NCBI RefSeq assembly: GCF_030867095.1
Contig: NC_081824.1
Span: 118,428,162 to 118,492,161 of the forward strand
DNA length: 64,000 nt
DNA from: Alligator mississippiensis
Lineage: Eukaryota > Chordata > Crocodylia > Alligatoridae
Direction of reading: 5' to 3'
The notes under the pieces were generated by a model. The model had not been told where the DNA came from and ran no database searches. It saw only the letters and a program-made list of their open reading frames with translations. Both the position numbers and the translations under genes were made by a program. Shown in pieces: positions 1-64,000 of this stretch. The first letter of the stretch is position 1; every line of letters starts with the position of its first letter.

Positions 1-360
1 TGGTTTTCTTGTGAGAAATGTGCCCCCACCAGTAATTGGGTATTTCTGTCTTTGATAGATTTCCGGTGTGCGTTCATTCTGGTGCGCAGTTGTTGTTTGG
101 TCTCTCCTATGTATTTTCCATCAGGGCATTTGGTGCATTGGATGAGATATATTACATTTTTGGAGGTGCAGCTCTAAGATACGGGAATGCTAATGGCTCT
201 GTTGTGGGGTGTAGCGATTGTGGGGGTGGTAGCGATGTGTTAGCAGGTTTCGCATTTCTTGTCATGGCATGGTCTGGATCTGTTCGGTGGGTTCTGGGCC
301 TGAGGAAATTTGCTTCTGGTGATGAGGTTAGTGAGATTCAGTGCTTGTTTGAAGGCTAAG
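1..360 (-). pseudogene. Penelope-like element remnant, GIY-YIG endonuclease domain
   Basis: On the minus strand one frame reads CHDKKCETC, a stop, then HI, another stop, then SCTSKNVIYLIQCTKC, followed by KYIGETKQQLRTRMNAH. This is the order found at the C-terminus of Penelope-like retroelements: a Cys-rich linker (CxxxxCxxC), a Cys pair, then a GIY-YIG nuclease with the GIY position as VIY, the YIG motif and the LRxRMNxH helix. Two in-frame stops show it is dead. The element's 3' part runs off the left edge of the window; upstream of about 360 the similarity fades, and no reverse transcriptase is seen. Confidence 0.72.
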
Positions 361-435
361 ATGGGTGGCTAGGATATGATATGTCATATCACCCCTCCCT
401 CAAACCCCCTTCCCTTGACCATGGGTCCCTCTTAC

Positions 436-790
436 CCAGTGTCCTGTGTCACGCAGACCTGGCTAAGCTGGCCATCAAGCTGGCCATTGATCTGACCAGA
501 AAGGAGACCCTGGCCAGGGGAACCCCAGGAGAGCGCGGGGCTGTTTTGCTCTCGTTCTTCCACTCCCATCCTTCCCAAAGTTTCACTGGGCAGTGTCATG
601 CACTCTCTCTGCTTGTTCAGGGGGCAGTGAGCACTGACTGGTGTGCTCTGCTCATGTCCCCTTCTGGCTCCCTTGTTACTAACCTGTGGCCCTCACTCCC
701 TTCCCCATTTTATTTTTATTTGTCACCTGTACTTAGTTGCTATGTCTTTGGTGGCCCCCCTGATTCCCTGTTTTCTTGGGGGCATAAACC
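436..790. repeat. Degenerate approx. 350-bp repeat, copy 1
   Basis: It shares ordered blocks with two later copies: CTGTGTCAC, then GGCTAAGCTGGCC, CCATTGATCTGACC, AAGGAG, GAACCCCAGG, TTTCACTGGGCAG, and a T-rich end. Family identity is unknown. Copies 2 and 3 are adjacent to each other; this copy is about 1.3 kb upstream. Confidence 0.5.
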
Positions 791-799
791 CAAGGTTCC

Positions 800-2130
800 C
801 AAGGCACAGCAAGTAGGCACTGGCAAATTAAGATTTATTGAGGCCCTGGGCAAACAGAAAATTAGAGGCCCCCCACACCCTTTCATTTGAAGCATGAATG
901 TTTCAAAAAGCATTAATAAATTAACCCATTAAATACGTTGTTCTGCCTGTACTCAAGGAGATCAAAATCATCACCCTTCCAAATTCTTCAGCTCAGGCTC
1001 TGAGGGAGCCTCCCAAATTCTGCTTTAGGGTTGCACCACCAGTGCAGACAGCGTCTGCCTCCATGCTTCCTTCAAGACTTTCTCCCCAGAATCAAAGTTT
1101 CACTGGACACTAGTGCTGTATCACCTTTCTGGAAGAGCTCCCATAGGCTCCTGGGAGGTGACAGTAGCTTTATCTTCCATTATTAAAAAAGGAGGTAGTT
1201 GGCTTCCTAGGTGCCACTAACTGCAGGAAGGACAGGATCTGTGCACAGTAGGAACTATAACAGGAAGTTCCTGAGTTCCTTAGTCCCTGAGTCTAAGGAA
1301 GGCTGTCTTCAGTCTATGGTGGGGTGCCTTGACTCTATGGAGGAGTGCCTTGTGTCCAAGGGGGGGGTGTCCTGGGTCTAGACTCTAAGAGGGGTGGGGG
1401 GTGTCTTGCATCTAAACAAGGGTGCCTTGAACCTAGAGGGGTGCCTTGAGTCTATGGGGCAAGATGCATTGAGTGCAAAGGTTTGAGAACCCCGGTTTCA
1501 GCTCTGAGGCAAAGGGCCAGATGAAAACATCCTCATTCTTCCCGAGGGCTCATTCAGCCCCCTTTGAGCCCTGAGCCAGGCCAGGCCCAGCTCGTGGCCC
1601 TGATCCATCTTTGCCACTTAGGTTCCTCACAAATTCCTTTGGAGTCATTTTGGACAGGGTGGGAGGGCAACTCCTGCTGCAGTCCCCCTGTGGAGCCCTA
1701 GCACTTGCCAGGAGAGGAGCTCTTTCTTTCCCCCTCGCCTGAGGGGTGAGGGACCAGCTGTGCACCTAGTGCAGGGAGGCATAGCCAGGAGCTGTGGCTG
1801 CCCGAAGAGGTGGGAAGGCAGGTGCTGGAAGCTTCCCAGCCACCTGCCCCCCACCCACCCATTACCCCCAGCTCAGGGACCCACTCCACCAGAGTGAGCA
1901 GGATATGCCCCCGCAGCAGCCCGGCCCCAGTGCCAGCCCTGCCACTGCTGCTGCCGGTGGTAGCCAGACAGGAGGATGCACCCCTGGCAGCTGCCGCTGC
2001 CATGCACCTTGCTGGGCAGTGCTGCCACTGCCACTCTGCACAGCTACCCATGCAGTGCGATGCTGGACCATGCCGCATGTTATTTTTCCAAGGGGGCCCC
2101 TGATCGGCAGGGGCCCCGGACCCAAACTGC
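800..2130. other. Gene-free stretch, AT/GC mixed then GC-rich
   Basis: No gene or boundary resolved. 1300-1480 holds an imperfect short tandem array of 'GGGGTGCCTTGAGTCTA'-like units, with 5 to 7 degenerate copies. 1700-2130 is GC-rich with long open frames on both strands, typical of GC-rich repeat cores and not of coding sequence. Confidence 0.35.
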
Positions 2131-2134
2131 CCCT

Positions 2135-2797
2135 GCAAATAGGCATGTGTCACTAAGAGGCTCTAGCAAAGCTGGTCTTTGAACTCACCAAGAACGTGGT
2201 TGTACTGGGGCGGGGGGTCTTCCAGTCCCACATCCATGCATGTCTCCAGGAAGTTTCACTGAGCAGCATCTGCTGGCTCCTTGGACTCATTTGGGGGGCT
2301 ATGGGTGCTGGCTGGCGTGCTGTGCTCGATGTATCCTCCTTGGAGCACTTGTTATTAACCTTTGACTACCACTCCTGTCCCTGTTTTTACTTTAGTAGCC
2401 CCAGGTATTCAGTTGTGGCACATTTAATGGCCCTTTTCAGCAACAAAGGGGGTTAGGCGTCTGTGTTGGCCCAAACCCCCAGTCCCCTGTGTGCAACAAA
2501 TAGGCCTGTGTCACAAAGAGGTCCTAGCTAAGCCAGCCATTGATCTGACCCGGAAGGAGGCTGTGGATGGAGGAACCCCAGGTGACAGTCTGGATGTTTT
2601 CCAATCCCTCATCTGTTCATATCTCCAGACAGAGTTTTACTGGGCAGCAGCCACTGGCTTCTTGGATTAGTTCAGCGCATTGGCCAGTGTGCTTTACTTG
2701 GTATCCCCCCATTGGAGCACTTTTGACCCTTTCCTTCCTCCTCCCATGTTCCTGCTTTTGCATTAGTTGTCCAAAGAACTCAGTGCACATTTAGTAA
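2135..2797. repeat. Degenerate approx. 350-bp repeat, copies 2 and 3 in tandem
   Basis: Copy 2 (about 2135-2455) and copy 3 (about 2490-2797) share with copy 1 the start (GTGTCAC, AGAGG, TAGC), the middle (TCTCCAGG/ACAG, GTTTCACTGAGCAGC and GTTTTACTGGGCAGC) and the end (TGGAGCACTT, CATTTAG/TGG). Similarity is clear by eye but has many gaps. No coding frame is shared. Confidence 0.5.
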
Positions 2798-2870
2798 TAA
2801 CCAGGGATCCAGGTTTTCTCTTATTAAAACCCTCAAAAGCCACATTTTTCCATGATTAAAATGAAACACC

Positions 2871-3010
2871 TCACAAGCAGTCAGTGTGCAAGAGGCAATA
2901 CCTTTTATTAGACCAGCTACAAAGCTGAAAAACAAATCTCTTTTGCAGGCTTTTGGGCACATGCACTGTTCCTCAAGCATAGGGGAATGCAAAAATTGTG
3001 AAATTTCTTC
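2871..3010. repeat. Foldback element 'family F', one arm only
   Basis: CAAGCAGTCAGTGTGCAAGAG is followed by CTTTTATTAGACCAGCTAC and a stretch ending GGCTTTTGGGCACATGC, the same order as the left arm of the complete foldback at 3693-4019. The first 30 bases of the arm and the opposite arm are missing. Confidence 0.6.
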
Positions 3011-3224
3011 CAGGTAGAAATGAAAATTCATATTTCACAGGAGAGCAGTGTAAGATTTCCTGGCTGGAAATGTTCATTTTTCATTTTATGCAAATTAAGC
3101 TCAAATAAAGGTTTGAGCAGTTTATTTACCTCAAAGGTGTCTGATGACAAGCAGGATGTTGAATATATTGAATTATGTTGAATTATGCTTCTTTCTTGTT
3201 ACAATGTTTAATATTTCACACAGG

Positions 3225-3498
3225 GGCAATGCATAGGAGGTACACATGGGTACATGTGCACCCCCTGAGCGTGGCAGTGTACCCCTACAAAAAGTTGCTG
3301 CTTACCACTCCCCCCACCCCCGCCAACACTGCTGGAAGCATCTGCAGGTGGTCACTGACCCCTGGTCGGCACTCGCCACCCGACAGCACCGGAGGCGTCT
3401 ATGGGAAAATCCACTTACTGTCGTTGTGCTCCTGCCACCACTGCCATGCTCCCACCACCGCCGTGCCCCCCAGCTGCCGAGGACATGCATCATTCATG
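3225..3498. mobile_element. Short hAT-type MITE, CATAGG-ended family (copy d)
   Basis: It starts GGCAATGCATAGGAGGTACA and shares GTGCACCCCCTGAGCGTGGC with the copy at 7899-8125. The right end ATGCATCATTCATGA pairs loosely with the left end. TTTCACACAGG (left) and TTTCACAGG (right) may be a target duplication damaged by a 2-bp change. The body is C-rich with short CCACC-type repeats. Confidence 0.5.
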
Positions 3499-3692
3499 AT
3501 TTCACAGGAGGATTGGTGATGAAAGGGTCTCCTGGGCAAGGAATTTCTCTTATTTTAAGATTGTTCTGCAGGTATGCAAATATTGCTCAAAACAAAAGGC
3601 TGGAGCAAGGGCCTTAAATTTTGCTTCCTTCTTGTAAAATTATGAAGTTTTAATTTCAAAATGGCTAATTATGATATCTTCCATGTTTCAGG

Positions 3693-4019
3693 GATACAGG
3701 TTTTAGCCGTGTTGGTCTAATACAAGCAGTCAGTGTGCAAGAGGTGATATCTTTTATTAGACCAACTCGATAGTTGCAAAAAAAAAAATCTCTCTTTATT
3801 TGCAAGCTTTCGGGCACATGTGGCCTTCCTTAGGCATAGGAAAAATATTACAATCTTTGCATTGAGGAAGGATACATTTGAGAAAGGATACATGTGCCCA
3901 AAAACTTGCAAATAAAGAAAAATAAATGTTTGCAACTGTCTAGTTGATCTAATAAAAGATATCACCTCTTGCACACTGACTGCTTGTATTCTTAAACCAA
4001 CATGACTAAAACCTGTATC
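3693..4019. mobile_element. 327-bp foldback (palindromic) element, family F
   Basis: The left arm begins GATACAGGTTTTAGCCGTGT, and the reverse complement of the right end begins GATACAGGTTTTAGTCATGT. The arms stay alignable for roughly 150 bases each (AAGCAGTCAGTGTGCAAGAG, TATCTTTTATTAGACCAACT, GCAAGCTTTCGGGCACATGT), so the whole element is a near-complete hairpin with a short loop around 3855. No coding capacity. Confidence 0.75.
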
Positions 4020-4329
4020 AGTTGAACACAATGTTTAACTGATGTATTTACAATTTTAAAGAAATGTGGAAGCCTGCCAGTGCCTCTATCACTATAATAA
4101 AATAAATTCTAAATACCTATACATTTTGGCATTTGATTTTGGGATTTTTAGCATGGAATATCAGAGCTCTCCCTGCCCCCTTCACTCAACAGGACACAAG
4201 TCCAGCTGAAACTGTCCCACTCCACTGCTTTGTGATGCTGAGCAGCCCTGTCCATGCCATTGCCCCTTACTTCCGGTCCACAGTCCCCCAGCTCTGCTGG
4301 TGCCCCTCACTCCCAGTCCAGAGCCCCCC

Positions 4330-5030
4330 ACCCTCCCCAAGTCTGCAGATGGGGGCCCCCAGCTGCCAGGGTTCTGGGGCTAGAGACCTGGGTCCACAGC
4401 TCCCTGCTCCCCAGCAGCACCAGAGCCCCAGCTGCAACCCCTGGGAGTGTGGAGCCCAGCTCCCCCACCGCCACAGGCAGCACAGCTAGAACAAAGCCCA
4501 TGATTGTGGAGTGGCGCAAATGTGAGCTGGCGGTGGTGGGATCAGGGCTTCCTACTCTGTTGCTCTCACCCTGAGGCCTCTGCAGCCCAGTGGGCAAGAC
4601 CCAGTGCAGAAGGGCAAGAGCAGAGCAGGGATTCATGGTGCCACCACTGGGAGCCCCATGTTCCCGTGGGAAGGCACTTCCTGCCCACCCAGTAGCAGTG
4701 GGGGGCACAACTCCGTGCCGCCACACCTGCTACTGCCAGGCAGACGGAGGCATCTTGCCCCATGGTGATGCAGAGGCACCTAGAGGGAGGGCAGCAGGGT
4801 GAGAAGCCCTGAGCCAACAGCCGCCAGCTTACATCTGCCCTCCCACCCCACCGCACAAATCTGGAGGGTACGCCCCTGGAGGTGCGCACACTGGTGGGTA
4901 GCCTACTGCCCCCACCCTGCAGCTCCCCCAAGTGAGCTGTTGCACGCATATGCACATGGTGCCCCCTGCCTGATTACCCTCCTCCCGCTCCCCCCCAGCC
5001 CCTTGCAAGCTGAAACTCTGCCAACCTGTA
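4330..5030. repeat. GC-rich block with imperfect inverted repeat
   Basis: A segment at about 4508-4580 (AAATGTGAGCTGGCGG, CAGGGCTTC, CTCACCCTG, CCTCTGCAG) recurs inverted at about 4763-4860. Between them is more GC-rich sequence that is itself partly palindromic. Long frames on both strands reflect composition. It probably belongs to the family E element around it. Confidence 0.5.
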
Positions 5031-5239
5031 AGGGGAAATCCATGATTTCCACATTTTTCTCCTAAAATGAGAAAATCTGTGTTTTTTCATGGCAAACAGA
5101 AAACCTAGGATCCTGCTTAATAACTGTTTTTGTATGGGCTCAAACCTATGTTCCTTATGTGCACCAAGTAGTCCTGTGTTGAAAGGGTGGATGCTGAAAG
5201 GGAGAGTGAACAGGGTTTGACCAGGGTTTTTTCCCCCAT

Positions 5240-5525
5240 TGTTCCTCTCCCACTTGCAGCCTCCAGCATTTAAGGTCCAGGAAGTTCTGATTCAGAGGCT
5301 GCATCCCTAACTCCCATGCTCAATAACTACTGATACACCTTTCCTCCAAGAATTTGTCCAGTCTCTTTTTTAATCTGATTAGGTTGTCAGCTTTCACAAC
5401 ATCTTATGGCTACAAGTTCCACATTTTAATTCTATGCTGCGTTAAAAAGAACTTCCTTTTGTTAGTTTTAAACTTCCTACCTACTAGTTTCATTTTGTGA
5501 TCCCTAATTCTTGTACTATGAGACA
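5240..5525 (-). mobile_element. L2/CR1-clade LINE 3' fragment
   Basis: It is colinear with 61130-61432 (shared CCTCCAGCATTTAAGGT, AGGAAGTTCTGATTCAGAGG, AAGAATTTGTCCA, AGTTTCATTTT). On the minus strand the 61-kb copy codes for the tail of a LINE ORF2 (see that entry). This copy is more decayed and shows no open frame of note. Confidence 0.6.
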
Positions 5526-5919
5526 GTAAATGATAAATCCCTGTTTACTGTATTTTTACCATTTAGCATTTGGATTCAGGTATGGAGAGGTAGGAGAAGA
5601 GTGTTAGAGTTGGCAGGAGGTGGAAAAGGGGAAAGGTTGTGCTTCAGTTGGAAAGGCCTGGGGGAAGGTCAGAATTCACCAAGCAGAAAAAGGAACTATG
5701 AGGAGAAAAACGATGAAGGTCTCTAATGTAATGTTAATTAATTGGTCCCAATTTACAGAGGTAATATACCAGTCATATCAAATCCTTCAATTAGGTTTTT
5801 TCTCAGCGACAAAATAGGATCAGGGCCTACTCAGATAGTATCTGAACCAGAAAAAAAGGGAAGACACACAACGTGGGAATCAATACCACCCCCATGCAGC
5901 AGTAGGATGGCACAATATT

Positions 5920-6050
5920 TATACTTTTGTGGACGTATTTACTTATTACCATATATTGTACTTATATTGTTATAGCACTTGGGTGCCCTAGTCATGGATC
6001 AGGGTCACTGTGTGGATAGCCCAGAGAACTTGCAACTTAATTATAAGCAC
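5920..6050. repeat. Ancient L3/CR1-type 3' fragment
   Basis: TATAGCACTTGGGTGCCCTA, GTCATGGATCAGGGTCACTG and the following 'CCAGAGAACTTGCAACTTAA' resemble the widespread amniote repeat with 'GGACCAGGGCCCCACTGTG' and 'CAAAGAGCTTACAATCTAA'. Two relatives lie at 35700-35930 and 52400-52500. The family name is from memory. Confidence 0.45.
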
Positions 6051-6059
6051 AGAAACAGT

Positions 6060-6880
6060 ATATGGGTATATATATGGGCATTGAGCAAAAGAGAGCTTTA
6101 AAGAGGGATTTGAAGGAGGTTGTTCATGAGGAGTATAAGCAGCAGCAAGAGAGAACGCATGGAGCTAAGGCTGCAGACAGTGACAATTTTCACCTGATCT
6201 GGCCGAAGAAAGCAGTTTAGCTGTGACCGAACACAAGTGCATGGCTGCAAACAGCTTCAAAAATGGCTGATTAGGTGAAAGTCTGACCCCTCATTGTATG
6301 AGGTATGGGATAAAGATGTTAAAGAATGTAGGGTCTTTTGTAACCTGCGTGTTCACAGCTCCCAGCCTGTCCCTGTTTTCAAAATGGGAGGGGGGGAAAG
6401 GAAACAGAGGGAACTTTGCCTGGTGGGGGGGTTCAGCACCACCCCCCACCCCGGAGGGTGGTGCAGGTGTATTGCAGCCCCCCAAGGTTGGGAGGGGCTC
6501 TAATTCACCCACCCCACCCTTCAGCACTAGCCGGGGAGCCCCAAGAATGAGCTCCCTCCATGGCCTTCCCCCCTCCCATTCTGAAAATAGCGAGCACTGG
6601 CAGAGAGCCTGGCCATTGGGTTGGGAACCTGACTGCAGGCTCCCAGCTTGCAGCTAGGTTCCCCTCCCCCTGCAGCAACAGTGAACTTCTGTTTGGTCTG
6701 GAGTAATGTTGTAACTCAAAACACTTTGCAAAAATTGTTCTGAGTTATAGCTGGGCTGAACTGCTGTCTGCACCCAACATGATAAAGGTTAGCATCATGG
6801 ACCAAGTGGAGGTGAGTGAGCCTCACAGGATGGGGTAGTCATGCTGGAAAGGCTCTGAAAATAGATTACCTCCAAGTACC
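6060..6880. other. Gene-free stretch
   Basis: Mixed sequence with a G/C-rich patch at 6385-6560 (runs of G and CACCCC). No boundary, repeat family or gene recognised. Confidence 0.3.
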
Positions 6881-6888
6881 CTAATCAC

Positions 6889-7539
6889 TGGGGATCCTGG
6901 TTTTCCATTTCCCACAGAAAAACAGAAAAAACCACGGATTTCCCCTTTTTATCAGAGAAAACATGGATTTCTCCTTTTAGCTGAGAAACTCGCGGATTCC
7001 CTGCTTTTGCAAAGAGCTCTGCAGGCTGGTTGAGCTCTAGCCTGCAAAAGCTGTTTGCAAACAGGGCGGGAAACCCCCAGCCCTGCCCAGAGGGGGAGGG
7101 GGAGGGGGAAGGGCAGGGCCTGAGGCTCTCAGTCAGCACAGCTCCACTCAGCTTGGCTTCACTCTTCACTACTGGAGCCTGAGGGCTTGCAGGGGGGCTG
7201 GAGGCCCTGGGTCCCTGGCCCCATAGCCCTGGCAGCTGGGGGGCCCCTCCAGCAGGGACAGGGGCTGTGGGTGGGGGCAAGAGGCACAAGTAGGGCAGAG
7301 GGAATGTTGTGGGAGCAATGAGGGGCACCAGCAGGGTTGGGATGATTTTGGGAATGAGTGAGGGGCACCAGCAGAGCTGGGGGGTCACTGCAGGGTGAGT
7401 GAGGGGCACCAGCAGGGCTAGGGGAGGCTGCAGGGGGCTTTCAATTTTAATAATGGATTTTGGGGGTTTTATCAGAGAATTTGCAATTTTTTGTCAGAGA
7501 ATTTGTGATTTTTTTTATCAGAGAAAACCAAGATCCCTG
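6889..7539. mobile_element. hAT-type non-autonomous transposon, family E (complete, 651 bp)
   Basis: The target duplication CTAATCAC at 6881-6888 and 7540-7547 is perfect. The left end is TGGGGATCCTGGTTTTCC and the reverse complement of the right end is CAGGGATCTTGGTTTTCTC, a terminal inverted repeat of about 17 bp. Inner flanks repeat GGATTTCTCC/AGAGAAT-like motifs and the core is GC-rich. An 8-bp duplication with CAGGG-type ends is the hAT signature. No transposase frame is present. Confidence 0.85.
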
Positions 7540-7549
7540 CTAATCACCA

Positions 7550-7890
7550 AGCTATTGTGGGTTTTTTTCTCCCACCGGTCTCTCACTCCAGTTTCAGTTG
7601 TTCCACTTTGTATAAATAATTAATAATTTACTGACAATAAGACTGGAACTCTGAGCTCCCATATGCCAGCTTGTTATCCCAATCACTGTACTAAAGGTCA
7701 GGTTCTTTTCCAATGAATAGTGACAATTTAATTCAAAGCAGAACAGGAGGGCGCGGCACAGAGACACTTTCAAAAAGCCTATTATATCCTGCTTGCTAAA
7801 TACCTCACCTAAGATGTGGGTTCAAGTCCTTGTACTGAATGAGACTCTGATGTCACAAGGTACTGCTCTGACTACTAGATTATTGGTTAT
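7550..7890. other. Gene-free stretch, possible tRNA-like SINE traces
   Basis: Short blocks such as GGGTTCAAGTCCTTGT (7819) resemble a tRNA B box, but no A box or full cloverleaf is found. I do not call a SINE here. Confidence 0.25.
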
Positions 7891-7898
7891 TCCTGGAT

Positions 7899-8125
7899 AT
7901 TGGCGATGCGTAGGGGGTGCATGTGCACCCCCTGAGCGTGGCGGTGCACCCCCTACAAAAAGGCACCACCGACAGTGTCGACAGCGCCTGCAGTTGGTCA
8001 CCACTCACCACCCACTCCCTTGCCACCATCAGCATCTGCAGGAGCTCCCCACTTACCACCACCACGCTCCCAGCGCCACCGTGCCCCCCCCCCCTCCCCA
8101 CCACTCGGGGCACACATTGTTCATG
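7899..8125. mobile_element. Short hAT-type MITE, CATAGG-ended family (copy e)
   Basis: TTCCTGGAT occurs at 7890-7898 and again at 8126-8134, giving an 8-9 bp target duplication. The element reads ATTGGCGATGCGTAGGGGGT at the left and its right end inverts to CATGAACAATGTGTGCCCCG. It shares GTGCACCCCCTGAGCGTGGC with the copy at 3225. The C-rich body has no coding function. Confidence 0.6.
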
Positions 8126-8448
8126 TTCCTGGATGGCATTCAGCTTTTCTGCAGATGGGACAACCAAGTTTAGGCACTTCACCCCAGAAATAGGTTCGTG
8201 GTTGAAGATCATAAGCTTGATAAGCAAAATGCCCACTGCTAGCCAGGTCAGCTGCATAGACATCCAGGCTGCACCCATTTCCTGCACATTTCATTTGTTT
8301 CTGCTTTTGTTAGCTCCCTATTCCATGGTTTCAGAGATACCTAACTTCTCACATTCATTTTATGCAGAGCCTAGATTTGCAAAGCATGGCTGAGGATTCC
8401 GGTAGGTGGCAGGATACCTATGACTTCAGTCGAGCTGAGGCTCTAGCC

Positions 8449-8983
8449 CAGGGGTCAGCAACGTGTCTGGGCAGAGTGCCAAAAACACCCACAACCTTGA
8501 CTAGTAAGGCATTGGTGTGCCAGGGGCATCTGGCTAGGGATTCATGAGGGGCCCAATCCTTGTTGTGGCAGCGCAGCCTGGGCCCCTTCCCTGCTGTCTG
8601 CCCCAAGGTGTGCATGCACCCGCCACTGGCAACGAGCTGGGCTGGGGCTCCACAGACCTCGGTGCAGCTGCTTGCATCTTCCCAGCTGCCTGCCACAGCT
8701 GACCTGGGCTCTAGTCAGGCCCCTGCCTTTCACCACAGATCCAAGGCTCCTTGCAGCAAGCAGTGGTGAGGCTGCAAGGAGCTGCACCAAGGTCTGTGGA
8801 GCCCCAGCCTGGTTTGTTGCCAGCAGTGGGTGCACACACACCTCTGGACAGACGGTGTGGGATCTGCGAGAGGCCTGATCCTTGTTGTGGCAGTGCAGCT
8901 GTGGACTCTTCCCCACCATCTGCCCCAAGACACACATGCCAAGCAAAATGCCTTCTCGTGCCATGCTCTGGCATGTACCCCTA
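8449..8983. mobile_element. hAT-type non-autonomous transposon (535 bp)
   Basis: The duplication CTCTAGCC at 8441-8448 and 8984-8991 is perfect. The left end is CAGGGGTCAGCAACGTGTC; the reverse complement of the right end is TAGGGGTACATGCCAGAGC. Inside, the block ATCCTTGTTGTGGCAG with its following TCTGCCCCAAG occurs twice (8556 and 8877), and the segment CTCCACAGACCTCGGTGCAG at 8649 recurs inverted near 8785. No transposase. Confidence 0.82.
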
Positions 8984-8999
8984 CTCTAGCCCTAAATTA

Positions 9000-11900
9000 A
9001 ATTCTTTCCTCAGGTAGCTGTGTTTTCTTTACTTCTGTTTTCTTATCCTAGAGTCCATCACACCCAATTGGAGAGTCTCACCACAGAAACAAAATGTTCC
9101 CCTCACTCTTCACCTGTGCTCTGCACCAATGTTGGGCATTAAAAGGACCTTCTATGGTCCTTTTTACAGTGTGCTTTATATGGTCTCCAGCATCATTGGC
9201 TCATCCAAGCTCTTGCTGTCCAAAAGCCTAGGTAATCCTTGGAAGAATGAAGTATTCCATGAGTCCTATGAGCTCCTGCCCATACTCAGAGCTCTGAAGT
9301 TAAATAGGAGACTGGACCCTAGGCTCTGCTAGTGAAGACCTATCCAATATTTAATAGTAGTGTTGCCCCATCATGGCCTGCCAAGCAATGTTATCGTGTG
9401 ATAATGCAGACTGAATTTCAAGGATACTCTAGCAAATGAGAATAAGGGCCTTTTTTGATCTCAATAACACCAGTCTAAAGCTGAAGAACCTCAGCTGAAG
9501 TTAGTGGCATTACTCTAGATAGTCCTCAGCTTAATTATATCAAAACATATGAACTGGACCTATGTAAGGTTTAGATGCTCCTATATAATAAAAGCTTGAG
9601 ACTTTCTACCTTAGCCTACTACTAGGAAACACTCAGCAACTAGAGGAGCTTTCTTTTTAATAAATGTTAATTGCAAGAAATACAATTGAAGCCCTTCCCA
9701 GTTATGGAAATTAAAGAGCATATGCCATTTTCACAGAGATAAAAATGCTAGTCTTAATTTTCCCGTTATGTTCCAGTGTAGGTAATGACAGTTTACAATT
9801 TAAATTATCCCTCCTTCCTCAAGCAGATATAGTCCCTTAAAAATGATTCAAGTGATGCTAATGAGAGTTACCTGCATTAGTCTAAATTAAAATATAAGTG
9901 TAAAACCATTCTCTTTTGTCAGGCATTTTGGTTTAGAGAAATCTGAGATACATGTTCTTTTTCACAGCCTTATATGGGGAGTCAAGGTGGGAAAAAGTTT
10001 GTGGTTGGAAGCTTGGGCCTGCCATGAAAACAGAAGTGGGGCCAATAAACATAGTTTAGTTTATTTGCAAAACATGCAAACCACATTCTTTAAGTGTTGG
10101 TCACTTTAATCAAGTTGCTTTATTCATTTAAAAGTGCTTTTTATCTCTGCCTTTTTTCTTTCTTACTTCACATGTTATAACAGCAGCATAGTTTATGCAG
10201 TTTAACATTCGTGCATTAAATCAAGGCAAAAGAGCAAGTAATAACATAACTTCTTATCCATGTTTTAATGGAAATGACTTTTTATGTAACCTAAATTGTT
10301 TTTCTTACAAAAAAAATATGAGATGTTGACCCCATGCTTCTTTCCAAGATAGAAAAAAAATGCTAATTAATTTTTAAGGCTGATTTTCTCTCTAGCAAAC
10401 TATGATGGGGGCTTATGTGATCTGAAATAGGGCTGCTTAATGTGAGCACTTGAGGTCAATTAAGAACTCTAAATTACTGGATAAAAATTAGAGCTTGTAC
10501 CCCAATCAGATATACTAAGAAGTGCACTTTAGAAGCTTCTTCTCTTCCTAATAAACCCTCATTTGGATGGTTACATAACATTTATACTTTCCCCCCACAC
10601 AAAAGTTTTGGGAAATGTGCTGACAGTTACTGACCAAATATTCCCCCTATATTTAAAATAAGATACAAATTTAAGAATGAAAGATGCCAGCATGCAGCGA
10701 GTTTTCTGTTATTTGTACTGGGATTATGGATACATGATAAGGTGTTGTGAGCAGTCTAATAGAACAGGCATTAGTTCATAAAACTTAACTGACAAAGAAG
10801 AGAAGCAGCATATGAAGGACAGATAGGGGAGAAATAAAATATACAATTCTAATGATATATATTTAAATATTCTGATATAAATATCTGTTAAACCCAACTG
10901 TCATTTTACTTGTCTGCTCTTATTTCATTAATCTTTCATAGTCTCAAGTTTACCTTACTGACAGCAAATGTCATGCATTTCAGAAGCTAAATCTTATAAT
11001 GCGTTGTAGAAGGGGTGAAATGCAATATATTTTAGGATGCAGAAGTCTAAAACTGAACATTTCAAGTCAGTTCTTATCTTTACCACTTATATACAAATAA
11101 CACAAATATTGGCTGTGAGGTCTGTAACAAAAGGATATTTATCCTTTAGCACGTGGTGGTAAACCATTTCTAAAAAGCCAGGGGATGGGCTAAAGAATGA
11201 CAATGGTACAGTTTGCATTGAATCAATACATGAGAATCCACCTTGCAAGCAGCTTTGGTGAGCGAAGTCACATTGGAAAGTATGGCACAGGGCATATATG
11301 CCAGCACTTGAACACAACCATATTCTTTTTTGTTTGCCTTCTTCATTAGTACCTTTGTGTACTTTATGGGTGTCTGAGCATTAGAAGTGATATGCAAAAT
11401 AAACTGTATACTGAGAGCCTGGAATCTCTGTATTGGCAAACACTGGGTGTGGGGTTCAGATCTCTTGAAAAACAAAACATATTCCCTGCAATGACTTTAT
11501 TTCCTTTAAAATGCCAATATTAAACAAACAAGACACACTTTCATTTTTGGTTTCCTGATGCAGTTCATTCCATCCAACGTCTCTCCAGCACCCACTCTGA
11601 GATGCCTTCAGACTCTCAGACTTGAATCACAGAGCTAATAATATGATTCTGAGCTCTGTAGCCATGAGCCTCTACGTAGCACATTAATTTTCTTCATTGC
11701 AAAACCGAGGAAACTGTCACCAAAGCAAAAATCACATTAGTTCCTACCCAGGTTTACTAGCTTCAAGTCAGAGACTGAACTCTCACAGAACAGGGTTATA
11801 TTTGATTTAAAGAATGAAGGATCCCAGGGCAACACAAATTGAGAGAAAAAGAAACGCAAAAACAATGTTCACATATATCCCTGCCAAAGCTGATCAGCTT

Positions 11901-12780
11901 CTAAGGCATGAAAAATATTGCCAGAGAATTGGACAAAGGGTCCCTTATTATGAGATTATCTTGAATGACTACTCTTGTGTGAGAGAAACAACTGTGGAAT
12001 CACATAGTAAAATAATTTGCAAAATAACATTTTTTCCCTTTCTTAATTTTTTTAAACAGTAATACCAGTGCCAGTATACAATGCTATCATGGCAATGCCA
12101 AAAAACTGGTATCTTCCATTACTGCAAGAGAAAAAACAGTGGTGAAAATATTAAACCAATATGCTTTAATCCTACCATGAAGGAACCAGCTAAGGGTGCC
12201 AGAAGGCTTAGTTTCTACAACCATTCAGTTCTTAGTCTGTCTCCTGTAACTGCCATCCAATTGCAACATTTGTTTTTTTGTGATGTGTAATCTTTCCAGT
12301 GGGAACTGGACTGAAGCCTCCAAACTCATTGCTCACAGAAATCCAAACACTCTTTAGATGCTAAGAAACTTTGGCTCATTACTGATCTGAGATGAATCCG
12401 AGAGGCTTTGTTCTGTACACTTTAGAAAAGAAATGATTTCTAATGAGAGATTTGTATCTCCTTGGAAAGCTCAAATATTTCCTATTATTGGAACATGTGT
12501 TCTTTTTAAAACATCAAAATCTTTTATCCACTTGGCACCTGTATACATGTGGAAGGTTTTTCCCCTCCACAATCCTTCTCCAGGCTCAAGCTGTCTTTTG
12601 AATTTAGCTAGGAAAACAAAAATACTTCCGTCACAAAAGTGATCAAAACCACTGGAGTCATGAATGGTATGAGCCACAAGTTATTGCGAATTCAGATGGG
12701 TCTTGGGTAACACAAATGTCCCAAACCAGGGCACTCAAGCTATGGCAATTAAAATTACTGTGATTTTTAATCAGAAACAA
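9000..12780. other. 3.8-kb AT-rich intergenic stretch without recognisable genes
   Basis: Open frames are short and scattered, with no splice-supported coding sequence, RNA gene or repeat boundary seen. It lies upstream of the Vac8-like gene, so an untranslated first exon and promoter could be here or between here and 15150, but no CpG-rich island marks them. Confidence 0.4.
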
Positions 12781-12794
12781 GCAGCCTTGTAATA

Positions 12795-12860
12795 ACAGCA
12801 TCAGACTGGGGCATGGAAGATCTTGGTTTCATTCCCAGTTCTACTACAGACTTGTGATAT
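12795..12860 (+). repeat. Probable MIR-type SINE fragment
   Basis: AGCATCAGACTGGGGCATGG followed by TTCATTCCCAGTTCTACTAC and ACTTGTGATATG resembles the tRNA-related head of MIR. It is decayed and identified by eye only. Confidence 0.4.
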
Positions 12861-12967
12861 GTCTGGGATGTCTGTGCAGTTACAAAGTGATTTAGCCTAG
12901 CCAGGTTAGACTAACCTGCAAAGATTGAATCAATTCAGTCTCAGGCTTTTTGAATGTCTATCCCTAG
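12861..12967. mobile_element. Short MITE, family G (about 107 bp)
   Basis: It begins TCTGGGATGTCTGTGC and ends GAATGTCTATCCCTAG; the ends are inverted repeats of CTRGGGAYRGAC type. The inner block GTTAGACTAACCTGCAAAGA followed by TTGAATCAATTCAG recurs at 21193-21254. A palindromic centre is present. Superfamily not determined. Confidence 0.55.
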
Positions 12968-13374
12968 CTGATGGGATCTGATACACAATCCCAGTCATGC
13001 CTCATGCCATACACATATGGCATGGCAGGAAGTGTGATTGTGTGGATTGCACATCAGATACCATCACAGCTTTACCTGCATGTCTAGCAGGGGCCTAAGT
13101 TACAGAAACTGTTGTTACCATATTTCCTCACATATATTGCAAACTCCAATATCTACCTGCTGGTTCAGGGGGAAAAAGCCATGTGCTATATTTGAGAAAA
13201 TATGATATTTGTGGCTGGCTTACCAGGCTATACATTGGTTTAACTTGTGTCATGTGATAGTTTATAACCAATTAACACATTAATCACCCAATAAATGTAA
13301 CATCTGCCAGGGCCCTATGACACCTCTCTTTTAAACCCTACAGGCAAATGTGTCAAAAGGTATTAGTAGATACA

Positions 13375-14145
13375 CAGGGGGCACATCTACACATGCAGTA
13401 AATTCAACTAAATAAACTCCAGCACAGTTCGCACCAGAGTTTACTGCTCCTGGGCACTGTTTACACATGTGCTTGGAATCGTAACATGTTGAACCAGGTT
13501 GGAGCAGCCCCAACTTGCAGAGGATTGGGGTGGGGGAGAAGAGGGGAGCCAACCTGCTAGTCTGGGGCTGCTCCAACCCTGCTCAATGTGCTGCAGAGAG
13601 GCTGACTGGGGCATGAGAGTGCTCCAGTGTGGGGCTAGCCAGTAGGCAGCCCCCATACTGAAGCCCCCTCATGCCCCAGCCAGCCCGATCAGCATCTACA
13701 TGTGCGCTGCAGTCAGGGCCATCCCAAGGGGGGTGTGAATTGGGGCAACCACCCTGGGCCCTACTCTTTGTGGGGGCCCACGGAGCTGGGTGGAACAGCA
13801 GCATGGAACTGGGCAAAATGGCAGCTCCGTGTCCAGCCACTTGCAATCCCTGCCCCACACTGCTGCTGCCACTGGCAGTGTCTTTGGGTCCAGGGCCTTG
13901 GAATCGGAGCAGGGGTGGGGCCCTGCACAGACTGATTTGCCCCGGGTCCCACACCCTGCTCAGTTTGGCTCTGGCTGCAGTGCACTAAATAATGCTGCTG
14001 CAGGATAGTACTTGTATTTACAAGTACTAGTCTACAGTGGTGTTTACTGCAGCCTAATAGGGCCACACGAGTAGATGCTGAGATTTTACTGTGGAGCTAA
14101 TTAGGTAACTCCTCAGTAAATAACTCATGTAGATGCACCCAGGGT
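13375..14145. mobile_element. hAT-like element, 'CTACAC' family A
   Basis: The left end CAGGGGGCACATCTACAC and the reverse complement of the right end CCCTGGGTGCATCTACATG form a terminal inverted repeat. The right inner part (TACTTGTATTTACAAGTACT, then CCTAATAGGG and GTAACTCCTCAGTAAATAAC) is shared with copies ending at 25865 and 38020. The core 13500-13980 is GC-rich. I could not find a convincing 8-bp duplication at the ends. Confidence 0.6.
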
Positions 14146-14149
14146 AATA

Positions 14150-15151
14150 TAACCCACTGATACAGGAAACCTGGCTTAAGTGACTACTCAGCAGACCGCA
14201 CAAGCTAGTTATACAATTAAAGTCGTGAGTCAAACCAAATTCTACCAGCAGCTTTGGGAATATTTAAGAAAAAGACATAGGCATCTACAGCAGTAAAATT
14301 ATGTGATCAGGGGATGGGAAGGGGAGTGAGAGGAAGCAAACTCTCTTTCCTATCTGCTTTCTTTTCCCTTATTGAGAAATACATAGTTAAAGCAGCTCCC
14401 ATGATTCCCCTCAAAATGCATCTCTATAGTCCCCTATTCCTGCGCAAATTTTGTTTGATGGGGAGAAAATGTAATGTCATATACATATTTGGCAGCTGTA
14501 TTTACACACCTTTCCAATTTTTTCAGTCCCACTAGCTAGAATACCGTTCTTAAAGTAGTTACGAGCTGTTTGTCTAGCCAGGCTGTGCCTTTGTTCTTGT
14601 CTAAACTTCAAGGGAAACTGGAAAAACCTGTTAGCTTGCCTTATTTTGTGTTCCTCTCCCATTGGCAGATGTGGGCAGTAGACATGTAAACAAGGTGGTG
14701 CCTTACCTACGTATGTGATGCTGCTTTACTTTAACCACAGCTGCCTTTGTTCATTATCCCACATGCTTTCACTGGGCTTGCAAAGGGCTCAGCAGTTAGT
14801 CCAACAGTTAAATTTCACTTTTATCTTATGGAACAGTTTTCTATAACATTATATATTTTGTTTGTAATTGAAGCAAAGGAAGAGTGATTTTATTTGACTG
14901 CGGTCCAACCTTTAAAATAATATTTTGCAGTCTTCACAAAGGAGCCCTTCAGTGTACTGTGCACAGTTAAGTTTTGTTGTGCCATGCAGTTTGTTTGCAT
15001 GCAGGAAATAATTTAGCTTTTCTTTTTCTTTTCTTTTTCAGTAGATCTTGACAGAGTTGTTTAAATCAAGATCTATCACAAAATAACAAGTTAGTGCTGA
15101 AAGGAACTAAGGTGGAAGGAAAGGGTCAGTCCATCTTTTTATTTCTCTTAG
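14150..15151. other. Upstream flank / 5' intron of the Vac8-like gene
   Basis: AT-rich, no repeat resolved. A strong acceptor at 15148-15151 shows that a spliced noncoding exon lies upstream; a second, pyrimidine-rich acceptor (CTTTTTCAG) ends at 15041. Confidence 0.4.
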
Positions 15152-15184
15152 GCTTTCATTGATACCAGAACAAGTAAACTAAGG

Positions 15185-15410
15185 ATGGGTCAACTGTGTG
15201 GAAAGTGCATGAAGCTGCTGCAGGACTTCGTGTCCTTTGTAAAGAGAATGTCCTCAAGTCTGGTGCAGAGAATTAAGGAGTGCTTGGTTATGATAAGTGA
15301 ATGCTCTTGCTTAAAACGAAATGGCTCTGAAGCCAGGCAGCTATACCAACCTGTCCTTCAGCCACATGAAAAGGAAACTGCACAAGAATTTCTGCAACAC
15401 ATAGAAACAG
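15185..15410 (+). CDS. Vac8-like protein, exon 1 (start codon, acylation signal)
   Basis: Encodes residues 1-75 plus one base. The start MGQLCGKCMK has Gly2 for N-myristoylation and Cys5 and Cys8 as palmitoylation candidates, like the acylated N-terminus of yeast Vac8. The ATG has a strong Kozak context (A at -3, G at +4). A pyrimidine-rich tract and TTAG at 15148-15151 make a good acceptor, so the exon likely begins at 15152 with 33 nt of 5' UTR; that TAG is also the in-frame upstream stop. A weaker acceptor lies at 15041. The donor GTGAGG starts at 15411 (phase 1). Residues 11-45 are rich in Cys, Ser and hydrophobic residues; residues 60-75 (HEKETAQEFLQHIET) look helical and lead into the first ARM repeat. 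The 12.9-kb intron that follows is the longest seen. Confidence 0.82.
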
Positions 15411-16640
15411 GTGAGGAAAGTAATTTTTTTTGCGCGTTTGGAAGGGAGAAATTTTTCCTGCATGTTGACAACAGGCAACGGATTGAACTGCTGTTCTGGC
15501 TTGGGGTTGTTCAGTTCAGTGTTGTAGTGCAGTGATAGACCTACAGAATTTGTCCTTCTCCGTTTGGGAAATCCAGGGGTCAAATTGGAATAAGAGCTGG
15601 ATACAAATGATCAGTAGCTTTCTATTATGCCACAGGTGCAAATGCATAACGTAATTTGTACACAAAAACATTTTTTATATTACAAGGATTTCTAGAAATT
15701 TAAATTAAAAATGTACTGGGTTATTCATTTTAAAGAAGACTCAGAGTCTTTGTTTTGTTTTCCTTTTCCATTTACTGGAATTACAGAATGACCCAGCTCT
15801 TTACTGATCCAAGTACAAATTAGGTACAGGTACGTGACAGGATTTGAGCAAGTGTTGTTTTAGGAAAATATTTTGCTTTAGAATTCAGAGAAAAATTAAT
15901 TTAATAGAGCTACTGTGTTCAATTAGATTCAGACCAGTTTTCCAGGAAACTCATCAACTAATCTGTTTCCTGCCACATACTTTATCAGGTCTATTAATTT
16001 ACCAGATGATAAGATCAGTGAGCTATGACCTTTTAAATTGCATTGCATTTCTGGGTACCATAAACAGCTCTCCATTCACATGGTTTCTGAAGATCCTTTC
16101 TCATGGCACCTAAATCTGGTGGTAGGTATTAGTTCAAGATTTAAGATTTGACTAGACTGCTAGTCATAGGTGTTGCTGTACCTAAATACTTTTAAGGGTC
16201 TCATTGCCCACTGCCTTGTATTTGATAGAATACCAAATGCTACTAGATCTAGAAGGGTAAATGCTTTCTACAAGTATAAATGGCTACATAACATCCAAGA
16301 CAGTGGATAATTTTGCTTTGGGGGTTATAATCCCATAAATTTCCTAAGACTTTGATGGAGGAAATGGTATAAGCTTCTGATAAAGATGACTGAACTATTT
16401 CAAAATGCATGGTGCTTGCTAGTAGTAACTGCACTAAGAATTTACAGAGTAGTACCCATTTAAATCAGGGGAATTATAACAAAGAAACTTGCATAAGTAA
16501 AATCAGAATTAGGCTCATTAATGTCTTCACCCAGCTTTGAGAGAGGAGCAAAGTCCTGACTTTTATGAAAAAAGAAACCCAACGACTGATTGTTCAAGAG
16601 ACCAACTTACCTTACAAGAAGAAAAATATTTGAAAAACTG
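15411..16640. other. Intron 1, first part, nothing recognised
   Basis: Ordinary AT-rich intron without resolved repeats or conserved blocks. Confidence 0.35.
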
Positions 16641-16652
16641 GTAATGTCAGAG

Positions 16653-16800
16653 TGATGCTGTAGCCATGATGGTCCAGGATTTATGTGAGGGGCAAGGATT
16701 TTGTGGGGGGTTATGTCTTTTATTAGACAAAATGCAGGGTTGGAATAAAGTTAGATGAGCTTTTGAATGCAAGACATTTATCAGGCCTGAGAAGGCAAGC
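16653..16800. repeat. Foldback family F fragment
   Basis: GTAGCCATGATGGTCCAGGA, then GGGGCAAGGATTTTGTGGG, TCTTTTATTAGACAAAATGC and GACATTTATCAGGCCTGAG follow the order of the family (GTAGCCGTGTTGGTC, CTTTTATTAGACC, CATCAGG). Only one arm is present. Confidence 0.5.
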
Positions 16801-17089
16801 AAATAAGCACAATGAATATAAAGAGCTGGGAGTAGAGCCAAGAGTGAAAACTGGGAAAGTCAAGTAATTTGTATATTTTCTCCAGAGCAAAGTTAGTTTG
16901 CTACTATTGTCAGGACTATAGTCTAGATTCTCCTCCCAAATCACCTCTGGCAGGAGACCAAACATGGAGAATTTCCACTTAGCGAGGATTTGTTTGAAAG
17001 ACAGAGGCTTGTTTCTCATGGAATTTGCATTGCAATGTTTGAGACTTTCACAACCAACTGGATCACAGGTGTCAAACTAGCCTGCTGCC

Positions 17090-17350
17090 CTGGGACAGAT
17101 CTGATCTGCTGTGGCTTCAGCATGGGGTGGCCTTGGTGGCAATGCTGGTGGCAGCTCTGGCTCCTCTCCAATGCAGACAGTAGTGGTGGCAGCTCCAGCT
17201 CCTACTGTATGCTGCATGCCCCTTGCCAGAGCTAGAGCTGCTGCTGTTGCCCTGGGCCTTGTGCCACAGTGGTAGCACATGGGGTACATGGCTCTGACAG
17301 CTCCAGCTCTGGCTTTGGCATGGGGCAGGCAGCACATGGCAGCATCAGGT
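17090..17350. repeat. GC-rich imperfect GCTCC/CTGGCAGC repeat block
   Basis: Reiterated GGTGGCAGCTCTGGCTCC-like and GCTCCAGCTCTGG units with partial inversion. Probably the GC-rich core of a decayed element; no ends found. Confidence 0.35.
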
Positions 17351-18783
17351 CTGTTGACTGAGGAGGTAGAGATGCGTCAGCAGTGATAAATGAAGCAGCT
17401 GGAAGTTGACCGGGATTTCACCCTCCTGCTGCCAATCACCATGTCCCCTGGGGCCCAAGAGCCCTGGATTCTTCTGCAGGCCACTCCACTAGCCATGCCC
17501 CACAACTTCCAGAGGCCCACTGATAACTCAGTGGGCCAGATACAGCAGCTTCATGGGCCATCTGTTGACACCCCCGAACTAGAGCATTTAGCTATGCAAC
17601 TTCCACTGTAGGAAAGTCTGTATTGAGTCAGGCACAGCATCAGAATCGGGAACTATTCCTAAAAGAGGCTATTTCATTTAATATCTCAGGACTTATTACA
17701 ACAAGTACCCAAGTAATTGTGTCAGTGTAGTCAGTCTTACAGATCTCTACCTATGTCTGTATTTCAGCCTTCAGGTGCTTAGAAGGCTGCAGGAAGAACT
17801 CACTATATTTTCTAAGGTTCACCTCATGCATTTATAAGCACAGCATTCTTCATTTTGCTACAGTTCAGAACTTCAGCTTTAGCTTTATTCAAGCACAGAC
17901 CAGGTTGATTTTTGAAAGGCCCTAACTTGGCCTCCAGTTTTGTCTGTAAGGTTGTGTGATTAGTGACAGGCACCAATGATGTAGGGCATGTCTGCACTTG
18001 AAAGTTGCTGGAGGTTTTGTGTATCTGTGAAGTGATCTGTAACAGCTCTTGCATAAGTGTCATGCCTACACTGCATTGTTTTCTGGTAATTAAGCTATTT
18101 TCACCATGGAGGCTACATAGCACACTGTTATTTCAAAATAAGCTCTCAGCATTTTGCTCACATATCCTGCAGCAGCTTGTCTGTTGCCTTTTAAGCTTTC
18201 TGGGGTTTTTCATACTGTACATTGTGGCGTCCTTGCCAGAAGGCAGTGGGACCCCGGGGCACTGGGTCAAACTAAATAATTCCACGATTCCTCATTTCAT
18301 CCCATTATGTCTTTTTTGTGAGCCAGAACCAGTTTTAAAGTTCTGCCAAGCAGCATGGAGAAAACCTCGGGGAGTGCTATGATCCACAGAGTGATTAATA
18401 TATGCAGGATCCTGCAAGCATATCTAAAGCTGGGCAATGACTTCAGAATCAGGGGGATAAGGGCATCTGAGCAGGAGGAGGATGTTGGACTCAAGCCAGT
18501 CATTTGCCTAGATCTTTTCTTAGATCAGGTTTGCTAAGTAGAGTAAACTGCTTTTGCACTCACCCAACAAGCACTATCTAGTGGGATAGCTTAGTGCTGC
18601 AGACCTGGGATGACAAGATGTAGCAGCAGAACAAAACAGTCAAAAGCTACTATCCTAGAAATGTATGTAGGATTTGCCCAGTGCTACAGTGGGAAACATC
18701 TATATGAAAATTCTGCATAGCTTAGAGAAGTATAACACTGTTTGGGAGCTTGCCACCACTGACTGCTGCTAGTCAGCAGGGCT

Positions 18784-18993
18784 AGGGACAGAAGGTACAC
18801 CTAAACTGGTTTAAGGAATCAGAAACTGTTTTAAACCTGTAACAAAACATAAGCTCAGTGGACATAAATCAGTTTCAAAATGTCCCAAACTGGTTTAAGA
18901 TAAACTGGGTTAAATGTAGTATCAGACATAACTGATTTGGGTCAAACTGGTTTATGGAACTTTTGTCCCAGACCTCTTCCTGGTTTAGGTTAA
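18784..18993. mobile_element. Short MITE, related to family G
   Basis: The left end CTAGGGACAGAAGGTACACC and the reverse complement of the right end (CTGGGACAAAAGTTCCATAA, from 18974 or so) form an inverted repeat. The body repeats AAACTGGTTTA in both directions (18805, 18895, 18945). Superfamily unknown. Confidence 0.45.
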
Positions 18994-19259
18994 GTCAGAG
19001 TCCCCCAGCATCCCAGAATGCTTTTCATCCCTGGGCTGGGCTGTCTGCTCCAAAAAGCAGGGCTGGGCCCACTCCTCTCCTCCCTAGCCACAGCACTATT
19101 ACTGTTCTGGCTGGGTGAGAAGCAGATGGGAGTCTGCCTGGCAGGGCACAGCAGCATCTGCCATGCTCCTCCTTATCCTCCCCTCACTGGTCACAGCTCA
19201 AGCAGAGATCCCTCTCTTCCCTCTTCCACAGCAGAGATGTCAGCAGCAGGGACCCAAGT

Positions 19260-19261
<2 letters not shown>

Positions 19262-19322
<61 letters not shown>
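19262..19322. repeat. (TG)n microsatellite, about 30 units
   Basis: Uninterrupted TG dinucleotide run of 61 bases. Confidence 0.97.
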
Positions 19323-19323
<1 letters not shown>

Positions 19324-19835
19324 TAATTTCAGTGGAACAGAGTCAGACAGAACAGTGTTCACTTAGGACTTTCTGGAACTAATCAGGTGTAACCCAGGTG
19401 GTACTCCAAGAGGTACCCCCTCTCCAGTTGAAGGGATCAAAACAGGTGCACAAGCACTATGGGAGGTGTAGGGACTCTCCTCCCCCTATAGAGCAGAGCC
19501 AGAGCACCAATGGGGACTTAACCATACACCTTTTAATGAGAGAACAGTAGTGGGAACATAACAGGCATAAACCAGGGGGTATAGGAGACACTACAGTGCC
19601 CCAAGGGGCAGGATTCAACAAAGGTTAGACACTTAGAATCATAGACATATTCATCCATTTGACAAAAGACAGGGTTAACACAAACAGCAAAACAAACAAT
19701 GCGGGTTGGAGAAATATAAGAGGCACAAAAAACAAAATGTCAAATAACAAGGAATGTAGGGCCTAGGTACCTGCAGGGGGAGAAAGCACAATGTCCCCTT
19801 TTTACTGCAACAAGAATTTGCCCTTGCTACTTCAC

Positions 19836-19907
19836 TCACCCCACCTAGGACTTGACCTCAGGTCTCCCCCATGGTAGGCAGAAACTCTACCACACAGCCA
19901 CCAGTGC
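19836..19907 (-). pseudogene. tRNA-Gly-derived pseudogene or SINE head
   Basis: On the minus strand the sequence begins GCACTGGTGGCTGTGTGGTA and continues GAGTTTCTGCCTACCATGGG, then GGAGACCTGAGGTCAAGTCC. This follows tRNA-Gly (GCATTGGTGGTTCAGTGGTA start, CTGCC-type anticodon arm, GGTTCGATTCC T arm). The anticodon position would read ACC. The T arm and 3' acceptor stem are degraded, so it is not a functional tRNA. It may be a tRNA-derived retroposon whose 3' body extends to lower coordinates. Confidence 0.5.
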
Positions 19908-20350
19908 TTATATTACTTTAGGCTGCTAGGGGTCTTGACCTTTCCAGAGCCCTGGCCTCACATCAAGCTGCCTGGTCTCTTATTGGAGGAGCTGGAAGCA
20001 GAGCTGGGGGAACCCCTCAGGTCGCTGCTCAGATCCTTGCTGGAGCTGGGGAACCTCTCCTGCTGGACACAGCCTCTCATAGGGGATCCTGGAGCCCAGC
20101 AAGGAGCCTCTCCTGCCAGCTGCACACCATGCTGCTGAGGGCCCAACTGCTGCCTCCAAATCCCACTCCTTCAGGCTCTTCTGGGTCAACTGCTCCTGCC
20201 CTGCTGGCCTAGCTCTTGCCAGCTCTTTGAATCTCCTTCCTTGTGGTCCCTCACTGGTCTCCCTTGAGTCAGCCACGCTGCCCCTTTTATCCCCCTCCAG
20301 GTGACCTAAGGGGCCAATCAGGGGACACGGAGGGTGAGTCTCTGGGGCCT

Positions 20351-20504
20351 GATTGGTGTGGAAAGGGAATCCCAAGTCCTCCAATCATCTTTTACCCCTT
20401 CAAAACCCCTGGGCCAAATCATTACCAGATTGGTGCGGAAAGGGAATCCCAAGTCCTCCAATCATCTTTTACCCTTTCAAAACCCCTGGGCTAAGCCACT
20501 GCCA
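20351..20504. repeat. Tandem duplication, 2 x 77 bp
   Basis: Unit 1 (20351-20427) and unit 2 (20428-20504) both begin GATTGGTG and contain GGAAAGGGAATCCCAAGTCC, CCAATCATCTTTTACCC and CAAAACCCCTGGGC. They differ at about ten bases near the ends, so the duplication is fairly recent compared with its surroundings. Confidence 0.9.
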
Positions 20505-20797
20505 GCTAGTCCATCACACAGCGCTGCAGCCAGGCTGCTGCTTCCTGAGCAAGAAGCTGGTGGCTTGCAAATGCAAATTCACCCTGAAGGTAAGAAGAGC
20601 TTGAAACTAATGAAACAGATGCTTTTGTTTTCTTTTGTAGGGCTTCATGGACTGATAAGCCTTGTGTTCTGATAAGCTCCCTGCTGGCTTGCTTCAAAGC
20701 TGTCAAAGTGCAGGCATCTCAGAGGCAGTTCTGAGAGGCTTTGGTACCATTTAATTCCTGTCTACAGCTTCAGATAGCATGAAGAAACAGGGAGAGG

Positions 20798-21039
20798 CAT
20801 GGTGACTGGTGGCTTCTGAGTCTGGGGGGGCACCAGTGGGGCACAACTGGGGGGTCCCCCAGCAGCCAACTGGCAATCGGGGGGGGGTCTGATATGCTGC
20901 CAGTGGAGCCAATTTTAGGGGGGGCATTAACGCTCTCCATGCCCCCCTACCAGCCGGAGTGCTCATTGTCAGGGGTGGCACCAGCACTCTCGGGGGGACA
21001 CATGCCCCCCCCCCCATGTCCCCTTATGTGTTGCCTATG
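20798..21039. mobile_element. Short hAT-type MITE, CATRRG-ended family (copy f, 242 bp)
   Basis: The duplication GGGAGAGG at 20790-20797 and 21040-21047 is perfect. The left end is CATGGTGACTGGTGGC and the reverse complement of the right end is CATAGGCAACACATAAG. It shares the CAT-A/G-GG..ACTGGT type of end and the GCACCAG/GCCCCC body with the copies in the CR1 at 53.5 and 54.7 kb. Confidence 0.8.
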
Positions 21040-21192
21040 GGGAGAGGGATCCAGTATCATCAGCAGATGCATGGACTCCACACAAGCAGTTCCTCCCTCC
21101 CCACTTTGCCTCAGAGTGCTAGCTAGGGACCAGGGCCTGGCAATACTCCCTGCCCCCTGAGGGGGGTGTGTGTGTGTGTGGGGGGGGGGGGT

Positions 21193-21254
21193 GTTAGACT
21201 AACCTGCAAAGATTGAATCAATTCAGGCTTAGACTTTTTGACAATCTGTCCCTA
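21193..21254. repeat. Family G MITE fragment
   Basis: GTTAGACTAACCTGCAAAGA, TTGAATCAATTCAGGCTT and TTGACAATCTGTCCCTAG match 12910-12967. It abuts a GT/G-run (21167-21192) and lacks its left end. Confidence 0.6.
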
Positions 21255-22497
21255 GCCCAGCTGACCACTTAGTAGATCAACCAACAAGGCTGTTGCAATG
21301 GTAAGGGTTGCTGCTGTCATGACGCTGAGCAATGTACAGGAAATTATTGATGGGTTTGTATAGATAGAATTCCCAAATTGTACAGGGGCTAGTTATGGGA
21401 CCAACAAGTCTATACTTTGCCCTCACACCAATTTCAGATTTCATCAACAGAAAAAGAATATTTCTTCATAGGTCTTTCAGGCTAGGTTGAGTATGTGGAG
21501 TGTTCACTAATATTAATGTGGGGTAATCTGAGAAGATCTACAATAACAAAGTCTTCAGAAACTCTGGCCTGTTGTCTTCAGTGAGAAATGGAACTTTTGC
21601 TTTGATGATCTGTATTGACTGTCAGAATAGGGTAGTATCCCAGTCTTGGTAAAGGCAAGCCCATGTTATATGCTTCTTACTAAGAACCGTTCCCCCTTCT
21701 TGGAGAAACAAGGCAATATCACTGGACAAATACTTTATATGACAACAAAATAATCTCTTTATCCATACTGTTATCCAGAGGTAGTATCTCCTTGGAAATA
21801 TCAGAAGCAAACCCACAAAGAGATGCCCAATAGAAACTGTGTGTTAACATTTTCCCACCAAAGTAACCCTACCTATAGAGAGTAAGATTCTCTGACCTGT
21901 TCCAGCAGACTGGTAACCTGTGTCCCAATCGATCCTGTCCCAATCAATCTTCTTCATGTTCTCGGAAGCTGTATTGTCACTTGAGCTCAGAAACCTGAAT
22001 CCCTGGTACTTTTGTGGAGACTCATTCCAGTCTTTGGGACTGTTACATTAGTCTGGATTGTCCTGCTGGCCCCAAGCTGCTTTCTGTCTCTCTGTTGTAG
22101 CCATCTAGCACACACCAAAACTTCCTGCACTGCAACAGCATGCTTATTATCTGCTTTCCCCCAGGCCAGGTGACTGGCCCAGAGTCACCCAGGGAACCCA
22201 ACACTGTTTTTCTTCCAACTCTAGGCTCTCTGGCTCAGATAGATGGGCACTGCCCTGGAAGGGAGGGGGGCCTTGGGCTCTTCCTCTGCCCTCAGTGGGT
22301 GTACCCATAGCGTATTGCCCCCAGAAGCTCTCCCACTGCTTCTACAGAAGTTCTCACACAATCCTGGTGACATACTAAGGAGGGGAGTGGGGTGAAGGGT
22401 GAGACATTAGTGAGATCCTGGGCACAGAAGCAAGAAGGTAGATTTTAAGAAATGAGCCAAGGTGGTGAAAATGTGGCTGGAATTGCAGATATGGGAT
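21255..22497. other. Intron 1, no gene recognised
   Basis: Ordinary sequence. At 22160-22230 AGGTGACTGGCCCAGAGTCA is a weak MIR-like trace; too decayed to call. Confidence 0.3.
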
Positions 22498-23776
22498 TGT
22501 CACGACAGGGTCCTCGCAGAGGGCTGTGATCTCCTTAAGGTCCCTCGCTCCGTGTCAGGCCAGCCCAAGACACCCTCTAGTTCTCGCCCGCCACGTCTTT
22601 GATGGTAAATATAATGATGGGAGGCTGCCTTGTGTTTTCCCTGGGCACGGCTACTCGGGACCTCTGTCCCCGCGGTTCTTCCGGACCCCCTGGGGGTCTC
22701 CCGATATGGTGGGTGTTCCCCAGACACCCTAGCCTTGTGGGCTATGCATGGCTCCTACCAACCCCTAATACCACACCCCAAGCCTCGCAGATGTGATAGA
22801 CGTTGTCGGGTCTGTACACCCACTTCCTGGGCCTCCTCTAAAAGTGTAGCCCACGCTGGGCTCCCTCTCTCGTGCCCAGCCTCTTGCTGGGACTCTCTAG
22901 CGGGCCTCCGGTCCTATGGGCCAACCGCACGGGCACCCTCTCTGACCCTGGCTCACCGCACTGCTACTCCCTGTCTTCTCGGGGCAACCGCAGCGCCCTG
23001 CCTTGGTCCGAGGGGTGTTACCGCACTAGCCTGCGGCCGGGCTCGCTATGCCCGTCTTGGGCTTCTCAGTAATTGCCCCTCTCTCTAGGGCTCCTCAGTA
23101 TGGCGCTCCCCCCTCTTTGGGGCTCGCCGTGCCCACTCTGGGCTACTCAATAATACCGCCCCTTTCCCGGGGCCGGGGTCTGTGTTCCCCCACACGCAAT
23201 CCGGGGTCTAGGTCCCCGTCCGTAACCTACGGGTTGCGCCTGCGACCCACTGGCCGCGCTCCTCGCCGCCAGTTGCTCACGCACTGGCGTGTGAGCTGCG
23301 CCTTCCCCGGCGCTATGCAAATAATACGCCCTCTTGGCGCTAGGGCACCCCACACTCTCTGGGGTCCCTGTGATTGAGGCCTCCTCCAACCCCTACAGCC
23401 TCACCCAAGCCTCCGGGTGTAATAACACAAACACAAAGCAAAACCACAAGCCTCTAGGCTGTAACATAACCACAAGCTGCATGGCCATAACTCATTATCA
23501 TAGCTCGAGCCTCCAGGGCTATCATGAGCTGTACTTGCAACTCAGGCTCCTTCCCAGATCTCAGCTGAGGGAGCTTCTGCCTCTCTGGCTGCTGGCAGAG
23601 AACTGCCAGCCTGGCTTCGGCCCTGGGCTTTATAAGGGCCAGGCCCTGCCCCCTACAGGCAGCTGGCTCCCCTTAGTTGCTCCGGCAACCCACAGCTGTG
23701 CTCAATTAGCTCTGCCAGGGCTCTCTCCCTGGCAGTTTCTCCTCTCTAGGAGCAGGCACTAAGGTGCCCTGCGACA
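22498..23776 (-). mobile_element. Probable solo LTR (1279 bp), minus orientation
   Basis: The sequence is flanked by the 5-bp repeat GGGAT at 22493-22497 and 23777-23781. Read on the minus strand it begins TGTCGCAGGGCACC and ends CCCTGTCGTGACA, i.e. TG...CA with inverted ends. On that strand a TATA-like TTATAAAG sits at 23635-23628, about 140 bases from the 5' end. The 3' two thirds are GC-rich with reiterated GGGCTTCTCAGTAA and GGGGCTCGC-like motifs (23050-23160). No polyadenylation signal AATAAA is visible. A retroviral-type or Gypsy-type LTR fits best. A TIR transposon with a 5-bp duplication is the alternative. No internal coding sequence is present. Confidence 0.68.
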
Positions 23777-23789
23777 GGGATTCACTTAT

Positions 23790-25300
23790 AAATTTAGAGT
23801 TGTTTTGCTAATGAAGTACTTATTTCCTTCTCTGAATAGGTCACTTAAAAGAATCCCCATTTGATTAATTCATCATTTATCTAAAACCATTCCTCTGGCA
23901 TTTAATTTTTCAAATGAGTTATCTCTCTTGCATAAAGCTCTGGGATACTTTCTGCTTTCTCTTTAGACTTTGAAAAGCAAGTAATTTGATTTTATACCAT
24001 GTAGACTTTCAAATGTATCTTTGTCTCTTCTGTTTCCTGGATTCCTTTGGTTTTGTTGTCTTAGAGGTAGGTCATAAACAGTTGATGCTGCCTGTTCATA
24101 CTGTAAAAACATGACTGTTAAGGCATCTGCACTAAATGATATATTAGTCACCTTGCATGTTTTTGAAGGCTCTTTCTTTTATAAACAAGATCTTTTTCTG
24201 TTGTATTTGTGAATGGTTTCACTGGTTATATTGGATTAGTATGTCCCAGCACCTAGTGATACAATCAAAGAGGTAAGATATCAGCAAACCTTTCCTTTAG
24301 AGAACTCCATCTTGAAGCTGGCTTGTGCAGTGATGGCAAAATTTGCATCTAGAATTGTATATGAAGTTGGATGTGGAAGGAAAAGAAGGTTGATGCTAAT
24401 TAAAGTTCATTGCAGTTGGTGGCATGCTTATGTTTTCACTCCCCTCATAGTATGGAAATAACTCTTCTATAGTTATGACCTGTTAATGAAAGTCTTTCTT
24501 CCCATTTTTGTTTGGTCTCACTGCTGTGATTCATTCCATTTACCTGTCTCACTTAAAAAAAAAACCAAGGTAGGTCTCTCCAGTTCTGTGTTCTCTTGGT
24601 TTCCCTTCTACTTAGTCATCCTTTATGACTGCTGCTAACTTACTTTGGGCCAATTCCCCTCCTCTATGGATGAAGTTCTCAGCTCTCTGATCTTTCTGTC
24701 TCTCTGTTAGTCATCCTTCTTTCTTTTAACCTTGATTTTTGTAAACCTATTAATAATATTAAACTTAATTAGTAGTATTTTCTTACTACTAGTTTCACAA
24801 CTCTGTTCTCTTTGTCTGGGTGAATTCTAATCTCTCCAGAGTCCAGCTTGTGTATGATGTAGCTGTGTGACTTTGCATGTGTAACAAAGTGTGATCACAT
24901 CCTTCCCATGCAGTTTCACTGATTTACCACTTGTACATTTAAGACTGTGTTGATTTATGAATCCTCTGCATCTCATAGGTTAATTTCTCTGTTATGCCTA
25001 AATGTCATTGCTCATTTACAAATGGTCTACTTCTGTCCTTCCATATGATTACACAGCTACTAATGTGAGAACATTTTCTTTTGCAATTCCCATAATCAAT
25101 GAATGCCTGCCTGTATCCCTGAATCTTGTCACTTCTCACTAAAATCTAACCTACAAACATCTTTCCTCTCTTCCTTTTTATCTCTACTTTTTAATTCTGT
25201 ACTTTGTTTTGAGTCATTAGCTCAGAGTTGCTATAGAAATTGTGTTTCTAAAGTATGTGTTCTACTTCCATTAACATGTAGGCAGCAGTGCATGAAATCG
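23790..25300. other. Intron 1, AT-rich, nothing recognised
   Basis: AT- and T/C-rich sequence with no resolved repeat or conserved coding block. Confidence 0.35.
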
Positions 25301-25308
25301 TACATCTC

Positions 25309-25855
25309 GGGTGCGTTTACATGTGCAATTAATGTGAAGCAGTAAACTCCAGAGTTTGATGATTGAGTGACTGAATCACTCTGGAGTTTATTGCTCCAGA
25401 GTTTATTGTGCCAGGGTGTATCATTTGAATGTGCACCCAGGAGCAATAAACTCTGGAGAAATAAACTTCTGAATTTATTGCTATTTGAACATACACCTGG
25501 GATCACAGCACATTGAGCTGGGTTGGAGCAGCCCCAGGTAGCAGGGGACCCAAAGGGTTATCCTGCCAGCCTGGGCTATTCCCCCTGGCTCAACAGGCTG
25601 CAGAGGGGCTGGCTGGGGCAGGAGGGTGCTTCATCATGAAGTTAGCTGACAGGTAGCCCCTGAACCAAAGCACCTTTGTGCCCCAGATACCTGGGGCAGC
25701 ATTTACATGTGCGCTGTTGTGGAGTTTTTTACTCCACAGAAAGATAGTACTAGTACAAGTACTATCCTGCTGCAGAGTAAATTAGTTTACTCTAACCTAA
25801 TAGGGGTGCACATGTAGATTCTGAGACATTTACTGCTCAGTGAACATCTTGTGTA
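25309..25855. mobile_element. hAT-like 'CTACAC' family A copy
   Basis: It begins GGGTGCGTTTACATGTGCAA and ends near CTTGTGTAGGCGTGCTCC. The inner repeats of CTCCAGAGTTTATTGCTCC type occur several times at 25345-25475, and AGTACTAGTACAAGTACTAT at 25747 corresponds to the TACAAGTACT segment of the copy at 13375. The GC-rich middle is shared (AGCACATTGAGCTGGGTTGG against ATGTTGAACCAGGTTGG at 13486). No target duplication seen. Confidence 0.55.
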
Positions 25856-25869
25856 GGCGTGCTCCTTTT

Positions 25870-26990
25870 GTTCTCCTTTCTGTAATATAGGTATGTTGTG
25901 ACAAAAGGTCCAGCAGAGATGTTTATTCTTGGTGGGATATTGATAACCTTGTGTGGGATGATTTGCCATAGAACAATCTTTCAGCTTTATTGTTCTGAAA
26001 CTGGTTACCTGGAACATCATGGATTTGCTTTGGATAATCCTAATGTTAATTAAGATAATATTCTTCTCACCTCCCCCACTTAGAACTAATAAAGGACAGT
26101 CTGCAGAATTAATAAAGGACAATCTCAGGATCTATCAGTGGTTTAGATATAGGGGTTGGGAGAACTGGGGCTATTTTGGCACATGGTCAAGTCCTGCTGC
26201 CCTAGGATATGAAGGATATATAAAGGATATGAAGCAACTTCACAGAGGGAACCTTGAAGTCTTTCTCCCACTTGAGCATCTCCTATGAATTTGACCGTAA
26301 GAGAGGGCAGAGCAGCTCTCATTTCTATGCAGACAGACAAGGAGGACTCACAAACACTTTTACAGATTCCTTTGTCCTCAGAGGGAGCTGTAAATTGGCA
26401 TTTGAGGGTAGGTTTGGATCTGAAGCAGGACTTCCTGGTTGGTAATGAAGTTATTAAACTGCTGTAACCAGTGCCATATAACAAGATCTGTATTAGGGGT
26501 AGAGGAAGATTTGGTTTGGTTTCCATTTCCCCATCTCTTATTCACCATAAATACACAGACAGCTCAGAGATTCAGTCACTCAGTAATCAAGCATGCCAGC
26601 CCAAGAAGTTTCCTTTTATCATTTTTTTAATTCTCTCACAACCTATCCTTCCGTAGTTGTTGAAAATTTTCAGTAACTGAAACTGATCTTAAAACAAATA
26701 AATGCTTATCTAAATCCCAGTTAATCCAGAGGGCAGGAGTTTGTTATACTTAAAGTGCATACAACCTCAAATGACTTTAGTTAATAGTTGACTCATGTAC
26801 TGAAGCATGAAAGTTTATATACCTTATGTCCTTTTTATCTTGTCAAAAATAGTAAATTCTTGCAATTCAAATAAATCTTTCATTCACTGTGCTAAAGTCT
26901 TAGCTAAAATATGTCTTGTGGTAATGTCATGGACTAATTGTGCACTGTAAATGTACTTGCTGTTCAGCAGTGTTTATCATTTGGCGTTGT
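25870..26990. other. Intron 1, nothing recognised
   Basis: Ordinary intron sequence without a resolved element. Confidence 0.3.
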
Positions 26991-26998
26991 TTGGATAG

Positions 26999-27635
26999 TA
27001 GGCCTGTGCGAAGCAGCAAGTATTCGCTTCGGATTCAGATTTGGCTGATTCGGAGGGACAGTAATTCAATTCGGAGATTCAAATCACTGTCCCAATTCAA
27101 TTTGGCCGAATAGGATCCCAAGATTCAGCACTGCTTCAGAGATGCAGCCATGGACTAAACAGGCAGTAGTCCTCATCAGACTGGACACAGCTGCCTTCAG
27201 TTGGAAAGCCTGTTGTGATGGGCAGAGTGGGGAGGGAAAGGGCATGGGGAATGGGGGGAATTGGGGCTGGGGCTGGGACAAGCTGCCCAGCCGGGGCGGG
27301 GAGGTGCAGAACTCGGGGAGGGGAATGGGGGGAGTGGGGGATGCGGGCACAGCAGCGCTGGGAGTGGGGGCAATGCCCTGCTGCTGCTTGCCCAGCCAGG
27401 GCGGGGAGGGGGATGATGCAGGCGCGGCTCACTCTGGGCGGAAGGGGGCAAGCAGCAGCAGGGCATAGCCTACTCTATCAGAGCTGAATCTTTTCCAAAT
27501 CGATCCAGAGGCTTCCAATTCAATTCAGACCTTTTAATTGGTCTCTCAGTTCAATTTGGATTCGGAGATTTGGCCACCAAATTGGGCCGAATCTCCTCTG
27601 AATCGAATCAGATACCGAACCTTCACACAGCCGTA
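26999..27635. mobile_element. hAT-type non-autonomous transposon (637 bp)
   Basis: The duplication TTGGATAG at 26991-26998 and 27636-27643 is perfect. The left end is TAGGCCTGTGCGAAG and the reverse complement of the right end is TACGGCTGTGTGAAG. Inside the ends, both arms carry reiterated GATTCGGA/AATTCAATTTGG motifs in inverted order. The centre (27225-27470) is a GC-rich core with GGGGAATGGGGGGA-type repeats. No transposase. Confidence 0.85.
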
Positions 27636-27649
27636 TTGGATAGCTTCTT

Positions 27650-28357
27650 TTTCTCTCCTCTGCTGTACTCCAGCATTATAAAACTGTACTTTAGTTTTTT
27701 TCAGGAATGGTTTAAATTACTGAAGGTAATTATATAGAACAAGAACTCTACTGATATGGGGAATTATCCTATTCAATGGCAGGTAGATTTACCCTGAGAA
27801 TTTGAGTCTGAGGCAAGTCTACAGGCTGTCTGTATTTCACTCAATCTCTTTCCATAATAGTAGAACACAGCACTTAATGGGAAATTAAAAAAAATAAATT
27901 TCATATGTTCAGTAAGTTTTTCTGTTATAAGAAAAATAAACACTTCCATACAATGCATAGATAATTGAAGGAACCAATTGTTACAAGATAAAATTTAACC
28001 AAGCATCAAGTCCAATTAAGAAACAATTAGGAATGAAATGAACAATATTTTCTATATAAATTTGACATGATAATAAGTGTTTGCTACCACCAACTGCCTA
28101 CACTCCAGAAAAGACTTTTCCAGGGCAGGTTATTCTGGATGATGGAATTTATCAAATCTTCTGAAATCACTGGTACCGGACAGTGTTGGAGATGCGATAC
28201 CAAATTAGATGGAACATCAATTTCTTTCAGCATGGCACACCTTAACGTTTATGTTTCAGATTTCCAGCTGCTGTCAGTTCCTGGGATTTTTTAACTCCTA
28301 ATAAACTAAATAATTTCAGGTGTATTTTATCTTGTGTTTTCACTGTACATGCTACAG
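27650..28357. other. End of intron 1
   Basis: AT-rich; holds the branch and acceptor region of exon 2. No repeat recognised. Confidence 0.3.
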
Positions 28358-28477
28358 GTTTTGAATTGTCACTGCTTGGAAAGAACTCTCTGGAGGCTCT
28401 GAGAACGTTGGCATTTTCAGAAAACCCTGGCTTGCAACAGTCTGCTGCACTCTATTACTTACACCTGAGCCAACACT
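28358..28477 (+). CDS. Vac8-like protein, exon 2 (ARM repeat)
   Basis: Residues 76-115. The acceptor is CTACAG at 28352-28357 and the donor GTAAGT starts at 28478. It is 120 nt long and phase 1 at both ends, giving the codon GGT at the junction with exon 1. It reads GFELSLLGKNSLEALRTLAF then SENPGLQQSAALYYLHLSQH. This has the ARM pattern of two hydrophobic helices with a Pro/Gly turn, and matches the first ARM repeat of Vac8 ([23 protein letters not shown] in yeast, from memory) in position and spacing. Confidence 0.83.
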
Positions 28478-28830
28478 GTAAGTTATCCCTATTCAGTGCA
28501 CTTGAAAATTTTCACATAATTTTAACTGACCCAAAAGTACCTTTTTCCAAACTGTTAAACTCCTGAACAAACTTGATATTATTTGAAATGAAAATGCCGT
28601 CATAGCCTCAACCGTGCAGGGTATTCTGTGTAATTCTGTTTCTATGTTATAAGAAGAAAATCATGGTGCCCCTAAAAGAACTCTGGTACTTCTGTAAAAA
28701 ATCATTACATGATGTCACTAGAAACTGTGTGTATGCTGAACCCCCAGAAGTTACACAGCCAAACACACTGGGAGACAGTGGAGAAAACATCCTGCTAGAA
28801 CTGTGGAGCCCTTTCCAGATGATAGAGAAT

Positions 28831-28989
28831 CAGGAGTGGATTTAGGTGCAAGCTAAGTAAGCTACAACATAGGGCCTCACATTATGAGGGGACTCCTTTC
28901 TGTTAGAATAATATACTTTTTTGGTAATGCTATGGGGCCTCTTAAGTTTAACATAATTTAGGGCCCCAGCATGTCATAATCCAGCCCTG
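28831..28989. mobile_element. Short hAT-type MITE (159 bp)
   Basis: The left end CAGGAGTGGATTTAGG and the reverse complement of the right end CAGGGCTGGATTATGAC form an inverted repeat. The flanks TAGAGAAT (28823-28830) and TAGGGAAC (28990-28997) match at 6 of 8 positions, fitting an old 8-bp duplication. The body contains GGGCCTC and its inverse GGGCCCC. Confidence 0.65.
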
Positions 28990-29249
28990 TAGGGAACATT
29001 CAGAAGCAAGACAATCCACGCTTGCTCCACAGAAGCAGATGGGATAGCCCATGGACAGGAAACAAGAGGCAGCAGAGGACTGCTGGCCCAAAGCTGCATA
29101 CTGAGGCTTCTCAGTACATCAATAGGAAGGGAACCCAGAATTTTGAGTAGTGCTTATGAAAGCATGGCAAGGGAAGCTATTCAGAAATTATAAGCAATGA
29201 GGGAACAGCAGAGGGAAAAACAGTAGGCAAATATTTTTTTCTACACAGT

Positions 29250-30185
29250 GGGTGTGTCTACATAAAACACTTTACTGCACAGTAGATTAGTCTACTGCTC
29301 AGTAAAGCTTCACTGTCTACATGTGCATACACTTACTGCACAGTACATTATTCTACTGTGCAGTTAGCTACTACCTATAAATATAGGCAGTAAATTAACT
29401 GTGCAGTAGATACTATGCAATAAAACATGTGTAGACACTGGCCAGGAGAAAATTTGCTCCCAGTCAGCGTAGCCAGCAGGGAACCACAGGGGTTAGGGAG
29501 CTCTCTGTCTGCGGTCCTGGGGTTGCTCAGCTTCCTGGCTCCCCCCAGGAGCTAGGAGCTCATCAGGGCCAGGATTAGAAAGCTCTCTGCCCCCTGCCCC
29601 TGATACCCACATGGAGTTGGCTGCACCAAGGAGTTAGTGGGTGCTGGGAATCTACGCAGAGCTGGCTGCTCTGCGGGGCAGGTGAGGGCTGGATTTCCAG
29701 CCCCCACATCCATCCCTGGACCAGCCAGCTTCATGCCGAGCAGAGCAGCTGCCAACAAGCCCCATGCCCTGCCTACCCTGCAGGAGGCTTACCCTCAGCT
29801 GCACCACACCCCAGACAGCTCCCAGCAAATGTCCTGCTTGGCAGGGGATTGCTAGCAGCTGTGTGTCTGAATGTCTATGGGGCCAGGAGAGCTCTGCCTA
29901 CTGCAGAGGCAGCTCTCTCCTGGCTCTGTGCGCATCAGGTCCCCTCCTAATGTTCAGGGGGCCAGGAGACAGCTGCCGCTAGCTGGGCTAGCATGGGCAG
30001 TGGGAGTTGGGGGGTGCTGGCTGCTGCAGGAAGGCAGAGCAGAGTATGGGGCTACTCCCACTGGGAAAAAATCTGTTCCCAAAAGAGAGCACATGTAGAC
30101 ATGCTCCCCTGTAGGCTTACTGAGCAGTATTTTTACTGTGCAGTAAACCTACTTTGAATTAATAGCACATGTAGATGTGCCCAGT
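29250..30185. mobile_element. hAT-like 'CTACAC' family B element
   Basis: The left end CAGTGGGTGTGTCTAC (29247) and the reverse complement of the right end CACTGGGCACATCTAC (30184) are a 16-bp inverted repeat. Subterminal TACTGCACAGTAGATTA and ACTGTGCAGTAAAC motifs repeat on both sides. The core 29450-30040 is GC-rich. No clean target duplication. Confidence 0.65.
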
Positions 30186-30575
30186 GAGTATTCAATGGTT
30201 TGTACATTAGAAAATGAATCAGCTTTTCCTCTGGTTTAAACCTGTGCAGCTTCTTGATTAAACAGCATTACATCTACACTTGGAGACTTGGCTTGATTTC
30301 ATTACAGTTTAGGTGCTTCTTATCATTGAAGACTGGACACACTAAAATCTGACAGGGGGCAGAAGAGCTTCTTCGGTTTCTAGGTGTTGAAAGGTATAGT
30401 ATCCAGTTATTAAAAGCGAGAGTGAGAATATTAGCTGGCTCTTTCAGTGGCACTGGAATCTGATTGAAGTGGAACAGCACCGTACTTGACTATGGTCACA
30501 TCTCAGGCCTAATCATAAGCCACTTCTCAGACCTAAGAGACACTGCAGTGAATGCATTTCCTTTAATTTATGCAG

Positions 30576-30695
30576 TGATCAGCCAGCTGACTGAAGAACA
30601 TTTGGAACCTTATTATGCTTTACTACAGTCCAGTGATGTAGAGGTTCAACAGATGTCTTCCTTGTCTCTTGTCAATTTTTTGCTGGAAGGAAACA
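30576..30695 (+). CDS. Vac8-like protein, exon 3 (ARM repeat)
   Basis: Residues 116-155. The acceptor is ATGCAG at 30570-30575 and the donor GTAAGT starts at 30696. It is 120 nt long, phase 1 to phase 1. It reads LISQLTEEHLEPYYALLQSS then DVEVQQMSSLSLVNFLLEGN. LEPYYALLQSSDVEVQ corresponds to the Vac8 stretch around LEPILILLQSQDPQIQ. The same exon size and phase as its neighbours indicates one ARM unit per exon. Confidence 0.85.
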
Positions 30696-31437
30696 GTAAG
30701 TAATTAACAATTTTCTCCTGTTCTTGGCAAAAGTAGGTATCTCTTTTCATCCAGACTAGATATACAGTTGGAGTAGCTGACCTGGCCCTGCCTTCTCATT
30801 GCCTAATTGAGAGGCCCTCCAGCTGTTGTTTCAACAACAAATAAAGTGTTTAGAATCTGACTTTTATACAGTGCTTGTTTGTCACTTTGAAATAACTGGA
30901 TCTAGGTTTCACATTACTTAGAGAAAAGGGTGATTTATTTTTGTAAAGGTCACTTATTTTTGTGGTTAACAGAATGGCTTCACCCTGCCAAGACCATGGA
31001 CCTCTGAGATGACACTGCAAGTCAAGGTCTTTCTATTTCCTGTGACAGCAGGCAAAACTTTCATCGAGAGGGTGGAGCAGTTCATGTTATCCTTCTAGGT
31101 GGTTATGCCACAGTAGACTTTCCACCACAAGAGAGCTTCAAAAAGAATGTAACTCCTTATTCTTTGGGGATATACTATAAACAGAGTAAGATGAGTAATA
31201 AGAAGTATCGAGTTTAATTAGAATCTATAATCTACAGCAACAGGATTATATAAAGTTAAATAGCAAGAAAATCTAAAAAAATTACTCTGTTAAGTTTGTT
31301 CTTGAATTAAGCCATTCTAGCCATATGCATCTTGTTGAATGCAAGATACATTTTGCATTGTGATATAAACTCCAAAGTATACTTTTTGCATGGCTAGGAT
31401 GTATTAGCTATTCACTGTTGTATTTATTTGTGAATAG
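30696..31437. other. Intron 3 of the Vac8-like gene
   Basis: 742 bp, no repeat resolved. Confidence 0.4.
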
Positions 31438-31557
31438 TAAACAGAGACCTAGTTGTCCAAATGGGTTTACTCGAGCTAATTCTGGAGCTTCTTGAGTTGG
31501 GGGATTCCACTGTCCAGTGTAACTCCTGCGCCTGCATAATGACCTTGGCTGCCTCAG
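31438..31557 (+). CDS. Vac8-like protein, exon 4 (ARM repeat)
   Basis: Residues 156-195. The acceptor is GAATAG at 31432-31437 and the donor GTGAGC starts at 31558. It is 120 nt long, phase 1 to phase 1. It reads INRDLVVQMGLLELILELLE then LGDSTVQCNSCACIMTLAAS. The VQCN tetrapeptide and the following cysteine-rich helix match the Vac8 repeat with VQCNAVGCITNLA. Only 742 bp separate it from exon 3, the shortest intron of the gene. Confidence 0.84.
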
Positions 31558-31639
31558 GTGAGCATGAATCATTTTTGCTTTATTCACTGTAATGAACAAA
31601 TTCAGCACTTGTATCACACGCCTACATGTGAAATAGCCT

Positions 31640-32270
31640 TCAGTTCTGTGCAGTCATGCGATGCATTAGAAAGTTCCAGTATTGACCCATCGATAAATTC
31701 AGTCTCTTGACACGTAAGGTTAATTCTCTGAGCAACAGGGAAGGAATCATGAAATCCATCCCTGTCAAAAATGTATTAAGTGCCACCTTAAAATCTATTA
31801 GGTTTTCTGCCCCCACTATTCCTATTGAAATGCAGTCCCATAACTCCACTGCTCTGGTAATTAGAAACCTTCTAATTTCCAGCCTAAATTTAATTCGTGG
31901 CCACATTATACCCATTTGTTCTTATGATGTTATCTTCTTGCTTCATGGTTCTGTTCCCTCTCTGCTGTTAATCCCCTGTCCAAAATATACATCTAGACAG
32001 CAATCATAGACCCTTTCACCCTCCATTTTTAGGCTAAACCAGGGCTGTCCAACTGGTGACCTGCGGGCTGCATGCAGCCTAAAAGGGTTAATCCTAGCAG
32101 CCCTTCTTTGCATCTGCTCCAAACTAAATTTTCGTCATTGAAAATGGATGACCAGAATTGCATGCTTTCCATATGACATCCCACATTATTTTTGCTTCCC
32201 CATCTCAGTTAAATATAGGACCTGTTGCATCTTATCATCACATTTAACTTTTTCATAACTACATGACATT
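31640..32270 (-). mobile_element. Decayed CR1-type LINE fragment
   Basis: The minus strand holds a CR1-like 3' ORF2 tail in pieces: LEQMQRRA-like sequence near 32110 and, near 31830, a stretch resembling the 'F..RAVELWN' motif (FLITRAVELWDCISIG). A 50-bp block CAGGGCTGTCCAACTGGTGA at 32040-32090, resembling the 5' end of another hAT family, interrupts it. Confidence 0.45.
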
Positions 32271-32484
32271 GGTGGCTCAGTCATCCTGTGATTGGCTAGT
32301 ACACCTTTGCCTTTCTTCTCCTCAGTTTTTTTCTAACTGAGGAATCCCCAGTTTTATTAAAATGGTTAGAACTTCAGAAAACATGACATGAGGAGAGGTT
32401 GGAAGAACTGAAGTTATTTAGTCTGGAGAAGAGACTACTGAGGGAGTACTTGATAACAGTCTTCAACTACAAAAGAGGGTTATT

Positions 32485-33585
32485 ATAAAAAAGACTAGCC
32501 AATTGCCTGTCAAGAATGACAGGGGGGAGTGGGTGAGGATGGACCATCCGGGCCTGCTCCCCCTTTACCTCCTGCTGCTTGGGGTCTGGGCCCGCTCCCC
32601 ACCTCCCTGCCATGGGGGGAGGGGAGGAGTGGGACCTGGTCTGATGCAGGACAGGACTGGGCTCGAGGGTGGGGAAAAAACAAGTCCGCTGTGGTGGGAG
32701 GAGCAGCGGGCCTGGGCTGACTCAGCGGTGATGGGGGAATGGGAGGAGCGGGCTCAAAGCTGATGGGGGGGGGGGGGAGGAGGGGTGGGGAAGGAGTGGT
32801 CCTGGACCTGAGCAGGGGAGGAAGCTCACTCCTCCCCTCCCCTAGCCACTGTTGCATCAGGCCAGGCCCACTGCTTCTCCCCCACTGCTGTGGCGGACCC
32901 GCTTCTCCCCCGGCTCAGGCTTTGTTCTCCTCCCCCCCCGTAATTGGGCCCAGGTCAACTCCTCCCCTCTCCCCACTGCCGCCGCATCAGCCCAGGACCA
33001 CTTCTGGACCCCCAGCCATGGTAGGTCTGCTCCTGTCCTGACCCCTCCCTGTGCTGGGCCTGGGCCTGCACCCCTTTCTGCTTGGGATCCGGGACTGTTC
33101 CCCCATTCCCTGCCACGGCAGCAGGAGGAGGGCAGGAGCACGCGCAGGCCTGTTCCTCCCTTCCCTGCCGCCACACCCGGCCCTGCAGGAGGTGACAATG
33201 GAAAGTGGGGGGTGGGCCAAGGCCAACACCGGTGGCCACGCCCCCTGCAATGTCCTGACCCTGCTCCCCCCCATGCACCGCTGCCGCCACTGTTACCTCC
33301 AAGGAGCAGGGGGTGGGGGGCGAGGCCAGCTCTGGTGGCCTCACCCCCCCCATTCCATTGTCACCACCTCGCCCCCCTGCCCATTCCTTCTGCTTCATTG
33401 CCGCTGCTTCCAGGGAGCAAGGCAGGGAGGACATGGCCAGCAATGTCTCCTGTGACCTCACCATCATGGTGATGGGCTGCCACCTTTCCAAATGCTTTTT
33501 CACACTCTATTGGCTGTCTGTCAGCCAATCAGAGCATGACTAAAGTGTTACAGACAGACAGACATAGGCTTTTGTAATATTAGAA
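32485..33585. mobile_element. GC-rich insertion in CR1 with RTE-like 3' end
   Basis: The left boundary is AAGACTAGCCAATTGCCTGT and the right boundary is CAGACAGACAGACATAGGCT followed by TTTGTAATATTAGA, which recalls RTE-type LINE/SINE tails. The interior is a degenerate GC-rich array (GGGGGAGGGGAGG, CCCCTCCCCACTG) with long frames on both strands. Superfamily uncertain. Confidence 0.45.
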
Positions 33586-33618
33586 TGGTGATAGAATATC
33601 TTATATGTCTGCAATAGA

Positions 33619-33865
33619 CAGTGGATGCATCTACACAAGAAGATAACTGTGTAGTAGCCTAATAACACTGTGCAGTAGCATGCCAGGCAAAACCCATGCC
33701 AATACGCTACTGTGTAGTAGTACTAGGCTACTGCACAGTTAGCGTCTGTAAAAACCTGTGTGCTAGCGGTACTATGAATTAGCACCAGTTACTCTGCATT
33801 AGATTTAGTACTGGTTATCCAAGTACTAAACTAAGTGCACAGTAAGTATGGTGCATTAAGGAATG
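33619..33865. mobile_element. hAT-like 'CTACAC' family B, left end
   Basis: CAGTGGATGCATCTACAC (33619) matches the left end of the element at 29247. Subterminal TACTGTGTAGTAGTACTAG and GCTACTGCACAGTTAGCG follow. The right inverted end is not recognisable. Confidence 0.55.
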
Positions 33866-34130
33866 TTTAGAAACATTCAGGACAAAAAGTAACAGTCTGA
33901 GATTGCAAGAAAGGAAATTAAACTTGGATATCAAGAAGAATTTTCTGAGAGAGAAATTAAGTACTGGAAAAGATTATGTAGAGATGTTGTGAAATCTCCA
34001 TCTTCGGTAGTTTAACACAACCACTTTGCTTGGATAGCTTAAACAGGATGTTCTTGCCTTGAGCAAAAGGCTAGACTAGATGACCTCCCAAGGTCCCTTC
34101 CAGCCATATTTTGCTATGATTCAGAATGCT

Positions 34131-35690
34131 TTGTTAGAGACTGATTAGATCTACTACATTTACTTTGCCTAGAATATATTTGATAAGACAATAGATTTTA
34201 AACTAGTCTGGCACAATCTCTCTTTGGCAAATTTTTCTGTATTGTATTTTAACCCATTTTACATTTACCTTCATATCTTTAATCATTCTTTCCTTTAAAA
34301 TATAATTCAATGCCTTGCCTATTATTGCTGGCAAATGAACAGGTCTACAGGAGCCTAGGTCACTTCCTTGCCTACATCACCTCCTTGGAAAGTGCTGAGA
34401 TTGAACCACCAACAGCAGTGTAGTGTTGTTGGTACAATAATTCAGTGCCTATAGCATTTAATCTAATTTTAGATTACAGATACTAATTCAATAGCATCTA
34501 ATCTAATTTTAGGTCACAGATATCTAGTACTTCCTTTATATTTTGTTTAAGAGAATGTATATAGGTCTTTCCCCTTTGAAAGATACCTTTAATATTAGAT
34601 ATTTGTGCTCTACAACAATGTAATAAAATTATCATGGAAGCAAAGCCAACTTCTTAGAATATCACTTTAAAATTCTAAACAACATGGCTAAATTCTAAAT
34701 CTGGGGAGTTTAAATTCAAGAACAGTCATTCCTTTTACTCAGATGGCCATAAGTTTTTCCAAACCAGTGAACACAATGAAGCTATCGGTCAGTATGCCTG
34801 CAGATAATGCTGTAAAAGTCTCCAGGAACATAAGCGTAAGGCAAACCCGTTAAGAAGAAACAGAAATAAAAGTCAGTTCATTCCAAGAGAATGAATGCAC
34901 TGAAATACCTTCTAAGGCCACATTTGGAATGACCTGTTTCAGAAGGTTTTCAAGGTTATCAGTCATGGAGAGTCATCTGTCTTGGAAGATACCAAATCTT
35001 TGAACTTAAACTCTTGAGCAAAGAGTCCTCAAAAATGGTAGCATAATGTGGCAGGCAACTATAAACAAGGAGTCTCAAAATGGCAGGGGTGGAGCACAGA
35101 AGTGCTCAGGACATTGGCAACAGGAGACGGTCATCTATGCTAGATAGGCCCCAGCATTCTTTTTGACTTTGAGTATCCCTTGAACCCCCTAGGTTGTGTA
35201 ATTCTTGCTCAAAAGAGACACAAATGGATTTGAGTTGGAATTTTGCCTGAGTAAAAGGTGCAAGATTTCACCTTGTTCTGTATGAAATATCTTGAGAATC
35301 AAGAAGAACATTAAGAATAAGGTTTTCAGAGCCATTCTGCATTGGGCTAACTCTGTTCCAATTGAACTGTCCACCAACTTCAAATGAGGGGTGATTATAC
35401 CAGCACTAGATACTTTTCAAAATTGCACCTCTGAAAGGTTTCCTCCTGTCTGTTGCATGGCTCTAGTTTCTCTGTACATATGTAATAAATAAGAATTTTT
35501 TCTTTTTATGAAAATTCTTTACAAAGCTAGCAGTTTTTTTAATATGTAAGATTTTCAGTCACACAAAACAACCAGCTCTTTCTCTATTCTACCCCAGGCC
35601 ACAATGCTAGAAAACAATACAAAGAACAGCTTTTGTTCTAATGTTCTTATCTCTTCTTCAGTGTTCACTTTGTGCCATGCATTTCTAAAC
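34131..35690. other. Intron 4, nothing recognised
   Basis: AT-rich intron without a resolved element. Confidence 0.35.
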
Positions 35691-35699
35691 AGTCAATGT

Positions 35700-35930
35700 A
35701 TCTAATCACATTGCACCACGGGATATTGTTGTTTATTCTTTATACTGTGGTACAACCCAGGATCCCTAATCATGAACCAACACCTTTTTGTGATAAGCAT
35801 TGTAAAAACACAGAACAAGAAGATAGTCCCTACCCCAAAGACCTTATGATCTAAACATTGGAGAAGATCCAACAGGCAGATGAAGAAATGCAAAAGCAGT
35901 AAGATAGCATTGGTCAGTATGATAGGCATT
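35700..35930. repeat. Ancient L3/CR1-type 3' fragment
   Basis: CAGGATCCCTAATCATGAACC, then AGTCCCTACCCCAAAGACCT and TATGATCTAAACATTGG resemble the family seen at 52400 and 5920 (GATCAGGGCCCCATTGTGC, AAAGAGCTTAGAATTTAA). Confidence 0.5.
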
Positions 35931-35959
35931 AGTCTAAGAATATCAGCAGCCCCACTTGG

Positions 35960-36626
35960 GGCAAAATAACCCTGCCTGGATCTGCAGCCAGGGGGAGCTA
36001 GAGCCTGGGGCCAGCACCTGGAGCCCTGCTGTCCCCAGCAGTATAAAAAGCTGCCCTAGCAAGTAGCTCAGGGCTACTAGCTCTCAGGAGCTTCTGAGGC
36101 CCAGCCAGTTGGTACCTGGGGACACTACCCCTTGTGCCAGCTGGACTGCTGCAGCAGCCCTGAGCAGCCCTCTACCCACTGCAGCAGTCTGGCAGTGGGG
36201 GCTGCTGCCTGGCTGTGACCGGCTGCGCACCTGCCAGACCTGGATGGGGACTGCAGAGCCAGTAGAGGCATCTGCCCCTCTGGGTCAGTTGCCAGTGGGT
36301 TGTGGCCACAGGGTTTGCCTTTGTGCGGCACTACTGCCATGTGTCCCCTGCCCGGTCATCTGGGCAGCTATCACCCGGAAGATGTTCTGGGTCTGGTGGC
36401 CTGCTTTGAACTGTCAAAGCATGTCTGTCTGGCCAGGAGGTCAACCGCCTCCAGCTGGGTCCAAGGTGCCAGCTCTGAGCAGGCAGGGTCCTGCCACTGG
36501 CCTCCCTAGCAGGAATTCTGGTGTTCCCTATTGGAAAACTGAAAAATACCTGATAAAAAAACCCCAAAGTCACTCTGTAAAATACCCGCAAATCCATGTT
36601 CCTCCACAAGTAAAACAAAAGACCGC

Positions 36627-36640
<14 letters not shown>
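35960..36640 (+). mobile_element. Possible LTR fragment with TATA box
   Basis: GC-rich sequence with TATAAAAAG at 36042-36050 followed by a CT-rich leader, the arrangement of an LTR promoter. No TG...CA ends, target duplication or internal genes were found, so the call is tentative. Confidence 0.25.
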
Positions 36641-36657
<17 letters not shown>

Positions 36658-36665
36658 TGAGAGAC
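36630..36665. repeat. (TA)n(GA)n microsatellite
   Basis: TATATATATATA followed by GAGAGAGAGAGAGAGAG. Confidence 0.9.
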
Positions 36666-36700
36666 AGCAATTGGTTGGGCATGTTTTATTAATATAGCTA

Positions 36701-36761
36701 CAGTGTTAAAGCAATTTGGACGCCTAGCAATTTAGTGTTAGCAGTGTTAAAGCAATTTGGA
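36701..36761. repeat. Direct repeat, period 41
   Basis: CAGTGTTAAAGCAATTTGGA occurs at 36701 and again, exactly, at 36742. Confidence 0.85.
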
Positions 36762-36762
36762 T

Positions 36763-36882
36763 GGCTACAGCCCCCCACTAGGGGTAACAGCCCCCACAGG
36801 GGCTACAGCCCCGCACCAGGGGTTACAGCCCCCCCACAAGGATGAAAGCCCCCCCAACAGGGGCCAAATGGCCCCTGCAGGG
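36763..36882. repeat. Minisatellite, about 20-bp unit, 6 copies
   Basis: Units of the form GGCTACAGCCCCNNACTAGG follow one another (GGTAACAGCCCCCACAGG, GGCTACAGCCCCGCACCAGG and so on) and degenerate to the right. Confidence 0.8.
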
Positions 36883-38025
36883 GCCACCCCCACGTCCCCC
36901 ACTCCAGCCCCTGATTGCTGCCCCACCTGGCCTCATCCCCTGCTGGCTCCTGCAGCCCCCACAATGGCTGCCCCACCCAGCCCCACCCAGCCACTCTCCC
37001 AGACCACCCAATGGTTACCCTGCCTGGCCACATCCTCCACTTGCACTCCCAGCCCCCTGATGGCTGCCCCCCAACCCCAGGCTCCAGCACTTTGAAAAAA
37101 AAAAGCCTCTACTCACCATAGAAGCAGGTGCTGTGGAGGGTCTAGGGCCTCCTGGCAGAGCTGCCCTGGGCAGCACAGGGCAGTGGGGAGCAGCAGGGCC
37201 TGGGCTGGGGCTGCTGGAGCTGTCACTCCACCCCACTGTGTGGGGGGACCCTAGTGACCCCGACAAACTGCCAGTAAGTGTCAGGGGAGCTTTTGGGTTT
37301 TTTTTTTTTTAATTGCTGGGGTGGCGGGGCAGGAATCGTGGAAGTAGGTGGGGGATGGGGCCAGGCAAGGCAGGGATTGGGAAGCTTGGAGGGCAGGTGG
37401 GGATGGGGCCGGGCAGAGAAGAGATTGGGGGGTTGGGGGGCAGGCAGGAGATGGGGTCTGGCAGCGAAGTGATGGGGAGCTGGGGGAGCAGGCAGGGTCA
37501 GCAGAGGTCCCCTCCCCATTCCTCCAGGCCCCCTGACCCCTTACTTACCAGCACTGAAGCCCTGCTGCTGGTACACTGCTTGCCCTGCATGGGCAGGCAG
37601 CATGCTTCAGCACCAGAGCGAGGGCATGCCACAAAGATGCTCTGGCCAACCACAGAGATGTCCAGCCTCTGGTTGTCTGCCCCTCTTTTTTTCGTTCCGT
37701 TTTTTTTTGACCCCTGGATATCCAGGGGTCTAATTTTGCCCCCACGCTGCAAACTTGCTGTGGGGGGAACCTTTTCCAGTTCCCTCACATGCCTCCTGCA
37801 GCATCTCAAAGGGATTTGAGATGCTGCATCTGAACACACCCTACATGTGCATTACTGTGCACTAAAAAACTCTACTGCAGAATATTACTTGTATTTACAA
37901 GTACTAACCTGTGGTACAGTTTATTAGTTTACAGAGGCCTAACAGAGTCACGTGTAGGTGCTGAAACACTGAGAAACTAATTAGGCATCTCCACACTAAA
38001 TATCTCGTATAGACATATCCAATAA
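36883..38025. mobile_element. GC-rich block ending in a 'CTACAC' family A right end
   Basis: The right part (37885-38025) shares ACTTGTATTTACAAGTACTA, TTAGTTTACAGAGGCCTAA, GCTGAAACACT and CTAATTAGGCATCTCC with the family A copy at 13375-14145 and ends near CGTATAGACATATCC. The left part is GC-rich with poly-T at 37299-37312 and two oppositely oriented halves. A short perfect hairpin GCATCTCAAAgggatTTGAGATGC lies at 37800-37823. The left end was not found. Confidence 0.4.
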
Positions 38026-38269
38026 AAGCTGACCGCACACAGTCCAAAATATTTAGTGATGATCAAGAAGAACTAGACCACAAGGTAGAATGTTACAAAT
38101 AAATAAGAACAGTGCTTTTTATCATAGTCCCAATGGACTTTGGACTTGTTAAAATCTCACAGTGCTCTGAATAGGTCAAATACCAGTTTTACAGATTAGT
38201 AAACAAGTGCAGGGAAGCACCATCTAATGAAGAACCTTGATACTTTTAATCATGTGCATACATGGAGGG

Positions 38270-38750
38270 AGAAAAATTGGGGGTGGGGATGAGCATGTGT
38301 GCGCATATGTGCACATGCCCCCCCAGTGGGAAAGCCTGTGGGGGGAGGGAGGGAGGAAGAGGGAGAGAAAATGGGGATGGGGATGGGGCTGATCAGGGAT
38401 CAGGAGGGAGCAGAGCCAAGCCAGGCCTGGGAGCAGGGCTGCCCCTTCCTCCAGGCACTGGTGCCAACAAACCTGCCACCCACCAGCTCAGCCCCGGCTG
38501 CCTCTCCACACTGGCCCTGGCCCCAGCCCCAGTCCCACACCACCTGGGGGTGGCCAGAGCTGGGGGACCAGAGCAGAGCCAGTCTCAGCTGTGCTACCAG
38601 GCCAGAAGAGACAGAGCCCCTGGGACCCCCACAGCAGCCCTGCCAGACCCTGCACAGCCAGGATGGGGTGGGGTGCGGGATGGAGCCATGGCCCATCCAG
38701 GAGATGTGGGGAGGGGGTGGCAGCTCCCTCATGTGAAATTCTGTCCTCAA
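38270..38750. repeat. GC-rich block with short G/A and C-rich runs
   Basis: GGGAGGGAGGAAGAGGGAGA and GGGGATGGGGATGGGG runs, then C-rich sequence. Open frames on both strands follow composition. Confidence 0.35.
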
Positions 38751-38789
38751 ATTCCATGCCATCTCAAAGTGACATAGATACAATTAAGG

Positions 38790-39279
38790 ACACATTTTTG
38801 CCTACCAAATTGACTTTGCTAAATTAATTAAATCCTTTTTCCAGTTATATATTTGTTTATTGATATGTTACTTACAAATGGATTACAAGTATCTTGTTAG
38901 GACACATCTAGAGCCTAAGGTAAATTTGAAACCTTATGGTTAGTTTAGGTAAAGTTTCCTCCAGATAGCATGATATTTTACTCTTACAAGTACAGGAGGA
39001 GTGTGCGTGTCAATTGTCAAACATTCACCATCATCAAATCATATATGATTTATGACTATTTCAAGTTTCCAGAAATTAGTTTCCTTTTGTGCTTGTAATT
39101 TTTTTAAGTGGGTTCACTCTGAGCATGCAAATGATTGTGACATCTAGTAAAACTTCAGTAAAATAGCCAACAGATAAAGCTACTTTCTAGTTCCCCTTTC
39201 AGGCCTTATTAGAGTCAGAGGGAGATATACTGAAAAAGAGGATCTTACTTCTCTCTTACCTTGTTTTCTCCCCCACCAG
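38790..39279. other. End of intron 4
   Basis: AT-rich; acceptor for exon 5 at its end. No repeat recognised. Confidence 0.3.
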
Positions 39280-39402
39280 AGTCCAACCAAGAGGCCATAA
39301 CTTCAGCAGGAGGAGTCATACCTTTACTGGCGCTGGCCAACTCCTATGATCCTAGGGTCCAACAAAATGCAGTTGGAGCTATTCTTAACCTCACACAATC
39401 AG
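39280..39402 (+). CDS. Vac8-like protein, exon 5 (ARM repeat)
   Basis: Residues 196-236. The acceptor is CACCAG at 39274-39279 after a C/T-rich tract, and the donor GTACTT starts at 39403. It is 123 nt long, phase 1 to phase 1, one codon longer than the three exons before it. It reads [20 protein letters not shown] then [21 protein letters not shown]. This is a textbook ARM repeat: acidic/Asn start, AGGVIPLL turn and helix, D-P-x-VQ, then NAxGAxLNLT, which resembles RVQRNATGALLNMTHS in Vac8. Confidence 0.88.
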
Positions 39403-39689
39403 GTACTTTCAAGTTAATGGTTCATCTAAAAAGTGCTTATCTAAAAAATATGTCTGACACCATAGCTGCACGCACGCTGGCAACCAAAAGCTGCCGTGTG
39501 TGGTAGCTGCCCCAGGTGCCTGGCTGCATTGTTACGCTTCTGATAGCAAGCCTTGATTTTTCAAACCCGGTTAAGCTACATTGCAACCTAACAAATCACC
39601 ACTCAGGAGACTGACAGAATTTTCAAATATTAGTTTCTCTTCTTTTGTGTTGATGGATTTTTTAATAGGTTCACTCTTTAAAATAGACT

Positions 39690-40912
39690 GGATGTATCTA
39701 CATGTGCATTAGATCCAGAAGCAGTTGACTTGGGAGGCAGGCATCTACACATGCAGAGAAGTGAGAGCAGATTTGTTACTAATGGCAGCAAACTTCTCCT
39801 GCTTCCTGGAGCCCTGCATTGGGCCCCTGCCACCACCAGGGGGAGCTCTAAGCTCCACCTAGGTATTAACCAAGGGGCTGGCAGGGAGCACTGGACCAGG
39901 AGAGGGCTGTCTCCTGGCCAGGGCTGGAACATTGCTCCCTGCCCCTGGGGGCTGCCTGCTGCTGGGGAGGGGACCATGTCCCCCTGCCCTGGCAGCAGGA
40001 AACTCCTGGCCCTGGCTCCTCAATCAATGCAGGGGACAAAGAAAGAGCTGAGGGGGAGGGGCGGTCCCAGCCTCCTGTCCTGATCTGCCAGTGGGGCAGG
40101 TAGCAGCGAGCCCCCAGCCGGGTGGGGATTCCCTGCCCATCTGGGAGCTTGCTACTAGTTGCCCCACTGGCGGATGGTGCAGGGGGCTGGGACCTGCCCC
40201 ACCCTTTCCAAGCCCTGTGCCTTGATTGCCCAATTGGGGCACAAGCCTGAGACCTACAGCTGACTGGGACAGTTCCCACCCCTGCTCCATGCTTGTGAGG
40301 TGGGGGCTGGAGAGACTTTTCCCACCCAGCTTCATGATCACCAAGCTGGACAGGGAACAGGCTCCCCAGCCACCACCACCAGGGAGCTCCCAGTGCCAGC
40401 TCCATGATTGTGGGGCCAGTGCTGAGAGATCCTTATCTCCCAGCGCCAGCTCTGAGCTGTAGGGTCAGCGCTGGAAGATCCTTATCACCCAATGCCAACC
40501 CCGTGACCATGGAGCTGGCACTGGAAGATAAGGATCTCCCAGCCCCTGCTCCCCGATTACAATCTCAGAGTGGGGGGCTTGGAGCTCCCTGCTGCCAGGG
40601 CAGGGGGACATAATCCTCACCTGGGCTCTGGTGGTAGAGCCCACCCCTGCAGCAGAGAGCAATCTCCCGCCCACTGCTAGCTGTCTGACCAGGAGCAGAC
40701 TTGCTCCCAGTCAGGAGTTTACATGAGTGCTACCATGCAGTAACTCATCATAAGTAAATTTGCTACTTGCATTAGCAGGTAGCAAATTTACTTGTGATTA
40801 GTGAAGTTTGCTGTGCAGTAAACGCGTGCATGTATAGACGTGCATGATCACTAACATAGTTTACTGCTCATGCTCAGTACACAGTGAAGCTTCTCATGTA
40901 GACACACCCATA
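39690..40912. mobile_element. hAT-like 'CTACAC' family B element (1.2 kb)
   Basis: The left end GACTGGATGTATCTACATG (39686) and the right end CATGTAGACACACCCATAGTG (40890-40911) are inverted relatives of the family B ends at 29247/30184. A second inner TATCTACA-type motif (GGCATCTACACATGCAG, 39743) suggests a nested or duplicated end. The core is GC-rich and partly palindromic. Confidence 0.55.
40399..40546. repeat. Tandem repeat, period 50, 3 copies
   Basis: Units start at 40399, 40449 and 40499. They share the GGNNCAGYGCTGRNAGATCC core and CCTTATCNCCCA, with the third unit partly in different order. Confidence 0.7.
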
Positions 40913-40960
40913 GTGACCTAACAAGGGCAACCTCTGCTACAACTTTTACTCACTATCTTA

Positions 40961-41235
40961 GGACACCTATACATATACAGCGAGGCTGCTCTGACGCTCT
41001 GTAATTACAGCACATCTGGACAGACTCATTTAATCAAGTCTGCTGGAGCATGGTACTTGCCATACTCCAGCATCACATGTATCAGCATCCCCATGCTGAA
41101 AAACTGGTGGTGGAGGCGCTTTAACTAAAGCTCATTCGAGCATCCCTACAGCCATTTTTCAGTGTTAAAACGCTGATACATGTGATGCTCCAGGTGCTCT
41201 AATTAGAGTGTCTCCCCCACACTCCCAAAGCATGT
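40961..41235. mobile_element. Palindromic MITE, family D
   Basis: It begins AGGACACCTATACATATACA and ends near CATGTGTATAAACACTC. It shares GGCTGCTCTGACGCTCTGTAATTACAGCA with 45870-45960 (GGCTGCTCCAATGCACTGTAATTACAGCA); the central TACATGTGATGCTCCAG is the inverse of the left CATCACATGTATCAG. Superfamily unresolved. Confidence 0.55.
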
Positions 41236-41239
41236 GTAT

Positions 41240-42134
41240 AAACACTCTTCTATTCCAAACCTGGTGCTGCAGGATGTAAATAAGGGTAAATATTATGGAC
41301 ATGACTGTACCATCTCAGTACTGACCCTAGGATTCATGCACTGCCAACATACCCCTGTTCATTGCACACCAAAGGCAATGTCACTGTTTGAAACTGTTCC
41401 TCTGATTCAGGTGTGCTCACTGGTATCTGCTTTATGGTGGCTGCATTGTGCCTTTTCCAGGGTTTGGTACACACAAATTGGGTCCACTCTTAGGCATGGC
41501 GCAGAGGTAGTGTAGACAAGCTCAATAGGTTTGATTCAAGCTTAATGGATTATTGCCATTGACTTCACTGGGAGCAGGATTTGGCATCTGTAATAGTATG
41601 TCACGTTATTTTTCATTAATTCTGACAAGAAAACATGGAAAAACATTATGCTGTAGAAATAAATCCTATTTGTCAGGACAGTACTGTCAGGGCTGCTCTG
41701 TCCCTTTGTGTGCTGTGGGAGAGTGAGACTGCTACTGTTGTATGAATCCAGATTGATTTATTTTTTAAGGTGGGGTTTTAAAGCTGCAGACAGCAGACAG
41801 CTGTGAGCCTGCCCTTTGCTTGGCACTTCTTGAGCATTTTTAATCTGGCATTATGACTAAAATGGTTCTATACTGCCATTATTCACAAGGGATCCTTCAG
41901 CTTCTGAGCAGACTTTATCTTCTACGGAGTGTCAGTCTCAAGTTGTTCCTACTGCTGCATGTGTCTGGATGATCTAAATTACTGAGTGGTCATCAGCTGT
42001 CCATATCCATTTTACTTCATAAAGTTTCTGTCCTGGTGTATCTATGTGATTTTTATGTTGGGGGAGAAGGCAATCTATCCACTGGGTTCTTTCCTCCCCA
42101 ACACTGAAATGTGTCCTCTTTTTTTGCCTTGCAG
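41240..42134. other. End of intron 5
   Basis: No element or conserved coding block recognised. Confidence 0.3.
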
Positions 42135-42217
42135 AATGGATCCAACAAGTCCTGTGCAGGGAGGGAGCCCTCCCAGTTCTTACCTTGCTGTTAGAGTCTC
42201 CTGACTCAGAAGTGCAG
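42135..42217 (+). CDS. Vac8-like protein, exon 6 (first part of an ARM repeat)
   Basis: Residues 237-264. The acceptor is TTGCAG at 42129-42134 after a T-rich tract, and the donor GTAGAG starts at 42218. It is 83 nt long, phase 1 to phase 0. It reads EWIQQVLCREGALPVLTLLL then ESPDSEVQ. This is the first half of an ARM repeat; the second half begins exon 7, so the phase-1 pattern of exons 2-5 ends here. It aligns with the Vac8 segment around NAGAVPVLVSLLSSTDPDVQ. Confidence 0.85.
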
Positions 42218-43967
42218 GTAGAGCTAAATCAAACTGCAGCTTTTAAGTAATAAAAGCAAAATATGCCATCCTGGAGATTGCATAATTGTTAGAATTCAGA
42301 AATAAAATATAACGACTAGAGGTTTATCCAGGCAGGGATGGATAGAAAAAATAAGGGACATAAGGCCTTTTGTTTCGTTTTTAATTCAGTGAACCAAGAG
42401 GACCTGTTGTCATAATGAATCTAGTTGTGTGAAATACGCCCAACGTGGTGAACAGATGTTCAGCTCTGATAGGATAATGCAAGTGCTCATGTGCACACAG
42501 AGGTGCTGTGAAGGTACCTTTCTACCGTCTAGGGCAAACTGAATGGCTATTCATTATTGCTGTTGTTATACATTTTATACATGATGATGATAACAACATT
42601 ATAATTATTTAAATCATTTATTGTGTTACAGTCACACCTATTAACTTCTGTTATAGACCAGGGCCTGCTGTGCTATCCACTGTCCACAACAGACTCTTCC
42701 CCCAAAATTAACATCCAACTGGGGTGGATCCAAAGGGAATGCAGTGGCAGAGTCACTCCCTCCTTTTCCCACGCACCACATTTTCAGAGAGGTTTCTGAT
42801 CTCACTGTCATGTCAGTACAGCTTCTGCCAGAGCTCCACTTGTGCCTTGAACTCTGAGCTCACCAGCAGTTCAGTGCAGGGTCTAACCACATCCCCTAAT
42901 TTCACACAGCTTCAGAGCCCAGGGTATGAGCACTGCTTCTGTTTGTCTTCCGTTGCCACCCTCCCCTGCTGAATTCAGCAGCAAGGGAAAAGAGGATGAG
43001 TAATACTGGTGCCCATGATCATATATAACCCTTTTGTGATTATGCACATATACACACAATTACACCCTTCTCTAAGGAAATAATCTGGTGAAAAAACAAA
43101 AATCAGAATAGACATGATAGATAGTACTGGCTTGCTCATCCTGTTTGTCTACTAGCCAACACAGGACTGTCTCTCAGGGTATGTTTTCTAGTTTTTTTGT
43201 CCAGTCTTACGTGCCATATGATGGCTATCACAACTACTTTTCACAAACTATTTCAGCCTCGCAAGCTTTCCTAAATACTCATGTTAAAATGCCCTCTCTA
43301 TTTCAGCTCATTACTTGTAATTACATCTCCAGGTATCTCATTATGTAATCCTTCCTAGTCTTTGCAGCCTTCAAATATTTGCAGGTAGTTACCATTTATA
43401 CTGTCCCCTGTAGTAATGTGTGAACACACAGGGGCAAGAGGGAATGTCTATCTTGCAGGCTTCAGTGTAGTATAATGATATCTGAGTAAGTTTTAAATGA
43501 GTTAGCAGTCGACCTGAAGTGACCAGAGCTCAGTGTGGGCTTATTTACCCTGTGCTGATCTCTGTGCTGTTGCAGGTGCAATAGCTAGCTCAAGTTTCTG
43601 TGTCAAGTCACAGTCACTTCTGTGCCTGCAGTACAGATATAACCTCAGTTTCTCTTTCTTCCCAGTCTATAATGTATTACCCATTCAAGCTTATCTCCTC
43701 AGAACTTGCTCTAAAATGTAACCAGGTTTTTAGTATGTCTTCCCAAGCTACATTGATATAGACATACCTAAATGAGCTTTCATTTAGCCATCACAGCTAC
43801 CAGTAGCAGCGTAGTTGCAACAGCAGAGAGTCAGCTGAACAAGTAGGCTGGCATAGCCTAGAAGGGTTAAATCTATAAAGCCTTCTAAAGAGATAGTGTG
43901 TGAGAGCAGGCTGCATCTGCACAGAAGAAACACTGTTGGAACTCCAATCCTTTCTCTATTTCTTCAG
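42218..43967. other. Intron 6
   Basis: 1.75 kb, no resolved repeat. Confidence 0.35.
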
Positions 43968-44093
43968 TATTACAGTTGTACTGCTCTAAGCAACCTGGCA
44001 GCCAACTCCCATCACCATGAAGCGATGCTGAGAACTGGTGAAGGGTTCCTTCTGCGGACACTCATTTCTCTCTTGTTTTCATCTGTGGAAAAG
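43968..44093 (+). CDS. Vac8-like protein, exon 7 (ARM repeat)
   Basis: Residues 265-306. The acceptor is TTTCTTCAG ending at 43967 and the donor GTAAAG starts at 44094. It is 126 nt long, phase 0 at both ends. It begins YYSCTALSNLAANSHHHEAM and then LRTGEGFLLRTLISLLFSSV. Joined to exon 6 this gives VQYYSCTALSNLA, the stretch most like Vac8 (VQYYCTTALSNIA). The end (SSVEK) runs into exon 8. Confidence 0.86.
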
Positions 44094-44282
44094 GTAAAGA
44101 AGAGAATACAGGGAGAGGTGTGTACTTGCAACAACAGTAGCAAGCTATGTCCTGATGCTCCCTTAATTGTGTATGTTACACCATAGCTTATTCACACTGA
44201 GTGTAACTAAATTGACCAGGCTCCCCAATTATAGTGTAAAGCAAAAGTAGAAGAGACTCCCCAAATGCAGTATAGATTGCTT

Positions 44283-44517
44283 GGTATTCAGGTTGTAGCT
44301 ATATTGGTCTAGAGGAAAAAGCAATCAGGACTCATAGCAGAGATATCTTTTATTAGACCAAGAAGATTTTTGCAAAAAAAAATTCTTTAATTGCTTTAAT
44401 TCCTTTAATAGACCAAGGAGGGTCTATCACTGGTGTGCTAAACAATTAAAGATTTTTTTTGCAAAAATCTTTTTGGTCTAATAAAAGATATCATCTCAAC
44501 TATGAGTCCTGATCGTA
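44283..44517. mobile_element. Foldback element, family F
   Basis: The left arm (GTTGTAGCTATATTGGTCTA, CAATCAGGACTCATAG, TATCTTTTATTAGACCAAGA, ATTTTTGCAAAAAAAA) and the right arm (GCAAAAATCTTTTTGGTCTA, ATAAAAGATATCATC, CTATGAGTCCTGATCG) are inverted copies. The left tip lacks its match on the right. Confidence 0.7.
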
Positions 44518-44519
44518 TA

Positions 44520-45860
44520 GATTGCTTAGCACACCTTCTTGGTCCAAACAGTGGGATGTGAAAATTGTTTTCTGAAAATAAATTTTATTTATTGGTTTTA
44601 CTTTCAAAATGAAAACACAAATGGGGCTCAGCTGTAGGAGTGCTTAAGTGCACTCACATCCAGAGATCTGGACAGACTCATTCCAAGAACTGCAGGCCAC
44701 TTATGAAGCTGAGTTTGCCATATGTGTTGTGTTTTCAGATCTAGGATTTTGGTTCAGGCTTCTCTGTAGACAAAGCATTTATTAGTGTAGCTGTAAAGCT
44801 CATGTAATTAATCTTGTTCTGACAAGTCTGTGCAGCATTCTCTCTGTGTTAGCAAATTCCACATCTGTTGGATGCTATATGGGTAAAGTATGGATATAGG
44901 GCAAACTCTGGGTATATTTATACCAATGCCAGGAGCTACTCCCACTATTTAGCTCTGACCTACTGGTCATCCAGTTTAAAAAGAACTACTTAGTTTGGTC
45001 CTGGCAACAGTCTAGCACACTCCTAAAGCTCTCCTGAGAATTAGGGCTCAAGACTGAGCTTCCTCCATATCATTTTATGCCCTCTTACAAAACATTGCTG
45101 AAGTATGTACAGCATCTGTGATGGCCTTTCTGTGCTGTACTTTGTCTCCACTGCTCCTAATTAGAGCCAGCACAGAGGTATAGACAACTAGTTGGCTTAA
45201 TTTCCAAAACCACTTCATGCATATTTCTTGTTCCTGTTGTAGGAATCAGGCTGTACTCTACTTTTCTCTCTTTCTCTGCTTCCTGCATGCTTACGAAGCA
45301 GAGCAACATAGACAGGAGGGAGTGGCCCATGTAGCTCAACTTGCCCCAAAATAGATCATTTGAGGGGGGAACAGAGATCATTAAGGTTCCCCAGATTCTT
45401 CTTCACTTCCTTGAAAATGTGGAAGCCTATAGATAGGTTTAGCCCTGGATTATGTTAAAAACATCTATGAATATGATGCCTCCTATTGTCCCAATATCTT
45501 TAAGGCCAGGGTATGCAATAGCACAAGCTGTTGCAGAAAGTCTCCAGTAGTTTGTTTGTTTTCACTTCCATGCTTCATGCGGGGACAATGCAGGGAGAAC
45601 ATCTAGAAAATATGCCTGCAGTAGAAACTGTGTTATAGAGAAGCTGCAGTGAGCAAAGTGTAATGGAAACCTGGGGAATACAGGATCCCACAGGATTCAC
45701 AGTGAAGTAGGGAATCCTGAAGGATCCATCCTGAAGGAGGGATTTTCCACTTTCAGCCTAGAGAGATAAATATTAACACAGAAACAATGCATATTAAACT
45801 TCAGTGCTGCTATCATCCACAGTCCTTTGAATGGATATTCTTTTAGGTGACCATGAAGCT
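44520..45860. other. Intron 7, nothing recognised
   Basis: No element resolved. Confidence 0.3.
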
Positions 45861-45861
45861 G

Positions 45862-46110
45862 TAAGGGTGCCTGTAGACATGCTGGGAGGCTGCTCCAATG
45901 CACTGTAATTACAGCATGTTGGAGCAGGCTCAATTAACTGAGTCTGCTGAAGCGTGGTAATTACTACGCTCCAGCAGCCCCCTGTGCACAAGTGTCTGGT
46001 TCCTCCTGAATCGGGAGGCACACCCGCAGAAGCCACCGACCCTGTCAGGGGGAGCACCAGCCCTACTGACAGCATCAGTGTCGGCCATTGGGGAGGCACC
46101 AGCCCCGTCA
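45862..46110. mobile_element. Family D MITE joined to a CATRRG-family hAT MITE (copy c)
   Basis: The first part (45862-45980) begins TAAGGGTGCCTGTAGACATG and matches family D at 40961. The second part (about 45990-46105) reads GTTCCTCCTGAATCGGGAGG, CACCAGCCCTACTGACAGCA and TCAGTGTCGGCCATTGGGG, matching the short MITE at 53517. The right end of the first and the left end of the second are missing, so one probably inserted in the other or both were cut. Confidence 0.55.
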
Positions 46111-46114
46111 GCTG

Positions 46115-47631
46115 AGTTGAATTTGGGTTTGAATAGAAACATTTTGAAAATGTGACATTTTAATTAAATGTGAAAAATATTTCAAATCAGAAGATATTCT
46201 GGAACATTTTCATTTTGGGGAAAAAAAATTAAAACTCTTTGAACATTTCAAAATTTAATTTAGAATTTTACCTTATAGATTTTGTTTCATTCTTATGTTA
46301 TCTTTACACTGTTTAACAACATGTACTACTAAATACTACTGATATGTCACAATAGTAATATAACCTAAACAGGAGACACTTGAGGTACAGACAGAAATTA
46401 CATTCGTCACGCTATAGGCCCTCTGAAAGTGCTTTAGAGCATGCTGTGACACAAGCATGGCTGCAGAGTGCTTTAAAGGTGCCCAATTGCATGACATATT
46501 AACCCTCTTCAAATGAGGGATCAGATGAAGATGCTCCACTTTGGAATGCCTTTGGGAACTTCTGTTCCCTAGGATTAATCTGTGGTGTGATCAAGGCTAG
46601 GCTGACATAGCCCAGTCCTGCCCCCACAACTATCTGCAGGAAGGGAGTGGGGAATGAACTGCAGGGTGGGGTTTGCCAGGCCTGAGCTGGGGGGGTGGTG
46701 TGGATTGAAGCCCCCTTGCTTCGTGATTCCCCCTAGGTGTTCCCCTCCCCCTCCAGCTCAGGTCAGGCAAACTCCAGCCTGCAACTCACTCACCTCCCCT
46801 CTCCCCCCACCCTTTTCTGCAGACAGCACTGGAGCTGGGGGGAGGCAGGGCCTGGGCTGGGGGAGATGGGTAACTACTCCATTGCAAGCAGGCTTAGTTC
46901 TACTGTGACCCAAGAGGCATATGTCTGTTGGGTTGAGGTGGGTATCTAACTAATGGTGCTTTATATAAAGCACTACGAGTTAGAGCAGGGGCCTGCATGT
47001 CTGTCAGCACCCTTGGAAACCCCTTATCTTTTTTTCTAGCCAAATCAGTATGAAGTAGCAGCTGCCCTTAATGATTTAAAAAGTAAAATGGAAACAGTAT
47101 TAGTTATATCATATCATATTATGATGTCAGACAATGTGCTATTTCTTCTGATATCCTAAAATGATATAAAGTTGATATAAAAGTGGAAAATGCCATAAAA
47201 TAATGTTCAAAAACCAAAAAAATCAAAATAATTTTACAATCTGAATCATTTTCAGATCAAGGTTTCAAAATTACTTTTTTCCAGAAATGATAATTTTCAG
47301 TATATAAAAATACTCGACTATATTCCAAACTGGAAACAAAACTGATTTCAGAACATTAGGGGTTTCCATAAAACATAAATTCCAAGTTTCAGCCAGCTCT
47401 GATTAGCACTGATTAACCAGGTATATGTGCTGGTGAAAATTGAACTAACGCCTCTATATGCTGGATTTATCCAACAGATTTTGAAAAAAGCCAAATAAAC
47501 TCTGAATAAATCCTTTGAAGGCAATTTTGTAGCCTGCTAGTGCTTCAGACTTATTTAAATTACTTTAGCTGACCTATCTGGTTGCTGAAATATTCACTTT
47601 CTTCACTTTTTTTTTAATTGTCAATATTCAG
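46115..47631. other. Intron 7, second part
   Basis: AT-rich with one GC patch at 46660-46870. No element resolved. Confidence 0.3.
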
Positions 47632-47677
47632 GTTTCAAGCCAGGCTTGTGTTTGTTTGAGAAATTTGGCTGTAAGTG
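47632..47677 (+). CDS. Vac8-like protein, exon 8 (46-nt mini-exon)
   Basis: Residues 307-321 plus one base. The acceptor is TATTCAG ending at 47631 and the donor GTAAGT starts at 47678. It is phase 0 to phase 1. It reads VSSQACVCLRNLAVS, the third helix of an ARM repeat (compare VKCQATLALRNLAS in Vac8). It is short, but the phase fits both neighbours, both splice sites are good and it falls exactly where this helix is needed, so I regard it as real. Confidence 0.8.
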
Positions 47678-48449
47678 GTAAGTAATGTCTTCAGAGGCAG
47701 GGATGAAATCCTCTCTCAATTTCCTTTTCTTTTTTCAGACCAGACATCAGACTTGAGGAAGTTCTCCTTGTTAAGAGCCAAGTTATGGTTTCCCCTAGTG
47801 GGTGTACTTGAGGGTCCATATGCAACATGCCTCCGCTGGAAAGAACAGGCTGCAGGGCCTGTGTATGTGTTGGGGAGGTGTGTTCTAGTTAACCCTGCTT
47901 TCAGTTCCCAGAGGAGAAATGTCTTCAGAGGAATGTGAATGGAGAAATGCCCCAATTCTTCCTGAGCATTAGCAAGTTTAACAAGCCCACTCTTAGTGAT
48001 GATGCCTCCAGTGCCCAGAAAGTACTGAGGCAGAGACAGAAGTCCTCTGAGACCGCTAGTTGGGTGGGGCATCACCTCCAACTCCTGGGAATGGCTTTGT
48101 CTTAGGAAACCTAGCTTGCCCAAAGCATTTACCAGTCAAGCCCCATGTAAATGTGCAAGATACGTTTCTACAGTATAGGCTGGCAACAGAAGAAGGAGAA
48201 GCCTTGCAATGGTATAAAAAACGTGCACAACAGTCAGCCTGTTTGTTGAAAAAGTCTACACAGGCTTCTTCACTTACAGAGTGAACAAATTAAGATCTCA
48301 TGAGAGACAGGAGCAGAGGAGCCCTTTCCCCTTTGCTTGTCCAAAAAAATTAATACATTTTATAGCTTCTGTCTAAGCTTTGACTCCATCTGCTGGCTGT
48401 TTGAGGAAATTATTCCTGTTAGAAAAGTACTAATGCAATATAGTGTTGG

Positions 48450-48790
48450 AATGATATTCTGTGATGATCCAGGAAATGTGAAGGGCAAGGATTGTTGGGA
48501 TGATATCTTTTATTGGATCAACTGAACAGAAACATTTGGATGCCTATCTTGCTGGGATCCTTTGATCCTAGCTGACTTCCTGCCCCTTGGGCAGGGGGCT
48601 GGACCCAACAATTTTGAGAGGTCCCTTCCAGCCCCAGTGTCTATGAAATCTATGAAACTGTATGATTGGAATAGACTTAGGCAAGTTTTTACATGCAACT
48701 TTTGAATATGTTGCATTGGAAAACTTAGGTCTTAGTGTATCCCAACCATGGAACTGGTCCAATAAAGTATATCACCCACAATAATCCTTA
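48450..48790. repeat. Foldback family F fragments around a CR1-tail-like segment
   Basis: GTGAAGGGCAAGGATTGTTG and GATATCTTTTATTGGATCAAC (48478-48524) form the left arm; GGTCCAATAAAGTATATCACC and CACAATAATCCTTACC (48749-48794) form the inverted right arm. Between them GAGGTCCCTTCCAGCCCCAG (48619) and TCTATGAAATCTATGAAACT look like a CR1 3' tail (+ strand). Confidence 0.5.
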
Positions 48791-48959
48791 CCTCTCTAAG
48801 TTAATGTAGATACACTAGTTACGATGACTGAAGTATAAAAATATAAACAGAATAGAGCTTTCTGCAATGCTTGACATCTCTTTCTATCCATCTTTCCCTT
48901 TGCATGACAAGGCCATTTAGAGGGCCAGGTAGATAGGCACCTCTGTAAACTAACTAAAT

Positions 48960-49070
48960 AAGATATATAGAGAGAGAGATACACAGAGAGAAAGCACACA
49001 AGCTTTTGTGAACCCAAGTTCACTTCATCAGGTCTTGTGAAAGGACAGCATAGATCAGAGTATATAGTGG
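48960..49070. repeat. Fragment with 'AAGCTTTTGTGAACCCAAGTTCACTTCATCAGG' type core
   Basis: CACACAAGCTTTTGTGAACC and CAAGTTCACTTCATCAGGTC match a dispersed amniote motif (AAGCTTTCGTGAGC, CACTTCATCAG) related to family F (CATCAGGCCTGAG at 16780). Confidence 0.4.
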
Positions 49071-49303
49071 AGTAAGTAATTAGAATACAAACTGGTAGGA
49101 ACATGGCGGGTGGAGGGCGGAGAGGGGAAGTGCTGTGAGAGGCAAAGGGCCCATAGAAATAAGATTGTTGGCTAGTGAAGAATGCACTGGTCCTTCATCC
49201 TAAAGAAAATAGCCAGAAAGTTGCTGTATTTCTTTGATGGCATTTCCACAGCCTGTACTTTGTGGTGCTTCTCTTTGGGATTTGCATGATGAAACGCATG
49301 TAA

Positions 49304-49580
49304 GGGCACATCCACACATTGCCCTATGGCGATGTTGTTAATGCACTGTGCTTTAGTACTTCCTTTTGGAAGTACTAAAGCACGGCGCAATAACTGCCCA
49401 TATTATGCCATAAGTGTGGTGCATGGTTATTTTTAGCAGCTACTTTGCCATAACAGCATGCTATAATGGGGGAGTGCGCTGCTACAGAGAAGTAGCTGCT
49501 GGTCATGCGTAGACACCCATGGATGCTACATGGCTGTAGCGCATTGCTACAGCAACATAGCATCGCATGTAGACATGCCC
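49304..49580. mobile_element. PIF/Harbinger-like MITE (277 bp)
   Basis: TAA at 49301-49303 and 49581-49583 flank the ends GGGCACATCCACACAT and (reverse complement of the right) GGGCATGTCTACATGC. A 3-bp TAA duplication with GGG-type ends is the PIF/Harbinger pattern. An inner palindrome TTTAGTACTTCCTTTTGG/AAGTACTAAAG lies at 49351-49380. The CTACA-type ends resemble the families at 13375 and 29247, so the superfamily call is uncertain. Confidence 0.55.
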
Positions 49581-49589
49581 TAAAAGTAC

Positions 49590-50888
49590 TTACGATTATT
49601 AATTTCTCTGCACTAGCTAACACTATAACTAGCTGTATAAAAGGTTCCCTGATAGTTCTACATGGATCTTATTAGATCACAGATCTTTCTGTCCTTCCTT
49701 TTTCCTTTTGAGATGACACCTATTCCTGAGCTGGGAGGGGGTAGGGATTGCCAGCTATTCCCATCCCATACTCAAACATCCCTAGATGACTGCTGTTCTT
49801 ACGCAAATCATGCTCCATACCTCTGAAGTGAAATCAGAGTCTGCTGTGTTACCACAGGCTTCATTTTGCTCCATTAGATTTCTAAATCATTATCTGGTGC
49901 CTTTTTAAATTTGATCTTTGATTTAAAAATATCTTTGATTAAAAATATCTTTGGGAATTTTCATAAGGGTTATTTTTTGCATCTTTTGCTTACTGTTACC
50001 TGGCACATATACCTCAGTAGTACGTCTGTTATTGAATACTGTGCTGTTGTAGCTAAGGAGTCCATTTTCAGAGCTCTCCACTCTGATGCATTCATTTTTC
50101 TCTGTCAGCTATTCAGCCTGCTGTCAAGTTTCTTATTTCAGTGGCCCCAGTGTTTACCCTGATATGACAAAAAAGCCCTTCCTCTACTGTGAAAATTTGT
50201 CCAAAGTCATGTGACTATGTTTCCCCAAATTATTTTCATTCTTGTTGAAAGAAGTTGTTCCATTGTTTTGTCATATCTAAGACTTTCCCAGAACAATTTA
50301 GTTGGCTTCTTTGTACAGAAAGTAAAGAAATAACTTCTGCTGTGGGACAGAAATCAGGCCTATCCTTGTCTGGAATCTGCAGTTCTCAAAACAGGGATGA
50401 GAACATTTAAAATGTTCTTCCAAAATTTCAAAGATCATATCATCCTTGCCTCACTGCATCCTGCTTTTCTACCCCTCTACCAGTGCAAAAGCAATGGAAA
50501 ACTGGAATAGACAGGCTTCCCTCACCTTCCACCTCTCTAGTGCTGTTCCTTTACACCGCAGCTTGTTCCTGCCAAGTTCCTTGCAGACACCATCTGGTTG
50601 ACTAGTGCAGATGAGGCCAAAGCACTTTCAAAGCCATATTCAAGTCTAGGTCTGTATTATTCCTCTGGAGATTATGATGGGAGAGGGAGGCAGAATAGAT
50701 GAAGCTCATTTTTTATAGTTTGACAATAATAGGATTTCGCTTAGCCTGCATAGGTCAGAAGATCTATTATGACAGCCCCTTTTAGCCACCAGTCTGTATA
50801 GTGTTTGTTGAGACTGGTCCATAATCATACCACATACCATCTAACAGCATTCTACCCCACTGAGCTGCTTTGTCATTTTTCCAAACAG
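49590..50888. other. Intron 8, second part
   Basis: No element recognised; acceptor of exon 9 at the end. Confidence 0.3.
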
Positions 50889-51022
50889 TGCACATCCAGG
50901 CTGACATCATTGCTATGGATGTCCTGCCCCAGCTGCTCTCCCTTCTTGCATCCAGCAGTACAGACGTTCAGCGAGCTTCCATTGCGCTCCTTTGGAAATT
51001 ATCCCAGCACCCAGGCAACCAG
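50889..51022 (+). CDS. Vac8-like protein, exon 9 (ARM repeat)
   Basis: Residues 322-366. The acceptor is CAAACAG ending at 50888 and the donor GTAGGG starts at 51023. It is 134 nt long, phase 1 to phase 0. It begins VHIQADIIAMDVLPQLLSLL and continues ASSSTDVQRASIALLWKLSQ, then HPGNQ. This has ARM spacing with LPQLLSLL in the second helix. It lines up with the Vac8 repeat that begins LEIVRAGGLPHLVKL and ends in the sequence HPLNE. Confidence 0.86.
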
Positions 51023-52390
51023 GTAGGGATAGCAGTATGTCAAAAGCAATGTCAGGAGAACAGTTCTGGTCAGTGCCTTGAAACCCTTAATACATCTTAC
51101 CACGTGGTGTTATAGTAATGGCGTTAATTAAATATATGTTATGAATGACTGATATAGATACTTTGTATGAAGTAAAAAAGGGTCTTATCCAAAGTACCAT
51201 AGTTTAGCTACTGCAGTCATACCTGGCCAATTGTTACAGAGGTTGTGTGGGTTAAGAACTGTTCTGTTGGGGTGGTGGTTAGTAGGTAAGCAGAATCCAG
51301 TTAGTAGGTAAGGAGAACCCAGTGGACATTGAGCTTAACATGGCTCCCTTTTATTGTTGATCAACTGTACAGAAGGGCAGGTTGGATGCTGGGGCCACCT
51401 GAAACAGCCCATGCTGTGATTGCAACACCACATTCCATGCACTTCTGCAGTAGTGATTCAGGGCAAAGGGGTTTCTTAGGTTGGGAGATGAGTAGCACAA
51501 TGGGAGAACTTTATAATGAGACAGACCTGAGCAAGCTTCTTTTTGGCACAGGGGTTGGCATAACAATTATGACTAGTGTCCCCAGAGGCACTCAGGAAAG
51601 TTAAGACACAGTTGTGAAGTTGAACCACATGAACTCCCTGTGCAAACACTCTAATTCTAATGTAAAGTAATCTTAGTTCACTTCAGTTGAATGCCTTTTG
51701 AATGATGATTAAATTCACACAGGAGAAATGCAATTTAACTTCACACCATAACTCAGATTTCCTTAGTTTTCTTGAGGATCTGTTTGTTGACAGATCGTTT
51801 GGATTTGGTTAGTTTAGTCACCTCTGTTTAAGTTAAACAGCACCATAAACCATGCAATTTTATGCTCATACATGCCCTTTTTAAAACAAATATGGAACCA
51901 TAAACCAAAGGCATTTGACTGCTGTATTTTCATTGTCTATTGAGAGAGAAATGTAAACAAAGCATAGGCTAGTGAAATTTAGACCTCCAAAAGTTATTAC
52001 AGTCACTAATGGCATCCTAAGTAAAATTGGAAAGGAATTTTTAATAAAAGATTTTTAAAACTAGTAGTAATCTTTAAAGACAGCATTTAAGAATGTAATG
52101 CAAAAAGGTGGAAACCTTTCTTATGATCTAGCATTATACAGTACTGACAAGATAAACTGAGCCATAACTAGTCAGATTAGGTGTTTTTAGTGATTGATAA
52201 CTGGAATAGATTTGTGCCGGTTTGAAACTCCCACAGGAACCCAGTGCTTTATGTAAAACAAAGAAAAAAATCAGTCTTGTACAGCATGGGCAAAATGAAT
52301 GCCTCCAATTCAATGGTGCTCTGGGAAAAGAGAAGAGATGCATTATCAGAGCAGTGCCTGAAGACAAAATATCTTTCAAAGACAATATGC
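51023..52390. other. Intron 9, first part
   Basis: AT-rich, no element recognised. Confidence 0.3.
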
Positions 52391-52399
52391 TTATTAGCT

Positions 52400-52500
52400 T
52401 TTTGTGTTGTGCTAGCGGGGATCAGGGCCCCATTGTGCTAGGTAGTTTATATACATAAACAGTTCTGGTTGCAAAGAGCTTAGAATTTAAACAATCTACG
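52400..52500. repeat. Ancient L3/CR1-type 3' fragment
   Basis: GGGGATCAGGGCCCCATTGT, GCTAGGTAGTTTATATACAT and AAAGAGCTTAGAATTTAAAC match the widespread amniote '...GGGCCCCATTGTGCTAGG...CAAAGAGCTTACAATCTAA' repeat. Confidence 0.6.
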
Positions 52501-53516
52501 TCAGTGGGATTACTTGTTAAGCAAGGTGTTACTTAGCATGAACAAACGTATTCACTTTTTTTGCCTATAGTAATGAAGTAATTAATTTAACCAAGAAAGG
52601 TACTTCTTGCTGTTCAAACCCTGCATTCACACACAAACAATCCCTTCCCTGCTTCTGAAACACGTGCCAAACAGCCAGTCAGATGAAAGCACAGCAGGTC
52701 TGTGTGTCAAATAGAAGCAGAGATTCAGTTTGAATATCTCAAAAGTGAATGGTCAGTTCTTCAACAACAGTAAAGGAAAGAAGGAATTGAGGGCCAGAAA
52801 CAAGAAACTTTGAAGTGAAATGTCATCTCCAGGTTTGTTCTCCAGAAAGAAGTATTTCCATTTGAAAATGTATTTAATGAGCCAATGTCACTGGCACTCA
52901 CTACTTTGCATTGTGAATGTAAAACAGCTAGTGAAGTGTCTAGGCAAGCGAGGCAAGCGATTGATCCATCAGGCCCTCCTCCTTCCTCCATCCAGCCCAC
53001 TGTCATGTCTATTCTACCCTATTTTTCAGATCTTTCAAGGTTTTCACCTCTAGCCTAGTCTGAATTGTGAGTGAATTAGAGACTTCTCCATGGGAACAGC
53101 TATAGGAAAAATCCCAGAACAAAGCTAACCTTTACAACCTAGTGAAGTAATGCTTGAATTATTGCAAATACTACCTTGTTTACAAGAGGGCAGAAAGAAT
53201 CTGGCCTTTGGTTCCCGTGGACTGGATCTGCTGGAATGTTTCATGGAGCCTTCATTCCTTAACAAGAAGTCTTATATTTCACTGGCCTGGCTATTGCAAA
53301 GTCTCTGGTGACCATATGGCAGAACCAGGAAAGGTATAGAGAGAAGTCCGTGCAGTCACAGAATTATGACATGATTGAAATAATAGAGATGTGGTGGGAG
53401 CTTACATGACTGCAACACTGTCATAGATGGGTACAAACTGTTCAGGAAAGACAGGCAGGGGAGAAGAGGAGGAGGAGTTGGACTTTATGTAAAAGAGCTA
53501 TGTGCTTGCTCAGAGC

Positions 53517-53673
53517 CATGAGGGACTACTGCCTCCTGAATCTAGGGAGGCACCCGTAGAAGCTGCCAATGAGGGTGGCCCTGTCAGGGTGGGCACCAGC
53601 CCTACCAACAGCATCAGTGTCAGCCACTGGGGGGGTATGTGCACCCCCGTGCACTCCCTACTAGTCATCTATG
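53517..53673. mobile_element. Short hAT-type MITE, CATRRG family (copy a, 157 bp)
   Basis: It is inserted in CR1 with a perfect duplication CTCAGAGC (53509-53516 and 53674-53681). The left end is CATGAGGGACTACTG; the reverse complement of the right end is CATAGATGACTAGTAG. The body (CACCAGCCCTACCAACAGCA, TCAGTGTCAGCCACTGGGGG, GTGCACTCCCTA) is shared with copies b and c. Confidence 0.9.
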
Positions 53674-54682
53674 CTCAGAGCTCCAGTACAGAACTGGAGG
53701 TAGGCTTGTTGAAAGTCTCTGGGTTAGGGTTAGAGGGGAAAGTAACAAGGGTACTGTCATGGTGGGGGTCTGCTATAGACCACCAGACCAGGAGGATGAG
53801 GTAGATGAGGATTTTTTCAAACAGCTAGCAGAGGTTTCCAGATCACAGGCCCTGGTTCTCATGGAGGACTTCAATCAACTTGACGTCTGCTGGGAGGGCA
53901 ATACAGCAGTGCGCAGGCAACCCAGGAAGTTTTTTGAGAGTGTTGGGGACAACTTCCTGGTGCAAGTGCTGGAGCGGCCAGGTAGGAGCCGTGCTCTTCT
54001 TGACCTGCTGCTCACAAACAGGGAAGAATTGCTGGGGAATGTAGTAGTGGATGGCAACTTGGGCAGCAGCAGCCACAAGATGATTGAGTTCAGGATCCTG
54101 AGGAAAGGAAGGATGGAGAGCAGCAGAGTAAGGAGCCTGGATTTCACAAAAAAACAGACTTTGACTTGCTCGTGGAACTCATGGACAAGATCCCCTGGGA
54201 AGCCAGTCTGAGGGGGAGAGGAGTCCATGAATGAGAGCTGGCTGTACTTTAAAGACACCTTACTGAGGGCATAGGAACAAACCATCCCAATACGCAGGAA
54301 GACTAGCAAGTATGCCAGAAAACCAGCTTGGTTTAGCAAGGAACTCTTCAGTAAGCTAACACACAAAAAGGAAGCTTGTAAGTGGTAACTTGGACAAATA
54401 GCTAGGGAGGAGTATAAGAGTATTGCTCAGGCATGCAGGGATGAAGCCAGGGAAGCCAAAGCACAATTGGAGTTGCAGCTAGCAAGGGATATCAGGGGTA
54501 AAAAAAAAGGGTTTCTACAAGTATGTCAGTAGCAAGAAGAGAATTAGGGGAAGTGTGGGTCCCTTACTCAATGGAGGAGGTAACCTTGTGACAGAAGATG
54601 CAGAAAAGGCTGAAATGCTCAATGTCTTTTTTGCTTCAGTGTTCACAGGCAAAGTCAGCTCCCAGACTATTGCACTGGGCAG

Positions 54683-54841
54683 CATGAGCAACTGGTACCT
54701 CCTAAATCTGGGGAGGGCACCAGCAGAAGCCACCAGTGGCAGCAGCCCTGACAACAGCATCAGTGTTGGCTGTCACGGGGGGCACTGGCCCCATCAGGGA
54801 AGGCACTTGCTCCCCCGTGCACCCTCTACCAGTTGCCTATG
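54683..54841. mobile_element. Short hAT-type MITE, CATRRG family (copy b, 159 bp)
   Basis: It is inserted in the same CR1 with a perfect duplication CTGGGCAG (54675-54682 and 54842-54849). The left end CATGAGCAACTGGTACC and the reverse complement of the right end CATAGGCAACTGGTAG match at 12 or more of 15 bases. The body matches copy a. Confidence 0.92.
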
Positions 54842-56491
54842 CTGGGCAGCATAGTTTGGGGAGGAGGTGAGCAGCCAACAGTGTTGAAATAACAGGTTAG
54901 GGACTATTTAGAAAAGTTGTACATATACAAGTCCATGTGGCCAGATGGGATGCACCTGAGAGTGCTGAGAGAGTTGGCTGGTGAGATTGCAGAGCCCTGG
55001 CCATCATCTTTGAGAACTCGTGGTGATCAGCAGAGGTCCCAGATGATTGGAAAAAGGCAAACATAGTGCCCATATTTAAGAAAGGGAAAAAGGAGGATCC
55101 AAGGAACTACAGACCAGTCAGCCTCACCTCAGTCCTTGGAAAAATCATGGAGCAGGTAGTATTTGCTTCAAGGAATCTATCTTGAAGCATTTGGAGGAGA
55201 AGGAGGTGATTAGGAACAGTCAGCATGGATTCACCAAGGGCAAGACATGCCTGACCAACCTGATTGCCTTCTATGATGAGATGACTTGTTCTGTGGATGC
55301 AGGGAGACCAGTGGATGTGGTGGACCTTGATTTTAGCAAGGCTTTTGATATGGTCTCCCATAACATTCTCACAGACAAGCTAAGGAAGTACAGGGCTGGA
55401 TGAATGGTCTCTAAGGTTAATAGAAAACTGGCTGGAGCATTGGACTCAGAGGGTAATAGTCAATGACTCAATATCTAGTTGGCAGCCAGTATCAAATGGA
55501 GTGCCCCAGGGGTCGGTCTTGGTGCCAGTTTTGTTCAGTGTTTTCATCAGTGACCTGGAAGATGGCAGAGAGTGCACCATCAGCAAGTTTGCAGATGACA
55601 CTAAGCTGGGGGGAGTAGTAGATACATTGAAGGGTAGGGTTAGGATTCAGAGTGACCTAGACAAATTGGAGGATTAGGCCAAAAGGAATCTCATGAGGTT
55701 CAACAAGAAAAAGTGCAGAGTCCTGCACTTAAGATGAAACAATCCCATGCACTGACTGGTACAGGCTGGGGACTGACTGGCTGGGTAGCAGCTCTGCAGA
55801 AAAGGACCTGGGGGTTACAGTGGACAATAAGCTGAGTGTGAGCCAACACTGCCCCTGTTGCAAAGAAAGCTAACGTCATACTGGGCTGCATTGGTAGGTG
55901 TGTTGCCAGCAGGTCAAGGGAAGTAATTATTCCCCTCTATTCAGCACTATTCAGCACTTACAATATGGAGTATTGTGCTCAGTTTTGGGCCCCCCACTTC
56001 AGAAAGGATGTGGACAAATTGGAAAGAGTCCAGTGGAGGGCAGAAAAATGGTTCAGGGGCTAAGGCACATGACTTCTGAGGGGGCACTGAGGGAACTGGG
56101 CTTATTTAGTTTGGAGAAGAGAAGACAGAGGGGATTCCATTGCAGCCATCAACTACTTGAAGGGAGGTTTGAAAGAGGATGGAGTTGGATTGTTCTCAGT
56201 GGTGGCAGATAACAGAACAAGGAGAAAAGGTCTCAAGTTGCAGCAAGGAAATTTGAGGTTACATATTACAAAGAATTTTCTCACTAGGAGGGTAATAAAA
56301 CACTGGAGCAGGTTACCCAGAGAAATGGTGGAAGCTCCATACTTGGAGGTTTTTATACCCAGCTAGACAAAGCTTTGTCTAGGATGATCTAGTTGGGGAT
56401 GGTCCCATTTTGAGCAGGGGGTTGGACTAGATGACCTTCTGAGGTCCCTTCCAACCCTTATTTTCTATGATTTCTACGATGATAATTAGTG

Positions 56492-56769
56492 CAGTGGTTC
56501 TCAACCTTTTGGGATTCAAGGCACCCCTCCCTGGACTCAAGGCACTTTTCCACAACTTCTGTAAATTGAGTGGCACCTAATATCAGAAACTAATATGTGT
56601 ATTACAGTGCTTACCTTCTTGCAGAGGGCCAAGCAGTGTGGGTGGGGGATCATCCAGGCAGGAATAAACCTGAGCTTCCCTTATCTACTTATCTCTTCAC
56701 ATCTAGCACCACTGTCAACGTATTGCATGGCAGCCAAGGGTGCTGCAGGACTTTGGCTGAGAATCATTG
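56492..56769. mobile_element. hAT-type MITE (278 bp)
   Basis: The left end is CAGTGGTTCTCAACCTTTTG; the reverse complement of the right end is CAATGATTCTCAGCCAAAG. The flanks AATTAGTG and CATTAGAG agree at 6 of 8 positions. CAAGGCACCCCTCCCTGGACT and CAAGGCAC repeats follow the left end. It sits next to the 3' tail of the CR1. Confidence 0.75.
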
Positions 56770-56777
56770 CATTAGAG

Positions 56778-59307
56778 TAGGAGTAAGGACTTTGAGCCAA
56801 ATCAGCTGGCTCTCAGATTGACTGACTTTTCTTTGGATGCAAGGGGCTTGATCCTATTCCACTTATTAGGCCCCTAAGGTGGCCTAAGGACTCAGATGCA
56901 GTTAACTGAAAAAGCAGCTTGCTGCTTTTTGTAACTTAGTCTTAAGGTCAAGGTGAGGGTGTATTACGAAAGTAGATCATTTATGTTTTTTCAGGGACTC
57001 AAGCAAGGTGAAAGACAATCACACTTAAGCATCTACATCCATTAAGGAGCCTAAATGATTGAATAGAGTCAGGCCTGAAGTACCACTGCATCTTAGTTTC
57101 ATGTTCTGTAAATTGGGGATGAATATTTACCTTTGCTAGCACCATTCATCCAAAGAGTTCAGACTACTGAAATCAGGTATTAAAATTATGAATGAAGGTG
57201 CTGCTCAAATATTTTCTTTGACTAGTGCAGATTTGGTTCTTTTCCTGGAAATTCAAAAAAGTGTTTGAGTTTTCAGGAAATGTTTGGCTGAAACTTACCT
57301 GAACCAGTTAATTTGCTTTCTTCTGAGATTGCTGCTTCCATGGCTTTCCCTAACTGAACAGGAGATAAGAACTGGGTCTCTGACAATTGCCCACAGAGGC
57401 AAGGCACTTGACTTCACCTGAAGTTAAAATTTCAACACCTGTTACGAGATGAAGTAGTGACTAACGTATGTATATTAAATATATTGGAGAGGTTGGCAGT
57501 GGATCCATAATACACTGTAGAAGTGCATTTAGATTCTGTAGACAAATTAAAGACCTGAGTTTCTTTTCATTTTTAGCCAGTGAGAAGTAGCTCCATTGAA
57601 GTTAACAGTTACACAGGTTAAAAGAGAGAGGAGAATTATAACTACAATATCCAAAGTGGCCTTTATAATTATTTGGATGGATTCTAATTAGTTAAGATTA
57701 GGTGAGCTGTGTCTTTGTAGGGAAGGAAAGGTATCAGCATGGAAATGCACAGGCATACACCTGCACATAAAATATCTTCAGAGACACATGAAACTTAGAC
57801 ATCTAAATTAAACTAGACCTTGTTTCCTGAGTTTAACCACTATGCTGTACTTTGGATCTGTCAATTTTTATATTTTACTTAGCATTTTTTCTGGTTGTGA
57901 TTGTACTTGGAATGGATGCAACTGAAGGTGGCAGCCAATATCAAATCTATATGAAGACAAAATACACTTTCTGACATTTAACCTACAAACCAAGAAACAG
58001 TGCCATTTTAACTGCTTTAAAGCTATCTACCTTTGATGCTGCTTCAGTGATCATGACATTTCCCAAGCTCCAGAGTAATGCCTGTCATCTTAGCATGTTC
58101 AAAGGATTAAAGAGTTATTTTAAAGCTAAGCATCTTTCACTAGCAAGCCTTTGCTTCTAACAGTATGAAGAACATGGCACATTGCTGACTACACAAAGCA
58201 TAGTCGAATGTTCAAGGAGAACAGACTGAAAGAACAAATAAATATTACCTTTTTTGTTACAGTGTGATCATAGTCATCAGGTACCTTGTTCAAAGCCTAT
58301 TGAAGTTAGTGGGAAGTGACAATTTCCCCCCAAATGACTATGTGTCTCTACTGTTGAAAGGCTATATATATGGGAAGCCCTCTAGCTCATACTGAGAGTG
58401 GGGAAACCTGGCCAGAAATTCCAAACTTAAGTTACTGCCTGAGAGCCTTGATATTAGTAAAAATTGGAGAAGACTTAAGTTCAGCAGGAATGAAACTCAC
58501 CAACAGGCCATTAAACATCCACAGGGAGCAGAGAACCCCATACACAATTTCTGAAAGTATTTTCAGGACATCTGATTTTAAAATGATGCCTGATCACAAA
58601 CTGATGGAAAAAAAATAACTTTATCTGCCTAATATACAGATTGTACCCTCTCCCTGTCACAGTCCTCCAGATCTGCTCTCCCTTCCTGGTCACAGCCCTG
58701 CCCCTTCACAATCAAATGTTGCCTTTGTGGTTACTACAGCTATTGCAAACATGGTAGAGTTTATCTTAGGAAGGTATTTGATGAGTCTCTCCACCTCTCT
58801 TCTGGTGGGCCTTTTGGGACTCCGAGCTTTTTTTTAATGCCTGAACTCCTCAACTTATCATAGGTTGTTAGGGGGTCCTTTGTGGCTGTGGTATGCGTGG
58901 GGGGAAAAGTGGATGTTCTTGTGGACACTTTCAGCCATCACGTGGCTACCTGTGATCACAAGGGATTGGACTTCATGACATAGGTGGTTGCTTCACTCTT
59001 ATGTTCCCATGAGTTTCATCAGCCAGTGTCATAGACTCACCCAATCCGCACAGCACACCAGGTTTTCTGTAGAGGTCTCTGATATCCTCAAGGATAGCAG
59101 TCAATGGAGAACAAACTGAGAACGACAGCACAAAACTGCATCTACCCTGCAGCTGTTTTTTTAAGAGCATAAGCAAGGCTTATCTGGCACAGGTGAGATA
59201 GTCCTACCCATGACATTCTCCAGAGGGCAGGTCACTGCTGTAGTGTAGGCAAGTGGTTTATCCTTGTCTTTATTGAAGGAGATTGAATAGCTTATTGCTC
59301 TTGGCAG
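56778..59307. other. Intron 9, last part
   Basis: AT-rich, no element or conserved coding block recognised; acceptor for exon 10 at the end. Confidence 0.3.
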
Positions 59308-59436
59308 GACACACTTACATGTGGAGAGATGCTGAACACCCTGGGCAAGCTACTGCTAACTCATAAAGCAGATCCAGTGCTTGTTGGTCATGCTGCCTGC
59401 ATAATTAAAAACCTGATCCTTCCCCAAAACATGCAG
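59308..59436 (+). CDS. Vac8-like protein, exon 10 (ARM repeat; last exon seen)
   Basis: Residues 367-409. The acceptor is TGGCAG at 59302-59307 and the donor GTGAGT starts at 59437. It is 129 nt long, phase 0 at both ends. It begins DTLTCGEMLNTLGKLLLTHK and continues ADPVLVGHAACIIKNLILPQ, then NMQ. It has the ARM helix pattern but is less conserved than the earlier repeats. There is no stop codon and a consensus donor follows, so at least one more exon is expected 3' of the window. Confidence 0.8.
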
Positions 59437-59754
59437 GTGAGTACCAGTTTTCTTTACAAAATTACACAAGGGAGGTGGGGCATCTTTACCCAGTAGAAGC
59501 TGGTTACACAAAAGAAAGTTTAAAAAAAAAATCATATGCAATGGATTAATGAGCTATCTCCCTCTGACATTCATGACAACACTACCCCAGGTACAAGCTG
59601 GCAGCATCCCATGTACCACCCTTGAAGCTATTTCTTCCATCCTCATTTTCTCTATCATGCAACATTGCATATTAAGGAAAATAGGAAATGTCACACAAGA
59701 CAGTGATACAGCCCCAGGCTTTTAGTAACTGTATCTTCTCTCTAGACGCATATA

Positions 59755-59875
59755 AAATATAGCAGGGAAGCCTCAGGCATAGAGAGATTAAGTGACTTGC
59801 CTGAGTCACTCAGAATGGATGAGTAGGAAGTGAATCCTGAGTGCCCAAATCCCAGTCCAGGGCATTAACCAGGAG
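59755..59875 (+). repeat. MIR-type SINE
   Basis: GGCATAGAGAGATTAAGTGA, CTTGCCTGAGTCACTCAGAA and AGGAAGTGAATCCTGAGTGC follow the MIR core (AGAGAGGTTAAGTGACTTGC, CAAGGTCACACAG, ATTCGAACCC). Both ends are truncated. Confidence 0.7.
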
Positions 59876-59879
59876 AAGA

Positions 59880-60440
59880 AGAGTAAGAGAAGGTCCCCAC
59901 TTTCCAGGGTTGTATTTTAAAGACAGAGGATTGATTTGAATTTCAAAATGTATGATTTGTAGTCTGTGCATATGTTGTGTTATCTATAGGGGCTCATTTT
60001 ATTTTGATAAAAATTCTGATGTACACTTTGAAAAAGCTTGTCATGAAGACCAATATGTTTCTCTTCTGCTGGCAATGTTTACATAACTCCTTTGACATTA
60101 ATGGCAGTATGTCACAACTTCAGTGCTCATTCTGAGAAGTTGCCGTAAATCACATGAACATCTTTCTGCAAAAGTAAAAGGTGATTTTTCTTCCACCAGG
60201 TAATAAAATTCTCTTGTGACTCACTTTGAAAAGCAATGGAGTCTTGAATCAATCTGGCTCCTCTAGCACCATGGATAACCCACTAAATGATTTACAGAAA
60301 GATCCTAGTTTCAGAAACTAAATAGTGATAATCTTGCCCCCAACACAGCTACAGTGAACATCCCTCCTTTTTTCTGCATCCTGAAGATTTTGGTCATTTT
60401 GCTTGAGTGGGTGCCTATCTTGATTATAGTCTCCTAATTA
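59880..60440. other. Intron or downstream sequence
   Basis: No element or exon recognised. Confidence 0.3.
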
Positions 60441-60450
60441 GCTGATAACC

Positions 60451-60560
60451 AGTGATCCTGGTTTTCTCTGATAAAAATAAAATCCAACATTTTCTGATTT
60501 AAACTCCCCCTCCCCAAATATACATTTTTCTGTAATTAAAATGAAATGCCACTATATATC
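60451..60560. mobile_element. hAT-like family E, one end only
   Basis: CCAGTGATCCTGGTTTTCTC, TGATAAAAATAAAATCC and ATTTTTCTGTAATTAAAATG repeat the left end at 2801 (ATTTTTCCATGATTAAAATG). The rest of the element is missing. Confidence 0.6.
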
Positions 60561-61077
60561 GTGCCTCTTAGGGACCACTTGGCAAGTAATGTAAGAAACA
60601 CAGGCTTTGAATAGGAGAGGTTAAACCCGCAGTCACTCTTACAGCATACAGGATTTACAGATCTTTAGCGAAACAAATTCTCCATGCTCTGTGACCAAAG
60701 ATCATGCTCACCTGATCATGCTCATGACCAATCTGGCAATCGGGCAGATTGGTCCCTTCTACAGACAGACAGTGCTTGGTAAAGATCCTTCCCCTAAATA
60801 TGATCTCTTCCCCCTCTGACAAACCGGTCAGCTGCAGAATTTCAAGCAGGTGATCCTCTGGGAGATTTCAGCTTCCCTGGAGTTAAGCTGGGGAAACTTG
60901 ATCCCTTCTGCATGTCTCTTTTCCATATCAAAACCATTATTTTAGGAGGGAACTGCCTTGGTTGGAAGACAATTGCAGTTAGTGCATCTCATGTTAGTTC
61001 TTCAAGAATAAACATTACGATAAAATGCCTTAGCCTGTTTTTGACATGTCTATGCTGCTATAGTTATATACTCAAAA

Positions 61078-61432
61078 TAAGAATGTAAGAACATAAGAAT
61101 GACCATTTACTGGGTCAGACCATATGTCTCTCTTGCCCAGTAGCCGTTCCCCCACTCCACTGTTCCTCTCTCACTTGCAGCCTCCAGCATTTAAGGTATA
61201 GGAAGTTCTGATTCAGAGGCTGCATCCCTAAGTCTCATGCTCAATAGCTGCTGATGCTCCTTTCCTCAAAGAATTTGTCCAAGCCCTTTTTGAATCTGTC
61301 TAAACTGTCGACTTCCACATCTGGTGGCAATGAGTTCCACACTTTAATTACACACTGTGTGAAAAAGAGCTTCCTTTCCTTAGTTTCAAACTTACTGTGT
61401 ACCAGTTTCATTTTAGGACCCCTAGTTCTTAT
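61078..61432 (-). mobile_element. L2/CR1-clade LINE, 3' end
   Basis: On the minus strand 61438-61241 encodes ETKERKLFFTQCVIKVWNSL followed by PPDVEVDSLDRFKKGLDKFF, the typical end of a CR1/L2 ORF2 (F...VVxxWNxLP...SLxxFKxxLD). After the stop, TCTGACCCAGTAAATGGTCA and ATTCTTATGTTCTTACATTC form the 3' end. The same family is at 5240-5525. Confidence 0.75.
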
Positions 61433-61939
61433 ATTCATAGTTTCATAGTTTCATAGTAGCTAGGGTCAGGAGGGACCTGAACAGATCATCTAGCCTGACC
61501 CCCTGCCACAGGCAGCAATGAATTCTGGGTTCACAAGACCCCAGACAGGTGATCATCCAACCTCTTCTTGAATTTGCCCAAGGTAGGGGCAAGGACCACT
61601 TCTCTGGGAAGTTGGTTCCAGATTTTGGCCACCCTAACTGTAAAATATTGCCTTCTGATCTCTAACCTAAACCTATTCTCCATCAGTTTATTACCATTGT
61701 TCCTCGTCACCCCAGGTGGTGCTGGGGAGAAAAGGGCTCTGCCTATTTGCTGTTGATCCCCCCCTGATGAGCTTGTAGGCAGCCACCAGGTCCCTCCTCA
61801 GCCTCCTCTTGCTGAGTCTGAACAGGTTCAGGTCCTTCAGTCTCTCCTCGTAGGGCCTGTCCTGCTGCCCTCTCACCAAGTGGGTGGCCCTCCTCTGAAC
61901 CCTCTCCAGGCTGGCCACATCCCTTTTGAAGTGCAGCGC

Positions 61940-62950
61940 CTAGTACTGGACGCAGTACTCCAACTGCAGCCTGACCAAAGTCGTACAGAGGGGGAGTATC
62001 ACTTCTCTGGACCGGCTTGAGATGCACCTTTGGATGCATAACAAGGTATGGCTGGCCTTGCTGGCTGCTGTCTGGCATTGGTGGCTCGTGTTCATCTTGG
62101 AGTCAATAATGACTCCAAGTTCCCTTTCCACCTCTGTGCTTTCAAGAGGGGAATTCCCCAGCCTGTATGTATGCTGTGGATTCCTTCTCCCAAGGTGCAG
62201 CACTCTGCATTTGTCTACGTTGAACCCCATCCTATTCTCATCTGCCCGCTTTTGTAGTCTATCTAAATCTAGTTGCAGCCTCTCTCTCCCTTCAAGCGTG
62301 TCCACCTCAACCCACATCTTATTGTCATCAACAAACTCGGACAGCATGCTTTCCACCCCCTCGTCCAAGTCGCTGATGAAGATGTTAAACAGTACGGGCC
62401 CGAGGACCGAGCCCTGGGGTACCCCACTGCTCACATCTTGCCAGGTTGAGTACAACCCGTCCACCACTACTCTCTGGGTGCGCCCCATCAGCCAATTTTT
62501 TACCCATCCAACTGTGCAGGCATCAATGCCGCAGTCGCTTAATTTATTGATGAGGATGGTGTGAGAGACAGTGTCAAAGGCCTTCTTAAAGTCTAGAAAG
62601 ACTATGTCCACAGCGACACCATCATCCAAGGATTTAGTTACTTGGTCATAAAAGGCAATCAGGTTGGTCAGGCAGGACCTGCCTTTGATGAACCCATGCT
62701 GATTGCCCCTGAGCATGATCTCCCCTGCAGGCTCCCTACAGATATGCTCCTTGATGATTCTTTTCAAGATCTTCCCAAGCACCGAGGTGAGGCTTACAGG
62801 CCTATAATTACTTGGGTCCTCCTTCCTCCCCTTCTTGAAAATAGGGACATTAGCCAGTTTCCAATCCCCCAGCACCTGGCCAGATGACCACGAATGCTCA
62901 TACAGCTGGGCCAAGGGCTCCGCGATGACCCCCGCCAGCTCCCTCAACAC
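61940..62950 (-). pseudogene. CR1 reverse transcriptase domain (336-codon open piece of ORF2)
   Basis: The longest open frame in the window. RT motifs in order by residue: VPIFKKGRKEDPSNYRPVSL (about 35), HGFIKGRSCL (about 85), FLDFKKAFD (about 120), SGVPQGSVLGP (about 175), EFVDDNK (about 207), LGVIID (about 283), then a thumb region ending LVRLQLEYCVQY. It is closed by a stop at the 3' side, after which the frame shifts. The start codon shown is an internal Met and not a true start. Confidence 0.88.
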
Positions 62951-63379
62951 CCTTGGGTGGAGGGCATCTGGACCTGCAGATTTAAAAATGTCTAGCCCTT
63001 TCAGAAGATCCCTAACTACATCTGCACCGACTGAAGGCTTGATAGAGCTATCCCCAAGATTGTTCCTACCTCTGGTAGGTGGGATATCCTGGTCCCTGTT
63101 CAGGAAAACAGAGGCAAAGAAACTGTTAAAACTTGTCTGGCGTGGCCACCAGATTACCGTTTGTGTCTTGCAGGGGCCCTACATTACCTGGTGCCCTCTT
63201 CTTGCTCCCAATGTAGTTGAAAAAGGACCTTTTGTTGTTCTTAATCCTGGATGCTAGCCTGAGTTCCATCTCTGCCTTGGCCTTCCTAATAGCCCTCCTA
63301 CACTCCCAGGCTGAGGAGGAGTACTCCTCCTTGGTGATAGCTCCTCCCTTCCACTGGTTGTACGCCCCACTTTTAGTCC

Positions 63380-63907
63380 TCAGACATTCCTGAATGCCCT
63401 TGCTGAGCCAAGGGGGTTTCTGAGCACTCTTACCCCCCCCTTGCTTCTCTCAGGGACTGTTATCCTTTGGGCTTGGAGGATCGCCTCCTTAAGATACGAC
63501 CATCCCTCATGGACTCCCATCTCCTCTACCTTCTGGGCCCTAAGTGCCACCCCCACTAGTCTCCTAAGCTCATTGAAGTTGGCCCTTCTGAAGTCAAGGG
63601 CTTTAGCCTTGGTGTGAGCCCTAGACACCCTGCGTTGGATAATGAAATCCAGCAGGTGATGATCGCTATTGCCCAGGTGGTCAAGGACCTGCAGTCCCCT
63701 CACCAGGTCATCCCCCATGGCCAGGACCAGGTCCAGCAAGGCGTTACCCCTAGTAGGGCTGTGCACTTCCTGGATAAGGTGAAGGTCCTGTAATATAGCC
63801 AGGAACCTACGCAAGCGGTCAAACTTGGCTGTCTGCTCCTCCCGGCAAATGTCTGGGTAGTTTAGGTCACCCATGACAATAACATCCCTTGACCTAACCG
63901 CCTCCAT
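63380..63907 (-). pseudogene. CR1 endonuclease domain, C-terminal half
   Basis: An open piece of ORF2 with VIVMGDLNYPDI, RGNALLDLVLAMGDDLVRGL and GNSDHHLLDFIIQRR, i.e. the AP-endonuclease D and H residues of LINEs. The frame is broken by the stop at about 63946 upstream and by a frame change after 63380. It has no function alone. Confidence 0.85.
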
Positions 63908-64000
63908 AAGCTGACTGGAGAAGTCCTGCTCTAGCTCTTCCCTCTAGTTGGGTGGTCTGTAGTAGACACCCACCGTAAGGTCCCTTTCGCCATGCCCCCC

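What the first reader, a model, noticed from the sequence alone, without database searches (positions are those of the whole stretch)
15152..59436. A Vac8-like, acylated armadillo-repeat gene in a vertebrate genome
The ten exons, all with GT-AG sites and matching phases, give 409 codons without a stop. The order and wording of the ARM repeats follow yeast Vac8 (VQCN, GALPVL, VQYYSCTALSNLA, LRNLA), and the N-terminus has the same Gly2 plus Cys type of lipid anchor. Vac8 is known mainly from fungi, with the apicomplexan ARO protein as a distant parallel. A vertebrate counterpart with no obvious well-studied mammalian namesake is the most interesting gene here. That it is unstudied is my impression only.
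Basis: partly seen in the sequence, partly recalled or inferred. Interest (0 to 1): 0.75.

Follow-up and report, generated by a model that had tools for sequence, protein, structure and literature searches.

The report
Vertebrate Vac8 with a different anchor
This alligator gene is a vertebrate relative of the yeast vacuole protein Vac8, listed from sharks to birds but not seen in mammals, with a different membrane anchor and a changed partner-binding groove; I found no study of it.

Summary
Ten exons (15185-59436) join with GT-AG sites and matching phases into 409 open codons. The gene is longer than reported: four more exons lie up to 15.6 kb past the window, and all 14 reproduce the 574-aa database protein LOC102558480 of Alligator mississippiensis. 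No second copy was found.

The Gly2+Cys reading needs correction: Gly2 is kept in 115 of 152 rows, four cysteines (C5, C8, C40, C42) in 146-148. Vertebrate proteins hold an amphipathic helix, before or within the fungal-type cysteine cluster, that fungi lack. Two of three fungal-invariant arginines are mostly replaced. No listed row was labelled mammal. Best reading: an S-acylated organelle adaptor with changed partners; membrane and role are inferred.

The parts
15152..15410 (+). First coding exon: 33 bases of likely 5' UTR, then ATG at 15185. Encodes the N-terminal helix (6-38), Cys pair C5/C8, Cys pair C40/C42 and the LYxP...HE(R/K) linker
   Evidence: open frame and donor CAG|GTGAGG; equals P0001 residues 1-75 plus a split codon; Cys conservation
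28358..28477 (+). Coding exon 2 (first ARM repeat)
   Evidence: AG/GT, phase 1-1; matches P0001
30576..30695 (+). Coding exon 3 (HLEPYYALLQSSDVEVQQ, the counterpart of fungal LEPILFLLQSxDxEVQR)
   Evidence: AG/GT, phase 1-1
31438..31557 (+). Coding exon 4 (VQCNSCACIMTLAAS)
   Evidence: AG/GT, phase 1-1
39280..39402 (+). Coding exon 5 ([20 protein letters not shown], the best conserved 20-residue stretch among the vertebrate rows)
   Evidence: AG/GT, phase 1-1; conservation 0.90 over residues 221-240
42135..42217 (+). Coding exon 6 (GALPVLTLLLESPDSEVQ)
   Evidence: AG/GT
43968..44093 (+). Coding exon 7 (YYSCTALSNLAANSHHHE...)
   Evidence: AG/GT
47632..47677 (+). Coding exon 8 (VSSQACVCLRNLAVS; holds R316, the one of three fungal-invariant arginines that alligator keeps)
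   Evidence: AG/GT
50889..51022 (+). Coding exon 9 (W357 in place of a fungal-invariant arginine)
   Evidence: AG/GT
59308..59436 (+). Coding exon 10 (K400 in place of a fungal-invariant arginine). Last exon in the window; exons 11-14 follow at window-equivalent 72508-72622, 74980-75114, 77581-77706 and 79431-79552, outside the window
   Evidence: AG/GT

Best explanation
This is the alligator member of a jawed-vertebrate family homologous, and probably orthologous, to fungal Vac8. The protein is a membrane-tethered adaptor. An N-terminal module of two cysteine pairs (C5/C8 and C40/C42) flanking a 33-residue amphipathic helix is S-acylated and lies on the cytosolic face of a membrane, most likely the lysosome or late endosome. 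In species with Gly2, such as alligator, it may also be N-myristoylated. A flexible linker (about 43-56) holds out an ARM solenoid whose best conserved part (about residues 81-320) binds a partner and so ties the organelle to another organelle, a motor or the autophagy machinery. Two of three arginines invariant in 119 Vac8 rows are mostly replaced, so the partners are probably not those of yeast. Shown: gene model, kinship, Cys conservation, predicted helix and fold. Inferred: acylation, membrane, partner, cellular role.
Against: No localisation, acylation or binding data. Gly2, needed for Vac8 anchoring in yeast (PMC6899017 passage), is not G in 37 of 152 rows, 4 of them gaps. The tree with paralogs does not separate them: the ARMC3-like and delta-catenin-like rows fall into an open polytomy with the vertebrate rows and ODAD2 into an open one with fungal rows, with long branches flagged; p-AU 0.407 for one Vac8 clade does not prove it. 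A genome-wide search with a fungal Vac8 found nothing (the tool says an empty answer shows nothing). The helix is not clearly amphipathic in one lizard (58/500 shuffles). Origin is open: no listed row was labelled invertebrate, and the lists were capped.
Confidence: 0.6

Rival explanations
1. It is a ciliary or axonemal ARM protein of the ODAD2/ARMC3/SPAG6 kind that resembles Vac8 only because all are ARM solenoids.
For: ODAD2 is the next natural sequence hit (61.5 bits); the tree with paralogs leaves the ARMC3-like row in an open polytomy with the vertebrate rows. A Nematostella apical-organ ARM gene was labelled 'Arm-repeat containing 4, yeast vacuolar protein 8' and marked cilia-related (PMC4300403, table passage).
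Against: Under the vertebrate profile three fungal Vac8s outscore the ARMC3-like piece 3- to 4-fold and the ODAD2 piece 8- to 9-fold in bits, and residues 1-409 outscore both under the fungal profile (the ODAD2 piece is shorter, 282 aa). The YxP-E(R/K) linker after a cysteine cluster is shared with fungi; it was not looked for in ODAD2 or ARMC3.
Confidence: 0.08
2. A fungal Vac8 gene entered the ancestor of jawed vertebrates by horizontal transfer; the family is not vertical.
For: No row labelled invertebrate was seen in the three capped lists.
Against: With the root placed on vertebrates, they join outside the 15 sampled fungi, Anaeromyces leaving first (82/77, below the tool's strong-support mark), not inside a derived group. 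The inter-group branch is long and the gene has 14 coding exons. The lists were cut at 120 and filtered by length and shared words, so the absence of invertebrates is weak. 39 coral sequences were assigned KEGG K08332 'Vacuolar protein 8' (PMC3750612 passage), unsorted.
Confidence: 0.08
3. It is a cytosolic ARM scaffold whose N-terminal cysteines bind metal or form disulfides; the helix is a protein-binding coil, not a membrane anchor.
For: Gly2 is absent in several lineages; a C-x2-C and a C-x-C pair could bind a metal.
Against: The cysteines sit in front of the same linker as the cluster that is S-acylated in yeast Vac8 (C4, C5, C7; PMC12734321 passage). The helix is amphipathic in 8 of 9 species.
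Confidence: 0.2

Closest known systems
Fungal Vac8 (Saccharomyces cerevisiae Vac8/YEL013W and orthologs)
   Same: Collinear ARM solenoid, about 30-32% identity over most of the length; cysteine cluster followed by a YEPLLxxxEREA-type linker; best natural hit in sequence and in fold
   Different: 38 more residues before the linker (amphipathic helix and a second Cys pair), placed before or within the fungal-type cluster; Gly2 not conserved; two of three fungal-invariant arginines mostly replaced; the C-terminal part is less conserved. Whether vertebrates gained or fungi lost the helix is not polarised
Toxoplasma TgARO
   Same: Acylated N-terminus plus ARM repeats, described as homologous to Vac8 and tethering an organelle likened to lysosomes (PMC3567180 passages)
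   Different: Not compared by sequence here; the likeness is taken from the paper
ODAD2 (ARMC4), ARMC3
   Same: ARM solenoids; ODAD2 is the nearest natural animal protein in the PDB search (61.5 bits)
   Different: Far lower profile scores. ARMC3 pieces are named by recall; N-termini of these proteins were not examined
Beta-catenin, importin alpha
   Different: 14-18% identity in the rows shown; partial sequence match only

Membership tests
Vac8 | ARM solenoid collinear with Vac8 from the linker to near the C-terminus | tested here: met
Vac8 | Reciprocally closest to fungal Vac8 among the ARM proteins compared | tested here: met
   profiles both ways above the alligator ARMC3-like, ODAD2 and importin-like pieces. 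Limits: ANKAR not included; paralogs are exon pieces of 412, 282 and 167 aa, two of them named by recall; the genome-wide reverse search was empty
Vac8 | Grouping with Vac8 to the exclusion of other ARM families in a tree | tested here: inconclusive
   three paralog end branches of 6-8.6 changes per column, flagged; ARMC3-like and delta-catenin-like fall with vertebrate rows, ODAD2 with fungal rows, at open forks; one clade of vertebrate plus fungal rows not rejected (p-AU 0.407) but not shown; three further clade tests did not finish
Vac8 | N-terminal cysteine cluster before the YEP-linker (palmitoylation sites in yeast) | tested here: met
   C40 146/152, C42 146/152, Y54 140/152; Vac8 rows have C 93/119 and 76/119 and Y 105/119 in those columns, and also C 94/119 in the column of C8, so the exact pairing of cysteines is unsettled. 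Sequence only; acylation not testable here
Vac8 | Gly2 (myristoylation site) as a family trait | tested here: not met
   G in 115/152 vertebrate rows; absent in turtles, cartilaginous fish, four teleost rows and a caecilian; present in alligator itself. The Vac8 rows also vary (G 93/119), so it does not exclude membership
Vac8 | Three arginines invariant in the Vac8 rows (recalled as the Nvj1/Atg13-binding groove triad; papers not held) | tested here: not met
   R at 316 in 117/152, at 357 in 15/152, at 400 in 6/152; Vac8 rows 119/119 at all three. Lowers 'binds the same partners', not descent
Vac8 | Vacuole/lysosome membrane location and function | not testable with these tools
   no cell data
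ODAD2/ARMC3 | Closest match to these families by sequence | tested here: not met
   ODAD2 61.5 bits against Vac8 212; ARMC3-like piece 82 against fungal Vac8 281-312 under the vertebrate profile
ANKAR | Ankyrin plus ARM repeats, closest match to ANKAR | not tested
   no ANKAR sequence was obtained; no ankyrin domain among the nine Pfam matches of residues 1-409. P0152 bears the name but is a 570-aa hit of this family
Catenins / importin alpha | Closest match to these families | tested here: not met
   beta-catenin about 55 and importin alpha about 52 bits against Vac8 212

The most novel reading that the evidence does not exclude
Jawed vertebrates kept the opisthokont Vac8 gene as a lysosome-bound organelle adaptor with a double-cysteine/amphipathic-helix anchor and a re-specified peptide groove. 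The non-mammalian jawed-vertebrate groups listed here (cartilaginous fish, ray-finned fish, coelacanth, lungfish, amphibians, reptiles, birds) still carry it, while mammals lost it, so a layer of lysosome tethering or autophagy control is invisible in mouse and human work.
Probability: 0.4. Interest if true: 0.65.

Novelty: new variant of a known kind. Interest (0 to 1): 0.48.

Why it matters
Vac8 works in vacuole inheritance, vacuole fusion, nucleus-vacuole junctions and autophagosome siting in yeast (PMC6899017 passages). A 2011 survey of distant catenin relatives speaks of vac8p in fungi and plants (PMC3141441 passages), and the passages of an ARMC review that mention Vac8 name only the yeast protein (PMC8666550). 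An intact, strongly conserved vertebrate member that seems absent in mammals would make testable whether Vac8-type tethering exists in animals, what replaced the yeast partners, and what mammals do instead. Chicken and Xenopus, which both have it, are ready laboratory systems.

Tried and rejected
Tree with alligator ARM exon pieces (ODAD2 confirmed, the ARMC3, importin and delta-catenin names recalled): end branches too long; the ARMC3-like and delta-catenin-like rows land in an open polytomy with the vertebrate rows, ODAD2 at an open fork with fungal rows; the one-clade test for vertebrate plus fungal rows gave p-AU 0.407; three further clade tests did not finish and were not resumed. Replaced by profile scores and a vertebrate/fungus tree.

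Reverse search of the whole genome with Mucor Vac8: empty, uninformative. Exon-by-exon scoring with a fungal profile: window exons sum 170.8 bits, next locus 77.7 (L002 and L005 carry the same ORF, counted twice), ARMC3-like 58.1; unequal stretches were compared, so I do not rest on it. Single exons do not discriminate (ARMC3-like exon 33.7, window exon 5 31.4).

A chance ORF chain was rejected by the letter-for-letter database match. A catenin-like protein was rejected by scores. 'Gly2 anchor conserved' was rejected by counts. My own first reading, that the helix was simply added in front of the ancestral cysteine cluster, was weakened on checking: one cysteine of the Vac8 rows falls in the column of C8 (94/119) and others at 40 and 42, so the helix may lie within the cluster, and without an outgroup gain and loss cannot be told apart. 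The Nematostella 'vacuolar protein 8' hit was not taken as an ortholog. Rfam: no match in the window at gathering scores. NCBIfam: none.

Not shown: absence in mammals and invertebrates. Only the best 120 of 271, 133 and 236 hits were listed, candidates were capped at about 8000 by shared words, one search covered proteins of at least about 566 aa and of at least about 598 aa, names are cut short, and some rows bear none.

About the counts: the 152 vertebrate rows are P0001-P0152; they include isoforms and several rows of one species, and three unnamed rows (P0107, P0120, P0128). The 119 Vac8 rows are P0153-P0271, 15 without any name, taken as fungal by their company; they were found with a query that held yeast letters, which favours yeast-like rows.
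Full report
What is there. The window is G000:C1:118428162-118492161 of a 2.35-Gb genome. Its protein matches Alligator mississippiensis LOC102558480 at 100% identity (P0001). I re-derived the exons from splice signals and frames. Four further exons lie in the next 16 kb. The 14 exons give 1725 bases with a stop and reproduce the 574-aa database protein exactly. Exons 2-5 are 120-123 bases long and all phase 1-1, about one ARM repeat each. A search of the genome with the protein found 13 matches, all in this locus; it scored 20 candidates.

Spread. With an alligator query, 120 of 271 hits were listed: crocodilians, turtles, birds, tuatara, lizards, snakes, frogs, caecilians, axolotl and coelacanth. 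With a coelacanth query limited to proteins of at least about 566 aa, 120 of 133 hits were listed and added sturgeon, sharks, rays, chimaera, lungfish, eels and other teleosts. I saw no row labelled as a mammal or an invertebrate in these lists or in the 120 of 236 listed. Because of list length, word and size filters, and unnamed rows, this is suggestive and no proof.

Trees. In a tree of 14 vertebrate and 15 fungal proteins the groups part with full support. Rooted on vertebrates, Anaeromyces leaves the fungi first (82/77, short of the tool's strong mark), so the vertebrates join outside the sampled fungi and not within a derived group, as vertical descent predicts. The two cartilaginous fish, the three ray-finned fish, the tetrapods and the amniotes each form a group, as expected for inheritance within vertebrates. 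The tree with alligator paralog pieces failed as a test: three of five end branches are 6-8.6 changes per column, the ARMC3-like and delta-catenin-like rows fall in an open polytomy with vertebrates and ODAD2 at an open fork with fungal rows, and holding vertebrate plus fungal rows together is not rejected (p-AU 0.407) but not shown; three further clade tests did not finish. A genome-wide search with Mucor Vac8 was empty. ANKAR and ARO were not tested.

The anchor. Alligator reads MGQLCGKC, but among 119 vertebrate-list proteins of 560-600 aa only 84 begin MG, and in the alignment of 152 rows Gly2 is kept in 115. The turtle rows of that list (MA/MD/MS), cartilaginous fish (ME/MA), four teleost rows (MAS) and a caecilian (MD) lack it. 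C5, C8, C40 and C42 are kept in 147, 148, 146 and 146 of 152 and, with M1, are the only positions at 97% or more, gaps left out, within residues 1-53. In yeast Vac8, C4, C5 and C7 are palmitoylated (PMC12734321, passages), and both lipids are needed for vacuole location (PMC6899017, passages). C40/C42 stand before the shared linker as the yeast cluster does, and one search puts the cluster of the displayed fungal rows there; but one cysteine of the Vac8 rows falls in the column of C8 (94/119) and others at 40 (93/119) and 42 (76/119). So the vertebrate-specific stretch lies before or within the fungal-type cluster, and without an outgroup gain and loss cannot be told apart. The stretch is one helix, 6-38, in the model, amphipathic against 500 shuffles in 8 of 9 species tested (0-10 shuffles as high) and not clearly so in a lizard (58). 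I infer a two-point, mainly S-acylated anchor with a membrane-lying helix, with myristoylation as an optional extra in lineages with Gly2.

The groove. Vertebrate conservation is highest in residues 81-320 (0.76-0.90 per 20 residues) and lower after 320 (0.60-0.75). Three arginines on successive repeats are invariant in the 119 Vac8 rows; I recall these as the yeast groove triad that binds Nvj1 and Atg13, but the papers are not held. In vertebrate rows the first is R in 117 of 152 (N in 21), the second R in only 15 (W in 80), the third R in only 6 (K in 87). The yeast partner code is therefore not kept. There is a precedent: deleting Cryptococcus Vac8 has effects on vacuoles although many of the main yeast partners have no homolog there (PMC12734321, passages).

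How it most likely works. An acylated, helix-anchored arm on a cytosolic membrane face, most likely lysosome or late endosome by analogy, carrying an ARM solenoid that captures a peptide of a partner. Gene, kinship, conserved cysteines, helix and fold are shown by sequence and model; lipid, membrane, partner and role are inferred.

What is known. Databases already name it automatically ('vacuolar protein 8-like', 'uncharacterized protein'). Eight full-text searches listed no study of a vertebrate member as far as titles and the starts of abstracts show. I saw one passing mention: chicken LOC421690 'Vacuolar protein 8-like' in a pituitary expression table (PMC5148799, passage), presumably this gene by its name, not checked. 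The 2011 catenin survey speaks of vac8p in fungi and plants (PMC3141441, passages). The library lacks most subscription journals. So: a known family, a vertebrate branch with a different anchor and a changed groove, apparently unstudied.

Noticed in passing
window 61940-62950 (-), 63380-63907 (-), 53639-54211 (+): Non-LTR retrotransposon (LINE) remains: a 336-aa reverse-transcriptase frame (RVT_1, 105 bits) and two endonuclease-like frames just under the Pfam cut-off. They lie between and after the exons; LINE and CR1 type are my recall.
   Followed up: partly
window 43968-44130: The crocodile protein P0002 carries extra residues (KKRIWGK) after exon 7, and the alligator sequence past the exon 7 donor stays open and reads similarly (VKKRIQGEV), so an alternative donor in frame is possible.
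   Followed up: no
G000:C5:185.9-190.0 Mb: An ARMC3-like gene (186.4 Mb, name recalled), ODAD2 (190.04 Mb, confirmed by PDB match) and a SPAG6-like ARM exon (185.9 Mb, name recalled) lie close together on one contig, perhaps a cluster of ciliary ARM genes.
   Followed up: partly
P0152 (Plectropomus leopardus): Named 'ankyrin and armadillo repeat-containing protein' in the database but a 570-aa hit of this Vac8 family with no ankyrin domain in its listed Pfam matches: a misleading label.
   Followed up: no
window 19018-19366: Long CVCVCV run in the frames, a (TG)n-type microsatellite.
   Followed up: no
coral Acropora digitifera (PMC3750612): 39 sequences were assigned to KEGG K08332 'Vacuolar protein 8' in one coral proteome (passage); whether any is a true Vac8 or all are other ARM proteins is unknown and bears on the origin of the vertebrate gene.
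   Followed up: no
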